The position numbers and the translations under genes were made by a program. This document shows positions 1-64,000 of a stretch of 64,000 bases of DNA, piece by piece. The notes below the pieces were generated by a model. It ran no database searches, was not told where the DNA came from, and was given only the letters and a program-made list of their open reading frames with translations. Origin of the DNA: Neoarius graeffei. Its lineage: Eukaryota > Chordata > Actinopteri > Siluriformes > Ariidae. Location of the stretch: NCBI RefSeq assembly GCF_027579695.1, contig NC_083589.1, forward strand, positions 31,835,335 through 31,899,334, given 5' to 3'. Numbering within the stretch: the first letter of the stretch is position 1; each line of letters opens with the position of its first letter.

Positions 1-612
1 CAAGTTATTTTCTGGATTTTCGTTTTGATATTCTGTCTCTCCATGTTAGAATACATCTACCATTAAAAGTATAGAATGATCATGTCTTTACACGCCTTCT
101 GGTGCATTCACAGCTCATAAATTACTCACCATTTCCCTGTAAAATACTTGCAAAATATGTATGAAATTTCCCTCCAGATGTGTGCGCTTGGCTTTCTCAG
201 TTACCCTCTGTAGTACGCTGCCTGGCTTGGTAACACAACTACATGCGCTACGGTGTGGTCACATGGTCCGGCTCAGCCAATCAGAGCACGAAAATCAATC
301 AACAACTATGGCACCGCTTCCGGTCACGTTAGACCCGAATCGAAGACAATTTTGTGGTGGAATAATTGGATTTGCAGCAAATTATGGGCAGCCGGTGCAG
401 ACCGTCTGTGCAGGCAGAGAAAACCGCCAGCGCTTGTGGACATCGCTGCACATGGCAGCCATCTTGCATACATGAAGTTACTGTGAAGCTCCATAAGTCT
501 CTCTGACATTACAAGATAATAGTGCCATTTAAGTGCGAAGGTTAAGTTTTATTTCTCAAACAAGATTCCTGATATTTCTCATGGAAAAAAAAAAAAAAGA
601 GAGAGACTCACA
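1..612. other. Gene-free stretch downstream of the KIN exons, unresolved
   Basis: No KIN exon is seen here on the minus strand, so the missing C-terminal KOW exon lies further left. Bases 161-480 are GC-richer and hold a GCCAATCAG (CCAAT-like) box, but the overlapping open frames match no family I know. A poly(A) run sits near 583-599. It is probably decayed repeat sequence. Confidence 0.4.
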
Positions 613-1678
613 TACCCCTTTTCCACCAAATCAGTTCCAGGGCTGGTGCTGGGCCAGCGCTGGTGCTGGTTCACAACTCGTTCAACTTGCGAGCCAGCTG
701 AGAACCAGTTTACTTTTCCATAGCTCGCAGTGCTAAAGGAAGCCACGTCATTACGTCGTTGTATACGTCAGTTACGTCGCTACGTTTGCATAAACCTTGG
801 CGCGAATATCGAAGCAAAAACAACATGGAAGAAGCAGCAGCAGCAACGACAACAACAATAATAATGGATGACTTCGCGTTTGTACAGCTGCTGCTTCTCG
901 TCGCTTAAAAATGGCGATCTTTCGCGGTCTTGTTATTGGTCTTAACAACTCCGCCCCAAAACGTCCGCTGACGTAAGCGGTTCTTTCCTCTGGCCCAGCA
1001 GAGAGTTGGTGCTAGCCTGGAACCGGTTTTTCTGGCCCCAGAGCCAGTTCTTTGTCAGTGGAAACAGAAAACCCGGTTCCAAACTAAGCACTGGCCCCGA
1101 ACTAGTCTGATTAACACCAGACCATATCACAAGTGAAATATGGTCTGGAATCCACCTATTGAATTTCTCGTAGGGGAGGTGTGGTTTACGATTGTCAACG
1201 GCCGTTTATTGGACGTTGCGAATGTCTATCATTTGGCGTATACGTAGCCCATGGCCAATCATGGCAGTTGTACCCGGTGACGTAGTTAGAGCGACGAGGA
1301 AGACAGAGGCGAAGAAGAGAAGGAAAGAGAAAGAGAAGGCAAAACAAAACTGTTCTTTTTTTAAAACAAACTTTCGCTCTAAACTACTCAGAACAGTGTC
1401 TAAAGCTTGATCGAAAGTTTGGTTCGTATCGCTCGCCGCCATGTTAAATGCGATCCGTAAACAGTCCCAAATAAACTACAAGCTTCCGTTTGTCAAGTAG
1501 TACGCGTCACCGTCTTTCCACCCCTCCCCACTCTCTGATTGGCTCCCTAACTCAGGCGAGCCTTTAGACCATAGTTTCCATGCTGTCTTTTCAGATCGGA
1601 ACGATTGTGCAAAGCAGCATGGGATTTCCCAGGCTAGCCCCGAACCAGCCCTGGAACTGCTTTGGTGGAAAAAGGGCA
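613..1678. mobile_element. Nonautonomous TIR element, TACCCCTTTTCCACC family, copy 1
   Basis: The ends are inverted: the left begins TACCCCTTTTCCACCAAAT and the right ends with the reverse complement, GGTGGAAAAAGGGCA. The interior matches the copies at 14471-15005 and 52740-53243 (shared text such as AACCGGTTTTTCTGGCC in inverse order). Flanking triplets are ACA and ACT, one mismatch from a 3 bp duplication. No transposase is present. A second element is nested at 1103-1636. The superfamily is not certain. Confidence 0.7.
1103..1636. mobile_element. Nested TIR element with GCCCCGAAC target duplication
   Basis: The 9 bases GCCCCGAAC occur at 1094-1102 and again at 1637-1645, and removing the segment between them rebuilds the host repeat as seen in its other copies. 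The ends are TAGTCTG and CAGGCTA (inverted with one mismatch). An 8-9 bp duplication and TAG/CTA ends point to a hAT-type nonautonomous element of 534 bp. No transposase is seen. Confidence 0.65.
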
Positions 1679-2446
1679 ACTGATGCTTTTTCAAAGCAGA
1701 ACCCTGCCCAGGTCCCAAGTCATTATGTACTGAACACAGTTTGCGGCGCTCCAGATATACATCACGCCACGAGATTTTTGTACCAGATGCACCGTTTACA
1801 CAATGCGTAGAAATGACATTGAAAAGCGCCGTAAAAGTGGTACATGTATCCCGTAGGAGCGCTACAGAGGTGATTATTCGTTGATAGTTACTAGATCAGT
1901 CAGCGAAAACAGTGCAAGATATCGCGCGCTTTCCAACGCCATTTCTACGCATTCTATAAACAGAGCATCATACGACATATCATTACAAATTTACTTTTGG
2001 ACAAAAGCCTCACAATAAACATCGCAATCAATATATAAAGGTTTAGGACTAGGTTTCAGTTTAAAGATTAAACCTTGCTGAATGAACTGGATAACAGGCA
2101 TTTTAGTCAGAAAGTCAACACACCCTTAACTTACGAAAAGGCTCGAGGAATAGATTTTTAATGTACAAGCATGAGCTGCAGTGGATGACACTTTTAAACC
2201 AAGTGTTAGTTTATACACACACAATTCACATTTAAAACCTTTCAGACATGTACAAGTCAAATCTATTGGAGTTTTTTTTTTTTTTTTAAATGGTTTAATT
2301 TTGCTCTCCTAATTGAGAATCATGGTCACGAGATGTGTTCTTACTGACAAAGCAATAAGCAAATGGAGAACTTGCTTTCAAAAAGCTAGTACATCATTCA
2401 GAGCAGCCTTAGACGTTTGACCTAGCTGTGTAGGGTGCTGTGTTAC
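1679..2446. other. Last KIN intron inside the window
   Basis: This is intron to the left of KIN exon 9. It holds an inverted pair around 1790-1815 and 1938-1965 (TGCGTAGAAATG and CATTTCTACGCA), which suggests a decayed small TIR element, and a poly(T) run near 2271-2287. No coding sequence is recognised. Confidence 0.4.
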
Positions 2447-2546
2447 CCGGTGCTGGGATCACTGTCTCCAGGTGGCTTTGGTCCAGTTTGAGTTTGTCCC
2501 CTGAGTCGATCAGCTTTACTATAGCTGTGTATTTGTCCTGCACCTC
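2447..2546 (-). CDS. kin: KIN exon 9 (residues 304-336), last exon inside the window
   Basis: It reads EVQDKYTAIVKLIDSGDKLK then LDQSHLETVIPAPG and ends one base into a codon at donor GTAACA. The KOW motif expected next is not found between 1 and 2446. Confidence 0.95.
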
Positions 2547-3463
2547 CTGTAAACACACACTTCTTACAAACCTTTATTTACTCCAATAAATCACGGAGAC
2601 ATGGAACGCTCACAGTGCTGACTGACCCGAATGACTGCTTTCTTCTTGTAATACTTGTCTCCCAGCCTCTTGGTGATGACCTTGACCACTATGTTTGGAC
2701 GAATCCAATTGTCTGACCTCACCGATTTCTTCTTCTCCTCCATCTATAATTAATCAGAAGAACACAAACTCTAGATTAGGGGTTTGGGGATCTCCGACTG
2801 AGGCCATACAGCCTGCACCATATACAAACGTAATAAAGCCATGTACATTTAATGTAGCCATCACTTTGATACAAAAACAGTAGAGCTGGTTTGATCGGAG
2901 GTGATCGGATTTGATGCAAAACAGTACGATTTTAATGGAGTTGGAAAAGGGGAATACTAAACCCACAATACCAGTCAAAAGTTCGGACACACCTTCTAAT
3001 TCATCGTTTGTTTCACGGTGGTGTAGTGGTTAGCGCTGTCGCCTCACAGCAAGAAGGTCCTGGGTTCGAGCCCCGTGGCCGGCGAGGGCCTTTCTGTGTG
3101 GAGTTTGCATGTTCTCCCCGTGTTCGCGTGGGTTTCCTCCGGGTGCTCCGGTTTCCCCCACAGTCCAAAGACATGCAGGTTAGGTTAACTGGTGACTCTA
3201 AATTGACCGTAGGTGTGAATGTGAGTGTGAATGGTTGTCTGTGTCTATGTGTCAGCCCTGTGATGACCTGGCGACTTGTCCAGGGTGTACCCCGCCTTTC
3301 GCCCGTAGTCAGCTGGGATAGGCTCCAGCTTGCCTGCGACCCTGTAGAACAGGATAAAGCGGCTACAGATAATGAGATGAGATATTTCATGTCTTAAAGT
3401 AATGATGGATGTCATTAACCCCGCCGACAGTAGTCGGAGGGGTTATTATTTTCACCTGCGTCA

Positions 3464-3505
<42 letters not shown>

Positions 3506-6104
3506 CTGTCTCTCTGTCTGTGTGTCTGCAAGATATCTCAAGAACCAATGGATCGATTTGGACCAAATTTTGTACGTGTTGCCAATCACCCAGGAAGGAA
3601 ACCATTAAATTTTGGAGGTCAAAGGTCAAGGTCATGGCAGAACTTCGAAATTTTCGCCCAATGTATTTTAATAGGGAAAAGGCGGGGTTTGCACTCGTTA
3701 GAGTGTCCCTGTCTAGTTTCTCTTAAATTAGTTGAGTGATTCTTGACATAATATGGATTACTACAGTTGTGGAATAGGGCTATTTACTGTATTATTATTA
3801 TTATTATTATTACTACTACTACTACGACCACCACCACCTCGCCCAGGACGGAGTCCACCAGGGGGCGAGGTATTGTTTTTGGTCGGGTTTGTTTGTTTGT
3901 AAACAATGTTACGGGAAAACGGCTGGACAAATCTTCATGAAACTTTCAGGATAGATGGCCGTTGGTCTCAAATAGAACCTCCAACATTTTGGGTGCCATC
4001 CGGCCAAAGTCAAGGTCACAGTGACCAGGTAAAAAGGTAATTTAAAAAAAAAAAAAAAAAGGAGCCCTCAGCTCAGACTGCTGCCTCGGAAAGACTCCAC
4101 CCACAAACATGCTGATTGGATCACTACATGCCTCATTTGCATACACTGCTGTCACTGGATGGCTTTAGTTCGTTTACATACGCAAAGGATGGGGTTTTGG
4201 CCACACCCACTTTGTTGATTTATTACTATAAATATAAATTATAAATAAATGGACTAGACTTAAAATTGCTTTCAGACACATTTATGCTTATTACAGAGGG
4301 AAAGTGCGTTCCACTGAGCTTCCACTGTCTGTACTTTATACTATTCTACTCTCACCTCTTACAGTTTTTGAAACTGAAACCTCCGAACCGAGGCTGACGT
4401 ACACACGCTGTCGCAGGGGGCGACAGAATCAGAACCATGTTTATTGGCCAAGTATGTTCACACACAAGGTCAAAATCAAGGTCAAAGTCACCAAAAAGGT
4501 CAAAAGTGTTTTCGCGATATCTTCCTTCATATTCATCGTAAGTGTTACCGGGTGAGGTTTGTTTTGCCTGGCAACACTTCTTGTTATTATTATTATTATT
4601 ATTAACTATTTGATCTCAAATGCATTAAGGCGGCAAGAAATTGCACTAATTACCTTTTGATGAGGCACCTGTTAATTGAAAAGCATTCCAGGTGACTACC
4701 TCATGAAGCTGGTTAAAGGGCTGATGACACGAACATGACTCTATGCAATTTCTTAAATAAACTATACAACATGGCAAACATGTTAGATTTCTGTTATAAT
4801 TATGTGAAAAGAAGCTGTTGTTACGCAAATATCCAACTTTTAATTGCACAGCGCAAGAAAACTGGGTCCGTGGCTCGCGGCCATGTTGTGACGTCAGCGG
4901 AAGAACACGCTGCGGTTCACTGGCTGTTCTACTCAGTGGAAATGGCGCATGAAAACGCCGGTGAACTCTCTAGCTCTTCCTCTTCTGGGAGTCTAGAATT
5001 GTGTTGTGAGTGGGGTAGATCGGAAGAATCAAGTGATGACGAACACGGGTGCATCCAACCGTACAGGTTTGAACCTGTTACTGTGCAATCTGAGAGCGAC
5101 TCCGACCCCGAGATGGACAGCGGACAGGCAGACAGCCCAGCATTGAACACCACAAGGTTGGATAACAAGGATTGGTAGGTCAACCCGTATTTGTTCAAAA
5201 TGTTACGGAATCAATATTTTAATATTGTGTATTGTTGTCTTGCATGTGTAAACACTGCTTATATTATGTAAGCCGTATGCTACACTGAATACATAGTTCC
5301 TAATGGCGCATGCAAACGGCTAACATAATAAGCTTACGACTATGCCTGATCTGTGATACATTTAGGATAATATTGGCAGGCACGTCTTCTAGTTTATGGC
5401 TTCTTAGTTTTATCCTTGAATGAAGCAAAATATTTGATAACCTACATCAGCGTAAGCAAATGACAATCTGTAGCCTACTTGTCTGGCCAAGTTAGCTTTC
5501 CCCTCAGTGTTTGCTTTGAGAAACAAGCTTTCACAAGCAAATACATGACTGATATCATGCCGACTTTATGATTACATTTATGATTATCATGAATGTGTAC
5601 TCTATGATGTGTACTCTATGAGCGCTCTGGAGCGAGTCACTTCCAAGATGGCCGCGCAGACCGCATGGTTACTATTTTTAGCATCATGTCGGAGCACTCT
5701 ATAGCTCTATGTACCTTTATCTTATGTCGTTTCTCAACACATGTTCTGACAGTTGGACTGTCTTTGGAGGAGTCGCCTTGTCCCAGGCGACTGCTGGATC
5801 CGGCATAGCTACTAGTAGACCCCCTCCGGAATACTGTAGGCACTGCTGATGGTAGCAGCACACGTTTGTGCTGAACTGAACACCCAAGAGATTCCTTTAA
5901 GCTGGGAAGGGTGTCAGAACAATCCAAATCGAAGTGTTCAGAGCACAGGACGGATGTTGGTGAGGGCTCCCACTTGTCACGAGTGCGCCTGACTTGCTTC
6001 ACCCACTTCGCATGCAGCTCGGGATCTCTGGGAAACTTGAATAAACTTACCCCATCCTTGTGGGTTTTGGAGCAAAAGCCGGCAACACAACGCGAAGGCA
6101 TAAT

Positions 6105-6144
<40 letters not shown>

Positions 6145-9100
6145 ATATAATAATGTATAATAATAATACTAATAATGATAAACTGAACACCTCTCGCATC
6201 AACAACAAACTGGTAAGTTAGGAGGAAGATTCTTTCGCTGACGTCATATAGCCCCTCCTCCTCTTTCGTCTCCTGGGTGCTGCAGCCCCGTCAAATTTGC
6301 CCAAATAGCTGCGTTTTTTATCATAACTTGTAAAATAGGTGCCTTCGTGAATTAATATATGGATCATCGGGAATTACTTTTTATGTTATAAAACATCGCC
6401 AAAGATGTCAAAAACGTGTCATCAGCCCTTTAAAGATAATGCCAATAGTGTACAAAGCGTCAAAGTAAACACTGCCTACTTTGAAGAACTTAAAATATGT
6501 AACATTTTTAACACTTTTTTTGTTTACCGCATAACATATGGAATTATTTCATAGTTTTCATGTCTTCAGTGTTGCTCTACAAAGCAGAAAATAGCCACAA
6601 CACAGAAAGACATATGAATGAGCAGAGTAGGGGTGTACGAACTTTTGGACAATACTATGTAACTAAAGTGGTCTGTAAATTATACTATATTGCTTGTTGT
6701 GGTCTCGGTTATCGACTCCAACTCAAAGACGGATTCCTGACTTGGATCAATGTTCTGAAGGTTTGCAGTAAATGTTAAGACACTGAAAAGCAGCGATAAA
6801 GCAGGCACCTCATACGATCAGGATAAACCGAACGGGAAATGAAGAGCTACCTCCATGATCTCATCGAGTGCCGATTTCTTTCTCTTCTCCTTGGAGTCGG
6901 CACTGTGAGACACATCTTTTCTTTTAGTAGAGGCTACCACTTTAAGCGCATTTGAACCCAGAGATATGCTGTGGAACAGAAAGAGGAAGGTTTAAAAAAA
7001 AAAAAAAATAAATAAACCGACAATACGGACATCTAAAACATCCTAAAACACAAGTTTGCATAAATGTACTATAAGTGGAGTAATGTTCCTGGAACTGAAT
7101 GCAACCTTGCTTTCGCTGGGCCTAAAGAGGAGGAGGAGGAGGAGGCGCTACCAGCCAAGTTGAAGGCAACTTTCTCTTCTTCATTCTCTCTCTTCAGTTC
7201 AGTAAACACGGGCTCCTCCTGCACATATAGCACGCCAACGTACGTTAAAACAGAACCTCTCAGAGCATCTCTCTCCATCTGTCTCAGTTTCTCTCTCTCT
7301 CCGTCTGTTTGCCTGTCTCTCCCTCCCTCCCTCCGTCTGTCTGTCTGTCCGTCCGTCCCCGTCTGGGTCTCTGTCTGTCCCCATCTGGGTCAGTCTCTCC
7401 CTCTTCCTGTCTCAGTTTCTCTCTCTCCATCTGTCTGTCTGCTTGCCTGTCTCTCCCTCCCTCCCTCTATCTGTCTGTCTGTCCCCATCTCTCTCCATCT
7501 GTCTGTGTCTCTCTCCCCATCTGGGTCTCTGTGTCTTGGTCTCTCCCTGACTGTCTGTGTCTCTCAGTCTCTTCCCATCTGGGTGTCTGTCTGTCTCGGT
7601 CTCTCCCTGACTGTCTGTCTCTCAGTCTCTTCCCGTCTGGGTCTCTCCTTGTCTGTCTGTGTGCGTCTCTGTCTGTCTCAGTCTCTCCCTCTCCCTGTCT
7701 GTCTGTCTCAGTCTCTCCGTCGGTCTCGCGCGCTCTCTCTCTCTCTGTGTCCGTCTGTGTCTCTCTCCCCATCTGGGTGGGTGTCTGTCTCAGTCTCTCC
7801 CTGACTGTCTGTCTGCCTGCCTGCCTGTCTCTTCCTGTCTGTGTCTCTCAGTCTCTTCCCGTCTGGGTCTCTCCCCATCTGGGTGTCTGTCTGTCTCTCC
7901 CCGTCTGGGTCTCCCCCTCTCTCTCCGTCTTTTTCTCTCTCTCTGTCTTTGTCTGTCTGTCTCTCTCTCTCTCTGTCTTGCACACCCACCTCCGGCTCCT
8001 TGCCCTCTCGGCCTCGTCTCACTTGTTCTTCAATAAACTTTGCGCTGCGCTCTTCATCGTCCAGATCCTGCTTCTTCTTCCTCTCCAGCTCTTCCTGCCT
8101 GCGGATTGTTTCTGGGTCACGATCAATGTACTGAATGTACCATCCTTTGGGCGTCTCGTCCACTTTACACAAACCTACACAAGGAAATGTGCAAAGTAAA
8201 AGGACGCAAGACAGACAAACATCGCTGAACTGATTCAATCTGTCCTGGTCTTATAATAATCACAGAATGATGGAGGGGTTTTCGACTCAGCTCCGTGTTT
8301 ACCTTCTCTCCCCAGCCACTTGGTGAAATCGGTAAGCGTCTCCCACTGAGTGGAGTTCATGTGAACGTGCTCCCGATTACTGATGTACTCATTATAGATG
8401 ATATTATTGTGAACTCGTTTTGTTCCTTCAAGAACAAAAACAGATATAGGCATTATACAATGAACAAACGCTGTGAAATGTGAATAAGTTTTCTATTTGT
8501 GACTATTTAGGAAAAAAGTGTAGAGTAATCGAACCAAAACGTCGTCTTAGCAGCTCCAAAAAGTCATGCTTGAACTCCCTGTGAAGAAGAAACACAAAGA
8601 AATGCTATTAACACAAGTCTGAGCTTTAAAGATCTCAATGTAGGATTATAAAATCATGCATCCACCCCGACTGAGCCAGAAACTAAAAGAATGGTGCTTT
8701 TCCCACTGGTCACTTTTAAAGTACCAAATATATTTGCTCCCGCCTCAAAACTGCCACCAACACGACTTAATGTTCTCCGAGACACGGCTAGAAGTACCGT
8801 CCATTTCTGACTGGTCATACATATTGCACCATACAACATGTGATACCACATTAAACTGACAAACAGCAACATAAATCTATGAGGAGTACACAGGAACTAA
8901 CTGTATCTGCTAAAATAACGTTAACCCAAATGACTGACGTCTTTGCTTTTATTGTTGTCACTTGACCATTCCTGGTGTCTATTCTTCGTGTGCACGGGAC
9001 GTCATAGCCAATTATGCACGAGGCTTTAAAGCAGAAGCCGTCCATGTTGGAGGATCTACACAAACTCACGCGGCGCACATTTACTATAGAAGATACGCTC

Positions 9101-9399
9101 GAGAGATTGTTATAATCAAGAATTCCTTTAGTTTCTTGGCTATGCCGACTCTTTGTGCTGTAATTGGATGCGGGCACAACTCTATTCGAGAGAAGGGGAC
9201 TTATACGCTCTTTAGAATTCCAGCAATTATAAATAATCAAGGAGGAAAAACGAGAGAGTTGTCCACAGAGTGTAGAAGTCACTGGCTGTCCAACATAAAC
9301 TGGGCTGATTGAAGTGATGAGAAAGCAAAAACCACACGAACCTGCAGTGAACATTTTATCAACAGTAAGTGCTACAAACTAGTTATTAATGAAAGATCG

Positions 9400-9437
<38 letters not shown>

Positions 9438-12400
9438 ATATATATACACACACACACATATATATATATGAGTGATTCCACGCTTATGGATACTGAAATG
9501 GGGACATGAACTTATTTTTAAAAATTCACCTAAAACCATTTCTTTTTTTACCATCAGGTCACAAAACATGTAATCTTTAATGAATGATATGTTAAAAGAT
9601 AACTTGAATTTTCTGAGATGTAATAAAAACATATTTATATGCCAAAGTCAAGCCTATGAGTTCCAAAATGATGTCTGTTACATTACTTCTGTTACGATTG
9701 TCCATCTCGCGTCTGTTACAAATTAATTACAATCTAGCTATATACCATGTTAATCTTATTGAAAGAATGTGTAGGTTTATTCTACTACACATGTTTATTA
9801 ATTATATTTGCTAAAACATCACCTTCCTATGTTTCAAAAAGTAATTCTACATTGTTAAAATTGAGAATCTATATGTCCACAACACTTCTGTTACGTTCTG
9901 ACTTTGGCATATAAATATGTTTTTATTACATCTCAGAAAATTAAAGCTATCTTTTAACATATCATTCATGAAAGATTACATGTTTTGTGACCTGATGGTA
10001 AAAAAAAGAAATGGTTTTAGGTGAATTTTTAAAAATAAGTTCATGTCCCCATTTCAGTACCCATAAGCGTGGAATCACTCATATATAAATATTGGATCGT
10101 TTAATAGCCTGGTCGTGCAGAAACTCATCGTGATCATTGAGCGTCTGAGCCGACAATCAAAGGCTTCTACGATTATTTCATTTTAAAAAGAGCTGTATAT
10201 AATTTTTGACGACGCTGCTTTTATTTTACTTTTTCTTTCCATTAGGGAAACCAGCTGATCGACAATTTTACAGATCCAGACTGGGCTCCGACACAAAATA
10301 TGGGCCGCAACAAAATCAAAGATGGTACTAAAGCAGTAGCTCGAAACGCAAGGCTTAGGCCATGTACACACGTAGCCGGGTATTTTTAAAACCGAACATT
10401 CCCCCCCCCCCTCCATTTATAAAAATGTTTTATCCACACCACCTCGTCTTCGAAAAAAATCCCTTCCACACATAACCGAACATCTGCGTTTTCAATCACA
10501 TTCATAAGCATTCCAAACCTGTAGATGGCATTATTTCCCCAAATCCTACCCCCTAATCACATCAGAATAGCCTTCTGTTGGCGTCACTTCCGCCTAAACA
10601 TAAAACATGACGCCAAGCTCGTTCGTCTGGACAGACTCGGAGACAGAATTGCTTCTAAACACAGTTTTGGAGTATAAACTTCAAAAGACGCAAGAAAACG
10701 TTGATTGGGAATCTTGTCAAAGCAAATATGTGGACATATTGACCCTGTTTTTGGAGCAGTAGTTGGGCTTCTAAAATTAAACATGTAAATAGCACCTGCA
10801 CAATAATTAACGCTTTCAAGGCACTACTCCGATCCATTACTCTTTGTCCATGCTTAATCTGGCTTCTGCAGTAAACAAAGGTCGCACGTTTACGTCAGGG
10901 CAGATTTGTTGTCATTTTTTTGGCGCAGATTGTGACGTTCTAAAACGCAAAACTCCGGTTATCTCTGTCTACACGAAAAGGCATACACGGAGTTTTCAAA
11001 AATCTTCACTTTGCCCGGAGTTTTTTTTAAATATTCGTTTTTGATGTGTTTTCATGTCGATGACAGGCCAAAACGTAGAAAAATATCTTCGATTTAGCAG
11101 ATACCCGGCTACGTGTGGACAGGGTCTTACAGAGCGCAGGACAAAACGCAAAACGATTGAAGAATCTTCCCAAACGATCACAGAGTCAGTCCAACAAGAT
11201 TCAGGTTAACCCACTTCCTCAAATAGTGCAGCCTCCTCGCCCGGTGAGCGCTCTTTTATAACAATGTTACACAGTGTGTTAGATACCGATCTTCTGAAGC
11301 AGTCAAAATGATTGTTTGTAAAATAGATTTGAGAAATTACTTCTAAACGGAACTCTTGGAAGGGCCGTCCAGGGAGTTAAAATGAGTCGAATAAGTTACG
11401 TTATCATTTGGAACACTGTTTACCAGGGCTTTGAACCAGAATTTTTTTCCTATTGGTTCGTTCCGAACAGAAACGGAATTTTAACGTTTCCGGTTTTGGG
11501 TTCCACCATTAAATAGACGTTCCCGAACCGGTTAGAACAAAAAAAATTTCGTTCCCGGAACGGTTAATTACGTTCCCTGTCAGCTGTTTAACAAATGGCT
11601 ATAAAATTATGTCTCTGTCTCATCCAGCTTAAGCCAAATGTAGGCTAATTCTATTACAACCTTCATTAAATAAGACAAGAAATAATTCAAAACAATTATT
11701 TCAGATGTTGGGGATTTGGATTCTCAGTATGTCTTCCCATCTACACAAACAGAAAAAGTGCCAAAAATGAAAGAGAATTCGTTTAGTGTGTTACCAAAGG
11801 CTAGTCAGGCCCTATAGAGGGCTACCGCATGACGTCACCGCGCCGCGAGATTTTGTTAGGCGCCATATTGGAAGACCAAGTACACATCTATGCAAGTACA
11901 TACATACATAAAACAAACTACACCTGAAATGTAGCCAGGGCCGGTTCTGCCCTAATCTGGACCCGGGTGCAACATCGCGCAACCCCCCCCCCCCAAAAAA
12001 AACAACACCAGTCTAAATCAGGACAACCATCACATAACTATAACTATAAACATTTTATATCAACTATTTTAACTAAATGGGCTATAATAAATAAGCCTGC
12101 AGGCAGCCACGGCGGGCTGCCTCAGAAAAGTAACCATTCAATGACAACTGAAAGCCTGCAGCCACGGCGGGCTGCCTCAGAAAAGTAACCATTTGTCCTA
12201 CCTTAAAACTCGTTTTGCATTTTCTGCCTCCTTTTTTGTATTTTCAACCCTCCATTTATTTTCTTTCCTTTTCTGAAAACCCGATTTGTGTCCAGACATT
12301 TTGTTCTGCTACCAACGAACTAACTCGTCAGGTCTCGTCTCGTCTCTCGAGCCCGCGATGATTCCCGTGGGAAGGGCAACAACTGATACATTTTTACAAA

Positions 12401-15400
12401 CAGCCAATAGGGAGGTTGCAACGTTCAGGCTGCTCTTTGCTCAGACACTAATGGAGACGTGATAGTAGTCCACCCTCCCGCTCTCTCCATTCAGTCAGCG
12501 AACGTCACACAGGAAGTGAACCCCAGCGGGTCATAGAAACTTGCGCAGGAGAAGAATGGCTTTTTTATTTGTAGGCTACGGAAACTTTGAGGAACGAAAT
12601 AAAAAACGGTATTAACCGGTTACCATTATTTTTAATAAGCGTTTCTGTTCCGGAACATAAAAAAATAAAGTTTCTGGTTTCGTTTCTGTTCCATGTGAAA
12701 TAGAAAAAGTTCCCGGTTTTCGTTTTCGTTCCTTGAACCGGTTCAAAGCCCTGATGTTTACAGACGCTATATTGTATATCCTCCGACATGGCGGCGGTCA
12801 ATGACGCGAGCAGTTTCGGTCATGTGGTTGCAAATGAAGAATACAGTTTGAGGAAAAGGAATTCGAGCAAGAACCTCTAACCTTCCATCTCGATAGTAAT
12901 AAAGGGCCATTCAGGTCTCCTGTAGATCTCAAGTAGAGATTTATTCATCATTATAACTACATACTGTGTACGGTACACAGTGAGGAGAAATAGCGCATCT
13001 CCTGGACGCAAGGTGGAACATATGGTACGTGCGTGATGAGCACAATGCTGACAGGACAAAAATGAAGTGCAACAGGAATACAGAAGCATGCAGGGATGGG
13101 GAGGGGGTAATGGGAAACCGCGGGGACATCATAAAGCATGGTACGTTACAATAAGACACTGACATTATATTAAAAACACAGCAAGGTCCACAGACTTGAA
13201 TGAACTGTCGCGTGACATTCTGAGCACCTTGAGCCACCTTTAGTGGCAAAACAAGTGCCTCTTTTTTTTTTTTTTTTTAAACACATGAGTGGTGCAGCTT
13301 TGATTTGGTTTCAGACAGCTCTCAGTAAAACGCAGATATTGGGTTTGTTTTGGTAGCAAAATAATTCCAAGGCTTTTAGCAACCAGTCAGTGCGCTTACA
13401 TGCACATCCAAATCGAGCTGCTGTCGGTAATCGAGCAAAGGGTCCCAGCAGGGGTGCCAGAGAAATCCAATCCTGCATGCACGCAAGGAAATCGAGCTAT
13501 TGTGTGAGGTGCATTGTGCACCCGAGCCACAGGTGGCGCTACACTCCCCATCGTGTTGGTACACTTCCGGTTGTCATCATGAAGAGCTATTCAAGAGTGT
13601 AAACGAAGTTATCAGCAGTGTTGCCAGATACTGCTGACGTTTTCCAGCCCAAAACATGTTCAAATCCGCCAAAATGCACTTAAAATCGCCCAATCTGGCA
13701 ACACTGGCCAGTTCCGTGTTCACAAGTTCCGTGCTCAAGCTGTTAGGCTTGCTCTAATAGACTGTATGGCTACAAACTGTCCTGCGCAGACCACTGTTTT
13801 GTAAGATAACTTATTTTGCACAATTGTATATTTTTCTAAAGTCCATTTTTTGCTTACAAAAAAATATTTTTTTTTGCTTACAATTTAACTTGTCTTAATA
13901 AACACACAAAAAGTTCAACTGTTTTGTTTTTATTGACATTCTTCAGATGTTGGACACACACACACACACACACACAAACAAGTCACTGTATTTGTGTGTA
14001 TGTACACAATTCACAGCTATGCAACAGCTGTACAGATGTATTTGGTGATACAGTAAGTGAGCTAAATTTTAACAGTGCAAACAATGCCATAAAAAGAAAA
14101 GATTCATGCTGTTGTCATGATTCGTTGTCATGCCGACCGAGGCTGTTGTGTTTCCCGCTTGTGGTCTCGTCACTCGTCACTTCCGGAAGGGGCAGCGCTG
14201 AAGTAAGTAGCTAGACTACGTAGCTCGATAGGGTTTACATGCACTAAGTAGCTCGGCTACAATCGCATAATCTAGGTCGCGTAGCTCGATTACGAGAAAT
14301 CCAGTTCGGTTCGATTTCAGCCTAGCTAAGGTGTTTCCATGGCATTTAGAACTTCGATTTCAGTCAAGCTACGGCAGAAATTCGATTTTCTCTATGTGCA
14401 TGTAAACGCACTGACTGACAGGACACTAACGTGCAGCATTCATTCGCTCATTCATTCATTCATTCACTGATGCCCCTTTTCCACCAAAGCAGTTCCAGGG
14501 CTAGTTCGGGGCCAGTGCTTAGTTTGGAACCGGGTTTTCTGTTTCCACTGACAAAGAACTGGCTCTGGGGCCAGAAAAAACGGTTCCAGGCTAGCACCAA
14601 CTCTCTGCTGGGCCAGAGGAAAGAACCGCTTACGTCGGGGGGGGGGGGGGGGGGGGGGGGGGGCAGAGTTGTTAAGATCAACAACAATTGCAAGACCGCA
14701 AAAGGTCGCCATTTTTGAGTGACGAGAAGCAGCAGCTGTACAAACGTGAAGTCATCCATTATTGTTGTTGTTGCTGCTGCTGCTTCTTCTCCGTGTTGTT
14801 GTTGCTTCGATGTTCTCGCCAAGGTTTATGCAAACGCAGTGACGTAACTGACGTACTGTATACAGCAACGTAATGACGTGGCTCCCCTTAGCACCGCGAG
14901 CTATGAAAAAGCAAACTGGTTCTCAGCTGGCTTGCAAGTTGAACGAGTTGTGAACCAGCACCGGCCCCGAACCAGCCCTGGAACTGATTTGGTGGAAAAG
15001 GGGTATGGGTGAACTGGAGCCAATCCCAGCTGACATTAGGCGAGACATTAGGGATACACCCCGGAGAGGTTACCAAGCAATCACTGGGCTAACACAGAGA
15101 AACAGACAGCCATTCACACTCACATTCACACCTATGGGCAATCTAGAGTAGCCAGTTAAAGCATATACGCAGAGCCATGGCCTCACTTAAATTTAGCCCA
15201 TGTTTACATTAGACCGTATCAGCGGATCATCAGATTAACGTTTTTAAAACGATTAGTGTGCACACAGCAACACTAATACACGATTTGCGTGCACACAGCA
15301 ACGCCAATACACGGATACGCTCGGCTCCGCAGGCATCCTGCGCTCCAAATCACTCCGCCCTGAACAGCGAGTGCCCTCTGGAGGGTGCGCACTCCGGCCC

Positions 15401-18400
15401 TGTGCAGCTCACACAGCGCGCGAGTGAAGTGCACAAGCTGTGATTCGGGACTGAGCCGCTGTGTGTGTGATCCCAGTGCATATCACTTACCACTTGCAAG
15501 TGGAAGGATGGCAAGCCTAAAGACAATCATAACTACACAATGGGCAGTATTTGCATCAGTATTTGCAGTATTTTCATAATTTTATACTCTTTAATGAAAG
15601 GTGATACAAGGCGGAAGTCCGCGCCATTTTTCAGCAGTCGCATCACATGACCAACGCCAGCGAATCAGGAAGGTGGATGTCACAGTGACGTTGTCCAATG
15701 AGACGCCAGCTAGGGCTGTGCCGATAGACGATGCCATCGTCCATCGACGATGGTGGTCATCCATCACGATGGAGAGCCACCATCGTGATACCACGCCCCC
15801 TCCTGTCATAAACATGCATATACGGTATCATCTGGGCCTATTTAACCTAAAAAGTTAGTTTTTTGTTAGTTTAGTTAGTTAGTTTTGTTTAATATATAAA
15901 TATATTATATAACATATATAAATACATAATTATATAAATCATTATAAAGTAATATTCTATTACCACTTGTTCACGTAGGCTATGGTGCAGGGACGTGCTA
16001 GTGAACATAACGTGGTTACACAAATACAGTATGCTACTAATAATAAATTTCGACTTCATTTTTTAGCCTACACTATACTTTTAATGTAAAATTTGTCATG
16101 TTGTTCAAACAAATAGCCACTATTAACAGTCGGGAAATATTTCACCTTATCAAACGGCAGTGAAGCGCAGACTTCGGCAGAAGTCAAATAACTTTAATCT
16201 GGTAAATAGGCCTACTTTCAGACTCAAAATGGTCCACTCTAAGCCATAATGTCAAACCAAATGGAAGAATGAAGGTGATTCTGATAAATGTAAAGACAGT
16301 TAAAAAAAAAAACAATATTAAATCATGATTTTAAAAGCTGGCGCAATAATTCAAACACTAATACATTGGAAAAAATTAGCGCGTTCAAGTGCGCACTAAA
16401 GGCCGAAACGCATCTTCAATTGATATGGTTATAAACAATGAGTAATAGCTTAAGTGTAGTTTCTTCTCATAGTTTGAATACTAGTCTTTCATTGTTGGAG
16501 CAGATTAATATCTTACTGTGATCAGTGAGTGCTCGGGGAGGTTCATTTCCACCTGCGCTTTGCGCAGCTCATTTCTCCGAAGCCAGCTGTGCGCAAACGC
16601 AGTGTTGACTGCTCGGCAAACTCCAAACGCTCGGTCTGTACTGGCCCTCTGTTGCGCAAGCGAGTTGGTTATGGCCAGGTTCAAATTGTGCCCAAAACAA
16701 CTTAACCACGGCCATTTCAATTGCCTGATGGCTGTGACAATATTCGCCCCGTTGTTGCAGGCGATCTTTTTCTCCTCTATTTTCCATTCGGCAAGTGTCT
16801 CGCGCAATGCGTCTTCTAAATTGTCCGCTGAATGTGTCTCTGGCATGAAACTCGTCTGCAGGCATTTGGACTGCATTGCCCACTCTCGGTCCACATAATG
16901 TACGGTAGCTGACATATAGGGCATCATGTTGCAGCTGGACCACATATCCGTTGTCAAGGCCAAATATTCCACATCACCGAGCGCTTTTTTTTCCTTTACG
17001 TGCCAAAGCCTCGGATGAGTATCTAATACTTTTAATAATAATAATATTAATAATAATAATAATATATTTAATAACGTGGTATTAAAATCCCCCCGCCCGC
17101 CCACGATATCATCGTCCATCACGATGTTTGCACTGTAAACATCGTCGATGCCAATTAAGGGGACATCGCACAGCCCTAACGCCAGCTAGAGCTCAGCACA
17201 GCGTATCCGCGTATTCTCAATGTTTACACAGCACCGGAGCTGACACGATCTGGATTGAATACGTGGACGCTGGCGGATTCCCGTTTCCCGGCGTTTCCAG
17301 GCGGTTTAATGTAAATGGACAGTGCATCCGCGAAGAAAACGAGACAGATACGGTCTAATGTAAACTTAGCCATAGAAATGCCTTGAGACCTCAAGAACGG
17401 CACAGGAATAGTTGTAAGCGTTAACAATAAATCTAATATACGGTAGTAATTTTTACGATTAAAGTGATTCATATAGGTAGCGGTCTGAGTGAATGACCTT
17501 GACATCCATAACGTCACAGCAGGAAGTCTATCGGTCTCATCGCCATTTCCGCTATACTAAAACACAGAGCTGACTGCAACTCCGATCCTCCATTTTGAGC
17601 CAATTTATCGCCATGACACGTAGACGTGCTGCTGGCGGGTGCAGCAACACAACAGAAGGTGGATTTACGTTGCATTCATGGCCCAAGAATGTTCAAACTG
17701 CAAAGATTTGGATGCGTTTTGCAAGAAGTTCACGGGCACATTGGGCGCCTATGAAGTGGTCTCTCCTCTGCTCTGCACAAGACTCGGATGAGACCTCTGA
17801 TCCGTTGAGGAGCGTTGGCTATAAGCCCGTATTGAAAGAGGGTACAGTACCAATAACTCAAGTAAAACATGAAAAGGAAAGCATTTTTTTTTCTTTAAAC
17901 TGAGTTCAGTTGTACCAGTTCTCCCGGAGCGTGAGCCGAGGGTTGTTGATAAAACCCGGGATGGAACATATCACTCAGGCAGCGACCTCCCTGCGGTTGT
18001 TGCTAAAACTGATGACGTCCCGTTCCGTCCCGGGTTTTAGTAATTGCCTGAGCCAAGCAGTAATGGCAGAGTACTCAGTATGGAGAAAACAGAGAATAAG
18101 TGTAGCAGCAGTCTGATTCCTAAACTGGATATTGCTGCCATCTCTCCCTTACATGGAAGAAGCGAATGAACAGAGAACTGAACGAACAACTGAAAGTCAG
18201 ATTGTTTCAAAACAAATCGGCCACAAGCTGGGCCTTCAAGAAGCGAGAACGCAGACGGGTAAGCTCCGACTCTCATTTGGATATAAAACAACAAAAACAC
18301 CATGTTGTTTACCTGCATTTAGATTAATACATGCAACTTGCATTGTGTGTTTAAGTTCCTGGTGTAAGATTATTTAATTTGCTTCAGAATGTGATCATCT

Positions 18401-21400
18401 CAGTTCATCTGATTATTTAATTAGCCTTTTACGTTTTATCAGTGAAAATGCATGCATGTACATGTATGTTGCATATGTTATAACACCTATCCTGTTTTAA
18501 TGAGAGTCAACCCACAATCAGTGAAGTCAGATCAGTCTTAGTTGAGCGAGTCGGTAACGGGATTTCTTACTTTCACCAAAAATTTTTTATTTATATGACT
18601 TTGGTCTATAGCTGTAAAAGGCCTCGGCCTTAAAACCGGTTCCCGCTGTGACGTCACGCACTCAGGGCTGGCTGGCTCAGCGGGGCAGCTCGAACGCCAA
18701 CTTTGCGGTCGATTTTAACTCTCAAAAATATATATTTTATTCCCATTTATGCAGCATACAAAAGTCAAGGATGGAGATACCATCCACTCAGAAATGTGTT
18801 TAAAAATAAAGGGTCTGCTTTAACTTCATCCACATGTCTTTGGACTGTGAGAAGAAAAAACCTGAACACCCTCAGGAAACCCAGAAGACGTGAGGTGTTG
18901 ACACGTTAGACATGCACATTTAATTACAGGTACTGCTTAACTTTAAGAAGAAATTTACTCACTCTGAAAAGAAGTCCATAAACTGGTTGGGATTCTCAGA
19001 GGCCAGCAGCAACGCCCGCTGGTGAGACTCAGACATGCAGTGGCACTTAAACCCGTTCTGCCAGACAGAAGCATTACACACACAGAGAGGAAATGTGTTC
19101 ATTATTAAAGCATCAACAAAAAAAAGCATCCTGAGGAATACTTATGAAAGGAAGACTGGGACGAAGAAGCAGTGTTGGAATTAAACTAGGTACGTTCAGT
19201 CAAGTACTGTACTTAAGTCAAAAGGTACTTGTACTTGACTCGTTTCCATTTTATGCAACTCAGATGCAGAATAATTTTCTGAAATTTAACGCAGATAAAA
19301 CAGAAATCACGCTTATCGGCCCCAAATCTCCACTGTCCAAATCTTCTAGCTTTAGTCTTAACATTAACTGTGCACTTGTTAAATCTTCACTTGTTATCAG
19401 AAACCTTGGGAATATTGCTCGAACCCCTCACTCAACTTCAATCCCCACATTAAATCCCTCACCAAGACTGATTTCTTCCACCGCCGGAACATTGCCCACC
19501 TTCACCCCTTTCTTTCCACTAGTGATGCTCAAACTTTGGTCCACTCCTTCATTACGTCCCGCTTACATTAAGGTCCGGCTCAGAAACTGGGTACTGTGGG
19601 GGTCCCCCACTAAATATACTCAGTCAATAAACTATACGGTTTTGAATGGTGATGTTGGTTTTAATTTGAAATAAAATGATGAAAGAAATAATACAGATAA
19701 AACTAAATCTTTGATGTGAATACTCTATTCAGAATTTGGCAAAAATTCTGCAAATTCGTGGAAAAATGGCGGCTTGATCTGGGACATGATAAACGGTTGA
19801 CTACATCGCATTCCCTGAAAAAGGTTGTAGTCCACTGAAAAGTCTACAGTTATCACTAATTGTATTTTAAGTTGTAACTTTATCCACCTAAGGATTGGTG
19901 CGCTCACAGAATAATCATAACCGTAATAAAACATCATGCAAAATATTCGATCACCGTTGTAACTCTGTTTTCCGCAAACCCAAAACCGATACGATCGTGT
20001 GTTTTGATCTAAACGGAAAGCCTCAGGGTCGAGGTCACGACCTCACCAAAAGTAGTAACTTAAAATCACTACGCCATATAAACATTTAGTTATAAATCTG
20101 CGATTTTGTTTTTTAAAACGAAAGCTGAAAGTTCGGTATAGAATATGTTTCTTACAGAATGTTACGATGGTAGCTGGTCTTGTATGAATTTCTGAGCTAT
20201 AAAATGAGTTGTGGTCTATTTTTTACCGTAGCGTGTTATTTGTGTGCGGGGAAGGACACACATTAACAATTTGCATGTGTAGAATGGAATTTTCCACTCC
20301 AACAGTTAGAAGTTGATCGTGCTTCCATTTGTGGTCTGTTACGCGGGTGATCTGTTCGGACGTTATCACTGAAAGTGAGTTTTGACAGTTTTATTTTGTT
20401 TTAGTCTTGCAGTATAAGGCAATAGAATGTTTCTTTTTCATCTTACTTTCATATTTCGTAGTGTTTGCGTATTTTTGGCCAATATTTTGCAACCATGGTC
20501 AATTTAGATTGAACTTTTGATAGAATCTACGGCCAGTCATTTTGCCCCGCCCCCACCTCGCGCTCCGTCCGGTGCGGTAGTGATGTCCCGTTGCTCGCGC
20601 GCCACAGCAGAGACCCGCGCGACCTTCAGCCGGTACAGTCGCTGTTCTTTTACCAGCGCTGTTATTCTCATCTTTCTGGTGCGTTCTTGATTTTTCCGTT
20701 GTGTCCCATTTCGCCATATCAAATACCCAAACTGTATCATATTCATATTTAAGTGAATAATCAATTCAGTCATCATAACTTGGCATTTTTAACCCAAGCA
20801 ATCAAAAAGAGGAAATTTATTCAATATTTTCACTCATCTGTGAAGGAGGGGCTTTAATTCTTCATGATGTAGTTATTTTATATGGAAATCAATTTTACAA
20901 AAGCATTTGAGTTGTAATCAAAAAAATTTTCCACAGTGGAGGCCAGATAAAGCAAGATGCCATCTTTATTCTTATTAAACATGACAAAAGAAACATTGAG
21001 TGTTAAGCAAATACAAAAAAAAAAAAAAAAAAAAGGTAGAACATTTATTTTTTGACCATAATGTCCCAAATGAGAGACCAGTTTCTGAGACGGACCAATT
21101 ATTGCAACTCCCTTCTCATTGGCCTCCCTACTAAATCCCTTCAAAGACTACAATACATTCAAAACTGTGGACAAAGGTATCAATACTTGTGGAACGGTGC
21201 CACCTGATCTGATGTGCTAAACAATCAGGAATCCACTCATTTTTTCCCAGTGGAAGTTTGAGGAATTAGTATTCATGTACAATTTACATTTTGAAAATCT
21301 TTTCTACTTCTACAACGGCCAAGAGATCATTAAGGTGTCGATAATTGTCAGCGCCGCTCTAGTTACTTTTCAGATTACAACTTGTCATATCCTTCCTGTC

Positions 21401-22110
21401 CTGGGAAACTGCACATCTCCAAACGTGGGGATTCTGAAAGTTTGTCATAAAAGGGTTGAGAAAGTTGTCCTACTTCTTAATCTAAATAAGCTATTTAATA
21501 ACAGTCATGGATTAGCTAAAAAGTCACAAAGATGAACAGGGCTGTTCAGTCTGAGCTCATGAAAAGCTGCCTTTTTACAGACACTGTACCTGGTTCCCAA
21601 GGACAACGATACTACGGTACAAACGTATGAGGACATTACCGAATGACACTTTGCCATAGGTGACCCTATCCAATAGCAGATAAAGTAATTAAAATGAGCT
21701 CAACCTGAAACATACAGCAGTAAAATGCAATATACTGTAGCCATTAGTGGTTTAACCCCCACACTGTCAGAAAAGGGGTACAGGAGGAGTCCATTTCTGT
21801 CCCCTAAGGTACAATCTACATTAATGTCCTGCCTCATGTTTTTAGTCCCATGTTTAAATGTGAATAAAGTTGATCAAACGTGTCTATGACTGATCATTCT
21901 AGGTTCTAGATATAGCTACTTGTGCAATACTACCTGGGTAATACTGGTAATAATACCTGTGCAATACTTACACGTGCAAGCCCACCTTTGTATTACACTT
22001 ATGTTAACCGCATATCTGCAAACCTGTTAATTTATGCAAATTTCTTCATTTTTTCATCTCTAAATTTGTAGTTTACTTCTTATATACATACACTAATTAA
22101 TATATATATA

Positions 22111-22164
<54 letters not shown>

Positions 22165-25120
22165 GCATCTCAAAAAATTAGAATACCATGAAAAAGTTCC
22201 TTTTTTCATCTCTCATCTCATTATCTCTAGCCGCTTTATCCTGTTCTACAGGGTCGCAGGCAAGCTGGAGCCTATCCCAGCTGACTACGGGTGAAAGGCG
22301 GGGTACACCCTGGACAAGTCGCCAGGTCATCACAGGGCTGACACATAGACACAGACAACCATTCACACTCACATTCACACCTACGCTCAATTTAGAGTCA
22401 CCAGTTAACCTAACCTGCATGTCTTTGGACTGTGGGGGAAACCGGAGCACCCGGAGGAAACCCACGCGGACACGGGGAGAACATGCAAACTCCGCACAGA
22501 AAGGCCCTCGCCGGCCATGGGGCTCGAACCCGGACCTTCTTGCTGTGAGGCGACAGCGCTAACCACTACACCACCGTGCCGCCCTCCTTTTTTCATAATT
22601 TAAGTCAAAAAGGTAAACTTTATATATATATATATTCTCTATTCATTACATGTGAAGTGAAATATTTAAAGCCTTTTTTGTTTTAATTTTGATGATTATG
22701 GCTTATAGCTCATGAAAATCAGAAATCTAGTATCTCAAATTATTAGAATATTCCCCAAGATCAATCAAAAAAAGGGTTTACAATACAGAAATGTCCAACT
22801 TCTGAAAGGTATATTCATTTATACACTCGATACTTGGTTGGGGCTCCTTTACCATGAATTACTGTATCAATGCGGTATGGCATGGAGGTGATCAGTCTGT
22901 GGCACTGCTGAGGTGTTATTGAAGCCCAGATTGCTTTGATAGTGGCCTTCAGCGTATCTGTATTTTTGGGTCGGGTGTTTCTCATCTTCCTCTTGACAAT
23001 ACCCCATAGATCCTCTATGGGGTTCAGGTCAGGCAAGTTGGCTGGCCAATCAAACACAGTAATATCATGGTCAGCAAACCATTTGGTAGTATTTTTGGCA
23101 CTGTGGGCAGGTGCTAAGTCCTGCTGGAAAAGGAAATCAGCATCTCCAAAAAGCTCATCAGCAGATGGAAGCATGAAGTGCTCTAAAATCTCCTGGTAGA
23201 TGGCTGTGTTGACTTTGGACTTGATAAAATACAGTGGACCAACACCAGCAGATGACATGGCACCCCAAATCATCACAGACTGTAGAAACTTCACACTGGG
23301 CTTCAAACACCTTGGATTCTGTGCCTCTCCACTCTTCCTCCAGACTCTAGAACCGTGATTCCCAAATTAAATGCAAAATGTACTTTCATCTGAAAAGAGG
23401 CCTTTGGACCACTGAGCAACAGTCCATTTCTTTCTCTCCTTAGCCCAGATAACACACTTCTGACATTGGCTCTGGCTCAGGAGTAGCTTGATATTAGGAA
23501 TGCGAAAGTTGTATCCCCTTTCTTGAAGATGTCTGTTCGTGATGGGTCTTGATACACTGACACCAGCCTCAGTCCACTCCTTGTGAAGCTCTCCCAAGTT
23601 CTTGAATCAACTTTTCTTGACAATCCTCTCAAGACTGCGGCCATCCCTGTTGCTTGTGCACCTTTTCCAGCCACCTTTTCAGCAATGACCTTTTGTGGCT
23701 TACCCTCCTTGTGGAGGGCATCAGTGATCATCTTCTGGACAACAGTCAAGTCAGCAGTCTTCCCCATGATTGTGGTTGTGTGTACTGAACTAGACCGAGA
23801 GATACACTGTGTTCATACTGTTTTACTCAAACTTGAAATGAAATATTCTAATATTTTGAGATGGGTTTTTTTATATGTTTTTGTACTGTATGCCATACTG
23901 ATTAAAATTAAAATAGAAAAATGCTTAAAACATTTTAGTTTATATGTGTAATGAGTCTAGAATATATAACGTTTTCACTTTCTTAAATAACTGATGGAAA
24001 ATATTGAACTTTTTCACAATATTCTAATTTTTTGAGATGCACTAGTATATGTGTATATACATATACAGCGCTAACCACTAGGGCAGCATGGTGGCGTAGT
24101 GGTTAGCGCTGTCGCCTCACAGCAAGAAGGTCCGGGTTCGAGCCCCGTGGCCGGCGAGGGCCTTTCTGTGCGGAGTTTGCATGTTCTCCCCGTGGGTTTC
24201 CTCCGGGTGCTCCGGTTTCCCCCACAGTCCAAAGACATGCAGGTTAGATTAACTGGTGACTCTAAATTGACCGTAGGTGTGAATGTGAATGGTTGTCTGT
24301 GTCTATTGGCCCTTTTCCACTACCCTTTTTCAGCTCGCTTCAGCTCACTTCAACCCGACATGGCTCGCGTTTCGACTATCTCAAAACAGCACGACTCAGC
24401 TCGCTTCAGCCCTGCTCAGCCCCCAAAACTCGCACGGTTTTGGAGTGGGGCTGAAGCGAGCCAAACCAAGCCGAGTGGGGCTAGGGGCGTGAGCAGACAC
24501 TCCCCTGTGCACTGATTGGTGAGGAGGAGTGTCCTCACACGCCCACACACGCCCCGCGAGCATGCTGGGATCTGTAAACACCGTAAACCCGGAAGAAGAG
24601 GAATTACGAATTACGAGAATTTCTGAAGCCTTATGCGCCTCGCCTCATCTATACGCTCTTGCCAGTATCTGTTGGCGTTGTCGGTGACAACAAGCCACAG
24701 CACCAAGACCAGCAACACTAACGACTCCATGTCCTCCATGTTTATTGTTTACTATCCGGGTCGTGAGACTACCGCTTAAAAGCTCACTGATGTCACTGTT
24801 TGCACCGCCTAACATCATCACGTGACGTCTACCCACTTTCGCTAACTCCACCCAATGTGTCCACCCACTTCCAGCCAGCACGGTTCAGCGCGGTTGTTGT
24901 CGAAATGCAACTCCAACAGCCCCGCTCAGCTCGACTCAGCACGGCACGGCTCAGCCCGACTCAGCCTCGTTGGTAGTGGAAAAGCGGCATATGTGTCAGA
25001 CCTGTGATGACCTGGCGACTTGTCCAGGGTGTACCCCGCCTTTCGCCCGTAGTCAGCTGGGATAGGCTCCAGCTTGCCTGCGACCCTGTAGAACAGGATA
25101 AAGCGGCTACAGATAATGAG

Positions 25121-25164
<44 letters not shown>

Positions 25165-26081
25165 TTGGGGTCACCCAGACAATTTTGTGTTTTCCATGAA
25201 AAGTTACACTTTTATTTACCACCATAAGTTGTAAAATGAATAGAAAATATAGTCGAGACATTTTTCTGGCCATTTTGAGCATTTAATCGACCCCACAAAT
25301 GTGATGCTCCAGAAACTCAATCTGCTCAAAGGAAGGTCAGTTTTATAGCTTCTCTAAAGAGCTCAACTGTTTTCAGCTGTGCTAACATGATTGTACAAGG
25401 GTTTTCTAATCATCCATTAGCCTTCTGAGGCAATGAGCAAACACATTGTACCATTAGAACACTGGAGTGAGAGTTGCTGGAAATGGGCCTCTATACACCT
25501 ATGGAGATATTGCACCAAAAACCACACATTTGCAGCTAGAATAGTCATTTACCACATTAGCAATGTATAGAGTGGATTTCTGATTAGTTTAAAGTGATCT
25601 TCATTGAAAAGAACAGTGCTTTTCTTTCAAAAATAAGGACATTTCAAAGTGACCCCAAACTACTCCTTCACTGCCTTATCTTTTTCTCTTTATATATTTT
25701 GCTGCTGTAACAATGTAAATTTAATCCCCTTGTGGGAGAATAAAAGGCTAGCTTAGCTTATTTTAGCTTAGCTTAAAGAGAACAGAGATTCTTTCAAAAC
25801 AAAAGTTTAAAAAAAAAAGTTTCAGAGGATCTGGATACTTCTTTCAGCACTGCTAAGAAGTTAAGTTAATTTACTTATTCATGTATGTCTTTATTTATTT
25901 ATGAAGCACAGCGAAAACAACCAGAGTTGACTAAAGTACTGGAAATCATTCAGGAGATAAACTTTACCTCATCTCGACACTGTTTCTGACACATCTGACA
26001 GTACCACCGCAACTTCTGCAGGCCTTTCGCTTTAATCCGATTACTAATTGCCTTCGGACTTAGAAAATCCGCTTTCCCCAT
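2447..26081 (-). CDS. kin: KIN (KIN17) DNA/RNA-binding protein, gene span, 3' end missing
   Basis: KIN is a conserved nuclear zinc-finger protein that binds curved DNA and RNA and is linked to replication, repair and spliceosome assembly. Nine exons give 336 codons plus one base, joined in frame by GT-AG introns. Residues 1-50 hold the zinc finger (C28, C31, H44, H50), about 51-160 the winged-helix domain, then a charged coiled-coil-like stretch (KKKQDLDDEE) and a Ser/Lys-rich linker. The first C-terminal SH3-like module follows (KVITKRLGDKYYKKK to SHLETVIPAPG). The protein stops at a splice donor after PAPG; the human protein goes on for about 55 residues with the KOW-bearing module, so at least one exon is outside. 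It is divergent from ATP5F1C across 240 bp, as in human. Confidence 0.95.
2627..2743 (-). CDS. kin: KIN exon 8 (residues 265-303)
   Basis: It reads MEEKKKSVRSDNWIRPNIVV, then KVITKRLGDKYYKKKAVIR, matching the start of the C-terminal SH3-like region. Acceptor TTATAG, donor GTCAGT, phase 0 both sides. Confidence 0.95.
3014..3388 (+). mobile_element. tRNA-derived SINE, copy 1 (near full length)
   Basis: It starts with a tRNA-like head holding an A-box-like TAGTGGTTAGCGC and a perfect B-box GGTTCGAGCCC, followed by a body shared with five other copies in the window. The tail ends CTACAGATAATGAGATGAGA. Apparent open frames on both strands are by-products of the repeat. Confidence 0.85.
3389..4639. 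repeat. Two decayed interspersed repeats and microsatellites
   Basis: Bases 3418-3735 begin CCCCGCCGACAGTAGTCGG, pass through a (TG)n run at 3468-3501 and end in a block with AAGGTCAAGGTC. Bases 3840-4560 form a second block (GGGGCGAGGTATTG, later several AAGGTCAAA units). ATT/ATTACT triplet runs flank both at 3790-3830 and 4580-4605. No protein family is recognised. Confidence 0.45.
4942..5174 (+). CDS. Transposon-borne exon, P2X7-cytoplasmic-domain-like leader
   Basis: The open frame from MAHENAGEL has an acidic serine-rich stretch and the motif IQPYRFEPVT, then RLDNKDW, ending at a splice donor (TG then GTAGGT). The PY-x-FEP signature resembles the start of the P2X7 receptor cytoplasmic region and of many fish P2X7-like proteins; this is by memory of the family. 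The same layout, PYQFEP then RLDNTSW and a donor, recurs in the element at 61859-63332. The cysteine-rich part expected next is not found. Confidence 0.45.
5637..6101 (-). CDS. THAP-domain exon of a Kolobok-like element
   Basis: The 154-residue frame opens with a complete THAP zinc finger: C5, C10, W33, then LCSEHF supplying C53 and H56, and the closing AVPTVF at 86-91. THAP domains bind DNA and form the N terminus of Kolobok and P-element transposases as well as host THAP proteins. The catalytic core does not follow, so it is a transposon remnant or a lone exon. A CT/TA microsatellite lies just upstream of the ATG (6105-6145). Confidence 0.65.
   Translation of the reverse strand: MPSRCVAGFCSKTHKDGVSLFKFPRDPELHAKWVKQVRRTRDKWEPSPTSVLCSEHFDLDCSDTLPSLKESLGCSVQHKRVLLPSAVPTVFRRGSTSSYAGSSSRLGQGDSSKDSPTVRTCVEKRHKIKVHRAIECSDMMLKIVTMRSARPSWK
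6851..6968 (-). CDS. kin: KIN exon 7 (residues 225-264)
   Basis: It reads ISLGSNALKVVASTKRKDVS and ends KEKRKKSALDEIME, the Lys-rich linker that carries nuclear-localisation-like clusters. Acceptor CCACAG, donor GTAGCT, phase 0 out. Confidence 0.92.
7106..7218 (-). CDS. kin: KIN exon 6 (residues 188-225)
   Basis: It reads EEPVFTELKRENEEEKVAFN followed by a short polyserine run (TCC repeats) and LGPAKA. Two acceptors lie 3 bp apart (CAG then GAG, exon start 7218 or 7215), so one glutamate may be optional. The donor is GTTGCA, weaker than its neighbours. Confidence 0.9.
7262..7980. repeat. Long TCTG/TCTC microsatellite filling KIN intron 5
   Basis: About 720 bp of interleaved TCTG, TCTC, CCCT and CCATCTGGG units on the plus strand. 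The intron it occupies is only 771 bp (7219-7989), so the tract runs almost from splice site to splice site. On the KIN sense strand it is a purine-rich GACAGA/GAGAGA array. The long Ser/Leu/Val/Cys-rich frames across it are artefacts. Confidence 0.9.
7990..8174 (-). CDS. kin: KIN exon 5 (residues 126-187)
   Basis: It reads LCKVDETPKGWYIQYIDRDP, then a highly charged helix (ELERKKKQDLDDEERSAKF) and EEQVRRGREGKEPE. It ends in phase 0 before GTGGGT. The intron after it is almost wholly a TCTG/TCTC microsatellite. Confidence 0.95.
8303..8425 (-). CDS. kin: KIN exon 4 (residues 85-126), winged helix
   Basis: It reads TKRVHNNIIYNEYISNREHV and ends ETLTDFTKWLGREG, the most conserved part of the KIN winged-helix domain. 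The acceptor is TTGAAG and the donor GTAAAC. Confidence 0.95.
8535..8578 (-). CDS. kin: KIN exon 3 (residues 70-85)
   Basis: This 44 bp micro-exon reads EFKHDFLELLRRRFG between a CACAG acceptor and a GTTCGA donor. Its phases (2 in, 1 out) fit the neighbours exactly, which supports it despite its size and its weak donor. Intron 2 before it is 10.4 kb of repeats. Confidence 0.9.
9463..10088. mobile_element. Fold-back element with about 190 bp inverted arms
   Basis: Bases 9463-9650 and 9899-10088 are near-perfect inverted copies (outer text GAGTGATTCCACGCTTATGG, inner text GACTTTGGCATATAAATATG). The 248 bp centre has several TTCTGTTAC repeats. There is no coding capacity. TA-rich flanks hide the target duplication. 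Confidence 0.8.
10358..11126. mobile_element. PIF/Harbinger-like MITE with TTA duplication
   Basis: The termini are GGCCATGTACACACGTAGCC and the inverse GGCTACGTGTGGACAGGGTC, and the triplet TTA flanks both sides (10355-10357, 11127-11129). A 3 bp TWA target and GG-starting ends fit PIF/Harbinger. It is 769 bp, noncoding, with a (C)n run near 10400. It interrupts the second exon of the THAP pseudogene. Confidence 0.65.
11424..12753. mobile_element. Nonautonomous hAT-like element
   Basis: The ends are CAGGGCTTTGAACC and the inverse GGTTCAAAGCCCTG. The flanks are CTGTTTAC and ATGTTTAC, an 8 bp duplication with one mismatch, as for hAT. Subterminal GGAACG/CGTTCC motifs are repeated at both ends. 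Inside, a segment with GCAGCCACGGCGGGCTGCC occurs twice in tandem (about 12100-12190). No transposase is seen. Confidence 0.7.
12762..13387. other. KIN intron 2 stretch without recognised content
   Basis: Only a poly(T) run at 13264-13278 stands out. The open frames on the minus strand match no family I recognise. Confidence 0.35.
13388..14413. mobile_element. TIR element CAGTGCGTTTACATGCACAT family
   Basis: The ends are CAGTGCGCTTACATGCACAT and the inverse ATGTGCATGTAAACGCACTG. Subterminal ATCGAGCT and AGCTCGATT motifs are repeated. It holds a nested 91 bp hAT micro-element and a (CA)n run at 13952-13975. No coding sequence; the target duplication is unclear. Confidence 0.6.
13616..13706. 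mobile_element. 91 bp micro-MITE, hAT-like, copy 1
   Basis: It has perfect terminal repeats CAGTGTTGCCAGAT and ATCTGGCAACACTG around a 63 bp core. It is the same length as the copy at 37981-38071, which has a perfect 8 bp target duplication. Here the duplication is not visible. Confidence 0.7.
14471..15005. mobile_element. TIR element, TGCCCCTTTTCCACC family, copy 2
   Basis: The ends TGCCCCTTTTCCACCAAAGC and the inverse TTTGGTGGAAAAGGGGTA match the copies at 613 and 52740. A run of about 30 G lies at 14637-14663 in place of the short G tract of the third copy. A fragment of the window's main SINE follows directly. Confidence 0.75.
15006..15155 (-). mobile_element. SINE fragment (3' half)
   Basis: The text GGAGCCAATCCCAGCTGACA and later CATTCACACTCACATTCACA is the reverse complement of the 3' half of the main SINE, more diverged than the other copies. 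The tRNA-like head is missing. Confidence 0.6.
15711..17178. mobile_element. hAT transposon remnant with exact 8 bp target duplication
   Basis: The ends are TAGGGCTGTGCCGATA and the inverse CATCGCACAGCCCTA. ACGCCAGC is duplicated at 15703-15710 and 17179-17186. Removing the element and one duplication restores the host MITE as seen in its other copies. It carries part of a hAT transposase on the minus strand and is internally deleted. Confidence 0.88.
16505..17020 (-). pseudogene. hAT (ZBED-like) transposase fragment
   Basis: The frame reads LALTTDMWSSCNMMPYMSAT, later SFMPETHSADNLEDALRETL and WPWLSCFGHNLNLAI, typical of the RNase H-like core of hAT transposases. The first catalytic aspartate (TTDMW) is present. 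The second expected block (TDN-GANIV) reads ACNNGANIV and lacks the aspartate. The BED finger and C-terminal dimerisation region are absent, so it should be inactive. Confidence 0.8.
17613..18258 (+). pseudogene. Decayed THAP-domain gene fragment
   Basis: The frame from ATG 17613 reads MTRRRAAGGCSNTTEGG, then TLHSWPKNVQTAKIWMRFAR and SLLCSAQDSD. This is a THAP domain in which the first ligand C has become R and the CxxH histidine has become Q, so zinc binding should be lost. A second open segment (18060-18258, ending QEARTQTG at GTAAGC) may be a downstream exon. It is probably a transposon gene remnant in KIN intron 2. Confidence 0.5.
18306..18664. repeat. Interspersed repeat, inverted partner of 48447-49468
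   Basis: Text such as GCATGCATGTACATGTATG, AACACCTATCCTGTTTTAAT and GGTAACGGGATTTCTTAC recurs inverted at 49137-49468, and ACCGGTTCCCGCTGTGACGTCA recurs inverted near 48455. The two copies together mark one family whose decayed THAP exons lie just upstream here. Confidence 0.6.
18720..18895. repeat. Short repeat, inverted partner of about 46395-46515
   Basis: TTTATGCAGCATACAAAAGT and AAGGATGGAGATACCATCC recur inverted near 46480. A decayed SINE piece (CACATGTCTTTGGACTGTGA) follows at 18831. No gene is seen. Confidence 0.5.
18963..19057 (-). CDS. kin: KIN exon 2 (residues 39-70)
   Basis: It reads NGFKCHCMSESHQRALLLAS and on to FMDFFS, supplying zinc-ligand histidines H44 and H50 and the start of the winged helix. 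The acceptor is CAG before AACGGG; the donor is GA then GTGAGT. Phase 2 matches exon 3. Confidence 0.95.
19248..21172 (+). mobile_element. LINE (L2-like) reverse transcriptase fragment, split by an insertion
   Basis: The plus strand reads NFLKFNADKTEITLIGPKSP, a frameshift, then NPSLNFNPHIKSLTKTDFFH and LVHSFITSR up to 19570, resuming at 21098 with YCNSLLIGLPTKSLQRLQYI. These are the last conserved reverse transcriptase blocks of L2/CR1-type LINEs. Joining across the inserted element gives SRLHYCNSLL, where LDYCN is usual. Confidence 0.75.
19571..21097. mobile_element. TIR element inserted in the LINE, ATTA duplication
   Basis: The ends are AGGTCCGGCTCAGAAACTGG and the inverse CCAGTTTCTGAGACGGACCA. 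ATTA flanks it at 19567-19570 and 21098-21101, and removing it restores the LINE frame. It is 1527 bp with a GC-rich patch at 20540-20640 and a poly(A) at 21017-21034. No transposase is recognised. Confidence 0.7.
21173..22160. other. KIN intron 1 stretch, unresolved, ending in a (CA)n microsatellite
   Basis: No coding or repeat family is recognised up to about 22100. A (CA)n array fills 22112-22160, directly next to the Tc1 end. Confidence 0.45.
22210..22585 (-). mobile_element. tRNA-derived SINE, copy 2, with 11 bp target duplication
   Basis: The full element lies between identical CCTTTTTTCAT duplications (22199-22209, 22586-22596). Its B-box is seen inverted as GGGCTCGAACCC. The site is in the terminal region of Tc1 element 1, so the SINE moved after the Tc1. 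Confidence 0.9.
22815..23767 (-). pseudogene. Tc1 transposase pseudogene
   Basis: Three frames in order cover the protein: MGKTADLTVVQKMITDAL (helix-turn-helix start), KERKKWTVAQWSKGLFSDES with the first catalytic D, then WGAMSSAGVGPLYF, FQQDLAPAHSA (second D) and LNPIEDLWGIVKRK (E). Spacing fits DD34E. At least two frameshifts and a stop after TFCI separate them. Confidence 0.88.
24081..25122 (+). mobile_element. tRNA-derived SINE, copy 3, split by a MITE
   Basis: Head and body lie at 24081-24306 (TAGTGGTTAGCGC, GGTTCGAGCCC) and the 3' part at 24990-25122. The two parts are continuous once the element at 24307-24989 is removed. An AT microsatellite follows at 25123-25152. Confidence 0.85.
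24307..24989. mobile_element. TIR element TGGCCCTTTTCCACTACC family, copy 1
   Basis: The ends are TGGCCCTTTTCCACTACC and the inverse GGTAGTGGAAAAGCGGCA. TAT is duplicated at 24304-24306 and 24990-24992, proved by the uninterrupted SINE copies. It has many CAGCTCG/CGAGCTG subterminal repeats. It is 683 bp and noncoding. It has the same 3 bp target length and a similar end to the CCCCTTTTCCACC family. Confidence 0.8.
25165..25673. mobile_element. TIR element with TTGGGGTCAC ends
   Basis: The left end is TTGGGGTCACCCAGACAATT and the right end CATTTCAAAGTGACCCCAAA, inverted over the outer 10 bases. It resembles common short Tc1-derived fish elements. No coding sequence; KIN intron 1. Confidence 0.5.
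25968..26081 (-). CDS. kin: KIN exon 1 (residues 1-38)
   Basis: The exon starts at ATG (26081-26079) with MGKADFLSPKAISNRIKAKG and contains WYCQMCQKQC, the first two zinc ligands. It ends in phase 0 at GATGAG followed by GTAAAG. Confidence 0.95.
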
Positions 26082-26321
26082 TTTCAGACGCAAAACAGAC
26101 CAGGTTTCGACAGGAACCCTGTTTTTAAATAATAATTAATTCAAACGTTCTACTGTTTACACTGCGTATTTCAGCGTAAAACCTTGTGTGTGTGCTTCGT
26201 CACTCGTTCTTGTGCACTTTTGGAATCGCGAGATCAACTGTTAGTATCGCGAGATCATGATTCGCCGCTTTGGAGAGGGGCATGCGCAGTGCGCCGACTC
26301 TGACCTTCATTCTGAGTGAAT
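26082..26321. promoter_or_regulatory. Shared head-to-head promoter of KIN and ATP5F1C
   Basis: Only 240 bp separate the two start codons. The segment has no TATA box at a useful place. It holds two identical ATCGCGAGATCA boxes at 26225 and 26246, 21 bp apart, matching the CGCGAGA element of TATA-less bidirectional promoters. An NRF1-like core CATGCGCA lies at 26281-26288. NRF1 is a known regulator of nuclear genes for mitochondria, which suits ATP5F1C. Binding is inferred. Confidence 0.75.
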
Positions 26322-26362
26322 ATGTTCACCCGGGCTAGCGCGGTGGTGTTCTTTCCACAATG
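26322..26362 (+). CDS. atp5f1c: ATP5F1C exon 1 (presequence)
   Basis: It encodes [13 protein letters not shown] plus two bases, the mitochondrial targeting peptide. The donor is GTAATG. The start is the only ATG in frame with the presequence. Confidence 0.92.
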
Positions 26363-29300
26363 GTAATGAAATTCTGTCGAATTATCATGCTGTTTTTTCA
26401 AATAATATATTCCTGAGGTTTGGTTTAATATATACAGGATTGGTAATGTCGTGAAGTGCCGGTGAGAAGCTGAAGGGCGTGTTGTTATGTAGGCCGCAGT
26501 CACCTCGAGGAAGAAAGGGTTTGACGGGTTGTTAGCACACATGCTAACTGGGTTTGAGTTTTACACACCAAAGTGACATTTCTGACTTTGTTTACGCTGA
26601 ATTGTGTTGGAAATGTCTGCCTTTTGGCTTGCACACACCAAATGACGAGGTTTTGGGGAGCATTGTAATGAACAGTGAACTCGCCTCGCATAGTATCTTC
26701 AGCAGAAATACAGAACTATAACCAGAAAGAGTCAGACTTGCTTATTTTGCTTCACCAAGTTGACTGCTGGCTAATAAGCTGATTTCCTTTACAGTGGGCA
26801 GGTCAGGACCATGGCTACCTTGAAGGACAGTGAGTAACATCCATATATCTCAGACCTTGTTTTATTTTTTGGTGAATATTTGAGAGATAAATGTGTCCTT
26901 AATGGCATTGCACTGACCATATGAATGAATATTTTGATACCCAGTCACCATTCGGTTGAAGTCCGTCAAGAACATCCAGAAGATCACGAAGTCCATGAAG
27001 ATGGTGGCCGCCGCCAAGTACGCCAGAGCGGAGAGGTCCTTGAAGCCGGCGCGTGTTTACGGCACCGGGGCTCTCTGTACGTCTTGACTTTGCGATGAGA
27101 AAAGGGATTTAATTTAACAGCCAAAGTTCCGACACAATATATCCAGAATGTTTGATGGTAAAGGATAATAGTAAGACTCCTGACCTAAATTCACATCATT
27201 TAGAAAGATCAATTGCCATGAAACAAACCAGGTAACAGATATAGACCCTTTTCACTCACGTGACCTTCGTAAACGTGACCACCATTTTGGACATGAAAAA
27301 ATAACAGTTTATGGCACAGGCCCTTTCGGTTCTCGCTCATCTAGCTGCTACAATGACTGCTCAGGCTACGTTTACATTAGACCATATCTGTCTCGTTTTC
27401 TTCGCGGATGCACTGTCCGTTTACATTAAACCGCCTGGAAACGCCGGGAAACGGGAATCCGCCAGCGTCCACGTATTCAATCCAGATCGTGTCAGCTCCG
27501 GTGCTGTGTAAACATTCAGAATACGCGGATACGCTGTGCTGAGCTCTAGCTGGCGTCTCATTGGACAACGTCACTGTGACATCCACCTTCCTGATTCGCT
27601 GGCGTTGGTCATGTGACGCGACTGCTGAAAAACGGCGTCCTTCCACTTGCAAGTGGTAAGTGATTATGCGTTGGGATCACACACACAGCGGCTCAGTCCC
27701 GAAAACACTGCTAGTGTGCTTCACTCACGCGCTGTGTGAGCTGCGCAGGGCCGGAGTGCGCACCCTCCAGAGGGCACTCGCTGTTCAGGGCGGAGTGATT
27801 TGGAGCGCAGGATGCCTGCGGAGCCGAGCATATCCGTGTATTGGTGTTGCTGTATGCACGCAAATCGTGTATTGGTGTTGCTGTGTGCACATTAATCGTT
27901 TTAAAAACGTTAATCTGATGATCCGCTGATACGGTCTAATGTAAACATGGGCTTAGACTGCAACAATAATACTTAACACACATTTAAGTATCCGTCGTAA
28001 AGACGTGAAACTTGTCGAGTGACGAGTGTGTTCATTGATAAGCTAACACAATCTAAAAGTAGACATACCATCACACTGCCCTGGTGCTGTGTACAGTTTA
28101 CCTTCTATGGTTTGTGCACTCACTATTTGCCATTACTTTCTCCAACCCAGTGTTCGAACTATGCCGATATTTTTGGGGGGTCCATTTGTTTCCCTTGGGG
28201 GGGCGGCGCTTGTGCTTGTCTCAGAGAGCGGATCTCCAAACACATGAGAAGCCTATCTTACGCACATATCACGCGGACTCCACACCTCCACACACGCATC
28301 GCGTCTGAAGTCATAACTCATCAGGGGAAATCGTGTCCGCATTGGCATGTTCAAAAAACAACCTCGCGTCAACAATGATACCACACGCAAGGAAAAAAAA
28401 ACAGTCAGGCTACTCAACACATCTGATCCACAGCAGCACCAAAGCATCACTGGAAATCATGTCAACAACCAATCTTCCATTTCAACACGCGTCAACAAAC
28501 AAATGGCACCACAAACATGAACGACTCGGTCAGGCTACCGATTCCAAACCCACAGCAGACGAATAATTAAATGCATCTTACCTTAAAGCAGAATCGACCA
28601 CAAAGGAAGTGTGTTGGCACTGTTGGCACACTTCCTTTCTACTAGTTTGTGTCCCCAACCTGGCAGCAGCAGTCGTTGTCATATCGGTTTATTTTATCTT
28701 TGATGTAAACACAACACTTCGGATATGCAAATGCTTCCCGTTACACACGATTGCTATGTCAATAAACATCATTTTGCCAATATTTTAGAGACCATCCATC
28801 TTCTCCATCGGTCAGCATCTGTCGGGATCCGATAAAATGATAAATCTTGCCTTGTGTGTTGATGGTTACTACATCCAGGTGCACAACAATATAATGGCAT
28901 GATGGAAGTCTTGCTGAAAGTAAAAACTTTCTTTGATGGCTATATTCCTTTCGATGCTTCGCCGTCGTTCCTCGTTGTTGGCTGTGGTAGACTACTGGTA
29001 GTTCATGTCCAAAATGGTGGCCGCGTTTGTCGTGACGTCACGTGGGAAGGGTCTATACAGAGAGAGAGATGTGATATCACGAATGATTGACAGGACTGTG
29101 TCCCAGCTATTTTAATGCCGTATTGGTCTTCTGTTTACCAAAGACCTTTCATTACATTAATATCACATAATCAGGCGTGATGTACAACATACTTGGAACA
29201 GTTTAGGGTTGGGTGCCTTGCTCAAGGGCACTTGGGCATTCCTGCTGGTTCAGGGAATCGAACTGGTGACCTTTGGGTCCCAAATCTGCTTCTTTTACCT

Positions 29301-32300
29301 TTAGGCCATGACTTAACATAATAGTAAAACTACTGTAAGACTCCTGACCTAAATTCATGTTTCCCTGTTCTTTAGCGCTTTATGAGAAGGCTGAGATCAA
29401 GGCTCCAGAGGATAAGAACAAGCACCTGATAATAGGCGTGTCCTCTGATCGTGGGTTGTGTGGTGCTATTCACTCCAGCGTGGCCAAAACCATGAAAAGT
29501 GAAATCGCCAAACTCACTGGTGCTGGCAAAGAGGTCATGGTGGTTAATGTTGGAGACAAGCTTAGAGGCCTGCTCTACAGGTACGCGTTTTTCTCTTTAG
29601 TGCGCGTGTGTGTGTGTGTACAGCATATCAAATTAACAAGTGTTTTTTTTTTTTTTTAAGTAAGGTTGCCATATTTGGTTACAACTGTGTTTAAACTGTT
29701 TTGCTCATGATTAAACCAAACTGTTATTCAGTGGTAAAAATAAGCAATGATAATGGTATATTTGTCTTTGACGATTGTCATTCATCCAGGTCATCGTAAA
29801 CCGTAGGTGCTAAAAGAAGGCAACTGGACTTGCTTGAGGGCGGCACGGTGGTGTAGTGGTTAGCGCTGTCGCCTCACAGCAAGAAGGTCCTGGGTTCGAG
29901 CCCAGTGGCTGACGAGGGCCTTTCTGTGCGGAGTTTGCATGTTCTCCCCGTGTCTGTGTGGGTTTCCTCCGGGTACAGGGGTTTTTCTAGAAAAATTTAG
30001 TATGAGGGTGCTCACCATGGCGAGGGAGCGAAGTGACCGGGGGGGGGTGTCCGTCCCCCCCTCCGCCATGCGAAGCCTTTGAAAAATTGAGGCTACATTG
30101 GGACATTCTGAGGCTATCTGAGAGGGAAATTGTAACAAATTGTTTGTCAACATTGAAAAAGAAAGAAGTAATCTTCTTCTGCCCCGGACAGTCTTTGGCT
30201 TTCTTCCGTTTTGTGCTGCGGGATGACATCTTTAAATGCCCAAGTGTCAACAAAAACAACTCGCGAACTACTTCTGTCAAAAACTCCCGCGTCGGTGGGT
30301 GAAAGGTCATTCAGTCTCAAGAAATCTCGCTCTACAAGTCAGCTGACCTTGTATGTAACTCATGTCAAATCTTGCGAGAGCAGCCGCGACAAGTTAATAA
30401 CTAAACAACATGGCGCCTCAGTCTGGAAAACGCCAATTCGGATTGTTTTTGCACCATCTGGCGGTGTATCTACTATGATTGGAATATTTTTGGAGTAATT
30501 ATAACGTATTTGATGATCAGACACATTGTCACGTGGTGTTGCTGGGATGTTTTCACGGAGAAAAGATCGTTTTGAGAAAGACTGCATGTTGTGCAGTAGC
30601 ATATAAGTGCATGGCCTAAGTGTGACTTGGGGTTCAATCGGCATTTCGGTAAGAGGGCGCAGCGCCCCTGTTCCCCGGTTTAGACGAAAGCTTGGGGTGC
30701 TCCGGTTTCCCTGACAGTCCAAAGACATGCAGGTTAGGTTAATTGGTGGCTCTAAATTGACCGTAGGTGTGAATGTGAGTGTGAATGGTTGTCTGTGTCT
30801 ATGTGTCAGCCCTGTGATGACCTGGCGATTTGTTCAGGGTGTACCCCGCCTTTCGCCCGTAGTCAGCTGGGATAGGCTCCAGCTTGCCTGCGACCCTGTA
30901 CAGGATGAGCGGCTACAGATAATGGATGGACTTGCTTGAAATTCTTGAAGACGTTTCATCTCTCATCTGAAAGGCTTCTTCAGTTCTGTCTGAACTGAAC
31001 CTGGAACTCCGCACTAGTCAGACAGAACTGAAGAAGCCTTTCAGATGAGAGGTGAAACAGCTTCAAGAATTTCAAGCCTAAGTTGCCTTCTTTAGCACCT
31101 ACAGATAACGGTATATTACACTGGACAACAGTAAAAGGGATATAGTAAGTTTCCTTCCCAAAAATATAATGAGAATGGGTGAGAAAACTGGATAAAACTT
31201 TAAAAAAAAGGAGAGAGGGGAGAGAGAGCGCGAATGAGAGTGACTTCTCCAAAAGATAAATGCACAGTGAAATACCAGCAACTATATATAGTTGTTAATA
31301 CATTTAAATAATATTGGTTAGCGTGAAGTGGTCTATCAGATGTCTTCAACTCCATGCTAGCTGAATTGAATATGAGTTCAATATCATACTCGCTGAATGG
31401 AATATACCTATACGACAAGCAAAAGCCACCCGGTATGCTTCATTGTGGGGTGCTGTGTGAGACTGCTGCCTCTCCAGTAGCTCTGTAGTTTTTAGCTCTT
31501 TTAACCTTTTTTTTCCCACCTTTTTACTTTCTGCTCTTCTTACGAAGACGGTGTGTTTTTCTTCATATCCCATGGATATTTTTAACTTTAAAACGCAACC
31601 AGGAGCCAGTTTTCTCTCTCATTCGAGAGAGGATTTTTTTTTTTTTTATTTCCCTGAGGGAATCCGCCCAAAGGGATCAATAAAGTTCTATCTAATCTAA
31701 AATCATCTATCTATCTATTTTTATTATTATTATTATTATTATACACATTTGCTTGAACAATTATAGATTTTACAAAAAAGTTAAGAACAGGGCGTTACAA
31801 AAGAAATATATCTGATATACCATGAAAAAATGTCAAGTCAAGTTTATTTGTATAGCGCTTTTAACAATAAACATTGTCGCAAAGCAGCTTTACAGAATTT
31901 GAACGACTTAAAACATGAGCTAATTTTATCCCTAATCTATCCCCAATGAGCAAGCCTGTGGCGACGGTGGCAAGGAAAAACTCCCTCAGACGACATGAGG
32001 AAGAAACCTCGAGAGGAACCAGACTCAAAAGGGAACCCATCCTCATTTGGGCAACAACAGACAGCATGACTATAACATTAACAGTTTTAACATGAAGACA
32101 GTTTCGTTGATATTATAACTCTTCATTGATGGAAACTTGAGTGCAAACTGTTCATGACAACTGCAGTCCTAAAAGCATTACTGTAAGAGTCCAGAGCGTC
32201 CTCCAGGTGTAACCCTCAACTGTCCTCATGGGGCCGTCCTCCACAGGAGCGATGCGATAAAACTCCAACCAGACACAGGGCCCCAGGATGGATCAAGCAG

Positions 32301-34597
32301 GTCTGGGGGCAGAAGAGGCCAGCATCTCAATCCCAGGACCAACATGTAACTCAGAGGGACAGATTGGGGGGGGGGGAATGCCAGCCAATATTATTATTCT
32401 TTCTCATTGAATATTCGCATCAGTTCCACCGTGTGACGTCATGTTGTCTTGACAACCATGCAGTATCATAAACCATATTCAACGCTCATTCTCTATTGGG
32501 TAGAGTGATGAAATACATGTAGGATAAGCGATATGCTAACAATATTGCATGCTACCAAATCAATGAAACATGCTAGAAGGGACTAGAGTACATGTTTTTA
32601 TTCCATTGAAAAAGTGTCCTGTATGTGTATAATATTCTGTAAATCTCTTTGGCATCCCTCTGCACTCTGTTTAACTGTCAGGACCCATGGACAACACATC
32701 CTCATTAACTGTAAGGAAGTGGGCCGCAAACCCCCGACGTTCAACGACGCCTCCATCATTGCGACAGAGCTGCTGAACTCGGGCTACGAGTTCGACCAGG
32801 GCACCATCATCTACAACCGATTCAGGTGAGTGTCCATAATCGGACCACACACACCTTGTCCACCAGCGCGGATCCTCCCCACATCATTGCACCTGAAAGT
32901 CGTGCAGCCCCCAGATTTCTAGTCTTACTAATTAGAGTTCAAGCTATTAATCATCTTATTTAGTGCACAGAATGCAGTTTGGATGAATTTGCTGAGTTCC
33001 CATTGTGTTGCTTGCCTGCCCTGGTCTTTGGATTAATCCACGCTATGGAGAATGATGCAGCAGAACCCATGTTCACCGTTCTTCGACAAGTGTCTCACAA
33101 AGCATTTTCACCAAAATCATGCAGCTTTAACTTGTTTTGGCTTTTTGCAGGTCTGTAATTTCATACAAGACTGATGAGAAGCCCCTGTTTTCCGTGGACA
33201 CAGTTGCAGGCTCAGGTAGGATCAGACCTTTCATTGCTTTGTGGATATATTTTTGTTATTAATCTAACATTTCAAGCTGTAATATGCAAAATACGTATGT
33301 GAACTGCAACTTATTGTGCACATTGTTAAATATATGACTCGAAATGTCAACGTTAATTCCTTCGATATCCTTTATCATGCAGAGAACATGGGCATCTATG
33401 ATGACATCGATGCCGATGTGCTGAGGAACTACCAGGAATTTGCCCTGGTTAACATCATTTACTACGGGCTGAAAGAGTCCACCACCAGTGAGCAGAGCGC
33501 TCGGATGACCGCAATGGACAGCGCCAGCAAGAACGCCTGTGAGTGGAACGCTCGCCGCCTTCCTCCTCCTCCGCTCCAGACATTTCGTCAAGTCTATTTT
33601 CCCCAAATAGATTAGTTATCGCAACAGTGGTTTAGTATTTGTATGAAGGAGAGCTCTTTTTCTGTGAACATGAGTATAATGTATATTCTTATATCTACAG
33701 TCACTGGATATGAGCAATCGTGTGCTCTGATTGGCTTCTCTGCTACTAGGCTATCAGCTCATATACCGTGAGTAGAGAAAAACAAAATGGCGGCGCGTGT
33801 TGCTGAACCAACCGTTGACGAAATAAAAACTATTCAAAAACAGAACCCCAAAAAATACAAAACAAGCGGCAAAATATGGAATAAAAATATTTTATGGTAG
33901 GAACATATCTTTTTTTTTTTTTTTTCCTCTTCAGTTTGCAAGAAATATTATTATAGCGTTTTTCACAAATTGCTACTGTCATTTTTGCCGGTTTGACGAC
34001 ATTCTTCATCTTTAAGCAATAAAATTTATTTCTTTAAATATAAAGAGTGGTTCAAAAACTCAAAGAAGTTTGAAAATTACAGAACTGAAATGTCCAAGCA
34101 AGAATTAAACACGTCTAAAACTATTCTATATCTCGGCATGACAGCAAGACAACACTTTATACAAAGAAATACAACGCTAAAGTCAATTCGTGCTGCCATC
34201 GATGGGTTTTTAAGAAGTCCGCCGAAGCGGAAATGATTTTGTCGGATGTTTTGTATAATGTTTTTATTTATCGCATTTGCAAAAAATAAAAATGCTCTGT
34301 TTCTCAAAATCCAGTGAATGTGGATAGAATAAAAGTTATTCCACTCAATCTCGTCATACACGGCTTATAGCCACCTCGGTGCTACGGACCTCGTCGGCTG
34401 TCAGCTCATGTACGACTCGATTTCATTTCATGGAATAACTGTTTTAAATATTTTTGTATTTCTTCGGTACAGCTGAGATGATTGACAAGCTGACCCTGAC
34501 CTTCAACCGCACTCGCCAGGCTGTGATCACAAAGGAGCTGATCGAAATCATCTCCGGAGCTGCTGCTCTGTAAGATCTCTTTACTGGCATATACTCA

Positions 34598-34643
<46 letters not shown>

Positions 34644-37600
34644 TGCATGTTTGCTCTCAGTGATCCGTCCTCAGCTCTCTGTGCACTTCTCCTTAATCCA
34701 TACACAAGAACAGGGCAGTTTTTTCAAAATTTTCCTTTGAGCAAATTAACCCCCCCCCCTTCAAATTTAGTTTCATTTAATCAGCACCAAGTTCCTTAAT
34801 CAGTATGTTTTTCTATCTGGCTCAAAACCCAAGACGTTATTGGCCTACTTTTACCAGTCATACCAGCCTGAGTATAATAATATAGTAACATTTCAGTCAT
34901 GGGGTATTTTACTAAGGCCAAAAAAAAAAAGTGTGTTTCCGGTTACGTAGATTTCAAAACTAGGGTCGGTAGGCAGGCTTTTTTTTTTTTTTCTTTTCAA
35001 GATGGCTGCCATAACCTATATTTAGACAGGAATAATTTCACAAAATATAATGAATTTCTTTGCAGGTCACCTGAGTTACCACCTTCTGATGAATCTGATG
35101 CAGCATGAGACACCTTTTAACATGAATTTTTCTGTAAATATAACAGCTCAATACACCATGAGGGAGAGAGAGCAGCCCCGCCCCTCTCTGCTCCCTGAGT
35201 GCAGCTCGTCGCCTTGGTAACGGTGCAGGGAAAAGACACAATATAACAAGCAAAGAGCGCTTTTTCTCAGAGTTCCCTCTCCTCGAACAACGCTGATTTA
35301 CACGGAAACGAAAGGAGCTATTCACAAAATTCTTTCACATTGAGTGCTACAAGGCTCCCATGAACACATTAATGTACTTTTTTTTGTCCCTAGTGTAAAA
35401 AATGTGGACACTAGAGCGAGTTAAAAACAAGTGACTTTTCTGATTTTGCAGTAAAAGCGCTGCCACATTTATAATGCGAGTCTATGGGAGAGCACGGCTG
35501 TCCTCTCCTTACTTTCAGGCTTCTCATTCAAAAATTGCAAATCCTATTGCTCAGGGAGACACTTGTCTTGATTCACATAATGTGTGACTACAACTTTTGA
35601 GAAAGTTGTGTGTGTAGAATGAAAATTGTGGCTGAGAAAACAGTTTAAATGAGAAAGTTAGAGCTTTTTTTTTTTTTTTCAAGCTGCCTACACTCTAAAC
35701 TCCTGAGTTCCACTGGTGTGTAACGCCATAGACACCCATTATAAAGTCTGAATTTGTCCAGATTTGCTCATGGTGTTTGATCTGTGACTGATCAAAAAGT
35801 ATAGAACCTAGCAAAAAAGTTGAATGCCAGCTCCACACAGGAGAATTTTGTCTCCGTTTTAAAGTTTGAATCATGTCTCGAGGTGAAAGACAAAATAAGC
35901 GTTATCTCTGCTTCTGTTCCCTCTGACGGCCCCGACACACTACTGCCTCCGCCGAGTGCGCGCGCACACACCGCATGTGCAGTTCAGTTTGACATTATTG
36001 TCAGTCCGTTAGATAAACATTTAATTTTATTAAAATCGAAAATTAATATTTAGAGCCTGTGGGCTACAAAAATAAGTCATTAAAGTAGCCGGTTGGACTT
36101 AATTGTGTAGTCGGCTGTATGGCTGGCAGCCGGCGCTTGTGGAAAGCCCTGATTTTCCTAGAGAGTGACACAAACTTCCGGTTCATGCGGTTGGGTTATA
36201 TGTAAAAGTCGCGACTGGGAAAAAAACGAAACAAAAGTTTAGGGTCGGGCGGTACGGATTAGGGTCGGTCGGGTAACCGGAAACACACACTTTTTTTTTT
36301 TTTTTTTTTTGGCCTAAGGAGTACACATGCACGTTTGCCATGAAGGTCCTGTTACACGTCATTACAGGTTGTGATGTTTAACAAAACCTCAACAAACGGC
36401 TGCATATTCTCGATAGACTCTTGATGTTCTCCTGGGTGAGGATCAGATCATAAATAATGGATCTAGTACTATTTATCTGGCATCGCAGTCATGAATAGTC
36501 AACAGCTCCTTTATTAGGGTGATTTCCAGATAATTCATTGAAATCCTGCTGTAGCCTTAGCAATTAGTTTTCCTGATGCAGTCTTTGCTATGGCTTTGAC
36601 CTGTGAATTCACAAGCTTCAGTGTTGAGTTGATAGGAAACGACTCGGTGGAGCTGTGGTCTCAGACGGATTGGTTTAAAAATGGAGGCGATGCTTATTAT
36701 TAAGTAGTAGTTACATGTGACTTGGCTTTTTTTTTTTTTGTTTCTTGGTGCAAATATGGAAAACAAATGAAGTACCTTGCTCATGGAGAGTATGTACTCC
36801 TACATTCTCTCCAAAATCACAGGCCATCATGACGCCTGTAATTACCTACTTTTGAAGCTCGGAACTAACGTACTGTTGATGCGAGCAACTCCATGGTATC
36901 ACACGATTGGTTAGTCTACAACAGGTGGATTGTGCGGTCATTGTTTCATATATTTAGCGTGTAGGTGTATGTTTTATTTAGATTATATGGTGTTTTGAAA
37001 GAAAATATCAGTTTAGCCAGCATGCTTCGTCATTTACGCTGTTGTCATGGAGTTGTCCCCTCCAACAATTATAAGCTAGAGTAATGGGATAAAGAGTCAT
37101 GAAGTTATCATCATCTTTCCTGGGAACAAATTATCTTCTGTTCACACGAGACCTCGCAAAGCCGTGCCAGTCGTAACCTTTCCTGATTAAATACTGCTAA
37201 TAATTTTGAAGCTTTTCAGTATGCCATCGACATTACATTACACAGTCCCCCCAGGATTCCGCGGGCCTTTTTTGTGATTGTTGCGGGCTAAAATGTCTGA
37301 TGTTGTGGGGGTTTTCCAAAAAATTGCGGTGTTTTTTAGTTTTTTGTTGCGATTACATTGCGGGAGGAAGTGAAAGTTGCGAGAAATTGTTGCGATTTTC
37401 TCTTTCTGTGATTAAAATTGAGTGATATGTTAAATATTAAGTTATTACTGAAAAACTATTGATTAAAAAAAAACAAAGACACTGAGAAATGGTCCTATAA
37501 ACAACTTTACCAATATAAAAGATTAGCAGGACTACAAAAATGCAGAAAAATAGGCTTTACTCATCCAAATGCACCTGTTGGTTCAAAAGTTAAAGTGCAT

Positions 37601-40600
37601 AGAACCTCACAGCACAACATGAAGTTACCTTCAAATATAATATAAACGCCTCAGCTTTCATGAAGAAAAAAAACTATTAATACTAGTACTGTGTGCAGGC
37701 AGTCTCTCCTGAAGACTAAATTATACAATAATTATAAACTAATAAAATAAATGGCTCAGACTTCATAGAAGAAAAAAACAATTTGAACAGAATCTCACAG
37801 TATGATGCTGAAGCTGCCTAAACAATGGAAAATAAAATACCATTTTGGCAAAAATGTTGGCATCCATTAATTTCTTGTATTAAGTAAAAAATAATGTAAA
37901 GTGCGCACAGTGCTTCACTGTAAACATAACACACTTTCAGTAACAGAATTTAAGCCTACAGAAACACTGACTCGCACATGCAGTGTTGCCAGATACTGCT
38001 GATGTTTTCCAGCCTAAAATATGTTCAAAACCGCCCAATTGGGCAGGAAACTACCCAATCTGGCAACACTGCGCACATGCTGCTTCTCTTGAACGTATAC
38101 ACGGAAGTAAGGCGGAAGGTAGTTTGTCGACGTCACCTCAAGACGATGCCAACGATTGGTCAAATTTGCAGGAAAGTTGCAGTGATTGGATAGAATTGCA
38201 ACACCGCCCTGAATTCGCGGGGATTGGTTGAATTTGCGTTGAAGTTGCAAATCGCAACATCGCGAAATCCTGGAGGGTCTGATTACAGCATTTGGCAGAT
38301 GCTCTTATCCAGAGCCATGTACAACATGCCCAGAGCAGCCAGGAGAACCGTTGGAGAGTTGGGTGCCTTGCTGAAGGAAACTTCAGCCATTCCTGCTGGT
38401 CCAGGGAATCGAATTGGTGACCTTTTGATCCCAAAGCTGCTTCTCTAACCATTAGGCCATGGCTTCTGCAAAAGTAATGCGGTGCAATTTTCTACATGTA
38501 ACTGAAAAAATCCACAACAAATACTTGACTGCAAATGAAATCCATTAGTTCTTACAGAATTATGAGGTCGGTTGGCTTTGATGAGAGTTTGAAGCCCTGT
38601 CTGTCCTCACCTCATCAGTTTTGTATTTGTTTAACCCCTTCGATGCCCTTGGACGAGTCACGTACAGTGGTGCTTGAAAGTTTGTGAACCCTTTAGAATT
38701 GTCTATATTTCTGCATAAATATGACCTAAAACATCATCAGATTGTCACACAAGTCCTAAAAGTAGATAAAGAGAACCCAGTTAAACAAATGAGACAAAAT
38801 ATTATACTTGGTCATTTATTTATTGAGGAAAATGATCCAATATTACATATCTGTGAGTGGCAAAAGTATGTGAACCTTTGCTTTCAGTATCTGGTGTGAC
38901 CCCCTTGTGCAGCAATAACTGCAACTAAACATTTACGGTAACTGTTGATCAGTCCTGCACACCGGCTTGGAGGAATTTTAGCCCGTTCCTCCGTACAGAA
39001 CAGCTTCAACTCTGGGATGTTGGTGGGTTTCCTCACATGAACTGCTCGCTTCAGGTCCTTCCACAACATTTCCATTGGATTAAGGTCAGGACTTTGACTT
39101 GGCCATTCCAAAGCATTAACTTTATTCTTCTTTAACCGTTCTTTGGTAGAACGACTTGTGTGCTTAGGGTCGTTGTCTTGCTGCATGACCCACCTTCTCT
39201 TGAGATTCAGTTCATGGACAGATGTCCTGACATTTTCCTTTAGAATTCGCTGGTATAACTAATTCAGAATTCATTGGCAAGCCGTCCTGGCCCAGATGCA
39301 GCAAAACAGGCCCAAACCATGATAATACCACCGCCATGTTTCACAGATGGGATAAGGTTCTTATGCTGGAATGCAGTGTTTTCCTTTCTCCAAACATAAC
39401 GCTTCTCATTACAACCAAAAAGTTCTATTTTGGTCTCATCCGTCCACAAAACATTTTTCCAATAGCCTTCTGGCTTGTTCACGTGATCTTGAGCAAACTG
39501 CAGACAAGCAGCAATGTTCTTTTTGGAGAGCAGTGGCTTTCTCCTTGCAACCCTGCCATGCACACCATTGTTGTTCAGTGTTCTCCTGATGGTGGACTCA
39601 TGAACATTAGCCAATGTGAGAGAGGCCTTCAGTTGCTTAGAAGTTACCCTGGGGTCCTTTGTGACCTCGCCGACTATTACATGCCTTGTTCTTGGAGTGA
39701 TCTTTATTGGTTGACCACTCCTGGGGAGGGTAACAATGGTCTTGAATTTCCTCCATTTGTACACAATCTGTCTGACTGGATTGGTGGAGTCCAAACTCTT
39801 TAGAGATGGTTTTGTAACCTTTTCCAGCCTGATGAGCATCAACAACGCTTTTTCTGAGGTCCTCAGAAACCTCCTTTGTTCGTGATGCACTTCCACAAAC
39901 AAGTGTTGTGAAGATCAGACTTTGATAGATCCCTGTTCTTTAAATACAACCCCGATTCCAAAAAAGTTGGGACAAACTACAAATTGTAAATAAAAACGGA
40001 ATGCAATGATGTGGAAGTTTCAAAATTCCATATTTTATTCAGAATAGAACATAGATGACATATCAAATGTTTAAACTGAGAAAATGTATCATTTAAAGAG
40101 AAAAATTAGGTGATTTTAAATTTCATGACAACAACACATCTCAAAAAAGTTGGGACAAGGCCATGTTTCCCACTGTGAGACATCAGTCTGTAAACGTCTG
40201 GGGACTGAGGAGACAAGTTGCTCAAGTTTAGAGATTGGAATGTTAACCCATTCTTGTCTAATGTAGGATTCTAGTTGCTCAACTGTCTTAGGTCTTTTTT
40301 GTCGTATCTTCCGTTTTATGATGCGCCAAATGTTTTCTATGGGTGAAAGATCTGGACTGCAGGCTGGCCAGTTCAGTACCCGGACCCTTCTTCTACACAG
40401 CCATGATGCTGTAATTGATGCAGTATGTGGTTTGGCATTGTCTCATCTCATTATCTGTAGCCGCTTTATCCTGTTCTACAGGGTCGCAGGCAAGCTGGAG
40501 CCTATCCCAGCTGACTACGGGTGAAAGGCGGGGTACACCCTAGACAAGTCGCCAGGTCATCACAGGGCTGACACATAGACACAGACAACCATTCACACTC

Positions 40601-43600
40601 ACATTCACACCTACGGTCAATTTAGAGTCACCAGTTAACCTAACCTGCATGTCTTTGGACTGTGTGGGAAACCGGAGCACCCGGAGGAAACCCACGCGGA
40701 CACGGGGAGAACATGCAAACTCCGCACAGAAAGGCCCTCGCCGGCCACGGGGCTCGAACCCAGGACCTTCTTGCTGTGAGGCGACAGCGCTAACCACTAC
40801 ACCACCGTGCCGCCCCAATAAATAAATGACCAAGTATAATATTTTTGTCTCATTTGTTTAACTGGGTTCTCTTTATCTACTTTTAGGACTTGTGTGAAAA
40901 TCTGATGATGTTTTAGGTCATATTTATGCAGAAATATAGACAATTCTAAAGGGTTCACAAACTTTCAAGCACCACTGTATGTCATGAAATCTTTTACCCC
41001 TGTGCCTTATTGACGTACTCATCATAAATGACTCCTTTTATGTAGTTTACATGGCACATTACTTTTACTTCACAGTGACGCATTACTGCGAGTTGGCCTA
41101 GTGGTTAGCGTGTCCGCCTCTTGGTTAGGAGATCGCGAGTTCTATTCACAGTCGGGTCATACCAAGGACCATCATAAAAATGGTACCCAGTTTCTTGGAA
41201 TACATGGACCCTTGGTGTACATTGTATTTTCAAGTACTAGTAATTCATGTTTATGGACAGGTTCTCATTGACAAGACCCGTTGTTTGTTTGTTTGTTTTT
41301 TGGATGTTTTTGAAGTTGTTTTTAATGACTAAAGTTATTTTTACTCTACAACAGTTTTTTTTCTTTTTTTTTTATATATACAAATATTAAAAATATAAAG
41401 TTCTGAACAAGTTAGAGAAAGATTATCAAAATATCCCAATTTTGACCTATTTTTGTCCTATATGCCCAGCACATTACAATTAATTATGGGTGGCAGCCAA
41501 GGGGTTAAGTAACATATTTCATTGTCTTGTCTTTCGTCATTTAATCTTCTTTTGTCATGTCAACCATCGCATTTGTTCATCTCATGTACACTAATCACAT
41601 TTATTTTCATTTGTTCTTTTTCCCCCCACCTTGTTTTTCTCTCTACTAACCATCTTGCACCTTGTATAAATTCCATTCTCTCAGGAACTGAGGCGTGATG
41701 GAGGTAAACAGTAGTAAAGCCGAGATTGAAAAAAAAAATTGTAGCATTGTGGGTGTGATTTAAATAGCATACGTTCTGTGGTCTAAACATTTATTTCAGT
41801 TATGATTTTAGTGGCAGGGCTCGACATTTAACGGTAGTCCAACTGTCCGGGACAACCGAATGTTTGATCCGGATAAATCAAATCCACATCTGCCTGTCTG
41901 ATGGGACGAGTTGAATATTTGTTAAAAATCACCATTTTTATAGTAATTATTCAAGAGTTACGTCAATGAAGTTCCAACGAAACAAGTTCAATCCCCTCAG
42001 TGATCCGGCTGTGGTGGTGTTTACGAAATTCTGGGGAAGCCGAGTACGGCAGGTGTGTGTGTAAAAATAACTACGTTGTAATATTGAATTATAGATTAGT
42101 AGATTCTGAATTCATCAAAATCAGAGAAATGGCGATCAAATACCTAAAAAAAAAAAAAATCTGTGCTGAATCTTAATTTCATTCGGCCATTAATTGTAAT
42201 TTTCTTTTGTGTGGTTCATGTTAACCGTCACAAATGTCGTAAAATATTTCGCGGGAATTTCACACCAGTGCCGAACTCGCTGACGTTTTTCATTCACAGT
42301 GTGATTTCGTCACCCTTATGTCCAACTGGGTTCTTTTGGTTTCATTTCATTGAAAGAAAGTGAAAAAGATGACAATCCTGACTCGTAAAACTGCAGATCA
42401 GGTCATGGATTTTAATAACATGCACCATAATGAGCCACTGGAGAGTTTTTGTTCATTGTTAGAGTTAAAGTTTGAGTTTTATTAAAAAACTGTAAATGAT
42501 TTTCAATCAAAATTGTAAATCATAATGATTATCATAACTATACCTGTTTTTTGATGAACTTCATGAACCACTTTCTTTTCATTTGACTGGTAAATACATA
42601 GGAATAAAAAGGTTATGGTCAGGACAAATTAAAAATCTTGCTGTTTTTCCGACTGGACAAGTGGATTAAAAAGTTAATGTCGAGCCCTGAGCGGTGATTC
42701 TGCACTAGCCATCAGTTGAGATCTCAGGACTGCCTGGGAGCCACTGTTCTGCCTTTCTTCTTAGAAGTCAGACCTCTAGCTTTGTTGGACAGTCTGGTAT
42801 ATTTGATCATAAAATGTAGTGAAGACGTGCCTGTTTTACCATTGTGGACCACCAGCCACAGGCATTTTCTGTGTACTTTAACAAATATGCATGAATATCT
42901 CATTTCCTGCAACACCACTCTTTATTAAGATGTGGCTATGAACATCATCTTGCTCTCGTTGTGTTCAGGTTTGTTTTTCACGAAAAAAGAAAAAAAAAAC
43001 TAAGCCAGTCAGATTGCTATGTTTGATTGTAGACTTCCTCACTTGTGAGGCACCTTGAATAAAACATCTACCAAATAAATAATTGGAAATTTATTATTTG
43101 AAGATTGGGCTTGTCTGAGCCTTATGCTGTTTAAATACACCCCAGTGTTTGTAGGAAACCACCCCACCCAAAATACCCTTGTGAAATAGTTCTTGTGAGT
43201 TTTGTAGCTTTTTGTGGAGCAGGCTCAAAGTTTTCTTTAAAAAAAAAAATCATAGTTTTTTTTCCAAAATGTTGAAATGGAATAAATGTCTTTTTAATTA
43301 ATGATGAGTGCCATATTGAAACAAATTCGAACTTGTACCTTGAAACAAATTTGTTTGTTATTAGCAACATGTTATTCACAGAGGTTAATAATCTCATCTT
43401 TATTGAATGAAGTGGATGCTCATTGGTGAACACGAGCAAAAATAGCTTAAGCCTATGTGATGTTGATACACACATCCCTGAGCTCCTGATAGTTTTATAA
43501 TTATATTCAAGCATTAATGCTTATTTTATCATTTTATTTTAGCTCATTTTAAACATTTCTTAACCTTGAGCCTGCTTATTCCTAAAATAAATAGCTCCGC

Positions 43601-43686
43601 TGAGACAGTCCCGAGTGCTGTGCAGTGCTGTATCACAGAGATTGTTTGTTTTTAATGTATTTTCTCTTTCTTTCTTCCACAGATAA
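26322..43686 (+). CDS. atp5f1c: ATP5F1C, mitochondrial ATP synthase F1 gamma subunit, gene span
   Basis: The gamma subunit is the central rotating shaft of F1-ATPase in the mitochondrial matrix; it couples proton flow to ATP synthesis in the alpha/beta ring. Nine coding exons give 292 residues, close to the human precursor of about 298. Residues 1-20 ([20 protein letters not shown]) are an Arg-containing import presequence, some five residues shorter than in human. The mature N-terminal helix ([20 protein letters not shown]) and the C-terminal helix ending [12 protein letters not shown] form the coiled shaft. The Rossmann-like middle carries [15 protein letters not shown]. All GT-AG sites and phases fit. 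The final intron is 9.1 kb of transposons; the poly(A) signal is near 43791. Confidence 0.97.
26795..26829 (+). CDS. atp5f1c: ATP5F1C exon 2 (residues 14-25)
   Basis: This 35 bp exon reads [12 protein letters not shown], ending the presequence and starting the mature chain. Acceptor TTACAG, donor GTGAGT. Confidence 0.95.
26945..27076 (+). CDS. atp5f1c: ATP5F1C exon 3 (N-terminal shaft helix)
   Basis: It reads [39 protein letters not shown] and GTGAL, the strongly conserved N-terminal helix. Acceptor ACCCAG, donor GTACGT. Confidence 0.97.
27242..29055. mobile_element. TIR element TAGACCCTT family with TA duplication
   Basis: The ends TAGACCCTTTTCAC and the inverse GTGGGAAGGGTCTA are each followed inward by CACCATTTTGGACATGAA or its inverse, giving diverged inverted ends of about 55 bp. 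TA flanks both sides. A MITE is nested at 27364-27952; the remaining 1.2 kb shows no clear protein. ATP5F1C intron 3. Confidence 0.6.
27364..27952. mobile_element. TTTACATTAGACCGTATC MITE family, copy 2
   Basis: The ends are GGCTACGTTTACATTAGACC and the inverse GGTCTAATGTAAACATGGGC, and the interior is shared with copies 1, 3 and 4 in inverse orientation. Flanks are TCA and TTA. Confidence 0.75.
29205..29312 (-). mobile_element. Tail of a second tRNA-related SINE type
   Basis: GGGTGCCTTGCTCAAGGGCA and later GGGAATCGAACTGGTGACCT, then CTTTAGGCCATGACTT, match the block at 38340-38462. GAATCGAACT is an inverted B-box. Confidence 0.5.
29376..29580 (+). CDS. atp5f1c: ATP5F1C exon 4
   Basis: It reads [20 protein letters not shown], then [20 protein letters not shown] and [14 protein letters not shown], the start of the Rossmann-like domain. 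Acceptor CTTTAG, donor GTACGC, phase 2. Confidence 0.97.
29976..30694. mobile_element. Element with CAGG ends inside the SINE, copy 1
   Basis: The left text CAGGGGTTTTTCTAGAAAAA and the right text TTTAGACGAAAGCTTG recur at 56295-56953. Uninterrupted SINE copies show a 4-5 bp GGGT(A/G) target duplication. The ends are only loosely inverted (CAGG/CTTG). The superfamily is unassigned. Confidence 0.65.
29987..30229 (-). CDS. Short element-borne open frame with a PIP-box-like motif
   Basis: The frame starts [20 protein letters not shown] and goes on [15 protein letters not shown] fits the PCNA-interaction pattern (Q-x-x-aliphatic-x-x-aromatic-aromatic) after a basic stretch. Similar leaders occur in some hAT/ZMYM-type transposase proteins, from memory. 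The other copy keeps QKMITSFF but has a stop right after its start codon. The product may not be made. Confidence 0.35.
   Translation of the reverse strand: MSSRSTKRKKAKDCPGQKKITSFFFNVDKQFVTISLSDSLRMSQCSLNFSKASHGGGGDGHPPPVTSLPRHGEHPHTKFF
31640..31745. repeat. LINE-type 3' tail and microsatellites
   Basis: CCCTGAGGGAATCCGCCCAA then GGGATCAATAAAGTTCTATC is the usual 3' end of a common fish LINE, followed by CTAT and TTA simple repeats. A related tail is at about 25718-25775. Confidence 0.5.
31831..32385. repeat. Dispersed fish repeat beginning GTCAAGTCAAGTTTATTTG
   Basis: It starts GTCAAGTCAAGTTTATTTGT and includes GCGACGGTGGCAAGGAAAAA and CCTCGAGAGGAACCAGACTC, text I associate with a very common otophysan repeat of unclear class. 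A G run lies at 32367-32376. ATP5F1C intron 4; no coding capacity. Confidence 0.5.
32682..32825 (+). CDS. atp5f1c: ATP5F1C exon 5
   Basis: It reads [20 protein letters not shown] then [20 protein letters not shown] and TIIYNRF. Acceptor TGTCAG, donor GTGAGT. Confidence 0.97.
33151..33215 (+). CDS. atp5f1c: ATP5F1C exon 6
   Basis: It reads [20 protein letters not shown]. Acceptor TTGCAG, donor GTAGGA, 65 bp. Confidence 0.96.
33383..33538 (+). CDS. atp5f1c: ATP5F1C exon 7
   Basis: It reads [40 protein letters not shown] and [12 protein letters not shown], entering the C-terminal helix. Acceptor ATGCAG, donor GTGAGT. Confidence 0.97.
33702..34316. mobile_element. TIR repeat with CACTGGAT ends, copy 1
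   Basis: The left text CACTGGATATGAGCAATCG and the right text TTTCTCAAAATCCAGTG are loosely inverted, and the same unit lies in opposite orientation at 49505-50124. ATP5F1C intron 7. No coding sequence is recognised. Confidence 0.6.
34473..34569 (+). CDS. atp5f1c: ATP5F1C exon 8 (C-terminal shaft helix)
   Basis: It reads [20 protein letters not shown] then [11 protein letters not shown] and the first two bases of the last leucine codon. The donor GTAAGA follows directly, so reading on into the intron gives CTG TAA. Confidence 0.97.
34601..34640. repeat. (CT)n microsatellite after ATP5F1C exon 8
   Basis: A pure CTCTCT run lies about 30 bp inside the last intron. Confidence 0.9.
34916..36314. 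mobile_element. PIF/Harbinger-like element with A-tract ends and TAA duplication
   Basis: The ends are GGCCAAAAAAAAAAAGTGTG and the inverse, with a longer T run before GGCC. TAA flanks both sides (34913-34915, 36315-36317). Inward, TTTCCGGTTACGTAG is mirrored by GGGTAACCGGAAAC. It is 1399 bp; its open frames match nothing I know. Confidence 0.65.
36318..37244. other. ATP5F1C intron 8 stretch, unresolved
   Basis: Low-complexity pieces only (a T run at 36729-36739). No gene or clear repeat end is seen. Confidence 0.35.
37248..38277. mobile_element. TIR element CCTCCAGGATTTCGCG family
   Basis: The left text CCCAGGATTCCGCG and the right text CGCGAAATCCTGG are inverted; subterminal TTGCG/CGCAA words are repeated many times at both ends. 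A 91 bp hAT micro-element is nested at 37981. It appears to be inserted in a SINE-like block that resumes at 38280. Confidence 0.6.
37981..38071. mobile_element. 91 bp micro-MITE, hAT-like, copy 2, with exact 8 bp duplication
   Basis: Perfect 14 bp ends (CAGTGTTGCCAGAT and inverse) are flanked by CGCACATG at 37973-37980 and 38072-38079. The length equals copy 1. The 8 bp duplication and the CAGTG start fit hAT. Confidence 0.88.
38280..38466 (-). mobile_element. Second tRNA-related SINE type
   Basis: CAGCATTTGGCAGATGCTCT is the familiar 3' tail of a widespread fish SINE, and GGGAATCGAATTGGTGACC with TTAGGCCATGG is the inverted tRNA-like head. It shares the head with 29205-29312. Confidence 0.6.
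38884..39902 (-). pseudogene. Tc1 transposase pseudogene, element 2
   Basis: The N-terminal frame (39902 to 39264) includes [40 protein letters not shown] and [13 protein letters not shown] with the first catalytic D. The C-terminal frame (39186 to 38884) has [15 protein letters not shown] (second D) and [15 protein letters not shown] (E). A frame break near 39264 separates them, so it is inactive unless corrected. Confidence 0.88.
39947..40438 (-). mobile_element. Truncated end of a Tc1 type 3 element
   Basis: It starts with CAACCCCGATTCCAAAAAAG after TA and runs to TGTGGTTTGGCATTG, matching 46524-47000. It then stops abruptly at a SINE, with no duplication at the joint, which suggests a deletion or recombination. 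Confidence 0.75.
40439..40816 (-). mobile_element. tRNA-derived SINE, copy 5
   Basis: A full-length minus-strand copy, from TCTCATTATCTGTAGCCGC to the inverted head ACCACCGTGCCGCC. There is no target duplication; both flanks are broken joints. Confidence 0.85.
41090..41240 (+). mobile_element. Third tRNA-related SINE type
   Basis: GTTGGCCTAGTGGTTAGCGT is an A-box-like head and GCGAGTTCTATTCACAGTC a decayed B-box, followed by CATACCAAGGACCATCATAA. There is no acceptor stem pairing, so it is not a functional tRNA. Confidence 0.55.
41815..42689. mobile_element. hAT-like MITE CAGGGCTCGACATTAAC
   Basis: The ends are CAGGGCTCGACATTTAAC and the inverse GTTAATGTCGAGCCCTG. The flanks TAGTGG and AGCGGT are not a clear 8 bp duplication. 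It is 875 bp and noncoding. Confidence 0.6.
42690..43682. other. End of ATP5F1C intron 8, unresolved
   Basis: AT-rich sequence without a recognised repeat; the last 40 bp form the pyrimidine tract and CCACAG acceptor of exon 9. Confidence 0.45.
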
Positions 43687-43820
43687 AGAGGAACCATGCA
43701 GGCCCTTGTGCTCCTGGCAGAAAATATATTTGTTGTTCAGTCATCTGGTATCAAATTAAAGAGTGTTTGTCCCTCTGTTTGTAAAATATCAATAAATAAA
43801 CCTCTTACAACGACGCCTCC
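43683..43820 (+). CDS. atp5f1c: ATP5F1C exon 9: stop codon and 3' UTR
   Basis: After the polypyrimidine tract and CCACAG the exon begins ATAAAG; its first base completes the leucine codon (CTA) and TAA at 43684-43686 is the stop. The rest is 3' UTR with overlapping AATAAA signals at 43791 and 43795. The end at about 43820 is an estimate. Confidence 0.85.
43791..43800 (+). terminator. ATP5F1C polyadenylation signal
   Basis: AATAAATAAA gives two overlapping canonical AATAAA hexamers about 105 bp after the stop codon. Confidence 0.75.
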
Positions 43821-44800
43821 ATCCATTTTGAATGTCTCCTGTTTTGACTCAGCGTATTGCAATTTGATGAGAAATTAAAGCTTGGACAGCAATTTTAAAA
43901 ACTGTAAAAACCACTACTGCTTGTGGATTAAAGTGTGGCTCGTTAACGAAGTGAATTTTTGTATGTTGATGGCTGACGGGTCTCTCATTTCATTGTCAAA
44001 ACACATTCTCAGCTTTTATGCCCTTGGGTGTCCAAAGGTCATCAAGTACAGAGAAACTCTTGAAATAAGGACTACATTTGAAATAGCACCCTGGATTAAT
44101 CCCATCAGTAAATTCAGACTGGTGCTCAGTTTTATTGAAGCAGTATCAAATTACCCTGAACTGATTACTGCTGAACCCAGTTGACTTCATGAAGCTTGCA
44201 TTGTTACTTTTAATAACTGGAGATCAAAACAACTTTGGTCTCCTCATTATCCCTTGGCAATATGAACCCTTTTAATAAACATTTAGAGTCGGGTGTCACA
44301 GGATCGCATTCACTGGTGTTACATGACTGCAGTTTAATAAGTCTGGGGTTGTCGATTAGCCTGTCTGCCATCACTGCACAAGGGGAAAGTTTAGTTTGGC
44401 CCAGATAACATATTCATTATTTAAATATTTGCTACTGTATCCTGGCAGGATGAGGTCCTTGATCTGGGTTTGTTTTATCCATCGCTTCATATGACAAGGT
44501 GAGACTGTGTTCAAGTTGGCTTTAAGTTCCCTTAGATGCATGATTGCAAAATCAAATACAAACTCTGATACCACTGAACAGATAAGGTATGAGAGGAACA
44601 CATGATGGCTGTTGAAATCCCCATCCAGAGTTGGATATTTAAGTGTTTTCTCTGACTCTAGCACACCTGATTCAGGTAATCAGCTAATTAACAGGTCTTC
44701 CTGAGTGGAAATGAGTGTCTTAGGGCAGAGAAAACACTAAAATGTGCAGGACAGTGGCTGCTCCAGGACCTGAAAATGAAGTAGGTGCTCTCTAGGCTTG
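43821..44800. other. Intergenic stretch between ATP5F1C and TAF3
   Basis: No gene is supported; short open frames on both strands resemble nothing known. It is close to neutral AT content. Confidence 0.4.
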
Positions 44801-44810
44801 GATGAAGAAT

Positions 44811-45671
44811 TCGCGCATGCGCAGTCCTGGTCTTCAGGTGGGTAGAGGACTAAAAATGGCAGCCATCATGGAATGACAAATTAACGCCAGCCTTTTTCTT
44901 TTTTTCTCGCGATGAATAGAACACTGAATTGATTTTCGCGTACTTGACGCTTCCAAACAGCGCCTAACAACGGAATTAACAGGACTACTATTAGCTCTGT
45001 GTCCGAAATAAGAGTTCTCGCAGCGTAAATAAAACCATCCATTAACTACATCGATTTTTCTGCGCTCTGCAGTTCAGGAGTTAAAAATGGCGGCTGCGCT
45101 GGACGAAGTGTCTCTATTATGATTTTATCTTACTGACAAAACAACGCAAGAGGGATTTTCTACATGTAGGCGTTTTTTAAAAAAGCCCTGATGTAAAATC
45201 CGGTCCGAGTCAGAGATAAATAAATAAAGAAAATAAATCGATTAAGCAAACCAAACTGCTTTCCAGTAGCCTCATCGATTGCTCTGTGATCATTTTGATA
45301 GCCTTATCGCGTGCTATAATCTTTAAAGGTGGTTTAGAAAATAATGTTCTCTGATTTAAGTTCCAACTAGAACATGTTAGACAGTGTGTGTGAGACACAG
45401 AGAGAGAGAGGGAAATGTTTCTGGGTGTGTTTTAATGCGTGAAACTGGCGCTGCGTTGCATTTCAGGATGCCTAAACAACATAAGCGTGATCGATCAGAT
45501 GCGGACCTTTTGCGCATGCGCGGTCGATTGCTCCGCGCTCATCTATCCTGGAACTAAAGATGGCGCCTGTTATGGAAGAAATGCCGCCGTTGTTATTCGT
45601 ATAAATGTGACCTAAACGGAGCCCAAACAGCGCGGTTTCGTGGATTGTGAAGGTTTGTGGCCGGCGGGGAG
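44811..45671 (+). promoter_or_regulatory. TAF3 promoter region with repeated NRF1 and YY1-like boxes
   Basis: NRF1 palindromes GCGCATGCGC lie at 44813-44822 and within TGCGCATGCGCG at 45511-45522. YY1-like boxes AAAATGGC or AAGATGGCG lie at about 44853, 45084 and 45557. TCTCGCGA lies at about 44907. The block nearest the gene (45511-45567) is probably the active promoter, about 100-160 bp before the start codon; factor binding is inferred from motif text only. Confidence 0.6.
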
Positions 45672-45837
45672 ATGTGTGAGAGCTACGCGCGCTCGCTGAT
45701 GCGGGTGGCGGTGGCGCAGCTGTGCCAGGCGCTGGGCTGGGACGCGGTACAGCTGTCCGCCTGCGAGCTGCTCTCGGATGTGCTGGAGCGCTACCTGCAG
45801 CAGCTCGCCCGAGGCTGCCACCGCTACTCCGAGCTCT
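45672..45837 (+). CDS. taf3: TAF3 exon 1 (residues 1-55)
   Basis: It reads MCESYARSLMRVAVAQLCQA, LGWDAVQLSACELLSDVLER and YLQQLARGCHRYSEL, the first helices of the histone fold. It is strongly GC-rich, with donor GTGAGT after one base of the next codon. Confidence 0.95.
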
Positions 45838-48800
45838 GTGAGTCTCTCACTGCTTTCTGTATCCTGTCTGCACGCACAAACCCACGTCCTGAGGGCATGC
45901 TCACATCTCTTTATCCTTCTTATCCTGGTAGTAGAACACCCGAGCAAGCTAACACTGGCTAAGCAGGGCTAGTTAGCTACAGGCTAACCGTCAACACTTG
46001 AGTTTTTCACGAGAAAGTTCTAGAAGTGTTTCTCTCAGGAGCTTGACGGGGAGAAGTCTGAACATGACCGAGTGCTTTGCTTTGTTGTTGTCTTGAAAGT
46101 TTTTATGACTGACTTCACTAAAAAAGCAATCATTATCAGCATCCCTGTCATGTTGAGTGCTGAACAGGTTGTCCACAGGGCTGCTTGTTATAGAGAGTGA
46201 ATCAGAATGCACTTTGTCATTTGCACATTAGCATGCAACACTTTTTTTTTTTTTTTTGCATTTCTTAAACTTCACTCTAGCTTTATTAAGTCAGCAGCTA
46301 TTAAACAAAGCTACTATATAAAACCTACACATTGTAGAAATGCATGCTATAAACAAACACTACTACAAATTAAATTAAAAAAAACAAAACCCTAGAATTA
46401 CCATGGCACACGAATCAATTAAAGCAGGTACACAGAACCTTTTGTTTTTAAATAAATTTCTGACTGGATCGTATCTCCATCCTTGACTGTTGTATGCTGC
46501 ATAAATGGGGAAAAAAAAATGTACAACCCCGATTCCAAAAAAGTTGGGACAAAGTACAAATTGTAAATAAAAACGGAATGCAATGATGTGCAAGTTTCAA
46601 AATTCTATATTTTATTCAGAATAGAACATAGATGACATCAAATGTTTAAACTGAGAAAATGTATCATTTAAAGAGAAGAATTAGGTGATTTTAAATTTCA
46701 TGACAACACATCTCAAAAAAGTTGGGACGAGGCCATGTTTACCACTGTGAGACATCCCCTTTTCTCTTTACAACAGTCTGTAAATGTCTGGGGACTGAGG
46801 AGACAAGTTGCTCAAGTTTAGGGATAGGAATGTTAACCCATTCTTGTCTAATGTAGGATTCTAGTTGTTCAACTGTCGTATCTTCCGTTTTGTATGTGTG
46901 AAAGATCTGGACTGCAGGCTGGCCAGTTCAGTACCCGGACCCTTCTATGCAGCCATGATGCTGTAATTGATGCAGTATGCGGTTTGGCATTGTCATGTTG
47001 GAAAATGCAAGGTCTTCCCTGAAAGAGACGTTGTCTGGATGGGAGCACATGTTGCTCTAGAACCTGGATATACCTTTCAGCATTGATGGTGTCTTTCCAG
47101 ATGTGTAAGCTGCCCATGCCACACGCACTAATGCAACCCCATACCATCAGAGATGCAGGCTTCTGAACTGAGCGCTGATAACAACTTGGGTCGTGCTTCT
47201 CCTCTTTAGTCCAAATGACACGGCGTCCCTGATTTCCATAAAGAACTTCAAATTTTGATTCGTCTGACCACAGAACAGTTTTCCACTTTGCCACAGTCCA
47301 TTTTAAATGAGCCTTGGCCCAGAGAAGACGTATGCGCTTCTGGATCACATTTAGATACGGCGGCTTCTTTGAACTACAGGGTTTTAGCTGGCAACGGCGG
47401 ATGGCACGGTGAATTGTGTTTACAGATGATGTTCTCTGGAAATATTCCTGAGCCCATTTTGTGATTTCCAATACAGAAGCATGCCTGTATGTGATGCAGT
47501 GCCGTCTAAGGGCCCGAAGATCACGGGCACCCAGTATGGTTTTCTGGCCTTGACCCTTACGCACAGAGATTCTTCCAGATTCTCTGAATCTTTTGATGAT
47601 ATGCACTGTAGATGATATGTTCGAACTCTTTGCAATTTTACACTGTCGAACTCATTGCATCTCATTATCTCTAGCCGCTTTATCCTGTCTTACAGGGTCG
47701 CAGGCAAGCTGGAGCCTATCCCAGCTGACTACGGGCGAAAGGCGGGGTACACCCTGGACAAGTCGCCAGGTCATCACAGGGCTGACACATAGACACAGAC
47801 AACCATTCACACTCACATTCACACCTATGGTCAATTTAGAATCACCAGTTAACCTAACCTGCATGTCTTTGGACTGTGGGGGAAACCGGAGCACCCGGAG
47901 GAAACCCACGGGGAGAACATGCAGACTCCGCACAGAAAGGCCCTCGCCGGCCACGGGGCTCGAACCCGGACCTTCTTGCTGTGAGGCGACAGCGCTAACC
48001 ACTACACCACCCTGCCGCCCGCGGATTGGTGATCCTCTTCCCATCTTTACTTCTGAGAGCCGCTGCCACTCCAGGATGCTCTTTTTATACCCAGTCATGT
48101 TAATGACCTATTGCCAATTAACCTAATGAGTTGCAATTTGGTCCTCCAGCTGTTCCTTTTTTGTACCTTTAACTTTTCCAGCCTCTTATTGCCCCGTCCC
48201 AACTTTTTTGAGATGTGTTGCTGTCATGAAATTTCAATTGAGCCAATATTTGGCATGAAATTTCAAAATGTCTCACTTTCGACATTTGATATGTTGTCTA
48301 TGTTCTATTGTGAATACAATATCAGTTTTTGAGATTTGTAAATTATTGCATTTCGTTTTTATTTACAATTTGTACTTTGTCCCAACTTCTTTGGAATAGG
48401 GTGTGTGTGTGTGTGTGTGTGTGTTCATTCCCAGAGTTAACAGCCAAGTGCGCATGACGTCACAGCAGGAACCGGTTTTCAAGTGCATATCCTGGACCAA
48501 TTTCATGTTTTTTTTTTTTTGTTTTTTTTTTTTTTTTAAATATCTGAAAGACTGTCCCTTTACACACTCATCCAGAAGGGTAATTTTGTACAAGGCCGTC
48601 TGTCTACAGTAGGGAAAAAAAAACGCGTCTGGAAAAATCCCAAGGGAGTCTGGAGCCAGATTCGTGACGTCACCTGCGGAAGCGCCAGCAGGCTGCGCGA
48701 GCTTTGCACGGTTTCAGTGCACAGCCTGTGTAGACCAAGCGCTCCCATTTCTCCCTCATTGTTCGGTCTTTTGGGAAACGATGAGTACTAATCCCATCAA

Positions 48801-51800
48801 GATTGGTGTTGCTACTAGGGATGGCGAAAACCTAAAAATCTTGACCGACCACTGAGCCTCAGCCTGTTAAAGTTGGTTAACCTATGAGTTTAAACAGGGA
48901 TGCAAACGGCGTGCCTTTTTCACGGCTCGTGCAGATCCGATTTTTTCACGAAAATCAATGCCGGGAAATCCAAATGCCAAGTTTTTTCAGAGGCGGACCA
49001 ATTTGCCTCAAATGGCTTGATTTCAACTGAATTTTTCTGGTATTGCACGGAATGTGACAGATGTTTGACCCAAGTTTAATATAAAATAGAAGAATTACAT
49101 TGATCTTGCTCCTGAATTTACCCGTGATGTGCACTTTAAGGCCGAGGCCTTTTACAGTGAAAGACCAAAGTCATATAAATAAAAAATTGATGGTGAAAGT
49201 AAGAAATACCGTTACCGACTTGCTCAACTAAGACTGATTTGACTTAACTGATTGTGAGTTGACTGTTATTAAAACAGGATAGGTGTTATAACTTGTGCAA
49301 CATACCGTATATGTACATGCATGCATTTTCACTGATAAAACGTAAAAGGCTAATTAAATAATCAGATGAACTGAGACAATCACATTCTGAAGCAAATTAA
49401 ATAATCTTATACCAATAACTTAAACACACAATACAAGTTACATGGATTAATCTAAACGCAGGTAAATTATTATTATTTTTTTTTGTTGTTGTTCTATCCA
49501 CATTCACTGGATTTTGAGAAATGGCGCATTTTTGTTTACAAGGTTAGTTAAAATTATGTTAACACGAATGGATTATTTTTCTCCTGCAGATAGACGTATG
49601 CCATGGGTGACCGATTAAATGGCCCTGTTGCTCGCTGTTTTTTGTGTGTTGAACACGATGGTCATCAGGTTGAGACAGTCTTGTAAATCATCTTGTACAT
49701 ATGATGTATGTTTTGTGAATAAATCGTTTCTACCATAATTTTGACCAACCCTGTATTTTTTGCAAATTCAATCAATAAAAACTTTTTGAAACATCTGATT
49801 ATAATTTCCGCTTAGAATGTAAACAAATTGGTGAAAAGACGGTAGTAATTTGTGAAAAATGCAATAATTCTTGAAAAATTAAAAAAAAAAAGCCATCAGA
49901 TACTTTTATTCCATGTTTTGTTGCGTTATTTATTTATTTATTTATTTATTTATTTGGGGGGGGGGGGTTGTTTTTGAGGAGGGTTTATTTTTTTATTTTT
50001 AATTTCGTCTTTGCTTTGTTCAGCAACACACACTGCTATCTTGTTTTTCTCTACTCACAGTACATGAACTGAGAGCCTCGTAGTAGAGTAGCCAATCATA
50101 GTGCGCGATTGCTCATATCCAGTGAATGTGGCTAGAATAAAAATAAACATCCTTCGTAGCCTTGTATTCTTTAAACTTAAAATTATGGCTTGAACGGCTA
50201 CTGACTCCAGAATTATGATGAGGACGTAGGTAACTATTTTACATTGATATCAAGAAGTCCATGACACATCTTGTATGTTAAAATTAATCTAGACTCTGTC
50301 CTTCTTGACTCGAGGTCAGTCCACCCCAGTTCTCTGAGCATGTCAGTGATGCGAGTAGTCGGGTGGGAGTTGTTTGCACAAAAACATGCAGCTTTTCTCT
50401 GCGCACGTTCGAGAGTACACATTCTTTTTAAACTAAAGTGCGGGTCCCAAGCTCCACAGGCGTATTCCAACTTCGGACGAACCTCTACTCATTGGTCCAT
50501 TCGTTGGCATGTGCACACGTTAAGAGAAGCTGTCAGTTGAATGAGAAGCAACTTATAAAAATATAATCGAATAATTGTCAAGTGTATAAATTTAGTGACT
50601 TGTGCAGTTATTGCACATTAGCGTATTATGATTGCACTTGAGGTAAAATTGTTGTGGTGGTTGAACAGTTAAGGCTCTCTGTTAATGATCTGAAGGTCAT
50701 GGGTTCAAGCCCCAGCACTAACAAGCTGCCACTGTTGGGCCCTGGAGCACTGTCATGTACCCCCTTGTTGTATGTCGCTGTAGATAAGAGTGTCTGCGAA
50801 ATGCCTGTGGTGACGATGGCAGTGGAAGGGTGTGAGTTCAGTTCACCGAGAGCTGTTGGGTACTCCGCTCCTGAGTCTGGAAGTGTGGGTCTTTTTAAGG
50901 CTCTGTAGCATTTTCCATCCTTTATGATGTTGCAGAGACAGCGAAATCTGTCAATGTTCTCCAGGAGGGGCAGGGGGAACCTTTTTTTTGGGGGGGGGGG
51001 GTTGTTGTATTAATAACCCTCTGAAGAGCTGCTGTGCCTGTTGCTGAAGACTGTTCTGCAGTATGTCCGTATGTTCTCAACGAAACAGTGGTAGAATGAT
51101 TCTCACAGCTTTGCAGAGAGGTTGGTCTCCCTCAGAGTCCTGAGGAAGTAGTGTCTCTGAGCCTTTTAGACTCGAGCAGTGGAGTTAACCATCCAGTTGA
51201 GGTCCTCACTGATGCGGGTACCCAGGAGCTCAAAACTGGAGACCCTCTCCACCTCGTCTCACCTTATTTTCAGTGGCAGGGGCTCCTCCTGTTGCCGTCT
51301 GAAGTCTATAAGGTGGGGTTTACATTAGACCGTATCAGCGGATCATCAGATTAACGTTTTTAAAACGATTTGCGTGCACACAGCAACAACAATACACGGA
51401 TACGCTCGGCTCCGCAGGCATCCTGCGCTCCAAATCACTCCGCCCTGAACAGCGAGTGCCCTCTGGAGGGTGCGCACTCCGGCCCTGCGCAGCTCACACA
51501 GCGCGCGAGTGGAGCGCACGAGCTGTGATTCGGGACTGAGCCGCTGTGTGTGAGATCCCAGCGCATATCACTTACCACTTGCAAGTGGAAGGATGGCAAG
51601 CCTAAAGACAATCATAACTACACAATGGGCAGTATTTGCATCAGTATTTGCAGTATTTTCATACTTTTATACTCTTTAATGAAAGGTGATACAAGGCGGA
51701 AGTCCGTGCCGTTTTTCAGCAGTCGCGTCACATGACCAACGCCAGCGAATCAGGAAGGTGAATGTCACAGTGACGTTGTCCAATGAGACGCCAGCTAGAG

Positions 51801-54800
51801 CTCAGCACAGCGTATCCGCGTATTCTCAATGTTTACACAGCACCGGAGCTGACACGATCTGGATTGAATACATGGACGCTGGCGGATTCCCGTTTCCAGG
51901 TGGTTTAATGTAAACGGACAGTGCATCCGCGAAGAAAACGAGACAGATACGGTCTAATGTAAACTTGGCCTAAGATGCTCCTTTGTCTTTTTGATGTTTC
52001 ATTGTTAATATGGTTATCTGTCCACCATTCAGTCAGATTGCAGACTTTTGCCCTCTGTCTTCCCAACACTCTGTCAATCTCTCAATACAGTTCAATCCCA
52101 TCACCTTAACTTTCCACCAGAGGGTTTGGGTTTTATGTTTACCTGCTGTTTTATATTGCTCACTCCTCATTCTACCACTTGCAGCCATTCAGATTTCTCA
52201 AGAGATCGCACGTCTGATGATTAAGGAAGAATTGTAGTTCTACATGTTTGCAGTCCAACAATGTATTGACTTCCTGCTCAAATACGTCTTTGGACTCGCC
52301 AGTTAATGACACGGGATTATTCCAGAAAACGTGTTTCACTCTTAACCCTGATTGGTTAAGTTTTCCCCATAAAACCCAGAGATCAGGGGGTTTGTTGGTT
52401 AACATGGCAGCTTGTGCTGTTAATTTGCTCTGTGGAAAGTTCACGTGAACTAAACCAGCCTCCGAAATAGACATGGGGTAATTGTAATCGTAATTGATTT
52501 GTAATTGATTACAATTGTATAAAAAAAAGTAATTTTATTCAGGAAACATGCTGTAACAAGCTAATATTTTGGCTAGGAAATTTCAGATGTGCTCAGAGGA
52601 AGTAAAAATCCAAACTGTTTTAAAGCATACTGTATTCCACTGTACACTGCACCCTTATGGGTAAAGTTTAAAAAGGCAAGTCTGCAGAAGGTACAGTTAG
52701 CCTATAATGACTGTTTAAGGATCCTACTTAGGAGACCAATGCCCCTTTTCCACCAAAGCAGTTCCAGGGCTGGTTCGGGCCCAGTGCTTAGTTTGGAACT
52801 GGGTTTTCTGTTTCCACTGACAAAGAACTGGCTCTGGGGCCAGAAAAACCGGTTCCAGGCTAGCACCAACTCTCTGCTGGGCCAGAGGAAAGAACCGCTT
52901 ACGTCAGCGGGGGGGCGGAGTTGTTAAGACCAACAACAATAACAAGACCGCGAAAGATCGCCATTTTTAAGCGGTGAGAAGCAGCAGCTGTACAAATGCG
53001 AAGTCATCCATTATTATTGTTGTTGCTGCTGCTGCTTCCGTGTTGTTTTTGCTTCGATATTCGCGCCAAGGTTTATGCAAATGTAGCGACGTAACTGACG
53101 TATACAGCGACGTAATGACGTAGCTCCGCAGGCTATGGAAAAGCAAACTGGTTCTCAGCTGGCTCGCAAGTTGAACGAGTTGTGAACCAGCACCAGCACT
53201 GGCCCCGAACCAGCCCTGGAACTGATTTGGTGGAAAAGGGGTACAAGGTGCTGTAGTGCTAGTGCCCTGTTCTGTAATGCAGGGGTCAGCACCTTTTTAA
53301 AGCTTTACTGAGGAACCTGATATATAAATTTATATGTTGCTTAAACGTGTCACAGAATGACATAATGGTGCTGATCAATCCCAGCTATAGTGTAATTCGG
53401 TACCAGTTACCAATATGGAGGTACTGGTATGATATATATATATTTTTTTTAAATTGATTGTTTTTATATTGGGCATGTGTAATCTGTGTACTTGGACCTT
53501 GAGTCTGGCAAATAAAGACTATGTAATTGCCATTATTGGTACCCATGATTACAATCATAGAAGTATAACAAAATTACATGATGGTAAAAATATAAGTGAA
53601 GAACATTGGTACCTTGTGTATACTGAACATCTTTGGTCCATTTACCTCCAGGGTCAGTAGACATTAACCCTCTGGGGTCTGAGGGTATTTTCTGGCACTC
53701 GAATGATTTTAACAAGCTCTGATTTTGTCAATTTCAATAAATCGTAAGCATTATTTTCAGTCGTATGACTTTTTTTGGTATTCAACACAAGTTCAGCTAC
53801 AGTAATATCCATGTAGTACGTATGTCATGATTGTACTTAAAAAAAAAAAAAACAACAGAGAAATTATGTTCTAAAATGCAGTTTTAGATCTGTGTTGGAA
53901 TGTGTGTGTGGGGGGGGACATGACCTTACCCGTTCTGTCGAACTGTTTTGGTCGCTTGAGTTGATTCTGTTCAGTCTTAGGAATGTATCAAACACACTTT
54001 AAATCTGCTCCATTGATTTGGACAGTTAACTGGCCACCAAAAAAATTGTCCTATTGTTTTGAGATAAAGGGTTGGCAGTGGGAGGGGTATTCAATGAGAA
54101 GATTAAAAATTTCCATTCATTCAAAGAGAAGTGAAACCCCCTCCCACTGCCAACTCTTAATACCATCAGGTCAGGTCCCAGTGGGTAAGGTCATGTGTTT
54201 TTTTTCACACATTCCAACACAGTTCTAAAACTGCTTTTTGCAACATCTTCATTTATCTGGTATTTTACTTTATTTTGGGATTTGACCCTATTCAGTGTGT
54301 CTTCAAATTAACTCTTGTAATATTTTACTCAGTTCAGAGCCACAACCTACTCTGTAATTTTGCTCCCACTCCAAACTCAAAGTAGAGCAAAATCAAAGAA
54401 CTGAAGGCAAATTTTTATGATCAATTCTATTTCTCATTTTATTAAATATAGGAATGCATTTTTGATCGCTGTTCTGTCACTGCTATAGCAAGTTATGAGT
54501 GTTTTGAAATATGCTATGTAATATCAGTCCATATGTCAAAGCAACGGCCGTAAACGAGATTCGCTGAGACCTGTGCGAGACATCGTAGGACGGAAGTAAA
54601 ATGTACAGCGGAAATCAAATGCCGCTTTTCCACTACAAACGCGGCTGAGCCGTGCCGTGCCGAGTCGAGCTGAGCGGGGCTGTTGGAGTTGCATTTCGAC
54701 TACAACCGCGCTGAACCGTGCTGGCTGGAAGTGGGTGGACACATTGGGTGGAGTTAGCGAAAGTGGGTGGACGTCACGTGATGTCGTTAAGCAGCGCAAA

Positions 54801-57800
54801 CAGTGACATCAGTGACAGTGGCGGAACAAGTCAGAGCCGGGCCGGGGGCGGGGCAAATGACCGGGCCCTTTATTAAAGCTTATCATAACATCATTTTAGG
54901 CTACAAAATGTCCGCAACTGCGGTGTTTACCAATTTCAACACTACCGGGTGCAACTATGTTATTTAGTACATCAAGTCCTTCAAACGAACATGTAACTCA
55001 GAAACAAAAAACATGAGGATACTGTACATGGCTCATAATAAAACAGCAATAGCCTATACTGCGCACATTATCTGAAGGGCATACGAATGAGCGCTCAGAG
55101 GTTGCAACGGTGACAGGAAGAGTCAGAAATAAAAGGAGGGCGGTGCAAACCTCACTGAATGCACTGTGTTTACCAATTTCAACACTACGGGGTGCAACTA
55201 TGTTATTTTGTACATTTAAGTCCTTCAAACGAACATGTAACTCAGAAACAAAAAAACATTCGGCGACATACTGTACATGGCTCATAATAAAACATCAATA
55301 GCCTACTGCGCGCATTATTTGAAGGGCATACGACGAGCCTTGCGCTCCGCGAACTCGTCCACGATGCTCTGTATGTCACTGATTCAGTGAGCTTTTAAGC
55401 GGTAGTCTCATGACCCGAATAGTAAACAATAAACATGGAGGACATGGAGTCGTTAGTGTTGCTGGTCTTGGTGCTGTGGCTTGTTGTCACCGACAACGCG
55501 GACAGATACTGGCAAGAGCGTATAGATGAGGCGAGGCGCATAAGGCTTCAGAAATTCTCGTAATTCTCCTTCTTCCGGGTTTGCGGTGTTTACAGATCCC
55601 AGCGCGCTCGCGGGGCGTGTGTGGGCATGTGAGGACACTCCTCCTCACCAATCAGTGCACAGGGGAGTGTCTGCTCACGCCCCCAACCTCAGTCGGCACG
55701 GCTTGGCTCGCTTCAGCCCCACTCCAAAACGGTGCGAGTTTTAGGGGCTAAGCAGGGCTGAAACGAGCTGAGTCGTGCTGGTTTTTGGTAGTCGAAACGC
55801 GAGCCGTGTCGGGCTGAAGCGAGCTGAAGTGAGCTGAAAAAGGGTAGTGGAAAAGGGCCAAAAGTGACCAACATCTGCCAACGTTATCAAAAGACGCGCG
55901 CGCCCTCTTTCGAATGCTGATGTAATCAAGCCGGAAGTTTTGTTTGTTTTGATCGCAGTCAGGAAAGTTTGAAAAAAGTAGGTAGTAATCATCATTTAAA
56001 CTTGTTTTTGTGCAGTACTTCGTTTGGAAAACAGTTTTCAAAATGGCGGCACTGACACCTGGCTGACGCTTCACGTTTCAAAGTCTCACACAAGTCTCGT
56101 GAAGATCGTGCGGATAAGCGACGCCTGCCGTGGACCGAACAAACTGAATTCAACATGGCTACAAACCCAATAGGCTGATAAGTATAATATTTAATTGCAA
56201 TTAGTTGCCAATACGAGTCCTGATATAAGGTTACTAAAACCGAAAACGTAATTGAACAACACGTTAATTAAGAAATAAAACAAGTTTAAAAATGCAGGGT
56301 TTTTTCTAGAAAAATTTAGTATGAGGGCGCTCACCATGGTGGGTGGGGGGGTGCCGGTTGTCCCCCCCCCCCCGTGCAAAGCCTTTCAAAAATGCTCCAA
56401 TGGGACATTCTGAGGCTATCTGAGAGGGAAATTGTAACAAATTGTCTGTCAACATTGAAAAAGAAAGAAGTAATCATCTTCTGCCCCGGACAGTCTTTGG
56501 CTTTCTTCCGCTTCGTGCCACGGAATTACATCTTTAAATGCCCAAGTGTCAACAAAAACAACTCGCGAACTACTTCTGTCAAAAGCTCCCGCGCCGGTGG
56601 GTGAAAGGTCATTCAGTCTCGAGAAATCTCGCTCTACAAGTCAGCTGACCTTGTATGGAACCCATGTCAAATCTCGCGAGAGCAGCCGCGACAAGTTAAT
56701 AACTAAACAACATGGCGCCTCAGTCTGGAAAACGCCAATTCGGATTGTTTTTGCACCGTCTGGTGGTGTATCTACTATGATTGGAATATTTTTAGAGCAA
56801 TTATAACGTATTTGATGATCAGATACATTGTCACGTAGTGTTGCTGGGATGTCTTCACGGAGTCGGTAAGGGGGCGCACGCTGAGGGTAAGGGGGCGCAC
56901 GCCGAGAGTAAGCGGGCGCAGCGCCCCTGTTCCCCCGTTTAGACGAAAGCCTGAAATGACTTCAGTTCCCCTTTAACTATTTTGAGAGAAATACTTTTAA
57001 CTCTGGGGGGGGCTGCTCAGTCACTTTTCCTGTGTATGCATTAGTGCTCACATCAACCGATCTGCTCATCAGAAATAGAAGAAAATTATGTATGTTTTCA
57101 CACATAGTCTCTTGCAGTTTAATGTACACTGGCCAGTTTTACATTACATTTTACGTTAAGACTAGATGTGAAAACATGCATAATGAAATTATAATAAATG
57201 TTGCAAGTAAAATTAACCTTGTTTTATTTTTCATCATTTGATTCATTGAGCAGTATTACTCATAAGTGCCTAAATTTGTCCCTAAATTGGTCAGAAGCAT
57301 TTGTCCATAACAGAACTTGGCACAGTATTGGCTGTAATTTATAGATGAAAGTCTTCCGGATTTACCCGGAAATCCGGATTTTTGACACAAACTCTTGAAA
57401 ATCTCCGGTTTTCCAAATGGAGAAACTGATTTTTTGCGTTCATAGACGCGGCGTAATACTTTGCATCGTCCTTGCATGGGCGCAGTCCTTAAATAGCCCA
57501 AACATAGTTCACTGATTAAAGACAGGTGTTCTTAGTTAACGGCGCGCGTGCCGGAGCTAAGGCGTGCAGGACTGACGCTGTTCTGCGCAAGCGCAACAAG
57601 CTCGCACTAGAAAGCATGTTCAAGCTGCCAGTGTAGCTGCAGTCTTTTTAGTTGCGAATTACGAGCATTTCCTCATGTAGTGCATTTCCAATTTTTAAAC
57701 TCGGATAAAAATTCGCCATGTCAAAACAAGCAAAAGTTTCCTCCTCCTTTCAACAGGAAGAGAGGTAAACAATTATTATATATTTTTTTTCCATCAAAGT

Positions 57801-60800
57801 TGCATTTTGTGGTTTCGAAGCGAAGTTTTAGTGCCATTTCTAGAACACATCAAGAAAACATGGAAGAAACAGCAATAATGGAGGACCTGGTTTCTAAGCT
57901 GCCTAAAACTAGTAATGGTCATTATTTTTTGTTACATCATGCACTCAGGCTGCCAGTGTGAGACACACACGCGCACCCTGAGACATCCTAGCCACGCCCC
58001 GATTTACATGAGAAATTTGGTCTTCATTGGTGTGTTTAAATTTAGACAATACGAACTAATGTAAACTATTGGCTTCAACTCAGATAAATATGAGTTGGAA
58101 ATGTTTAGTTCACTTTAGCGTCTGCAAACGCACAACTCTACTAAAAGATTGATAAACGAGGCTCAATGTCCAACATTGAAACCTGAAAGCTTTAGAAACT
58201 CTAAGGCCAAGTTTACATTAGACCGTATCTGTCTCATTTTCTTCGCGGATGCACTGTCCGTTTACATTAAAACGCCGGGAAACGGGAATCCGCCAGGGTC
58301 CACGTATTCAATCCAGATCGTGTCTGGTCCGGTGCTGTGTAAACATTGAGAATACGCGGATACGCTGTGCTGAGCTCTAGCTGGCGTCGTCATTGGACAA
58401 CGTCACTGTGACATCCACCTTCCTGATTCGCTGGCGTTGGTCATGTGACGCGACTGCTGAAAAACGGCGCGGACTTCCGCCTTGTATCACCTTTCATTAA
58501 AGAGTATAAAAGTATGAAAATACTGCAAATACTGATGCAAATACTGCCCATTGTGTAGTTATGATGGTCTTTAGGCTTGCCATCCTTCTGCTTGCAAGTG
58601 GTAAATGACTTGCGCACAGCGGCTCAGTCCCGAATCACTGCTCGTGCACTACACTCGCGCGCTCTGTGAGCTGCGCAGGGCCGGAGTGCGCACCCTCCAG
58701 AGGGCACTCGCTGTTCAGGGCGGAGTGATTTGGAGCGCAGCCGCTGAGGAGGAAGCGATGAGCCGCACTGACACATTTCAACTTGCGTGCCGAATTAGTC
58801 ATGTGATTAGCGTATCCGTGTATTGGCGTTGCTGTGTGCACGCGAATCATGTATTGGCGTTGCTGTGTGCACGCTAATCGTTTTTAAAAACGTTAATCTG
58901 ATGATCCGCTGGTATGGTCTAATGTAAACCCCACCTAACAGACCTTTACTTTTTAACAGGACTGTTTTGGGATTTTGCTGAGTTTACCTTCAACTGTCTG
59001 ATATTTTTCAAAGTAATGAACTGTGTAGCAGGAAAATCTCCGCGTTTTCTAAATGCACTCCTGAAAATTACTCATTAACTAGGGGAATTAAATTAGATGT
59101 TTTTGACATGTTAATCATTAATGTACATGAAAGAAAAAGGCTTAAAAGTTATAACTTGTTTTAGTGAAAATAAGTACTAAAATGCACTAGAATGCAGCGT
59201 TTTGTGTGTTGTTAATTTTTTTCGGGGGACCCCCCCCCCCCCCCCCCCCCAAAATATCTTAGTTTGACTTTCAAAAGTTCTTTTTTTTTTTTTTTCTTGG
59301 CTCCACTTTCATCTCTAGTAATTGTAATCTAAACTTGAGAAGTAATCGTAACTGAATTTCACATAATCGCCCCAGGTCTACTCCGAAGTCAACTCCACTT
59401 GCACTGGACAGCGGTCAGAGGACGATGTAAACATGTACTCTTGCATTGTTAACAGCTTTAATGGGTTAATATATACCCTCCCCCCCAACAATTTTTCTTA
59501 ATGTCATTTTATCTCAATTAAATTTGTATTTAATCCTATATTTATTGCATGCACGTGGACTCGTCTGTCCGTGGATTACGATAATTATTTCTGACACGTG
59601 GGCTTCAGGCAGTTCGTGACTTCTCACTATTTATAATCGTGTCTTATTTCAGCGTTTTCAAATCTAAAGGATGAATATGATGTCAGGGTGAAAACGTCCC
59701 ACAACACTAATGTGTGGAGAATGATTGATAGAATGCTGAAGATCATATGAATTAAATAAATACGAAGGCTGAATTTTTCAACAGTGTTGTCGTCTTTTTC
59801 CTCAGCAAGTGAGCAAAGGTGCCGTTTGGTCTGGTTTTTGTTACCCGGTGACTCTGATTCAGTGGAATTGTGTGAACTTGCATTTCTGTTCCTGCGCAGC
59901 TAGACCGCATCACGTGTGTTTTAAGTGTAGATACAACCGTGTGCATTTATTTACAAGCACACGCATGAGCTCTCACAGGTAGATAAGTTAAAGGAAAAAT
60001 CCACCCTCAGTGATTTTGCCTTAGTTTTGGAAATGATTCTCCTGTCGTAGCTCTAGGTCTCCTGTCGTTGTGCTTTTTTTTTTTTTCCTTGTTGTAGCTC
60101 TAGGTTCTCCTGCTGTTGCGCTGTTTTTTTTTTTTCTCCCTTCCTTGTCGCAGCTCTAGGTTCTCCTGTCGTTGCGCTATTTTTTCCCTTGTTGCAGCTC
60201 TAGGTTCTTCTGTCGTTGCGCTGTTTTTTTTTTTTTTTTTTTCGTTTTTTTTTTCCCCTTGTCGCAGCTCTAGGTTCTCCTGTCGTTGTGCTGTTTTTTT
60301 CCTTGTTGCAGCTCTAGGTTCTCCTGTCGTTGTGCTGTTTTTTTTTGTCCCCCCCCCCGTCGCAGCTCTCGGTTCTCCTGTTGTTGCGCTGTTTTTTTTT
60401 TTTTGTTTGTTTTTTTTTTCTTGTCGCGGCTCTAGGTTCTCCTGTCGTTGCGCTGCTTTTTTTTTTTTTTTTCCCCCCTTGTTGCAGCTCTAGGTTTTCT
60501 TTGTGCTGTAGTTCTAGGTTCTCTTGTTGCACTTTAAAAAAAAAATAAATAAAATTTTTCTTCAGGTAGTGCTTCGATGATCTTCAGTGCAGTTGATCGA
60601 AGTTGAATTCTAGTTGTATGAGAGACTTCTGTGTGAAGGTAAATTGTGCTTGGCCGCGGCAGAAGAGACTGTTCCCTGAGAGTTACACTAGAACCGGAAA
60701 TGTGTTCTTACCTTCACGCAGAATTTCTTGATTGAGATGTCCCTGGGGTGTCTTTAGTCAAGTCTTCAGATCAGTAAACTCAACACTCGGCTTTGTGTTT

Positions 60801-61212
60801 TAATGAATCCCACTTAAAGGGGCTCGGTTTATTGAAAGTATGAAGCAATTGTTATTATATTGGAGTACAAAATTAATCTGAAACAATAGTGAGAAATGAA
60901 ATGAAGAGGTTCTTTATGCATGCATCCATATTTTTGTTCCTCTGTCTGCAGATGGGCGGACAGACCCTGGGCTGAGTGACCTTGAGCAGGCCTTTGGGCT
61001 GATGGGGGTGAGTGTGGCAGAGCTGGAAGACTACATCAACAACCTGGAGCCGGTGGGGTTCTTCCACTCTATCCCTCAGTTCCCCATCAGCAAGAGCAGC
61101 ATGCTGCAGTTCCCCACCTCCAGCTTTGACACGGACGCCCGCAACGCCCTGCGTGGAGACAAGAGGGACTACATCCCAGAATACCTCCCTCCCCTCGCCC
61201 CGCTACACCAAG
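45672..61212 (+). CDS. taf3: TAF3, TFIID subunit 3, first two coding exons, 3' end missing
   Basis: TAF3 is a TFIID subunit; its N-terminal histone fold pairs with TAF10 and its C-terminal PHD finger reads H3K4me3. The window holds 142 codons plus one base in two exons. Residues 1 to about 80 are the histone fold (MCESYARSLMRVAVAQLCQA to GLMGVSVAELEDYINNLEPV), followed by the conserved IPQFPISKSSMLQFP and YIPEYLPPLAP. The central charged exon and PHD finger lie to the right. Intron 1 is 15.1 kb and packed with transposons. The order after ATP5F1C matches human 10p14. Confidence 0.95.
46395..46515. repeat. Short repeat, inverted partner of about 18720-18810
   Basis: GTATCTCCATCCTTGACTG and TGTATGCTGCATAAATGG are inverted matches to the block at 18750-18790. 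Confidence 0.5.
46869..47606 (-). pseudogene. Tc1 transposase pseudogene, element 3, without the final glutamate block
   Basis: An open frame of 245 residues covers KRFRESGRISVRKGQGQKTI, VLWSDESKFEVLYG (first D), LMVWGCISACGMGSLHIWKD and [11 protein letters not shown] (second D). After WPACSPDLS, where NPIE is expected, a deletion gives HIQNGRYDS and a stop. The catalytic E and C terminus are lost, so it cannot be active. Confidence 0.88.
47655..48020 (-). mobile_element. tRNA-derived SINE, copy 6
   Basis: The minus-strand copy runs from CATCTCATTATCTCTAGCC to the inverted head ACCACCCTGCCGCC. It lies upstream of the damaged Tc1 transposase; a target duplication is not clear. Confidence 0.82.
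48447..49468. repeat. Interspersed repeat, inverted partner of 18306-18664, with an internal insertion
   Basis: Outer parts 48450-48479 and 49137-49468 match the inverse of 18306-18664. The middle (48480-49136) is absent from the other copy; its ends CAAGTGCATATCC and GATGTGCACTTT are loosely inverted, so it is probably a nested element. T and A runs at 48509-48537 and 48616-48624. Confidence 0.55.
49505..50124. mobile_element. TIR repeat with CACTGGAT ends, copy 2
   Basis: It starts CACTGGATTTTGAGAAATGG and ends ATTGCTCATATCCAGTG, the reverse orientation of 33702-34316. It contains TTTA repeats and a G run at 49955-49967. Confidence 0.6.
50234..50470 (-). mobile_element. LINE reverse transcriptase C-terminal fragment
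   Basis: The frame reads MEYACGAWDPHFSLKRMCTL, ERAQRKAACFCANNSHPTTR and LRELGWTDLESRRTESRLIL, the usual end of a non-LTR retrotransposon ORF2 (LEYAC-VWDP block). It is a short dead fragment. Confidence 0.75.
50650..50795 (+). mobile_element. tRNA-related SINE, another type
   Basis: GTGGTTGAACAGTTAAGGCTCT and GGTCATGGGTTCAAGCCCCA give A-box- and B-box-like words, followed by AACAAGCTGCCACTGTTGGG. Confidence 0.55.
51010..52003 (-). mobile_element. Second LINE reverse transcriptase fragment, split by a MITE
   Basis: On the minus strand, NIKKTKEHL (51971-52003) continues at 51311 with IDFRRQQEEPLPLK, then VSSFELLGTRISEDLNW and QRHYFLRTLRETNLSAKL, with stops. This is the FLG-I and tail part of a reverse transcriptase. 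The MITE at 51312-51970 sits in the frame. Confidence 0.75.
51312..51970. mobile_element. TTTACATTAGACCGTATC MITE family, copy 3, exact TAA duplication
   Basis: The ends are GGTGGGGTTTACATTAGACC and the inverse GGTCTAATGTAAACTTGGCC. TAA flanks both sides (51309-51311, 51971-51973), and removing element plus one TAA rejoins the LINE frame. 659 bp, no transposase; PIF/Harbinger-like. Confidence 0.85.
52589..53440 (+). mobile_element. Third LINE reverse transcriptase fragment, split by a MITE
   Basis: The frame reads FKAYCIPLYTAPLWVKFKKA, SLQKVQLAYNDCLRILLRRP to 52739 and continues at 53244 as RCCSASALFCNAGVSTFKAL, then RNLIYKFICCLNVSQNDIMV. This is the AYC-PLYTA--W block of a non-LTR ORF2. Confidence 0.8.
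52740..53243. mobile_element. TIR element TGCCCCTTTTCCACC family, copy 3, exact CAA duplication
   Basis: The ends are TGCCCCTTTTCCACCAAAGC and the inverse TTTGGTGGAAAAGGGGTA. CAA is duplicated at 52737-52739 and 53244-53246, and the LINE frame is restored on removal. 504 bp, noncoding. It is the cleanest of the three copies. Confidence 0.88.
53661..54440. repeat. piggyBac-like end followed by a fold-back repeat
   Basis: TTAACCCTCTGGGGTCTGAG at 53668 looks like a piggyBac-type terminus, but no matching right end is found. Bases 53870-54000 and 54140-54235 are inverted (TGTGTTGGAATGTGTG, GACATGACCTTACCC), with an inner pair GGTTGGCAGTGGGAGGGG and its inverse at 54072 and 54138. Confidence 0.5.
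54620..55860. mobile_element. TIR element TGCCGCTTTTCCACTAC family, copy 2
   Basis: The ends TGCCGCTTTTCCACTAC and the inverse GTAGTGGAAAAGGGCCA match copy 1 at 24307 in inverse orientation. AAA flanks both sides. A hAT remnant is nested at 54816-55381. Confidence 0.8.
54816..55381 (-). mobile_element. Nested hAT remnant with transposase C terminus
   Basis: Copy 1 of the host gives the empty site. CAGTGGCGG and GTCACTG form the ends, and ATCAGTGA/ATTCAGTGA flank them. On the minus strand IQSIVDEFAERKARRMPFK with a stop, and separately LTLPVTVATSERSF, are hAT dimerisation-region pieces. A segment of about 165 bp is tandemly duplicated (54925 and 55166), which disrupts the frame. Confidence 0.7.
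56295..56953. mobile_element. Element with CAGG ends, copy 2, AAATG duplication
   Basis: It matches 29976-30694 throughout. AAATG precedes it (56290-56294) and follows it (56954-56958). The G and C runs at 56341-56373 differ from copy 1. The open frame with QKMITSFF survives, but its start codon is followed by TAA. Confidence 0.7.
56959..58204. other. TAF3 intron 1 stretch, unresolved
   Basis: No recognised repeat ends or coding sequence; short frames only. Confidence 0.35.
58205..58935. mobile_element. TTTACATTAGACCGTATC MITE family, copy 4, exact TAA duplication
   Basis: The ends are GGCCAAGTTTACATTAGACC and the inverse GGTCTAATGTAAACCCCACC, with TAA at 58202-58204 and 58936-58938. 731 bp. 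Confidence 0.85.
58939..60039. other. TAF3 intron 1 stretch with homopolymer runs
   Basis: A C run (59230-59250) and a T run (59281-59295) lie in otherwise unrecognised sequence. Confidence 0.4.
60040..60535. repeat. Minisatellite with GCAGCTCTAGGTTCTCCTGT unit
   Basis: About nine imperfect copies of a unit of 50-70 bp: GTCGCAGCTCTAGGTTCTCC, TGTCGTTGCGCTG, then a T run of changing length and CCCTTG. Length change is mostly in the T run. The Phe/Ser-rich frames across it are artefacts. Confidence 0.85.
60952..61212 (+). CDS. taf3: TAF3 exon 2 (residues 56-142)
   Basis: It reads YGRTDPGLSDLEQAFGLMGV, SVAELEDYINNLEPVGFFHS and ends YIPEYLPPLAPLHQ before GTACGC. Acceptor TCTGCAG; the phase fits exon 1. 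No further TAF3 exon is seen up to 64000. Confidence 0.95.
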
Positions 61213-61420
61213 GTACGCTTTACAGAAGGGCTGTTCTCCCAAATATGCAGTGTGTACAGGAACGGATCTCAGTAAATCAGAGCAGGACCGGTTTATATTT
61301 CATATATAAATTCACATGACGATGATGGAGAGCAAAGCAACACAAACTTAAACCTAAAGTGTTACACTGCGACTGGGTTTAATGCAAAAGTTCACGTAAT
61401 TGTATCGAAACACAGAAATG

Positions 61421-61635
61421 CTCTCACTGCAGAACCAAAAGTCCAAGGGGTGGAGTGGGGCCTGGTGTAGCTCCTCCTACCTGGGCGGAGTTGGGACAGC
61501 GCTGTGTGTTTCAGTCTGGAGAAGTGCGCGTGTTTGCATGTTGGACAGTGTCTTGTGGGCGAAGGTTGGAGTTAGGCTGATGGGAGATGGATCAAGTCTC
61601 ACTCCACCCCTTGGATGTTGGTTCTGCAGCGAGGG
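61421..61635. repeat. Inverted repeat with arms of about 33 bp
   Basis: CTGCAGAACCAAAAGTCCAA with GGGGTGGAGT at the left is mirrored by ACTCCACCCCTTGGATGTTGG and TTCTGCAG at the right. The loop is about 150 bp. It lies about 210 bp after TAF3 exon 2; probably a small mobile repeat. Confidence 0.6.
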
Positions 61636-61858
61636 CAATCTGCTTTTTTTGGGGGGGGGATTGGCTCTGTGGTGCACATGTGCATGATTTCAGTGACATG
61701 CGAGTTGAGATTTTCTCAATTTTATGCAAATTAGTGTCTTGCAAAAGTATTCATCCCCCTTGGTGTTTGTCCTGTTTTGTTGCATTACAAGCTGGAATTA
61801 AAATGGAATTTTTTGGGGTTAGAACTGTTTGATTTACACAACATGCCGACCACTTTAA

Positions 61859-63332
61859 AGGACATGGGACATGAAACATAAATGCACGCTATATCAGTTT
61901 CTTTCCATTAAAAATATGAAATTGCATCAACAAATACAAAATTATCTATTAAATTCAGCAAAATCGTTATATTCGTGATGATTATATGGCATTTCTGCTC
62001 GAGCTCCGATATGCATATTTTACAACCGGAAGAGCCGCTGTCACGTGATCATACGTCACAAAAACTTTCGGGTACAGCACAAGCGGGTAGATGAATATGG
62101 AGAAGTGTGAATCGTGATGATGACGAATGCGACAAAATAGTTTTTGTGTCTTGGATGACAAGAAAATTGTTTCGTTTTTAGAGTGTTTAACGTACATTGA
62201 ACATCATGGTGTATTGCGACCTCCCAGTCAGTCAGACGCAGTCAGACGCGCTGTCACTCCTGTTAGCAATGTAGCTAGGCTCAGCATGGCCAACGGTATT
62301 TTTTGGGTCTGTAGTTAGATGCGACCAAACTCTTCCACGTTTTTCCTGTTTACATAGGTTTATATGACCAGTGACATGAAACAAAGTTCAGTGACACAAA
62401 TTGAAACGTGGCGATTTTCTATGCTATGGAAAGTCTGCACTATAATGACAGGCGTACTAACACCTTCTGCGCGCTTCGGCAGCGCATTGATACCTTCACT
62501 CGGAGTTGTACCATTATTTTTTAGACAGGGCGGACGGACCAGGGCATTCGCCCGCCTGGCCGTGCCCGACGAGGAGCGCTCTCGGCCGGCTTGGGAGGCA
62601 GACGGCAGCCCCTCCTGGAAGTGTGGTTTTACCATGGGCCTCATGCGGTAAGGATTAGGATTATAATTTTGGGTGTATCAGTTATTGATTATCATAATTC
62701 TGACTCGTTTCGCCATTTTGAATGTTTTCATCTCGGACTCTGGAAGCATTGTATCTCAATCAATCTCGAAAAATATCAGCAAAAAAAAACTAGCTTGCAA
62801 CGGACTTTAGCTAGATCTATGATGAACTTTCAATGTATGATACAAAAATAATACTTCTTTCAACAGATCATTAGCCTTTGAGCAGATTTGTTTTTAACTT
62901 ACCAGGAAGTGTTATCGAGCCGACCGCTTTCAGTTTCATGGGGATTGAATGAACTCTCACTCTCAGAATCATCTGACCCGTCAGAGTAAAGACAAGATCC
63001 ATGTTCATGCGAATTTCCAGCTATCGGTTCGAATTGATAGGGTCTAACTTCACATCTCTGTGAAACATCAGGAATATCACTGTCGATGGTGTCCATTTCG
63101 GTAACCTGTTTACATTAGATTCCCAAGCGCTGGCTCCTTGGAAAGTTTTTGTGACGTCACGGGTCACGTGACCACCTAGCTCATTAACGAATCATTGTTT
63201 TACGCTGATGTATGAAAAAGTTGAATAATGTGGTGATTTTCACATTTTTGACGCCCTGCAGTGATTTAGATGGCATTTCTTATGTCCTTTATACATAATT
63301 ATACCCAGAAAAAAATCCATGTCCCATGTCCT
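61859..63332. mobile_element. Kolobok-like DNA transposon, copy 2 (TTAA target)
   Basis: Perfect 15 bp ends AGGACATGGGACATG are flanked by TTAA (61855-61858, 63333-63336). The ends start AGG like copy 1 but are otherwise a different sequence. It carries a P2X7-like leader exon on the minus strand at the right. The left half has open frames I cannot assign; no THAP domain or transposase is seen. Confidence 0.7.
62903..63096 (-). CDS. Transposon-borne P2X7-like leader exon, copy 2
   Basis: The frame reads MDTIDSDIPDVSQRCEVRPY, QFEPIAGNSHEHGSC, an acidic serine-rich part and GRLDNTSW, ending at donor GTAAGT within the tryptophan codon. The layout is the same as 4942-5174: PY-x-FEP, acidic stretch, RLDN-xx-W, donor. 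Similarity to P2X7-like fish proteins is from memory; no search was done. Confidence 0.45.
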
Positions 63333-63346
63333 TTAAAGGTGCACTT

Positions 63347-64000
63347 TATTTATTTTATATAGAATTATTTATTAAATGTAATAGTTTAATTTATTTATTG
63401 ATCGAGAATTCAGGTCGTTCTAAGTATGATTTGAATTTTATTAGTCTGGTCTTTTTAGCACCTTGGTTTTCACGTAACGTGAAACATGCATGGTGTTTTT
63501 TCTAAAACCTAATCAACTCCAAGTTTATTCATTCAATTAACTTATCCTGTTTTTCCTTTCCCGAAACACTTCTATGACCTTAATATTTACCAGCTGACTT
63601 GGGATGTTACTTTGTGTCATGGCTTCTTTAAATTATTTATTTATTTATTTATTTACATTTTTTGGGGGGGGGGACAGTGGTCTTATTTTAAAAGAACCAA
63701 AGCTCAGTACTGCCCAGTGGAGGAGTATCTTAATAATCTGAAGGGCACGACTGTAAATAAGTGCACAATACAGGACCATTGCAAATTAAATTCATGCAAA
63801 CTGATATGAAATTGAAAAGGTGTAAAAACAGGTTGAGGTGCTGTGTCGCCCTCTAGTGGCTCCACATTCACCTGGAAGCGACTGGGAATTCAGCTACTCT
63901 TTCACATTCAGTCAATTTGAAATTAAATGTAATCCAGGGTGAATTAAATACAATCCTGTCTCTATATGTAAATATTAAATTTTAAAAATACGTTTTTTCC
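63347..64000. other. TAF3 intron 2, unresolved
   Basis: AT-rich sequence with a TTTA microsatellite (63634-63655) and a G run (63664-63673). No exon is seen. Confidence 0.4.

Follow-up and report, generated by a model that had tools for sequence, protein, structure and literature searches.

Two short elements in a 64,000-nucleotide stretch of DNA from Neoarius graeffei (analysed as a whole, and called the window below) are very probably internally deleted, nonautonomous transposons of the Kolobok type, which keep first exons of inward-facing genes for a transposase and for the accessory protein KolX. For element 1 the assignment to Kolobok follows from three features: the TTAA target site, the AG...CT ends, and a THAP domain accompanied by the motif AVPTVF. 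For element 2 the assignment comes from its ends and from a leader exon that it shares with element 1. The original prediction had called both elements Kolobok-like, a reading that the TTAA duplication, the AG...CT termini, and the THAP domain and AVPTVF of element 1 support.

Ends and target sites of the two elements

4717..6429, no strand: element 1, a very probable internally deleted nonautonomous Kolobok-type element of 1713 bp, bounded by perfect 15-bp terminal inverted repeats and flanked on either side by TTAA
4713..4716 and 6430..6433: TTAA target sites flanking element 1 on the left and right
4717..4731, + strand: left terminal inverted repeat of element 1
6415..6429, - strand: right terminal inverted repeat of element 1
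61859..63332, no strand: element 2, a very probable internally deleted nonautonomous Kolobok-type element of 1474 bp, bounded by perfect 15-bp terminal inverted repeats and flanked on either side by TTAA
61855..61858 and 63333..63336: TTAA target sites flanking element 2 on the left and right
61859..61873, + strand: left terminal inverted repeat of element 2
63318..63332, - strand: right terminal inverted repeat of element 2

The arms of element 1 consist of TTAA followed by AGGGCTGATGACACG (4713-4731 and 6415-6433), and those of element 2 of TTAA followed by AGGACATGGGACATG (61855-61873 and 63318-63336). The arms are 100% complementary in both cases, and the prediction of two elements with 15-bp inverted ends, an AGG start and perfect TTAA flanks is borne out with exact coordinates. 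Each element thus shows a 4-bp TTAA target site duplication, and both have termini of the form AG...CT, that is, 5'-RR ... YY-3', starting with AGG.

It is important to ask how unusual such ends are. The window contains 454 TTAA sites. Among pairs of them separated by 100-8000 bases, six have inner ends that are perfect inverted repeats over 15 bp. Four of these six pairs sit inside longer inverted repeats, and the other two are elements 1 and 2. Because those four further pairs exist, a TTAA-bounded inverted pair is not by itself rare in the window. When only ends starting with AG are considered (36 left and 37 right), five pairs spaced 150-9000 bases apart have at most 5 mismatches in 14, and the only perfect pairs at that spacing are those of elements 1 and 2. 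Exact 10-bp TTAA-end pairs number eight, one of which is poly-A, versus a mean of 0.08 and a maximum of 1 in 60 dinucleotide shuffles. Neither terminus recurs beside a TTAA elsewhere in the window at up to 3 mismatches in 15.

Coding content and layout

4942..5174, + strand: leader exon of a KolX-like gene in element 1 (KolX identity likely), with PYRFEP, an acidic serine stretch, RLDNKDW and the donor TG/GTAGGT in the Trp codon
62903..63096, - strand: leader exon of a KolX-like gene in element 2 (KolX identity likely), with PYQFEP, an acidic serine stretch, RLDNTSW and the donor TG/GTAAGT in the Trp codon
5637..6101, - strand: open reading frame of 154 codons (with stop) in element 1, convergent to the leader exon, with a THAP domain (C-x4-C...C-x2-H) and then AVPTVF; probable first part of a Kolobok-type transposase

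The leader of element 1 is open for 77 codons and ends with RLDNKD and the TG of a split Trp codon, followed by GTAGGT; that of element 2 is open for 64 codons and ends with RLDNTS and the TG of a split Trp codon, followed by GTAAGT. In six frames, the motif pair PY.FEP...RLDN..W has two matches in the window versus none in 100 dinucleotide shuffles, and PY.FEP alone and RLDN..W alone (shuffle means 0.01 and 0.02) each occur only at these same two places. The exon had been described beforehand by PY-x-FEP, an acidic serine stretch, RLDN-xx-W and a donor inside the Trp codon, and that description is confirmed.

The local alignment of the two leaders scores 61, where shuffles average 29.9; 2 of 5000 shuffles reach 61, and 10 of 5000 reach the global score of 49. 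BLASTP places the core of the similarity at IQPYRFEPV/VRPYQFEPI, with an E of 5e-4 for this single comparison; the second piece that it returns, at E 0.72, is meaningless. By tblastn against the window, each leader recovers the other from the core to the Trp (E 0.002 and 0.001). The acidic serine-rich stretch between the motifs aligns poorly. At the DNA level the similarity between elements 1 and 2 is not significant, with a best E of 0.09, and we therefore regard them as members of two families, not one. The claim that one exon is found in two different elements accordingly holds, the leaders being alike as protein; their similarity lies at that level and is probably old. We found no published text that prints PYxFEP in any of six spellings.

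On the strand opposite the leader exon, element 1 carries a reading frame (6101-5637) that the original prediction had not reported. It matches the THAP domain PF05485 at 61.2 bits (E 1.6e-16), and its best solved chain is that of THAP2 (E 1.3e-9). No THAP remnant was detected with Pfam in the six frames of element 2. Besides THAP, Pfam gave no match in 10 of the 12 element frames (four of six for element 1, including the THAP frame, and all six for element 2). The DDE catalytic core was likewise without a Pfam match in those 10 frames, a negative that counts only so far as Pfam holds a model of this core. At 154 codons, the THAP frame is the longest in element 1, while element 2 has none of 120 codons or more; three translated pieces of the interior of element 2, two over its G+C-rich segment and one upstream, matched nothing in Pfam up to an E of 1. 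An intact transposase gene is absent from both elements, which in total measure 1713 and 1474 bp. We therefore class them only as nonautonomous derivatives. For comparison, ten full-length copies of Xenopus Kolobok span 6.8-13.9 kb, against 1.5-1.7 kb here, and the trimmed transposase coding sequences are 2202-2421 bp long among the rows listed (PMC6004289, available portion). The Rfam search gave no matches at gathering scores, and no tRNA was found. Ten short KIN17 motifs, with which further exons were sought, gave one real match, at 8142.

The layout of the ends is similar in the two elements, each of which has a second, subterminal inverted repeat:

4889..4905, + strand: left arm of the subterminal inverted repeat of element 1 (17 bp, 94%); TGACGTCA begins at base 173, counted from the end; putative promoter
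6230..6246, - strand: right arm of the subterminal inverted repeat of element 1; TGACGTCA begins at base 184, counted from the end
62053..62069, + strand: left arm of the subterminal inverted repeat of element 2, ACGTCACAAAAACTTTC (17 bp, 100%); this end lacks a complete TGACGTCA
63141..63157, - strand: right arm of the subterminal inverted repeat of element 2; TGACGTCA begins at base 174, counted from the end

The repeat begins with TGACGTCA in element 1 and with ACGTCA in element 2, whose left end has a partial TGACGTCA site only. There are nine occurrences of TGACGTCA in the window, and three of them lie 172-183 bases inside three of the four element ends. When nine sites were placed at random 200000 times, three never fell in those intervals, with the interval having been picked after the data were seen. 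Coding starts at bases 226 and 237 from the element end for the leaders, and at base 329 for the THAP frame. The simplest reading is that each end has a similar promoter, and that these would drive two genes facing each other.

Relation of the leader exon to P2X7 and KolX

Kolobok elements of the Kol0 lineage encode a transposase and a second protein, KolX, which resembles residues 476-595 of human P2X7, and P2X7 is held to have arisen when a P2X4-like gene fused with KolX (Kojima and Bao 2022, PMC9587614, available portion). The ballast domain of P2X7 had been described earlier across animals (PMC7016195, available portion), in a paper whose main text has no occurrence of 'transpos'. In four solved P2X7 sequences the residues W-C-Q-C-G run from residue 476, the Trp being 476 itself. 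Both leaders end within a Trp codon, and Trp 476 is where the similarity between KolX and P2X7 begins in the published comparison; this is the sole positional link between the two.

We considered whether the leader might be the P2X7 domain itself, and rejected this: the leaders have no match in Pfam or NCBIfam, phmmer against the PDB gave no hits, and a profile built from the two exons gave none against the PDB either. The leader is not the P2X7-like part, which would follow downstream of it. Comparison with the P2X7 cytoplasmic profile, the check proposed along with the original prediction, gave that label no support: a search with either leader alone returned no families at E up to 10, P2RX7_C (PF20478) included. 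The same profile finds the ballast piece alone at E 1.5e-56 (191.8 bits), from model position 81. Leader 1 joined to the ballast scores 200.4 bits versus 198.6-200.1 for four shuffles, only 0.3 bits over the best shuffle, and leader 2 joined to it scores 198.3 bits versus 198.5-199.6, below all four. Because the joined scores are about those of the shuffles, the front part of PF20478 cannot separate the leaders from noise, and the profile test is a weak one.

A ballast exon was not found in the window either, tblastn with the ballast piece giving nothing better than E 0.27, and Pfam detected no ballast coding in the scanned element frames. The motif C.CG.C occurs once in the window (35981, - strand), versus a shuffle mean of 0.31. 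Viral contigs, a collection that carries little weight for an animal transposon, contained six pattern stretches for the two-leader alignment and nine for the THAP piece, none of them confirmed, and no match to the ballast motif pattern; prokaryotic genome contigs, also of little weight, contained nine stretches for the leader alignment, none confirmed.

A KolX protein with the ballast fold and seven conserved cysteines is what defines Kol0/KolX, and in the elements here only a leader exon was seen, which stops at the Trp where the ballast would start. That leader is likely exon 1 of KolX. The original prediction had seen in it a P2X7-type domain as a real cargo of Kolobok transposons; the cargo is true, and is already published as the KolX of Kol0, whereas the P2X7 label does not fit the leader exon. 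The origin of the P2X7 cytoplasmic domain from a Kolobok transposon is therefore not an idea that arises here, and the present elements add detail to it.

Alternative explanations, origin and meaning

There are other ways to account for these elements. The ends might be of Kolobok type while the leader stems from another accessory protein without a ballast, or from a host gene captured twice; we consider this unlikely. Such an account would agree with the failure of any profile to tie the leader to P2RX7_C, and with the lack of a ballast exon in the window, but it must contend with a subterminal position, inward orientation and donor phase that are alike in two families with different ends, and with a leader that stops at a Trp, where the published KolX/P2X7 similarity begins. 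KolX, moreover, is the accessory protein already described for Kol0 (PMC9587614, available portion).

A piggyBac origin is very improbable. TTAA duplication is common to both superfamilies and is present in both elements, and the available portion of PMC9587614 contains a remark on piggyBac and KolX; the same text, however, gives TTAA with 5'-RR termini as the signature that distinguishes Kolobok from piggyBac, and elements 1 and 2 differ from piggyBac by their purine ends, which start with AG, as does element 1 by its THAP domain with AVPTVF. That TTAA-bounded inverted repeats and motifs merely coincided in repeat-rich DNA is scarcely credible. Four of the six TTAA-bounded perfect 15-bp pairs do lie elsewhere in the window, all in longer inverted repeats, yet perfect AG-type ends are found only at elements 1 and 2, the motif pair observed twice is absent from 100 shuffles, and a THAP domain sits inside element 1.

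Under the Kolobok reading that we prefer, a full-length relative would contain two inward-facing genes, for a THAP-containing DDE transposase and for the accessory protein KolX, both starting a few hundred bases inside the ends and behind similar subterminal promoters. An internal deletion would have taken the catalytic domain along with the ballast exon of KolX, and would have spared the ends, the promoter-like subterminal repeats and the first coding part. In element 1 the first coding parts of both genes would thus be kept, and in element 2 only the KolX part has been found. Transposase from full-length copies would excise the elements at their terminal repeats and reinsert them at TTAA sites. 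We infer that the elements belong to the Kol0 lineage, that the donors are used, that the subterminal repeats act as promoters, and that mobilisation occurs in trans.

The known systems offer several likenesses. TTAA duplication, RR...YY termini and a transposase together with a second protein are shared with the Kol0 lineage (Kolobok-1_XT type); the leader here stops in a Trp codon, and the published P2X7 similarity runs from residue 476 (PMC9587614, available portion). Unlike Kol0 elements, the copies here are 1.5-1.7 kb long, DDE and ballast coding were not found in them, and element 2 has no THAP match. Kolobok transposases usually have DDE, THAP and H2CH motifs, with an AVPTIF box in the THAP domain, and the XKol transposons and T2-MITE of Xenopus resemble the present elements in TTAA, AGG ends and, for element 1, a THAP domain with an AVPTIF-type box (PMC6004289, available portion). 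Among the published Xenopus Kolobok ends in that text is AGGACATGTCAACCCC, with which element 2 has AGGACATG in common; element 2 begins with AGGACATG, as does the A3 subfamily of XKol. The T2-MITE motif AGGRR is not matched exactly, the elements here reading AGGGC and AGGAC. The available text of PMC6004289 has no occurrence of KolX and that of PMC9587614 none of THAP, so that the tie between THAP-containing Kolobok and Kol0/KolX is spread over two separate papers. The P2X7 ballast and nanor (PMC7016195) are proposed descendants of KolX (PMC9587614, available portions); the elements differ from these in having no ballast match, and a leader with no match to P2RX7_C.

Element 1 has an intact 154-codon THAP-only frame and an open KolX-like leader behind matched promoter-like repeats. 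It could conceivably make a truncated, THAP-only protein that would bind the DNA of Kolobok ends and dampen transposition; we give this a low probability. The analogy is to KP, a derivative of the Drosophila P element. If such a repressor reading were true, selection acting on regulatory products or on cis-acting subterminal sequence would have kept the leaders in two unrelated families.

Two unrelated families thus back a KolX-like gene start just inside one Kolobok end, which in element 1 is opposite the transposase gene. The splice donor lies in the Trp codon at which the P2X7-like part would start, a position relevant to how a P2X gene may have captured the ballast via splicing. The useful detail lies in the convergent THAP and leader reading frames within one short element, and in the matched subterminal repeats.

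Repeated, possibly captured and adjoining sequence at the two elements

In element 1 (a nonautonomous, TTAA-flanked Kolobok-type element), the sequence AATGGCGCATGAAAACG at 4941-4957, at the start of the leader exon (putatively the first exon of a KolX-like gene), has a second copy, with 1 mismatch, 361 bases downstream at 5302-5318. The downstream copy is perhaps filler DNA from an internal deletion.

Element 2 (61859-63332, likewise nonautonomous and Kolobok-type) is A+T-rich, except for a segment in its middle, at 62525-62647, whose G+C content is approximately 68%. This segment has exon-like borders (AG and GTAAGG) and is open on both strands; a Pfam search of it returned no match. Possibly, it is captured host DNA.

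Directly after the right TTAA of element 2 (63333 onward) we find AGGTGCACTTTATTT. A neighbouring Kolobok-type element, extending toward or beyond the end of the window, may have its left end here. A search of the window for AG-type TTAA pairs, that is, inverted ends starting with AG and each bordered by TTAA, found no partner for this end.

Transposase-related and host coding sequence

Besides the THAP domain encoded in element 1, the window contains three THAP-like fragments. Our window search found no well-matched AG-type TTAA pair around any of the three; the pair at 2061/9580, which encloses the first, has mismatches at 5 of 14 bases. Tc1-type transposase domains (DDE_3 and/or HTH_Tnp_Tc3_2) occur in three ORFs, all on the minus strand. 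The ORF at 7711-8238 is an exon of a host gene, and lies approximately 1.3 kb from element 1.

Coding features of the window
7711-8238, -, ORF encoding a partial KIN17 winged-helix domain (PF10357), Pfam E 9.5e-14
9142-9357, +, THAP-like, Pfam E 3.6e-8
17613-17852, +, THAP-like, Pfam E 5e-4, below family cut-off
48733-48813, -, THAP-like, Pfam E 1.5e-3, below family cut-off
22815-23306, -, Tc1-type ORF
39264-39902, -, Tc1-type ORF
46869-47606, -, Tc1-type ORF, domains at or below cut-offs

Other repeats

A large inverted repeat at 51423-58740 has arms of approximately 550 bp that are 94% identical and spaced 6.2 kb apart. A Pfam scan of its three plus-strand frames gave no match, and related copies lie near 15202, 17179 and 27360. 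There is also a dispersed repeat of approximately 370 bp, present in both orientations as complete or partial copies; most of these are 89-99% identical.

Copies of the dispersed repeat
3014, 22208, 24081, 24990, 29837, 30695, 40441, 47658
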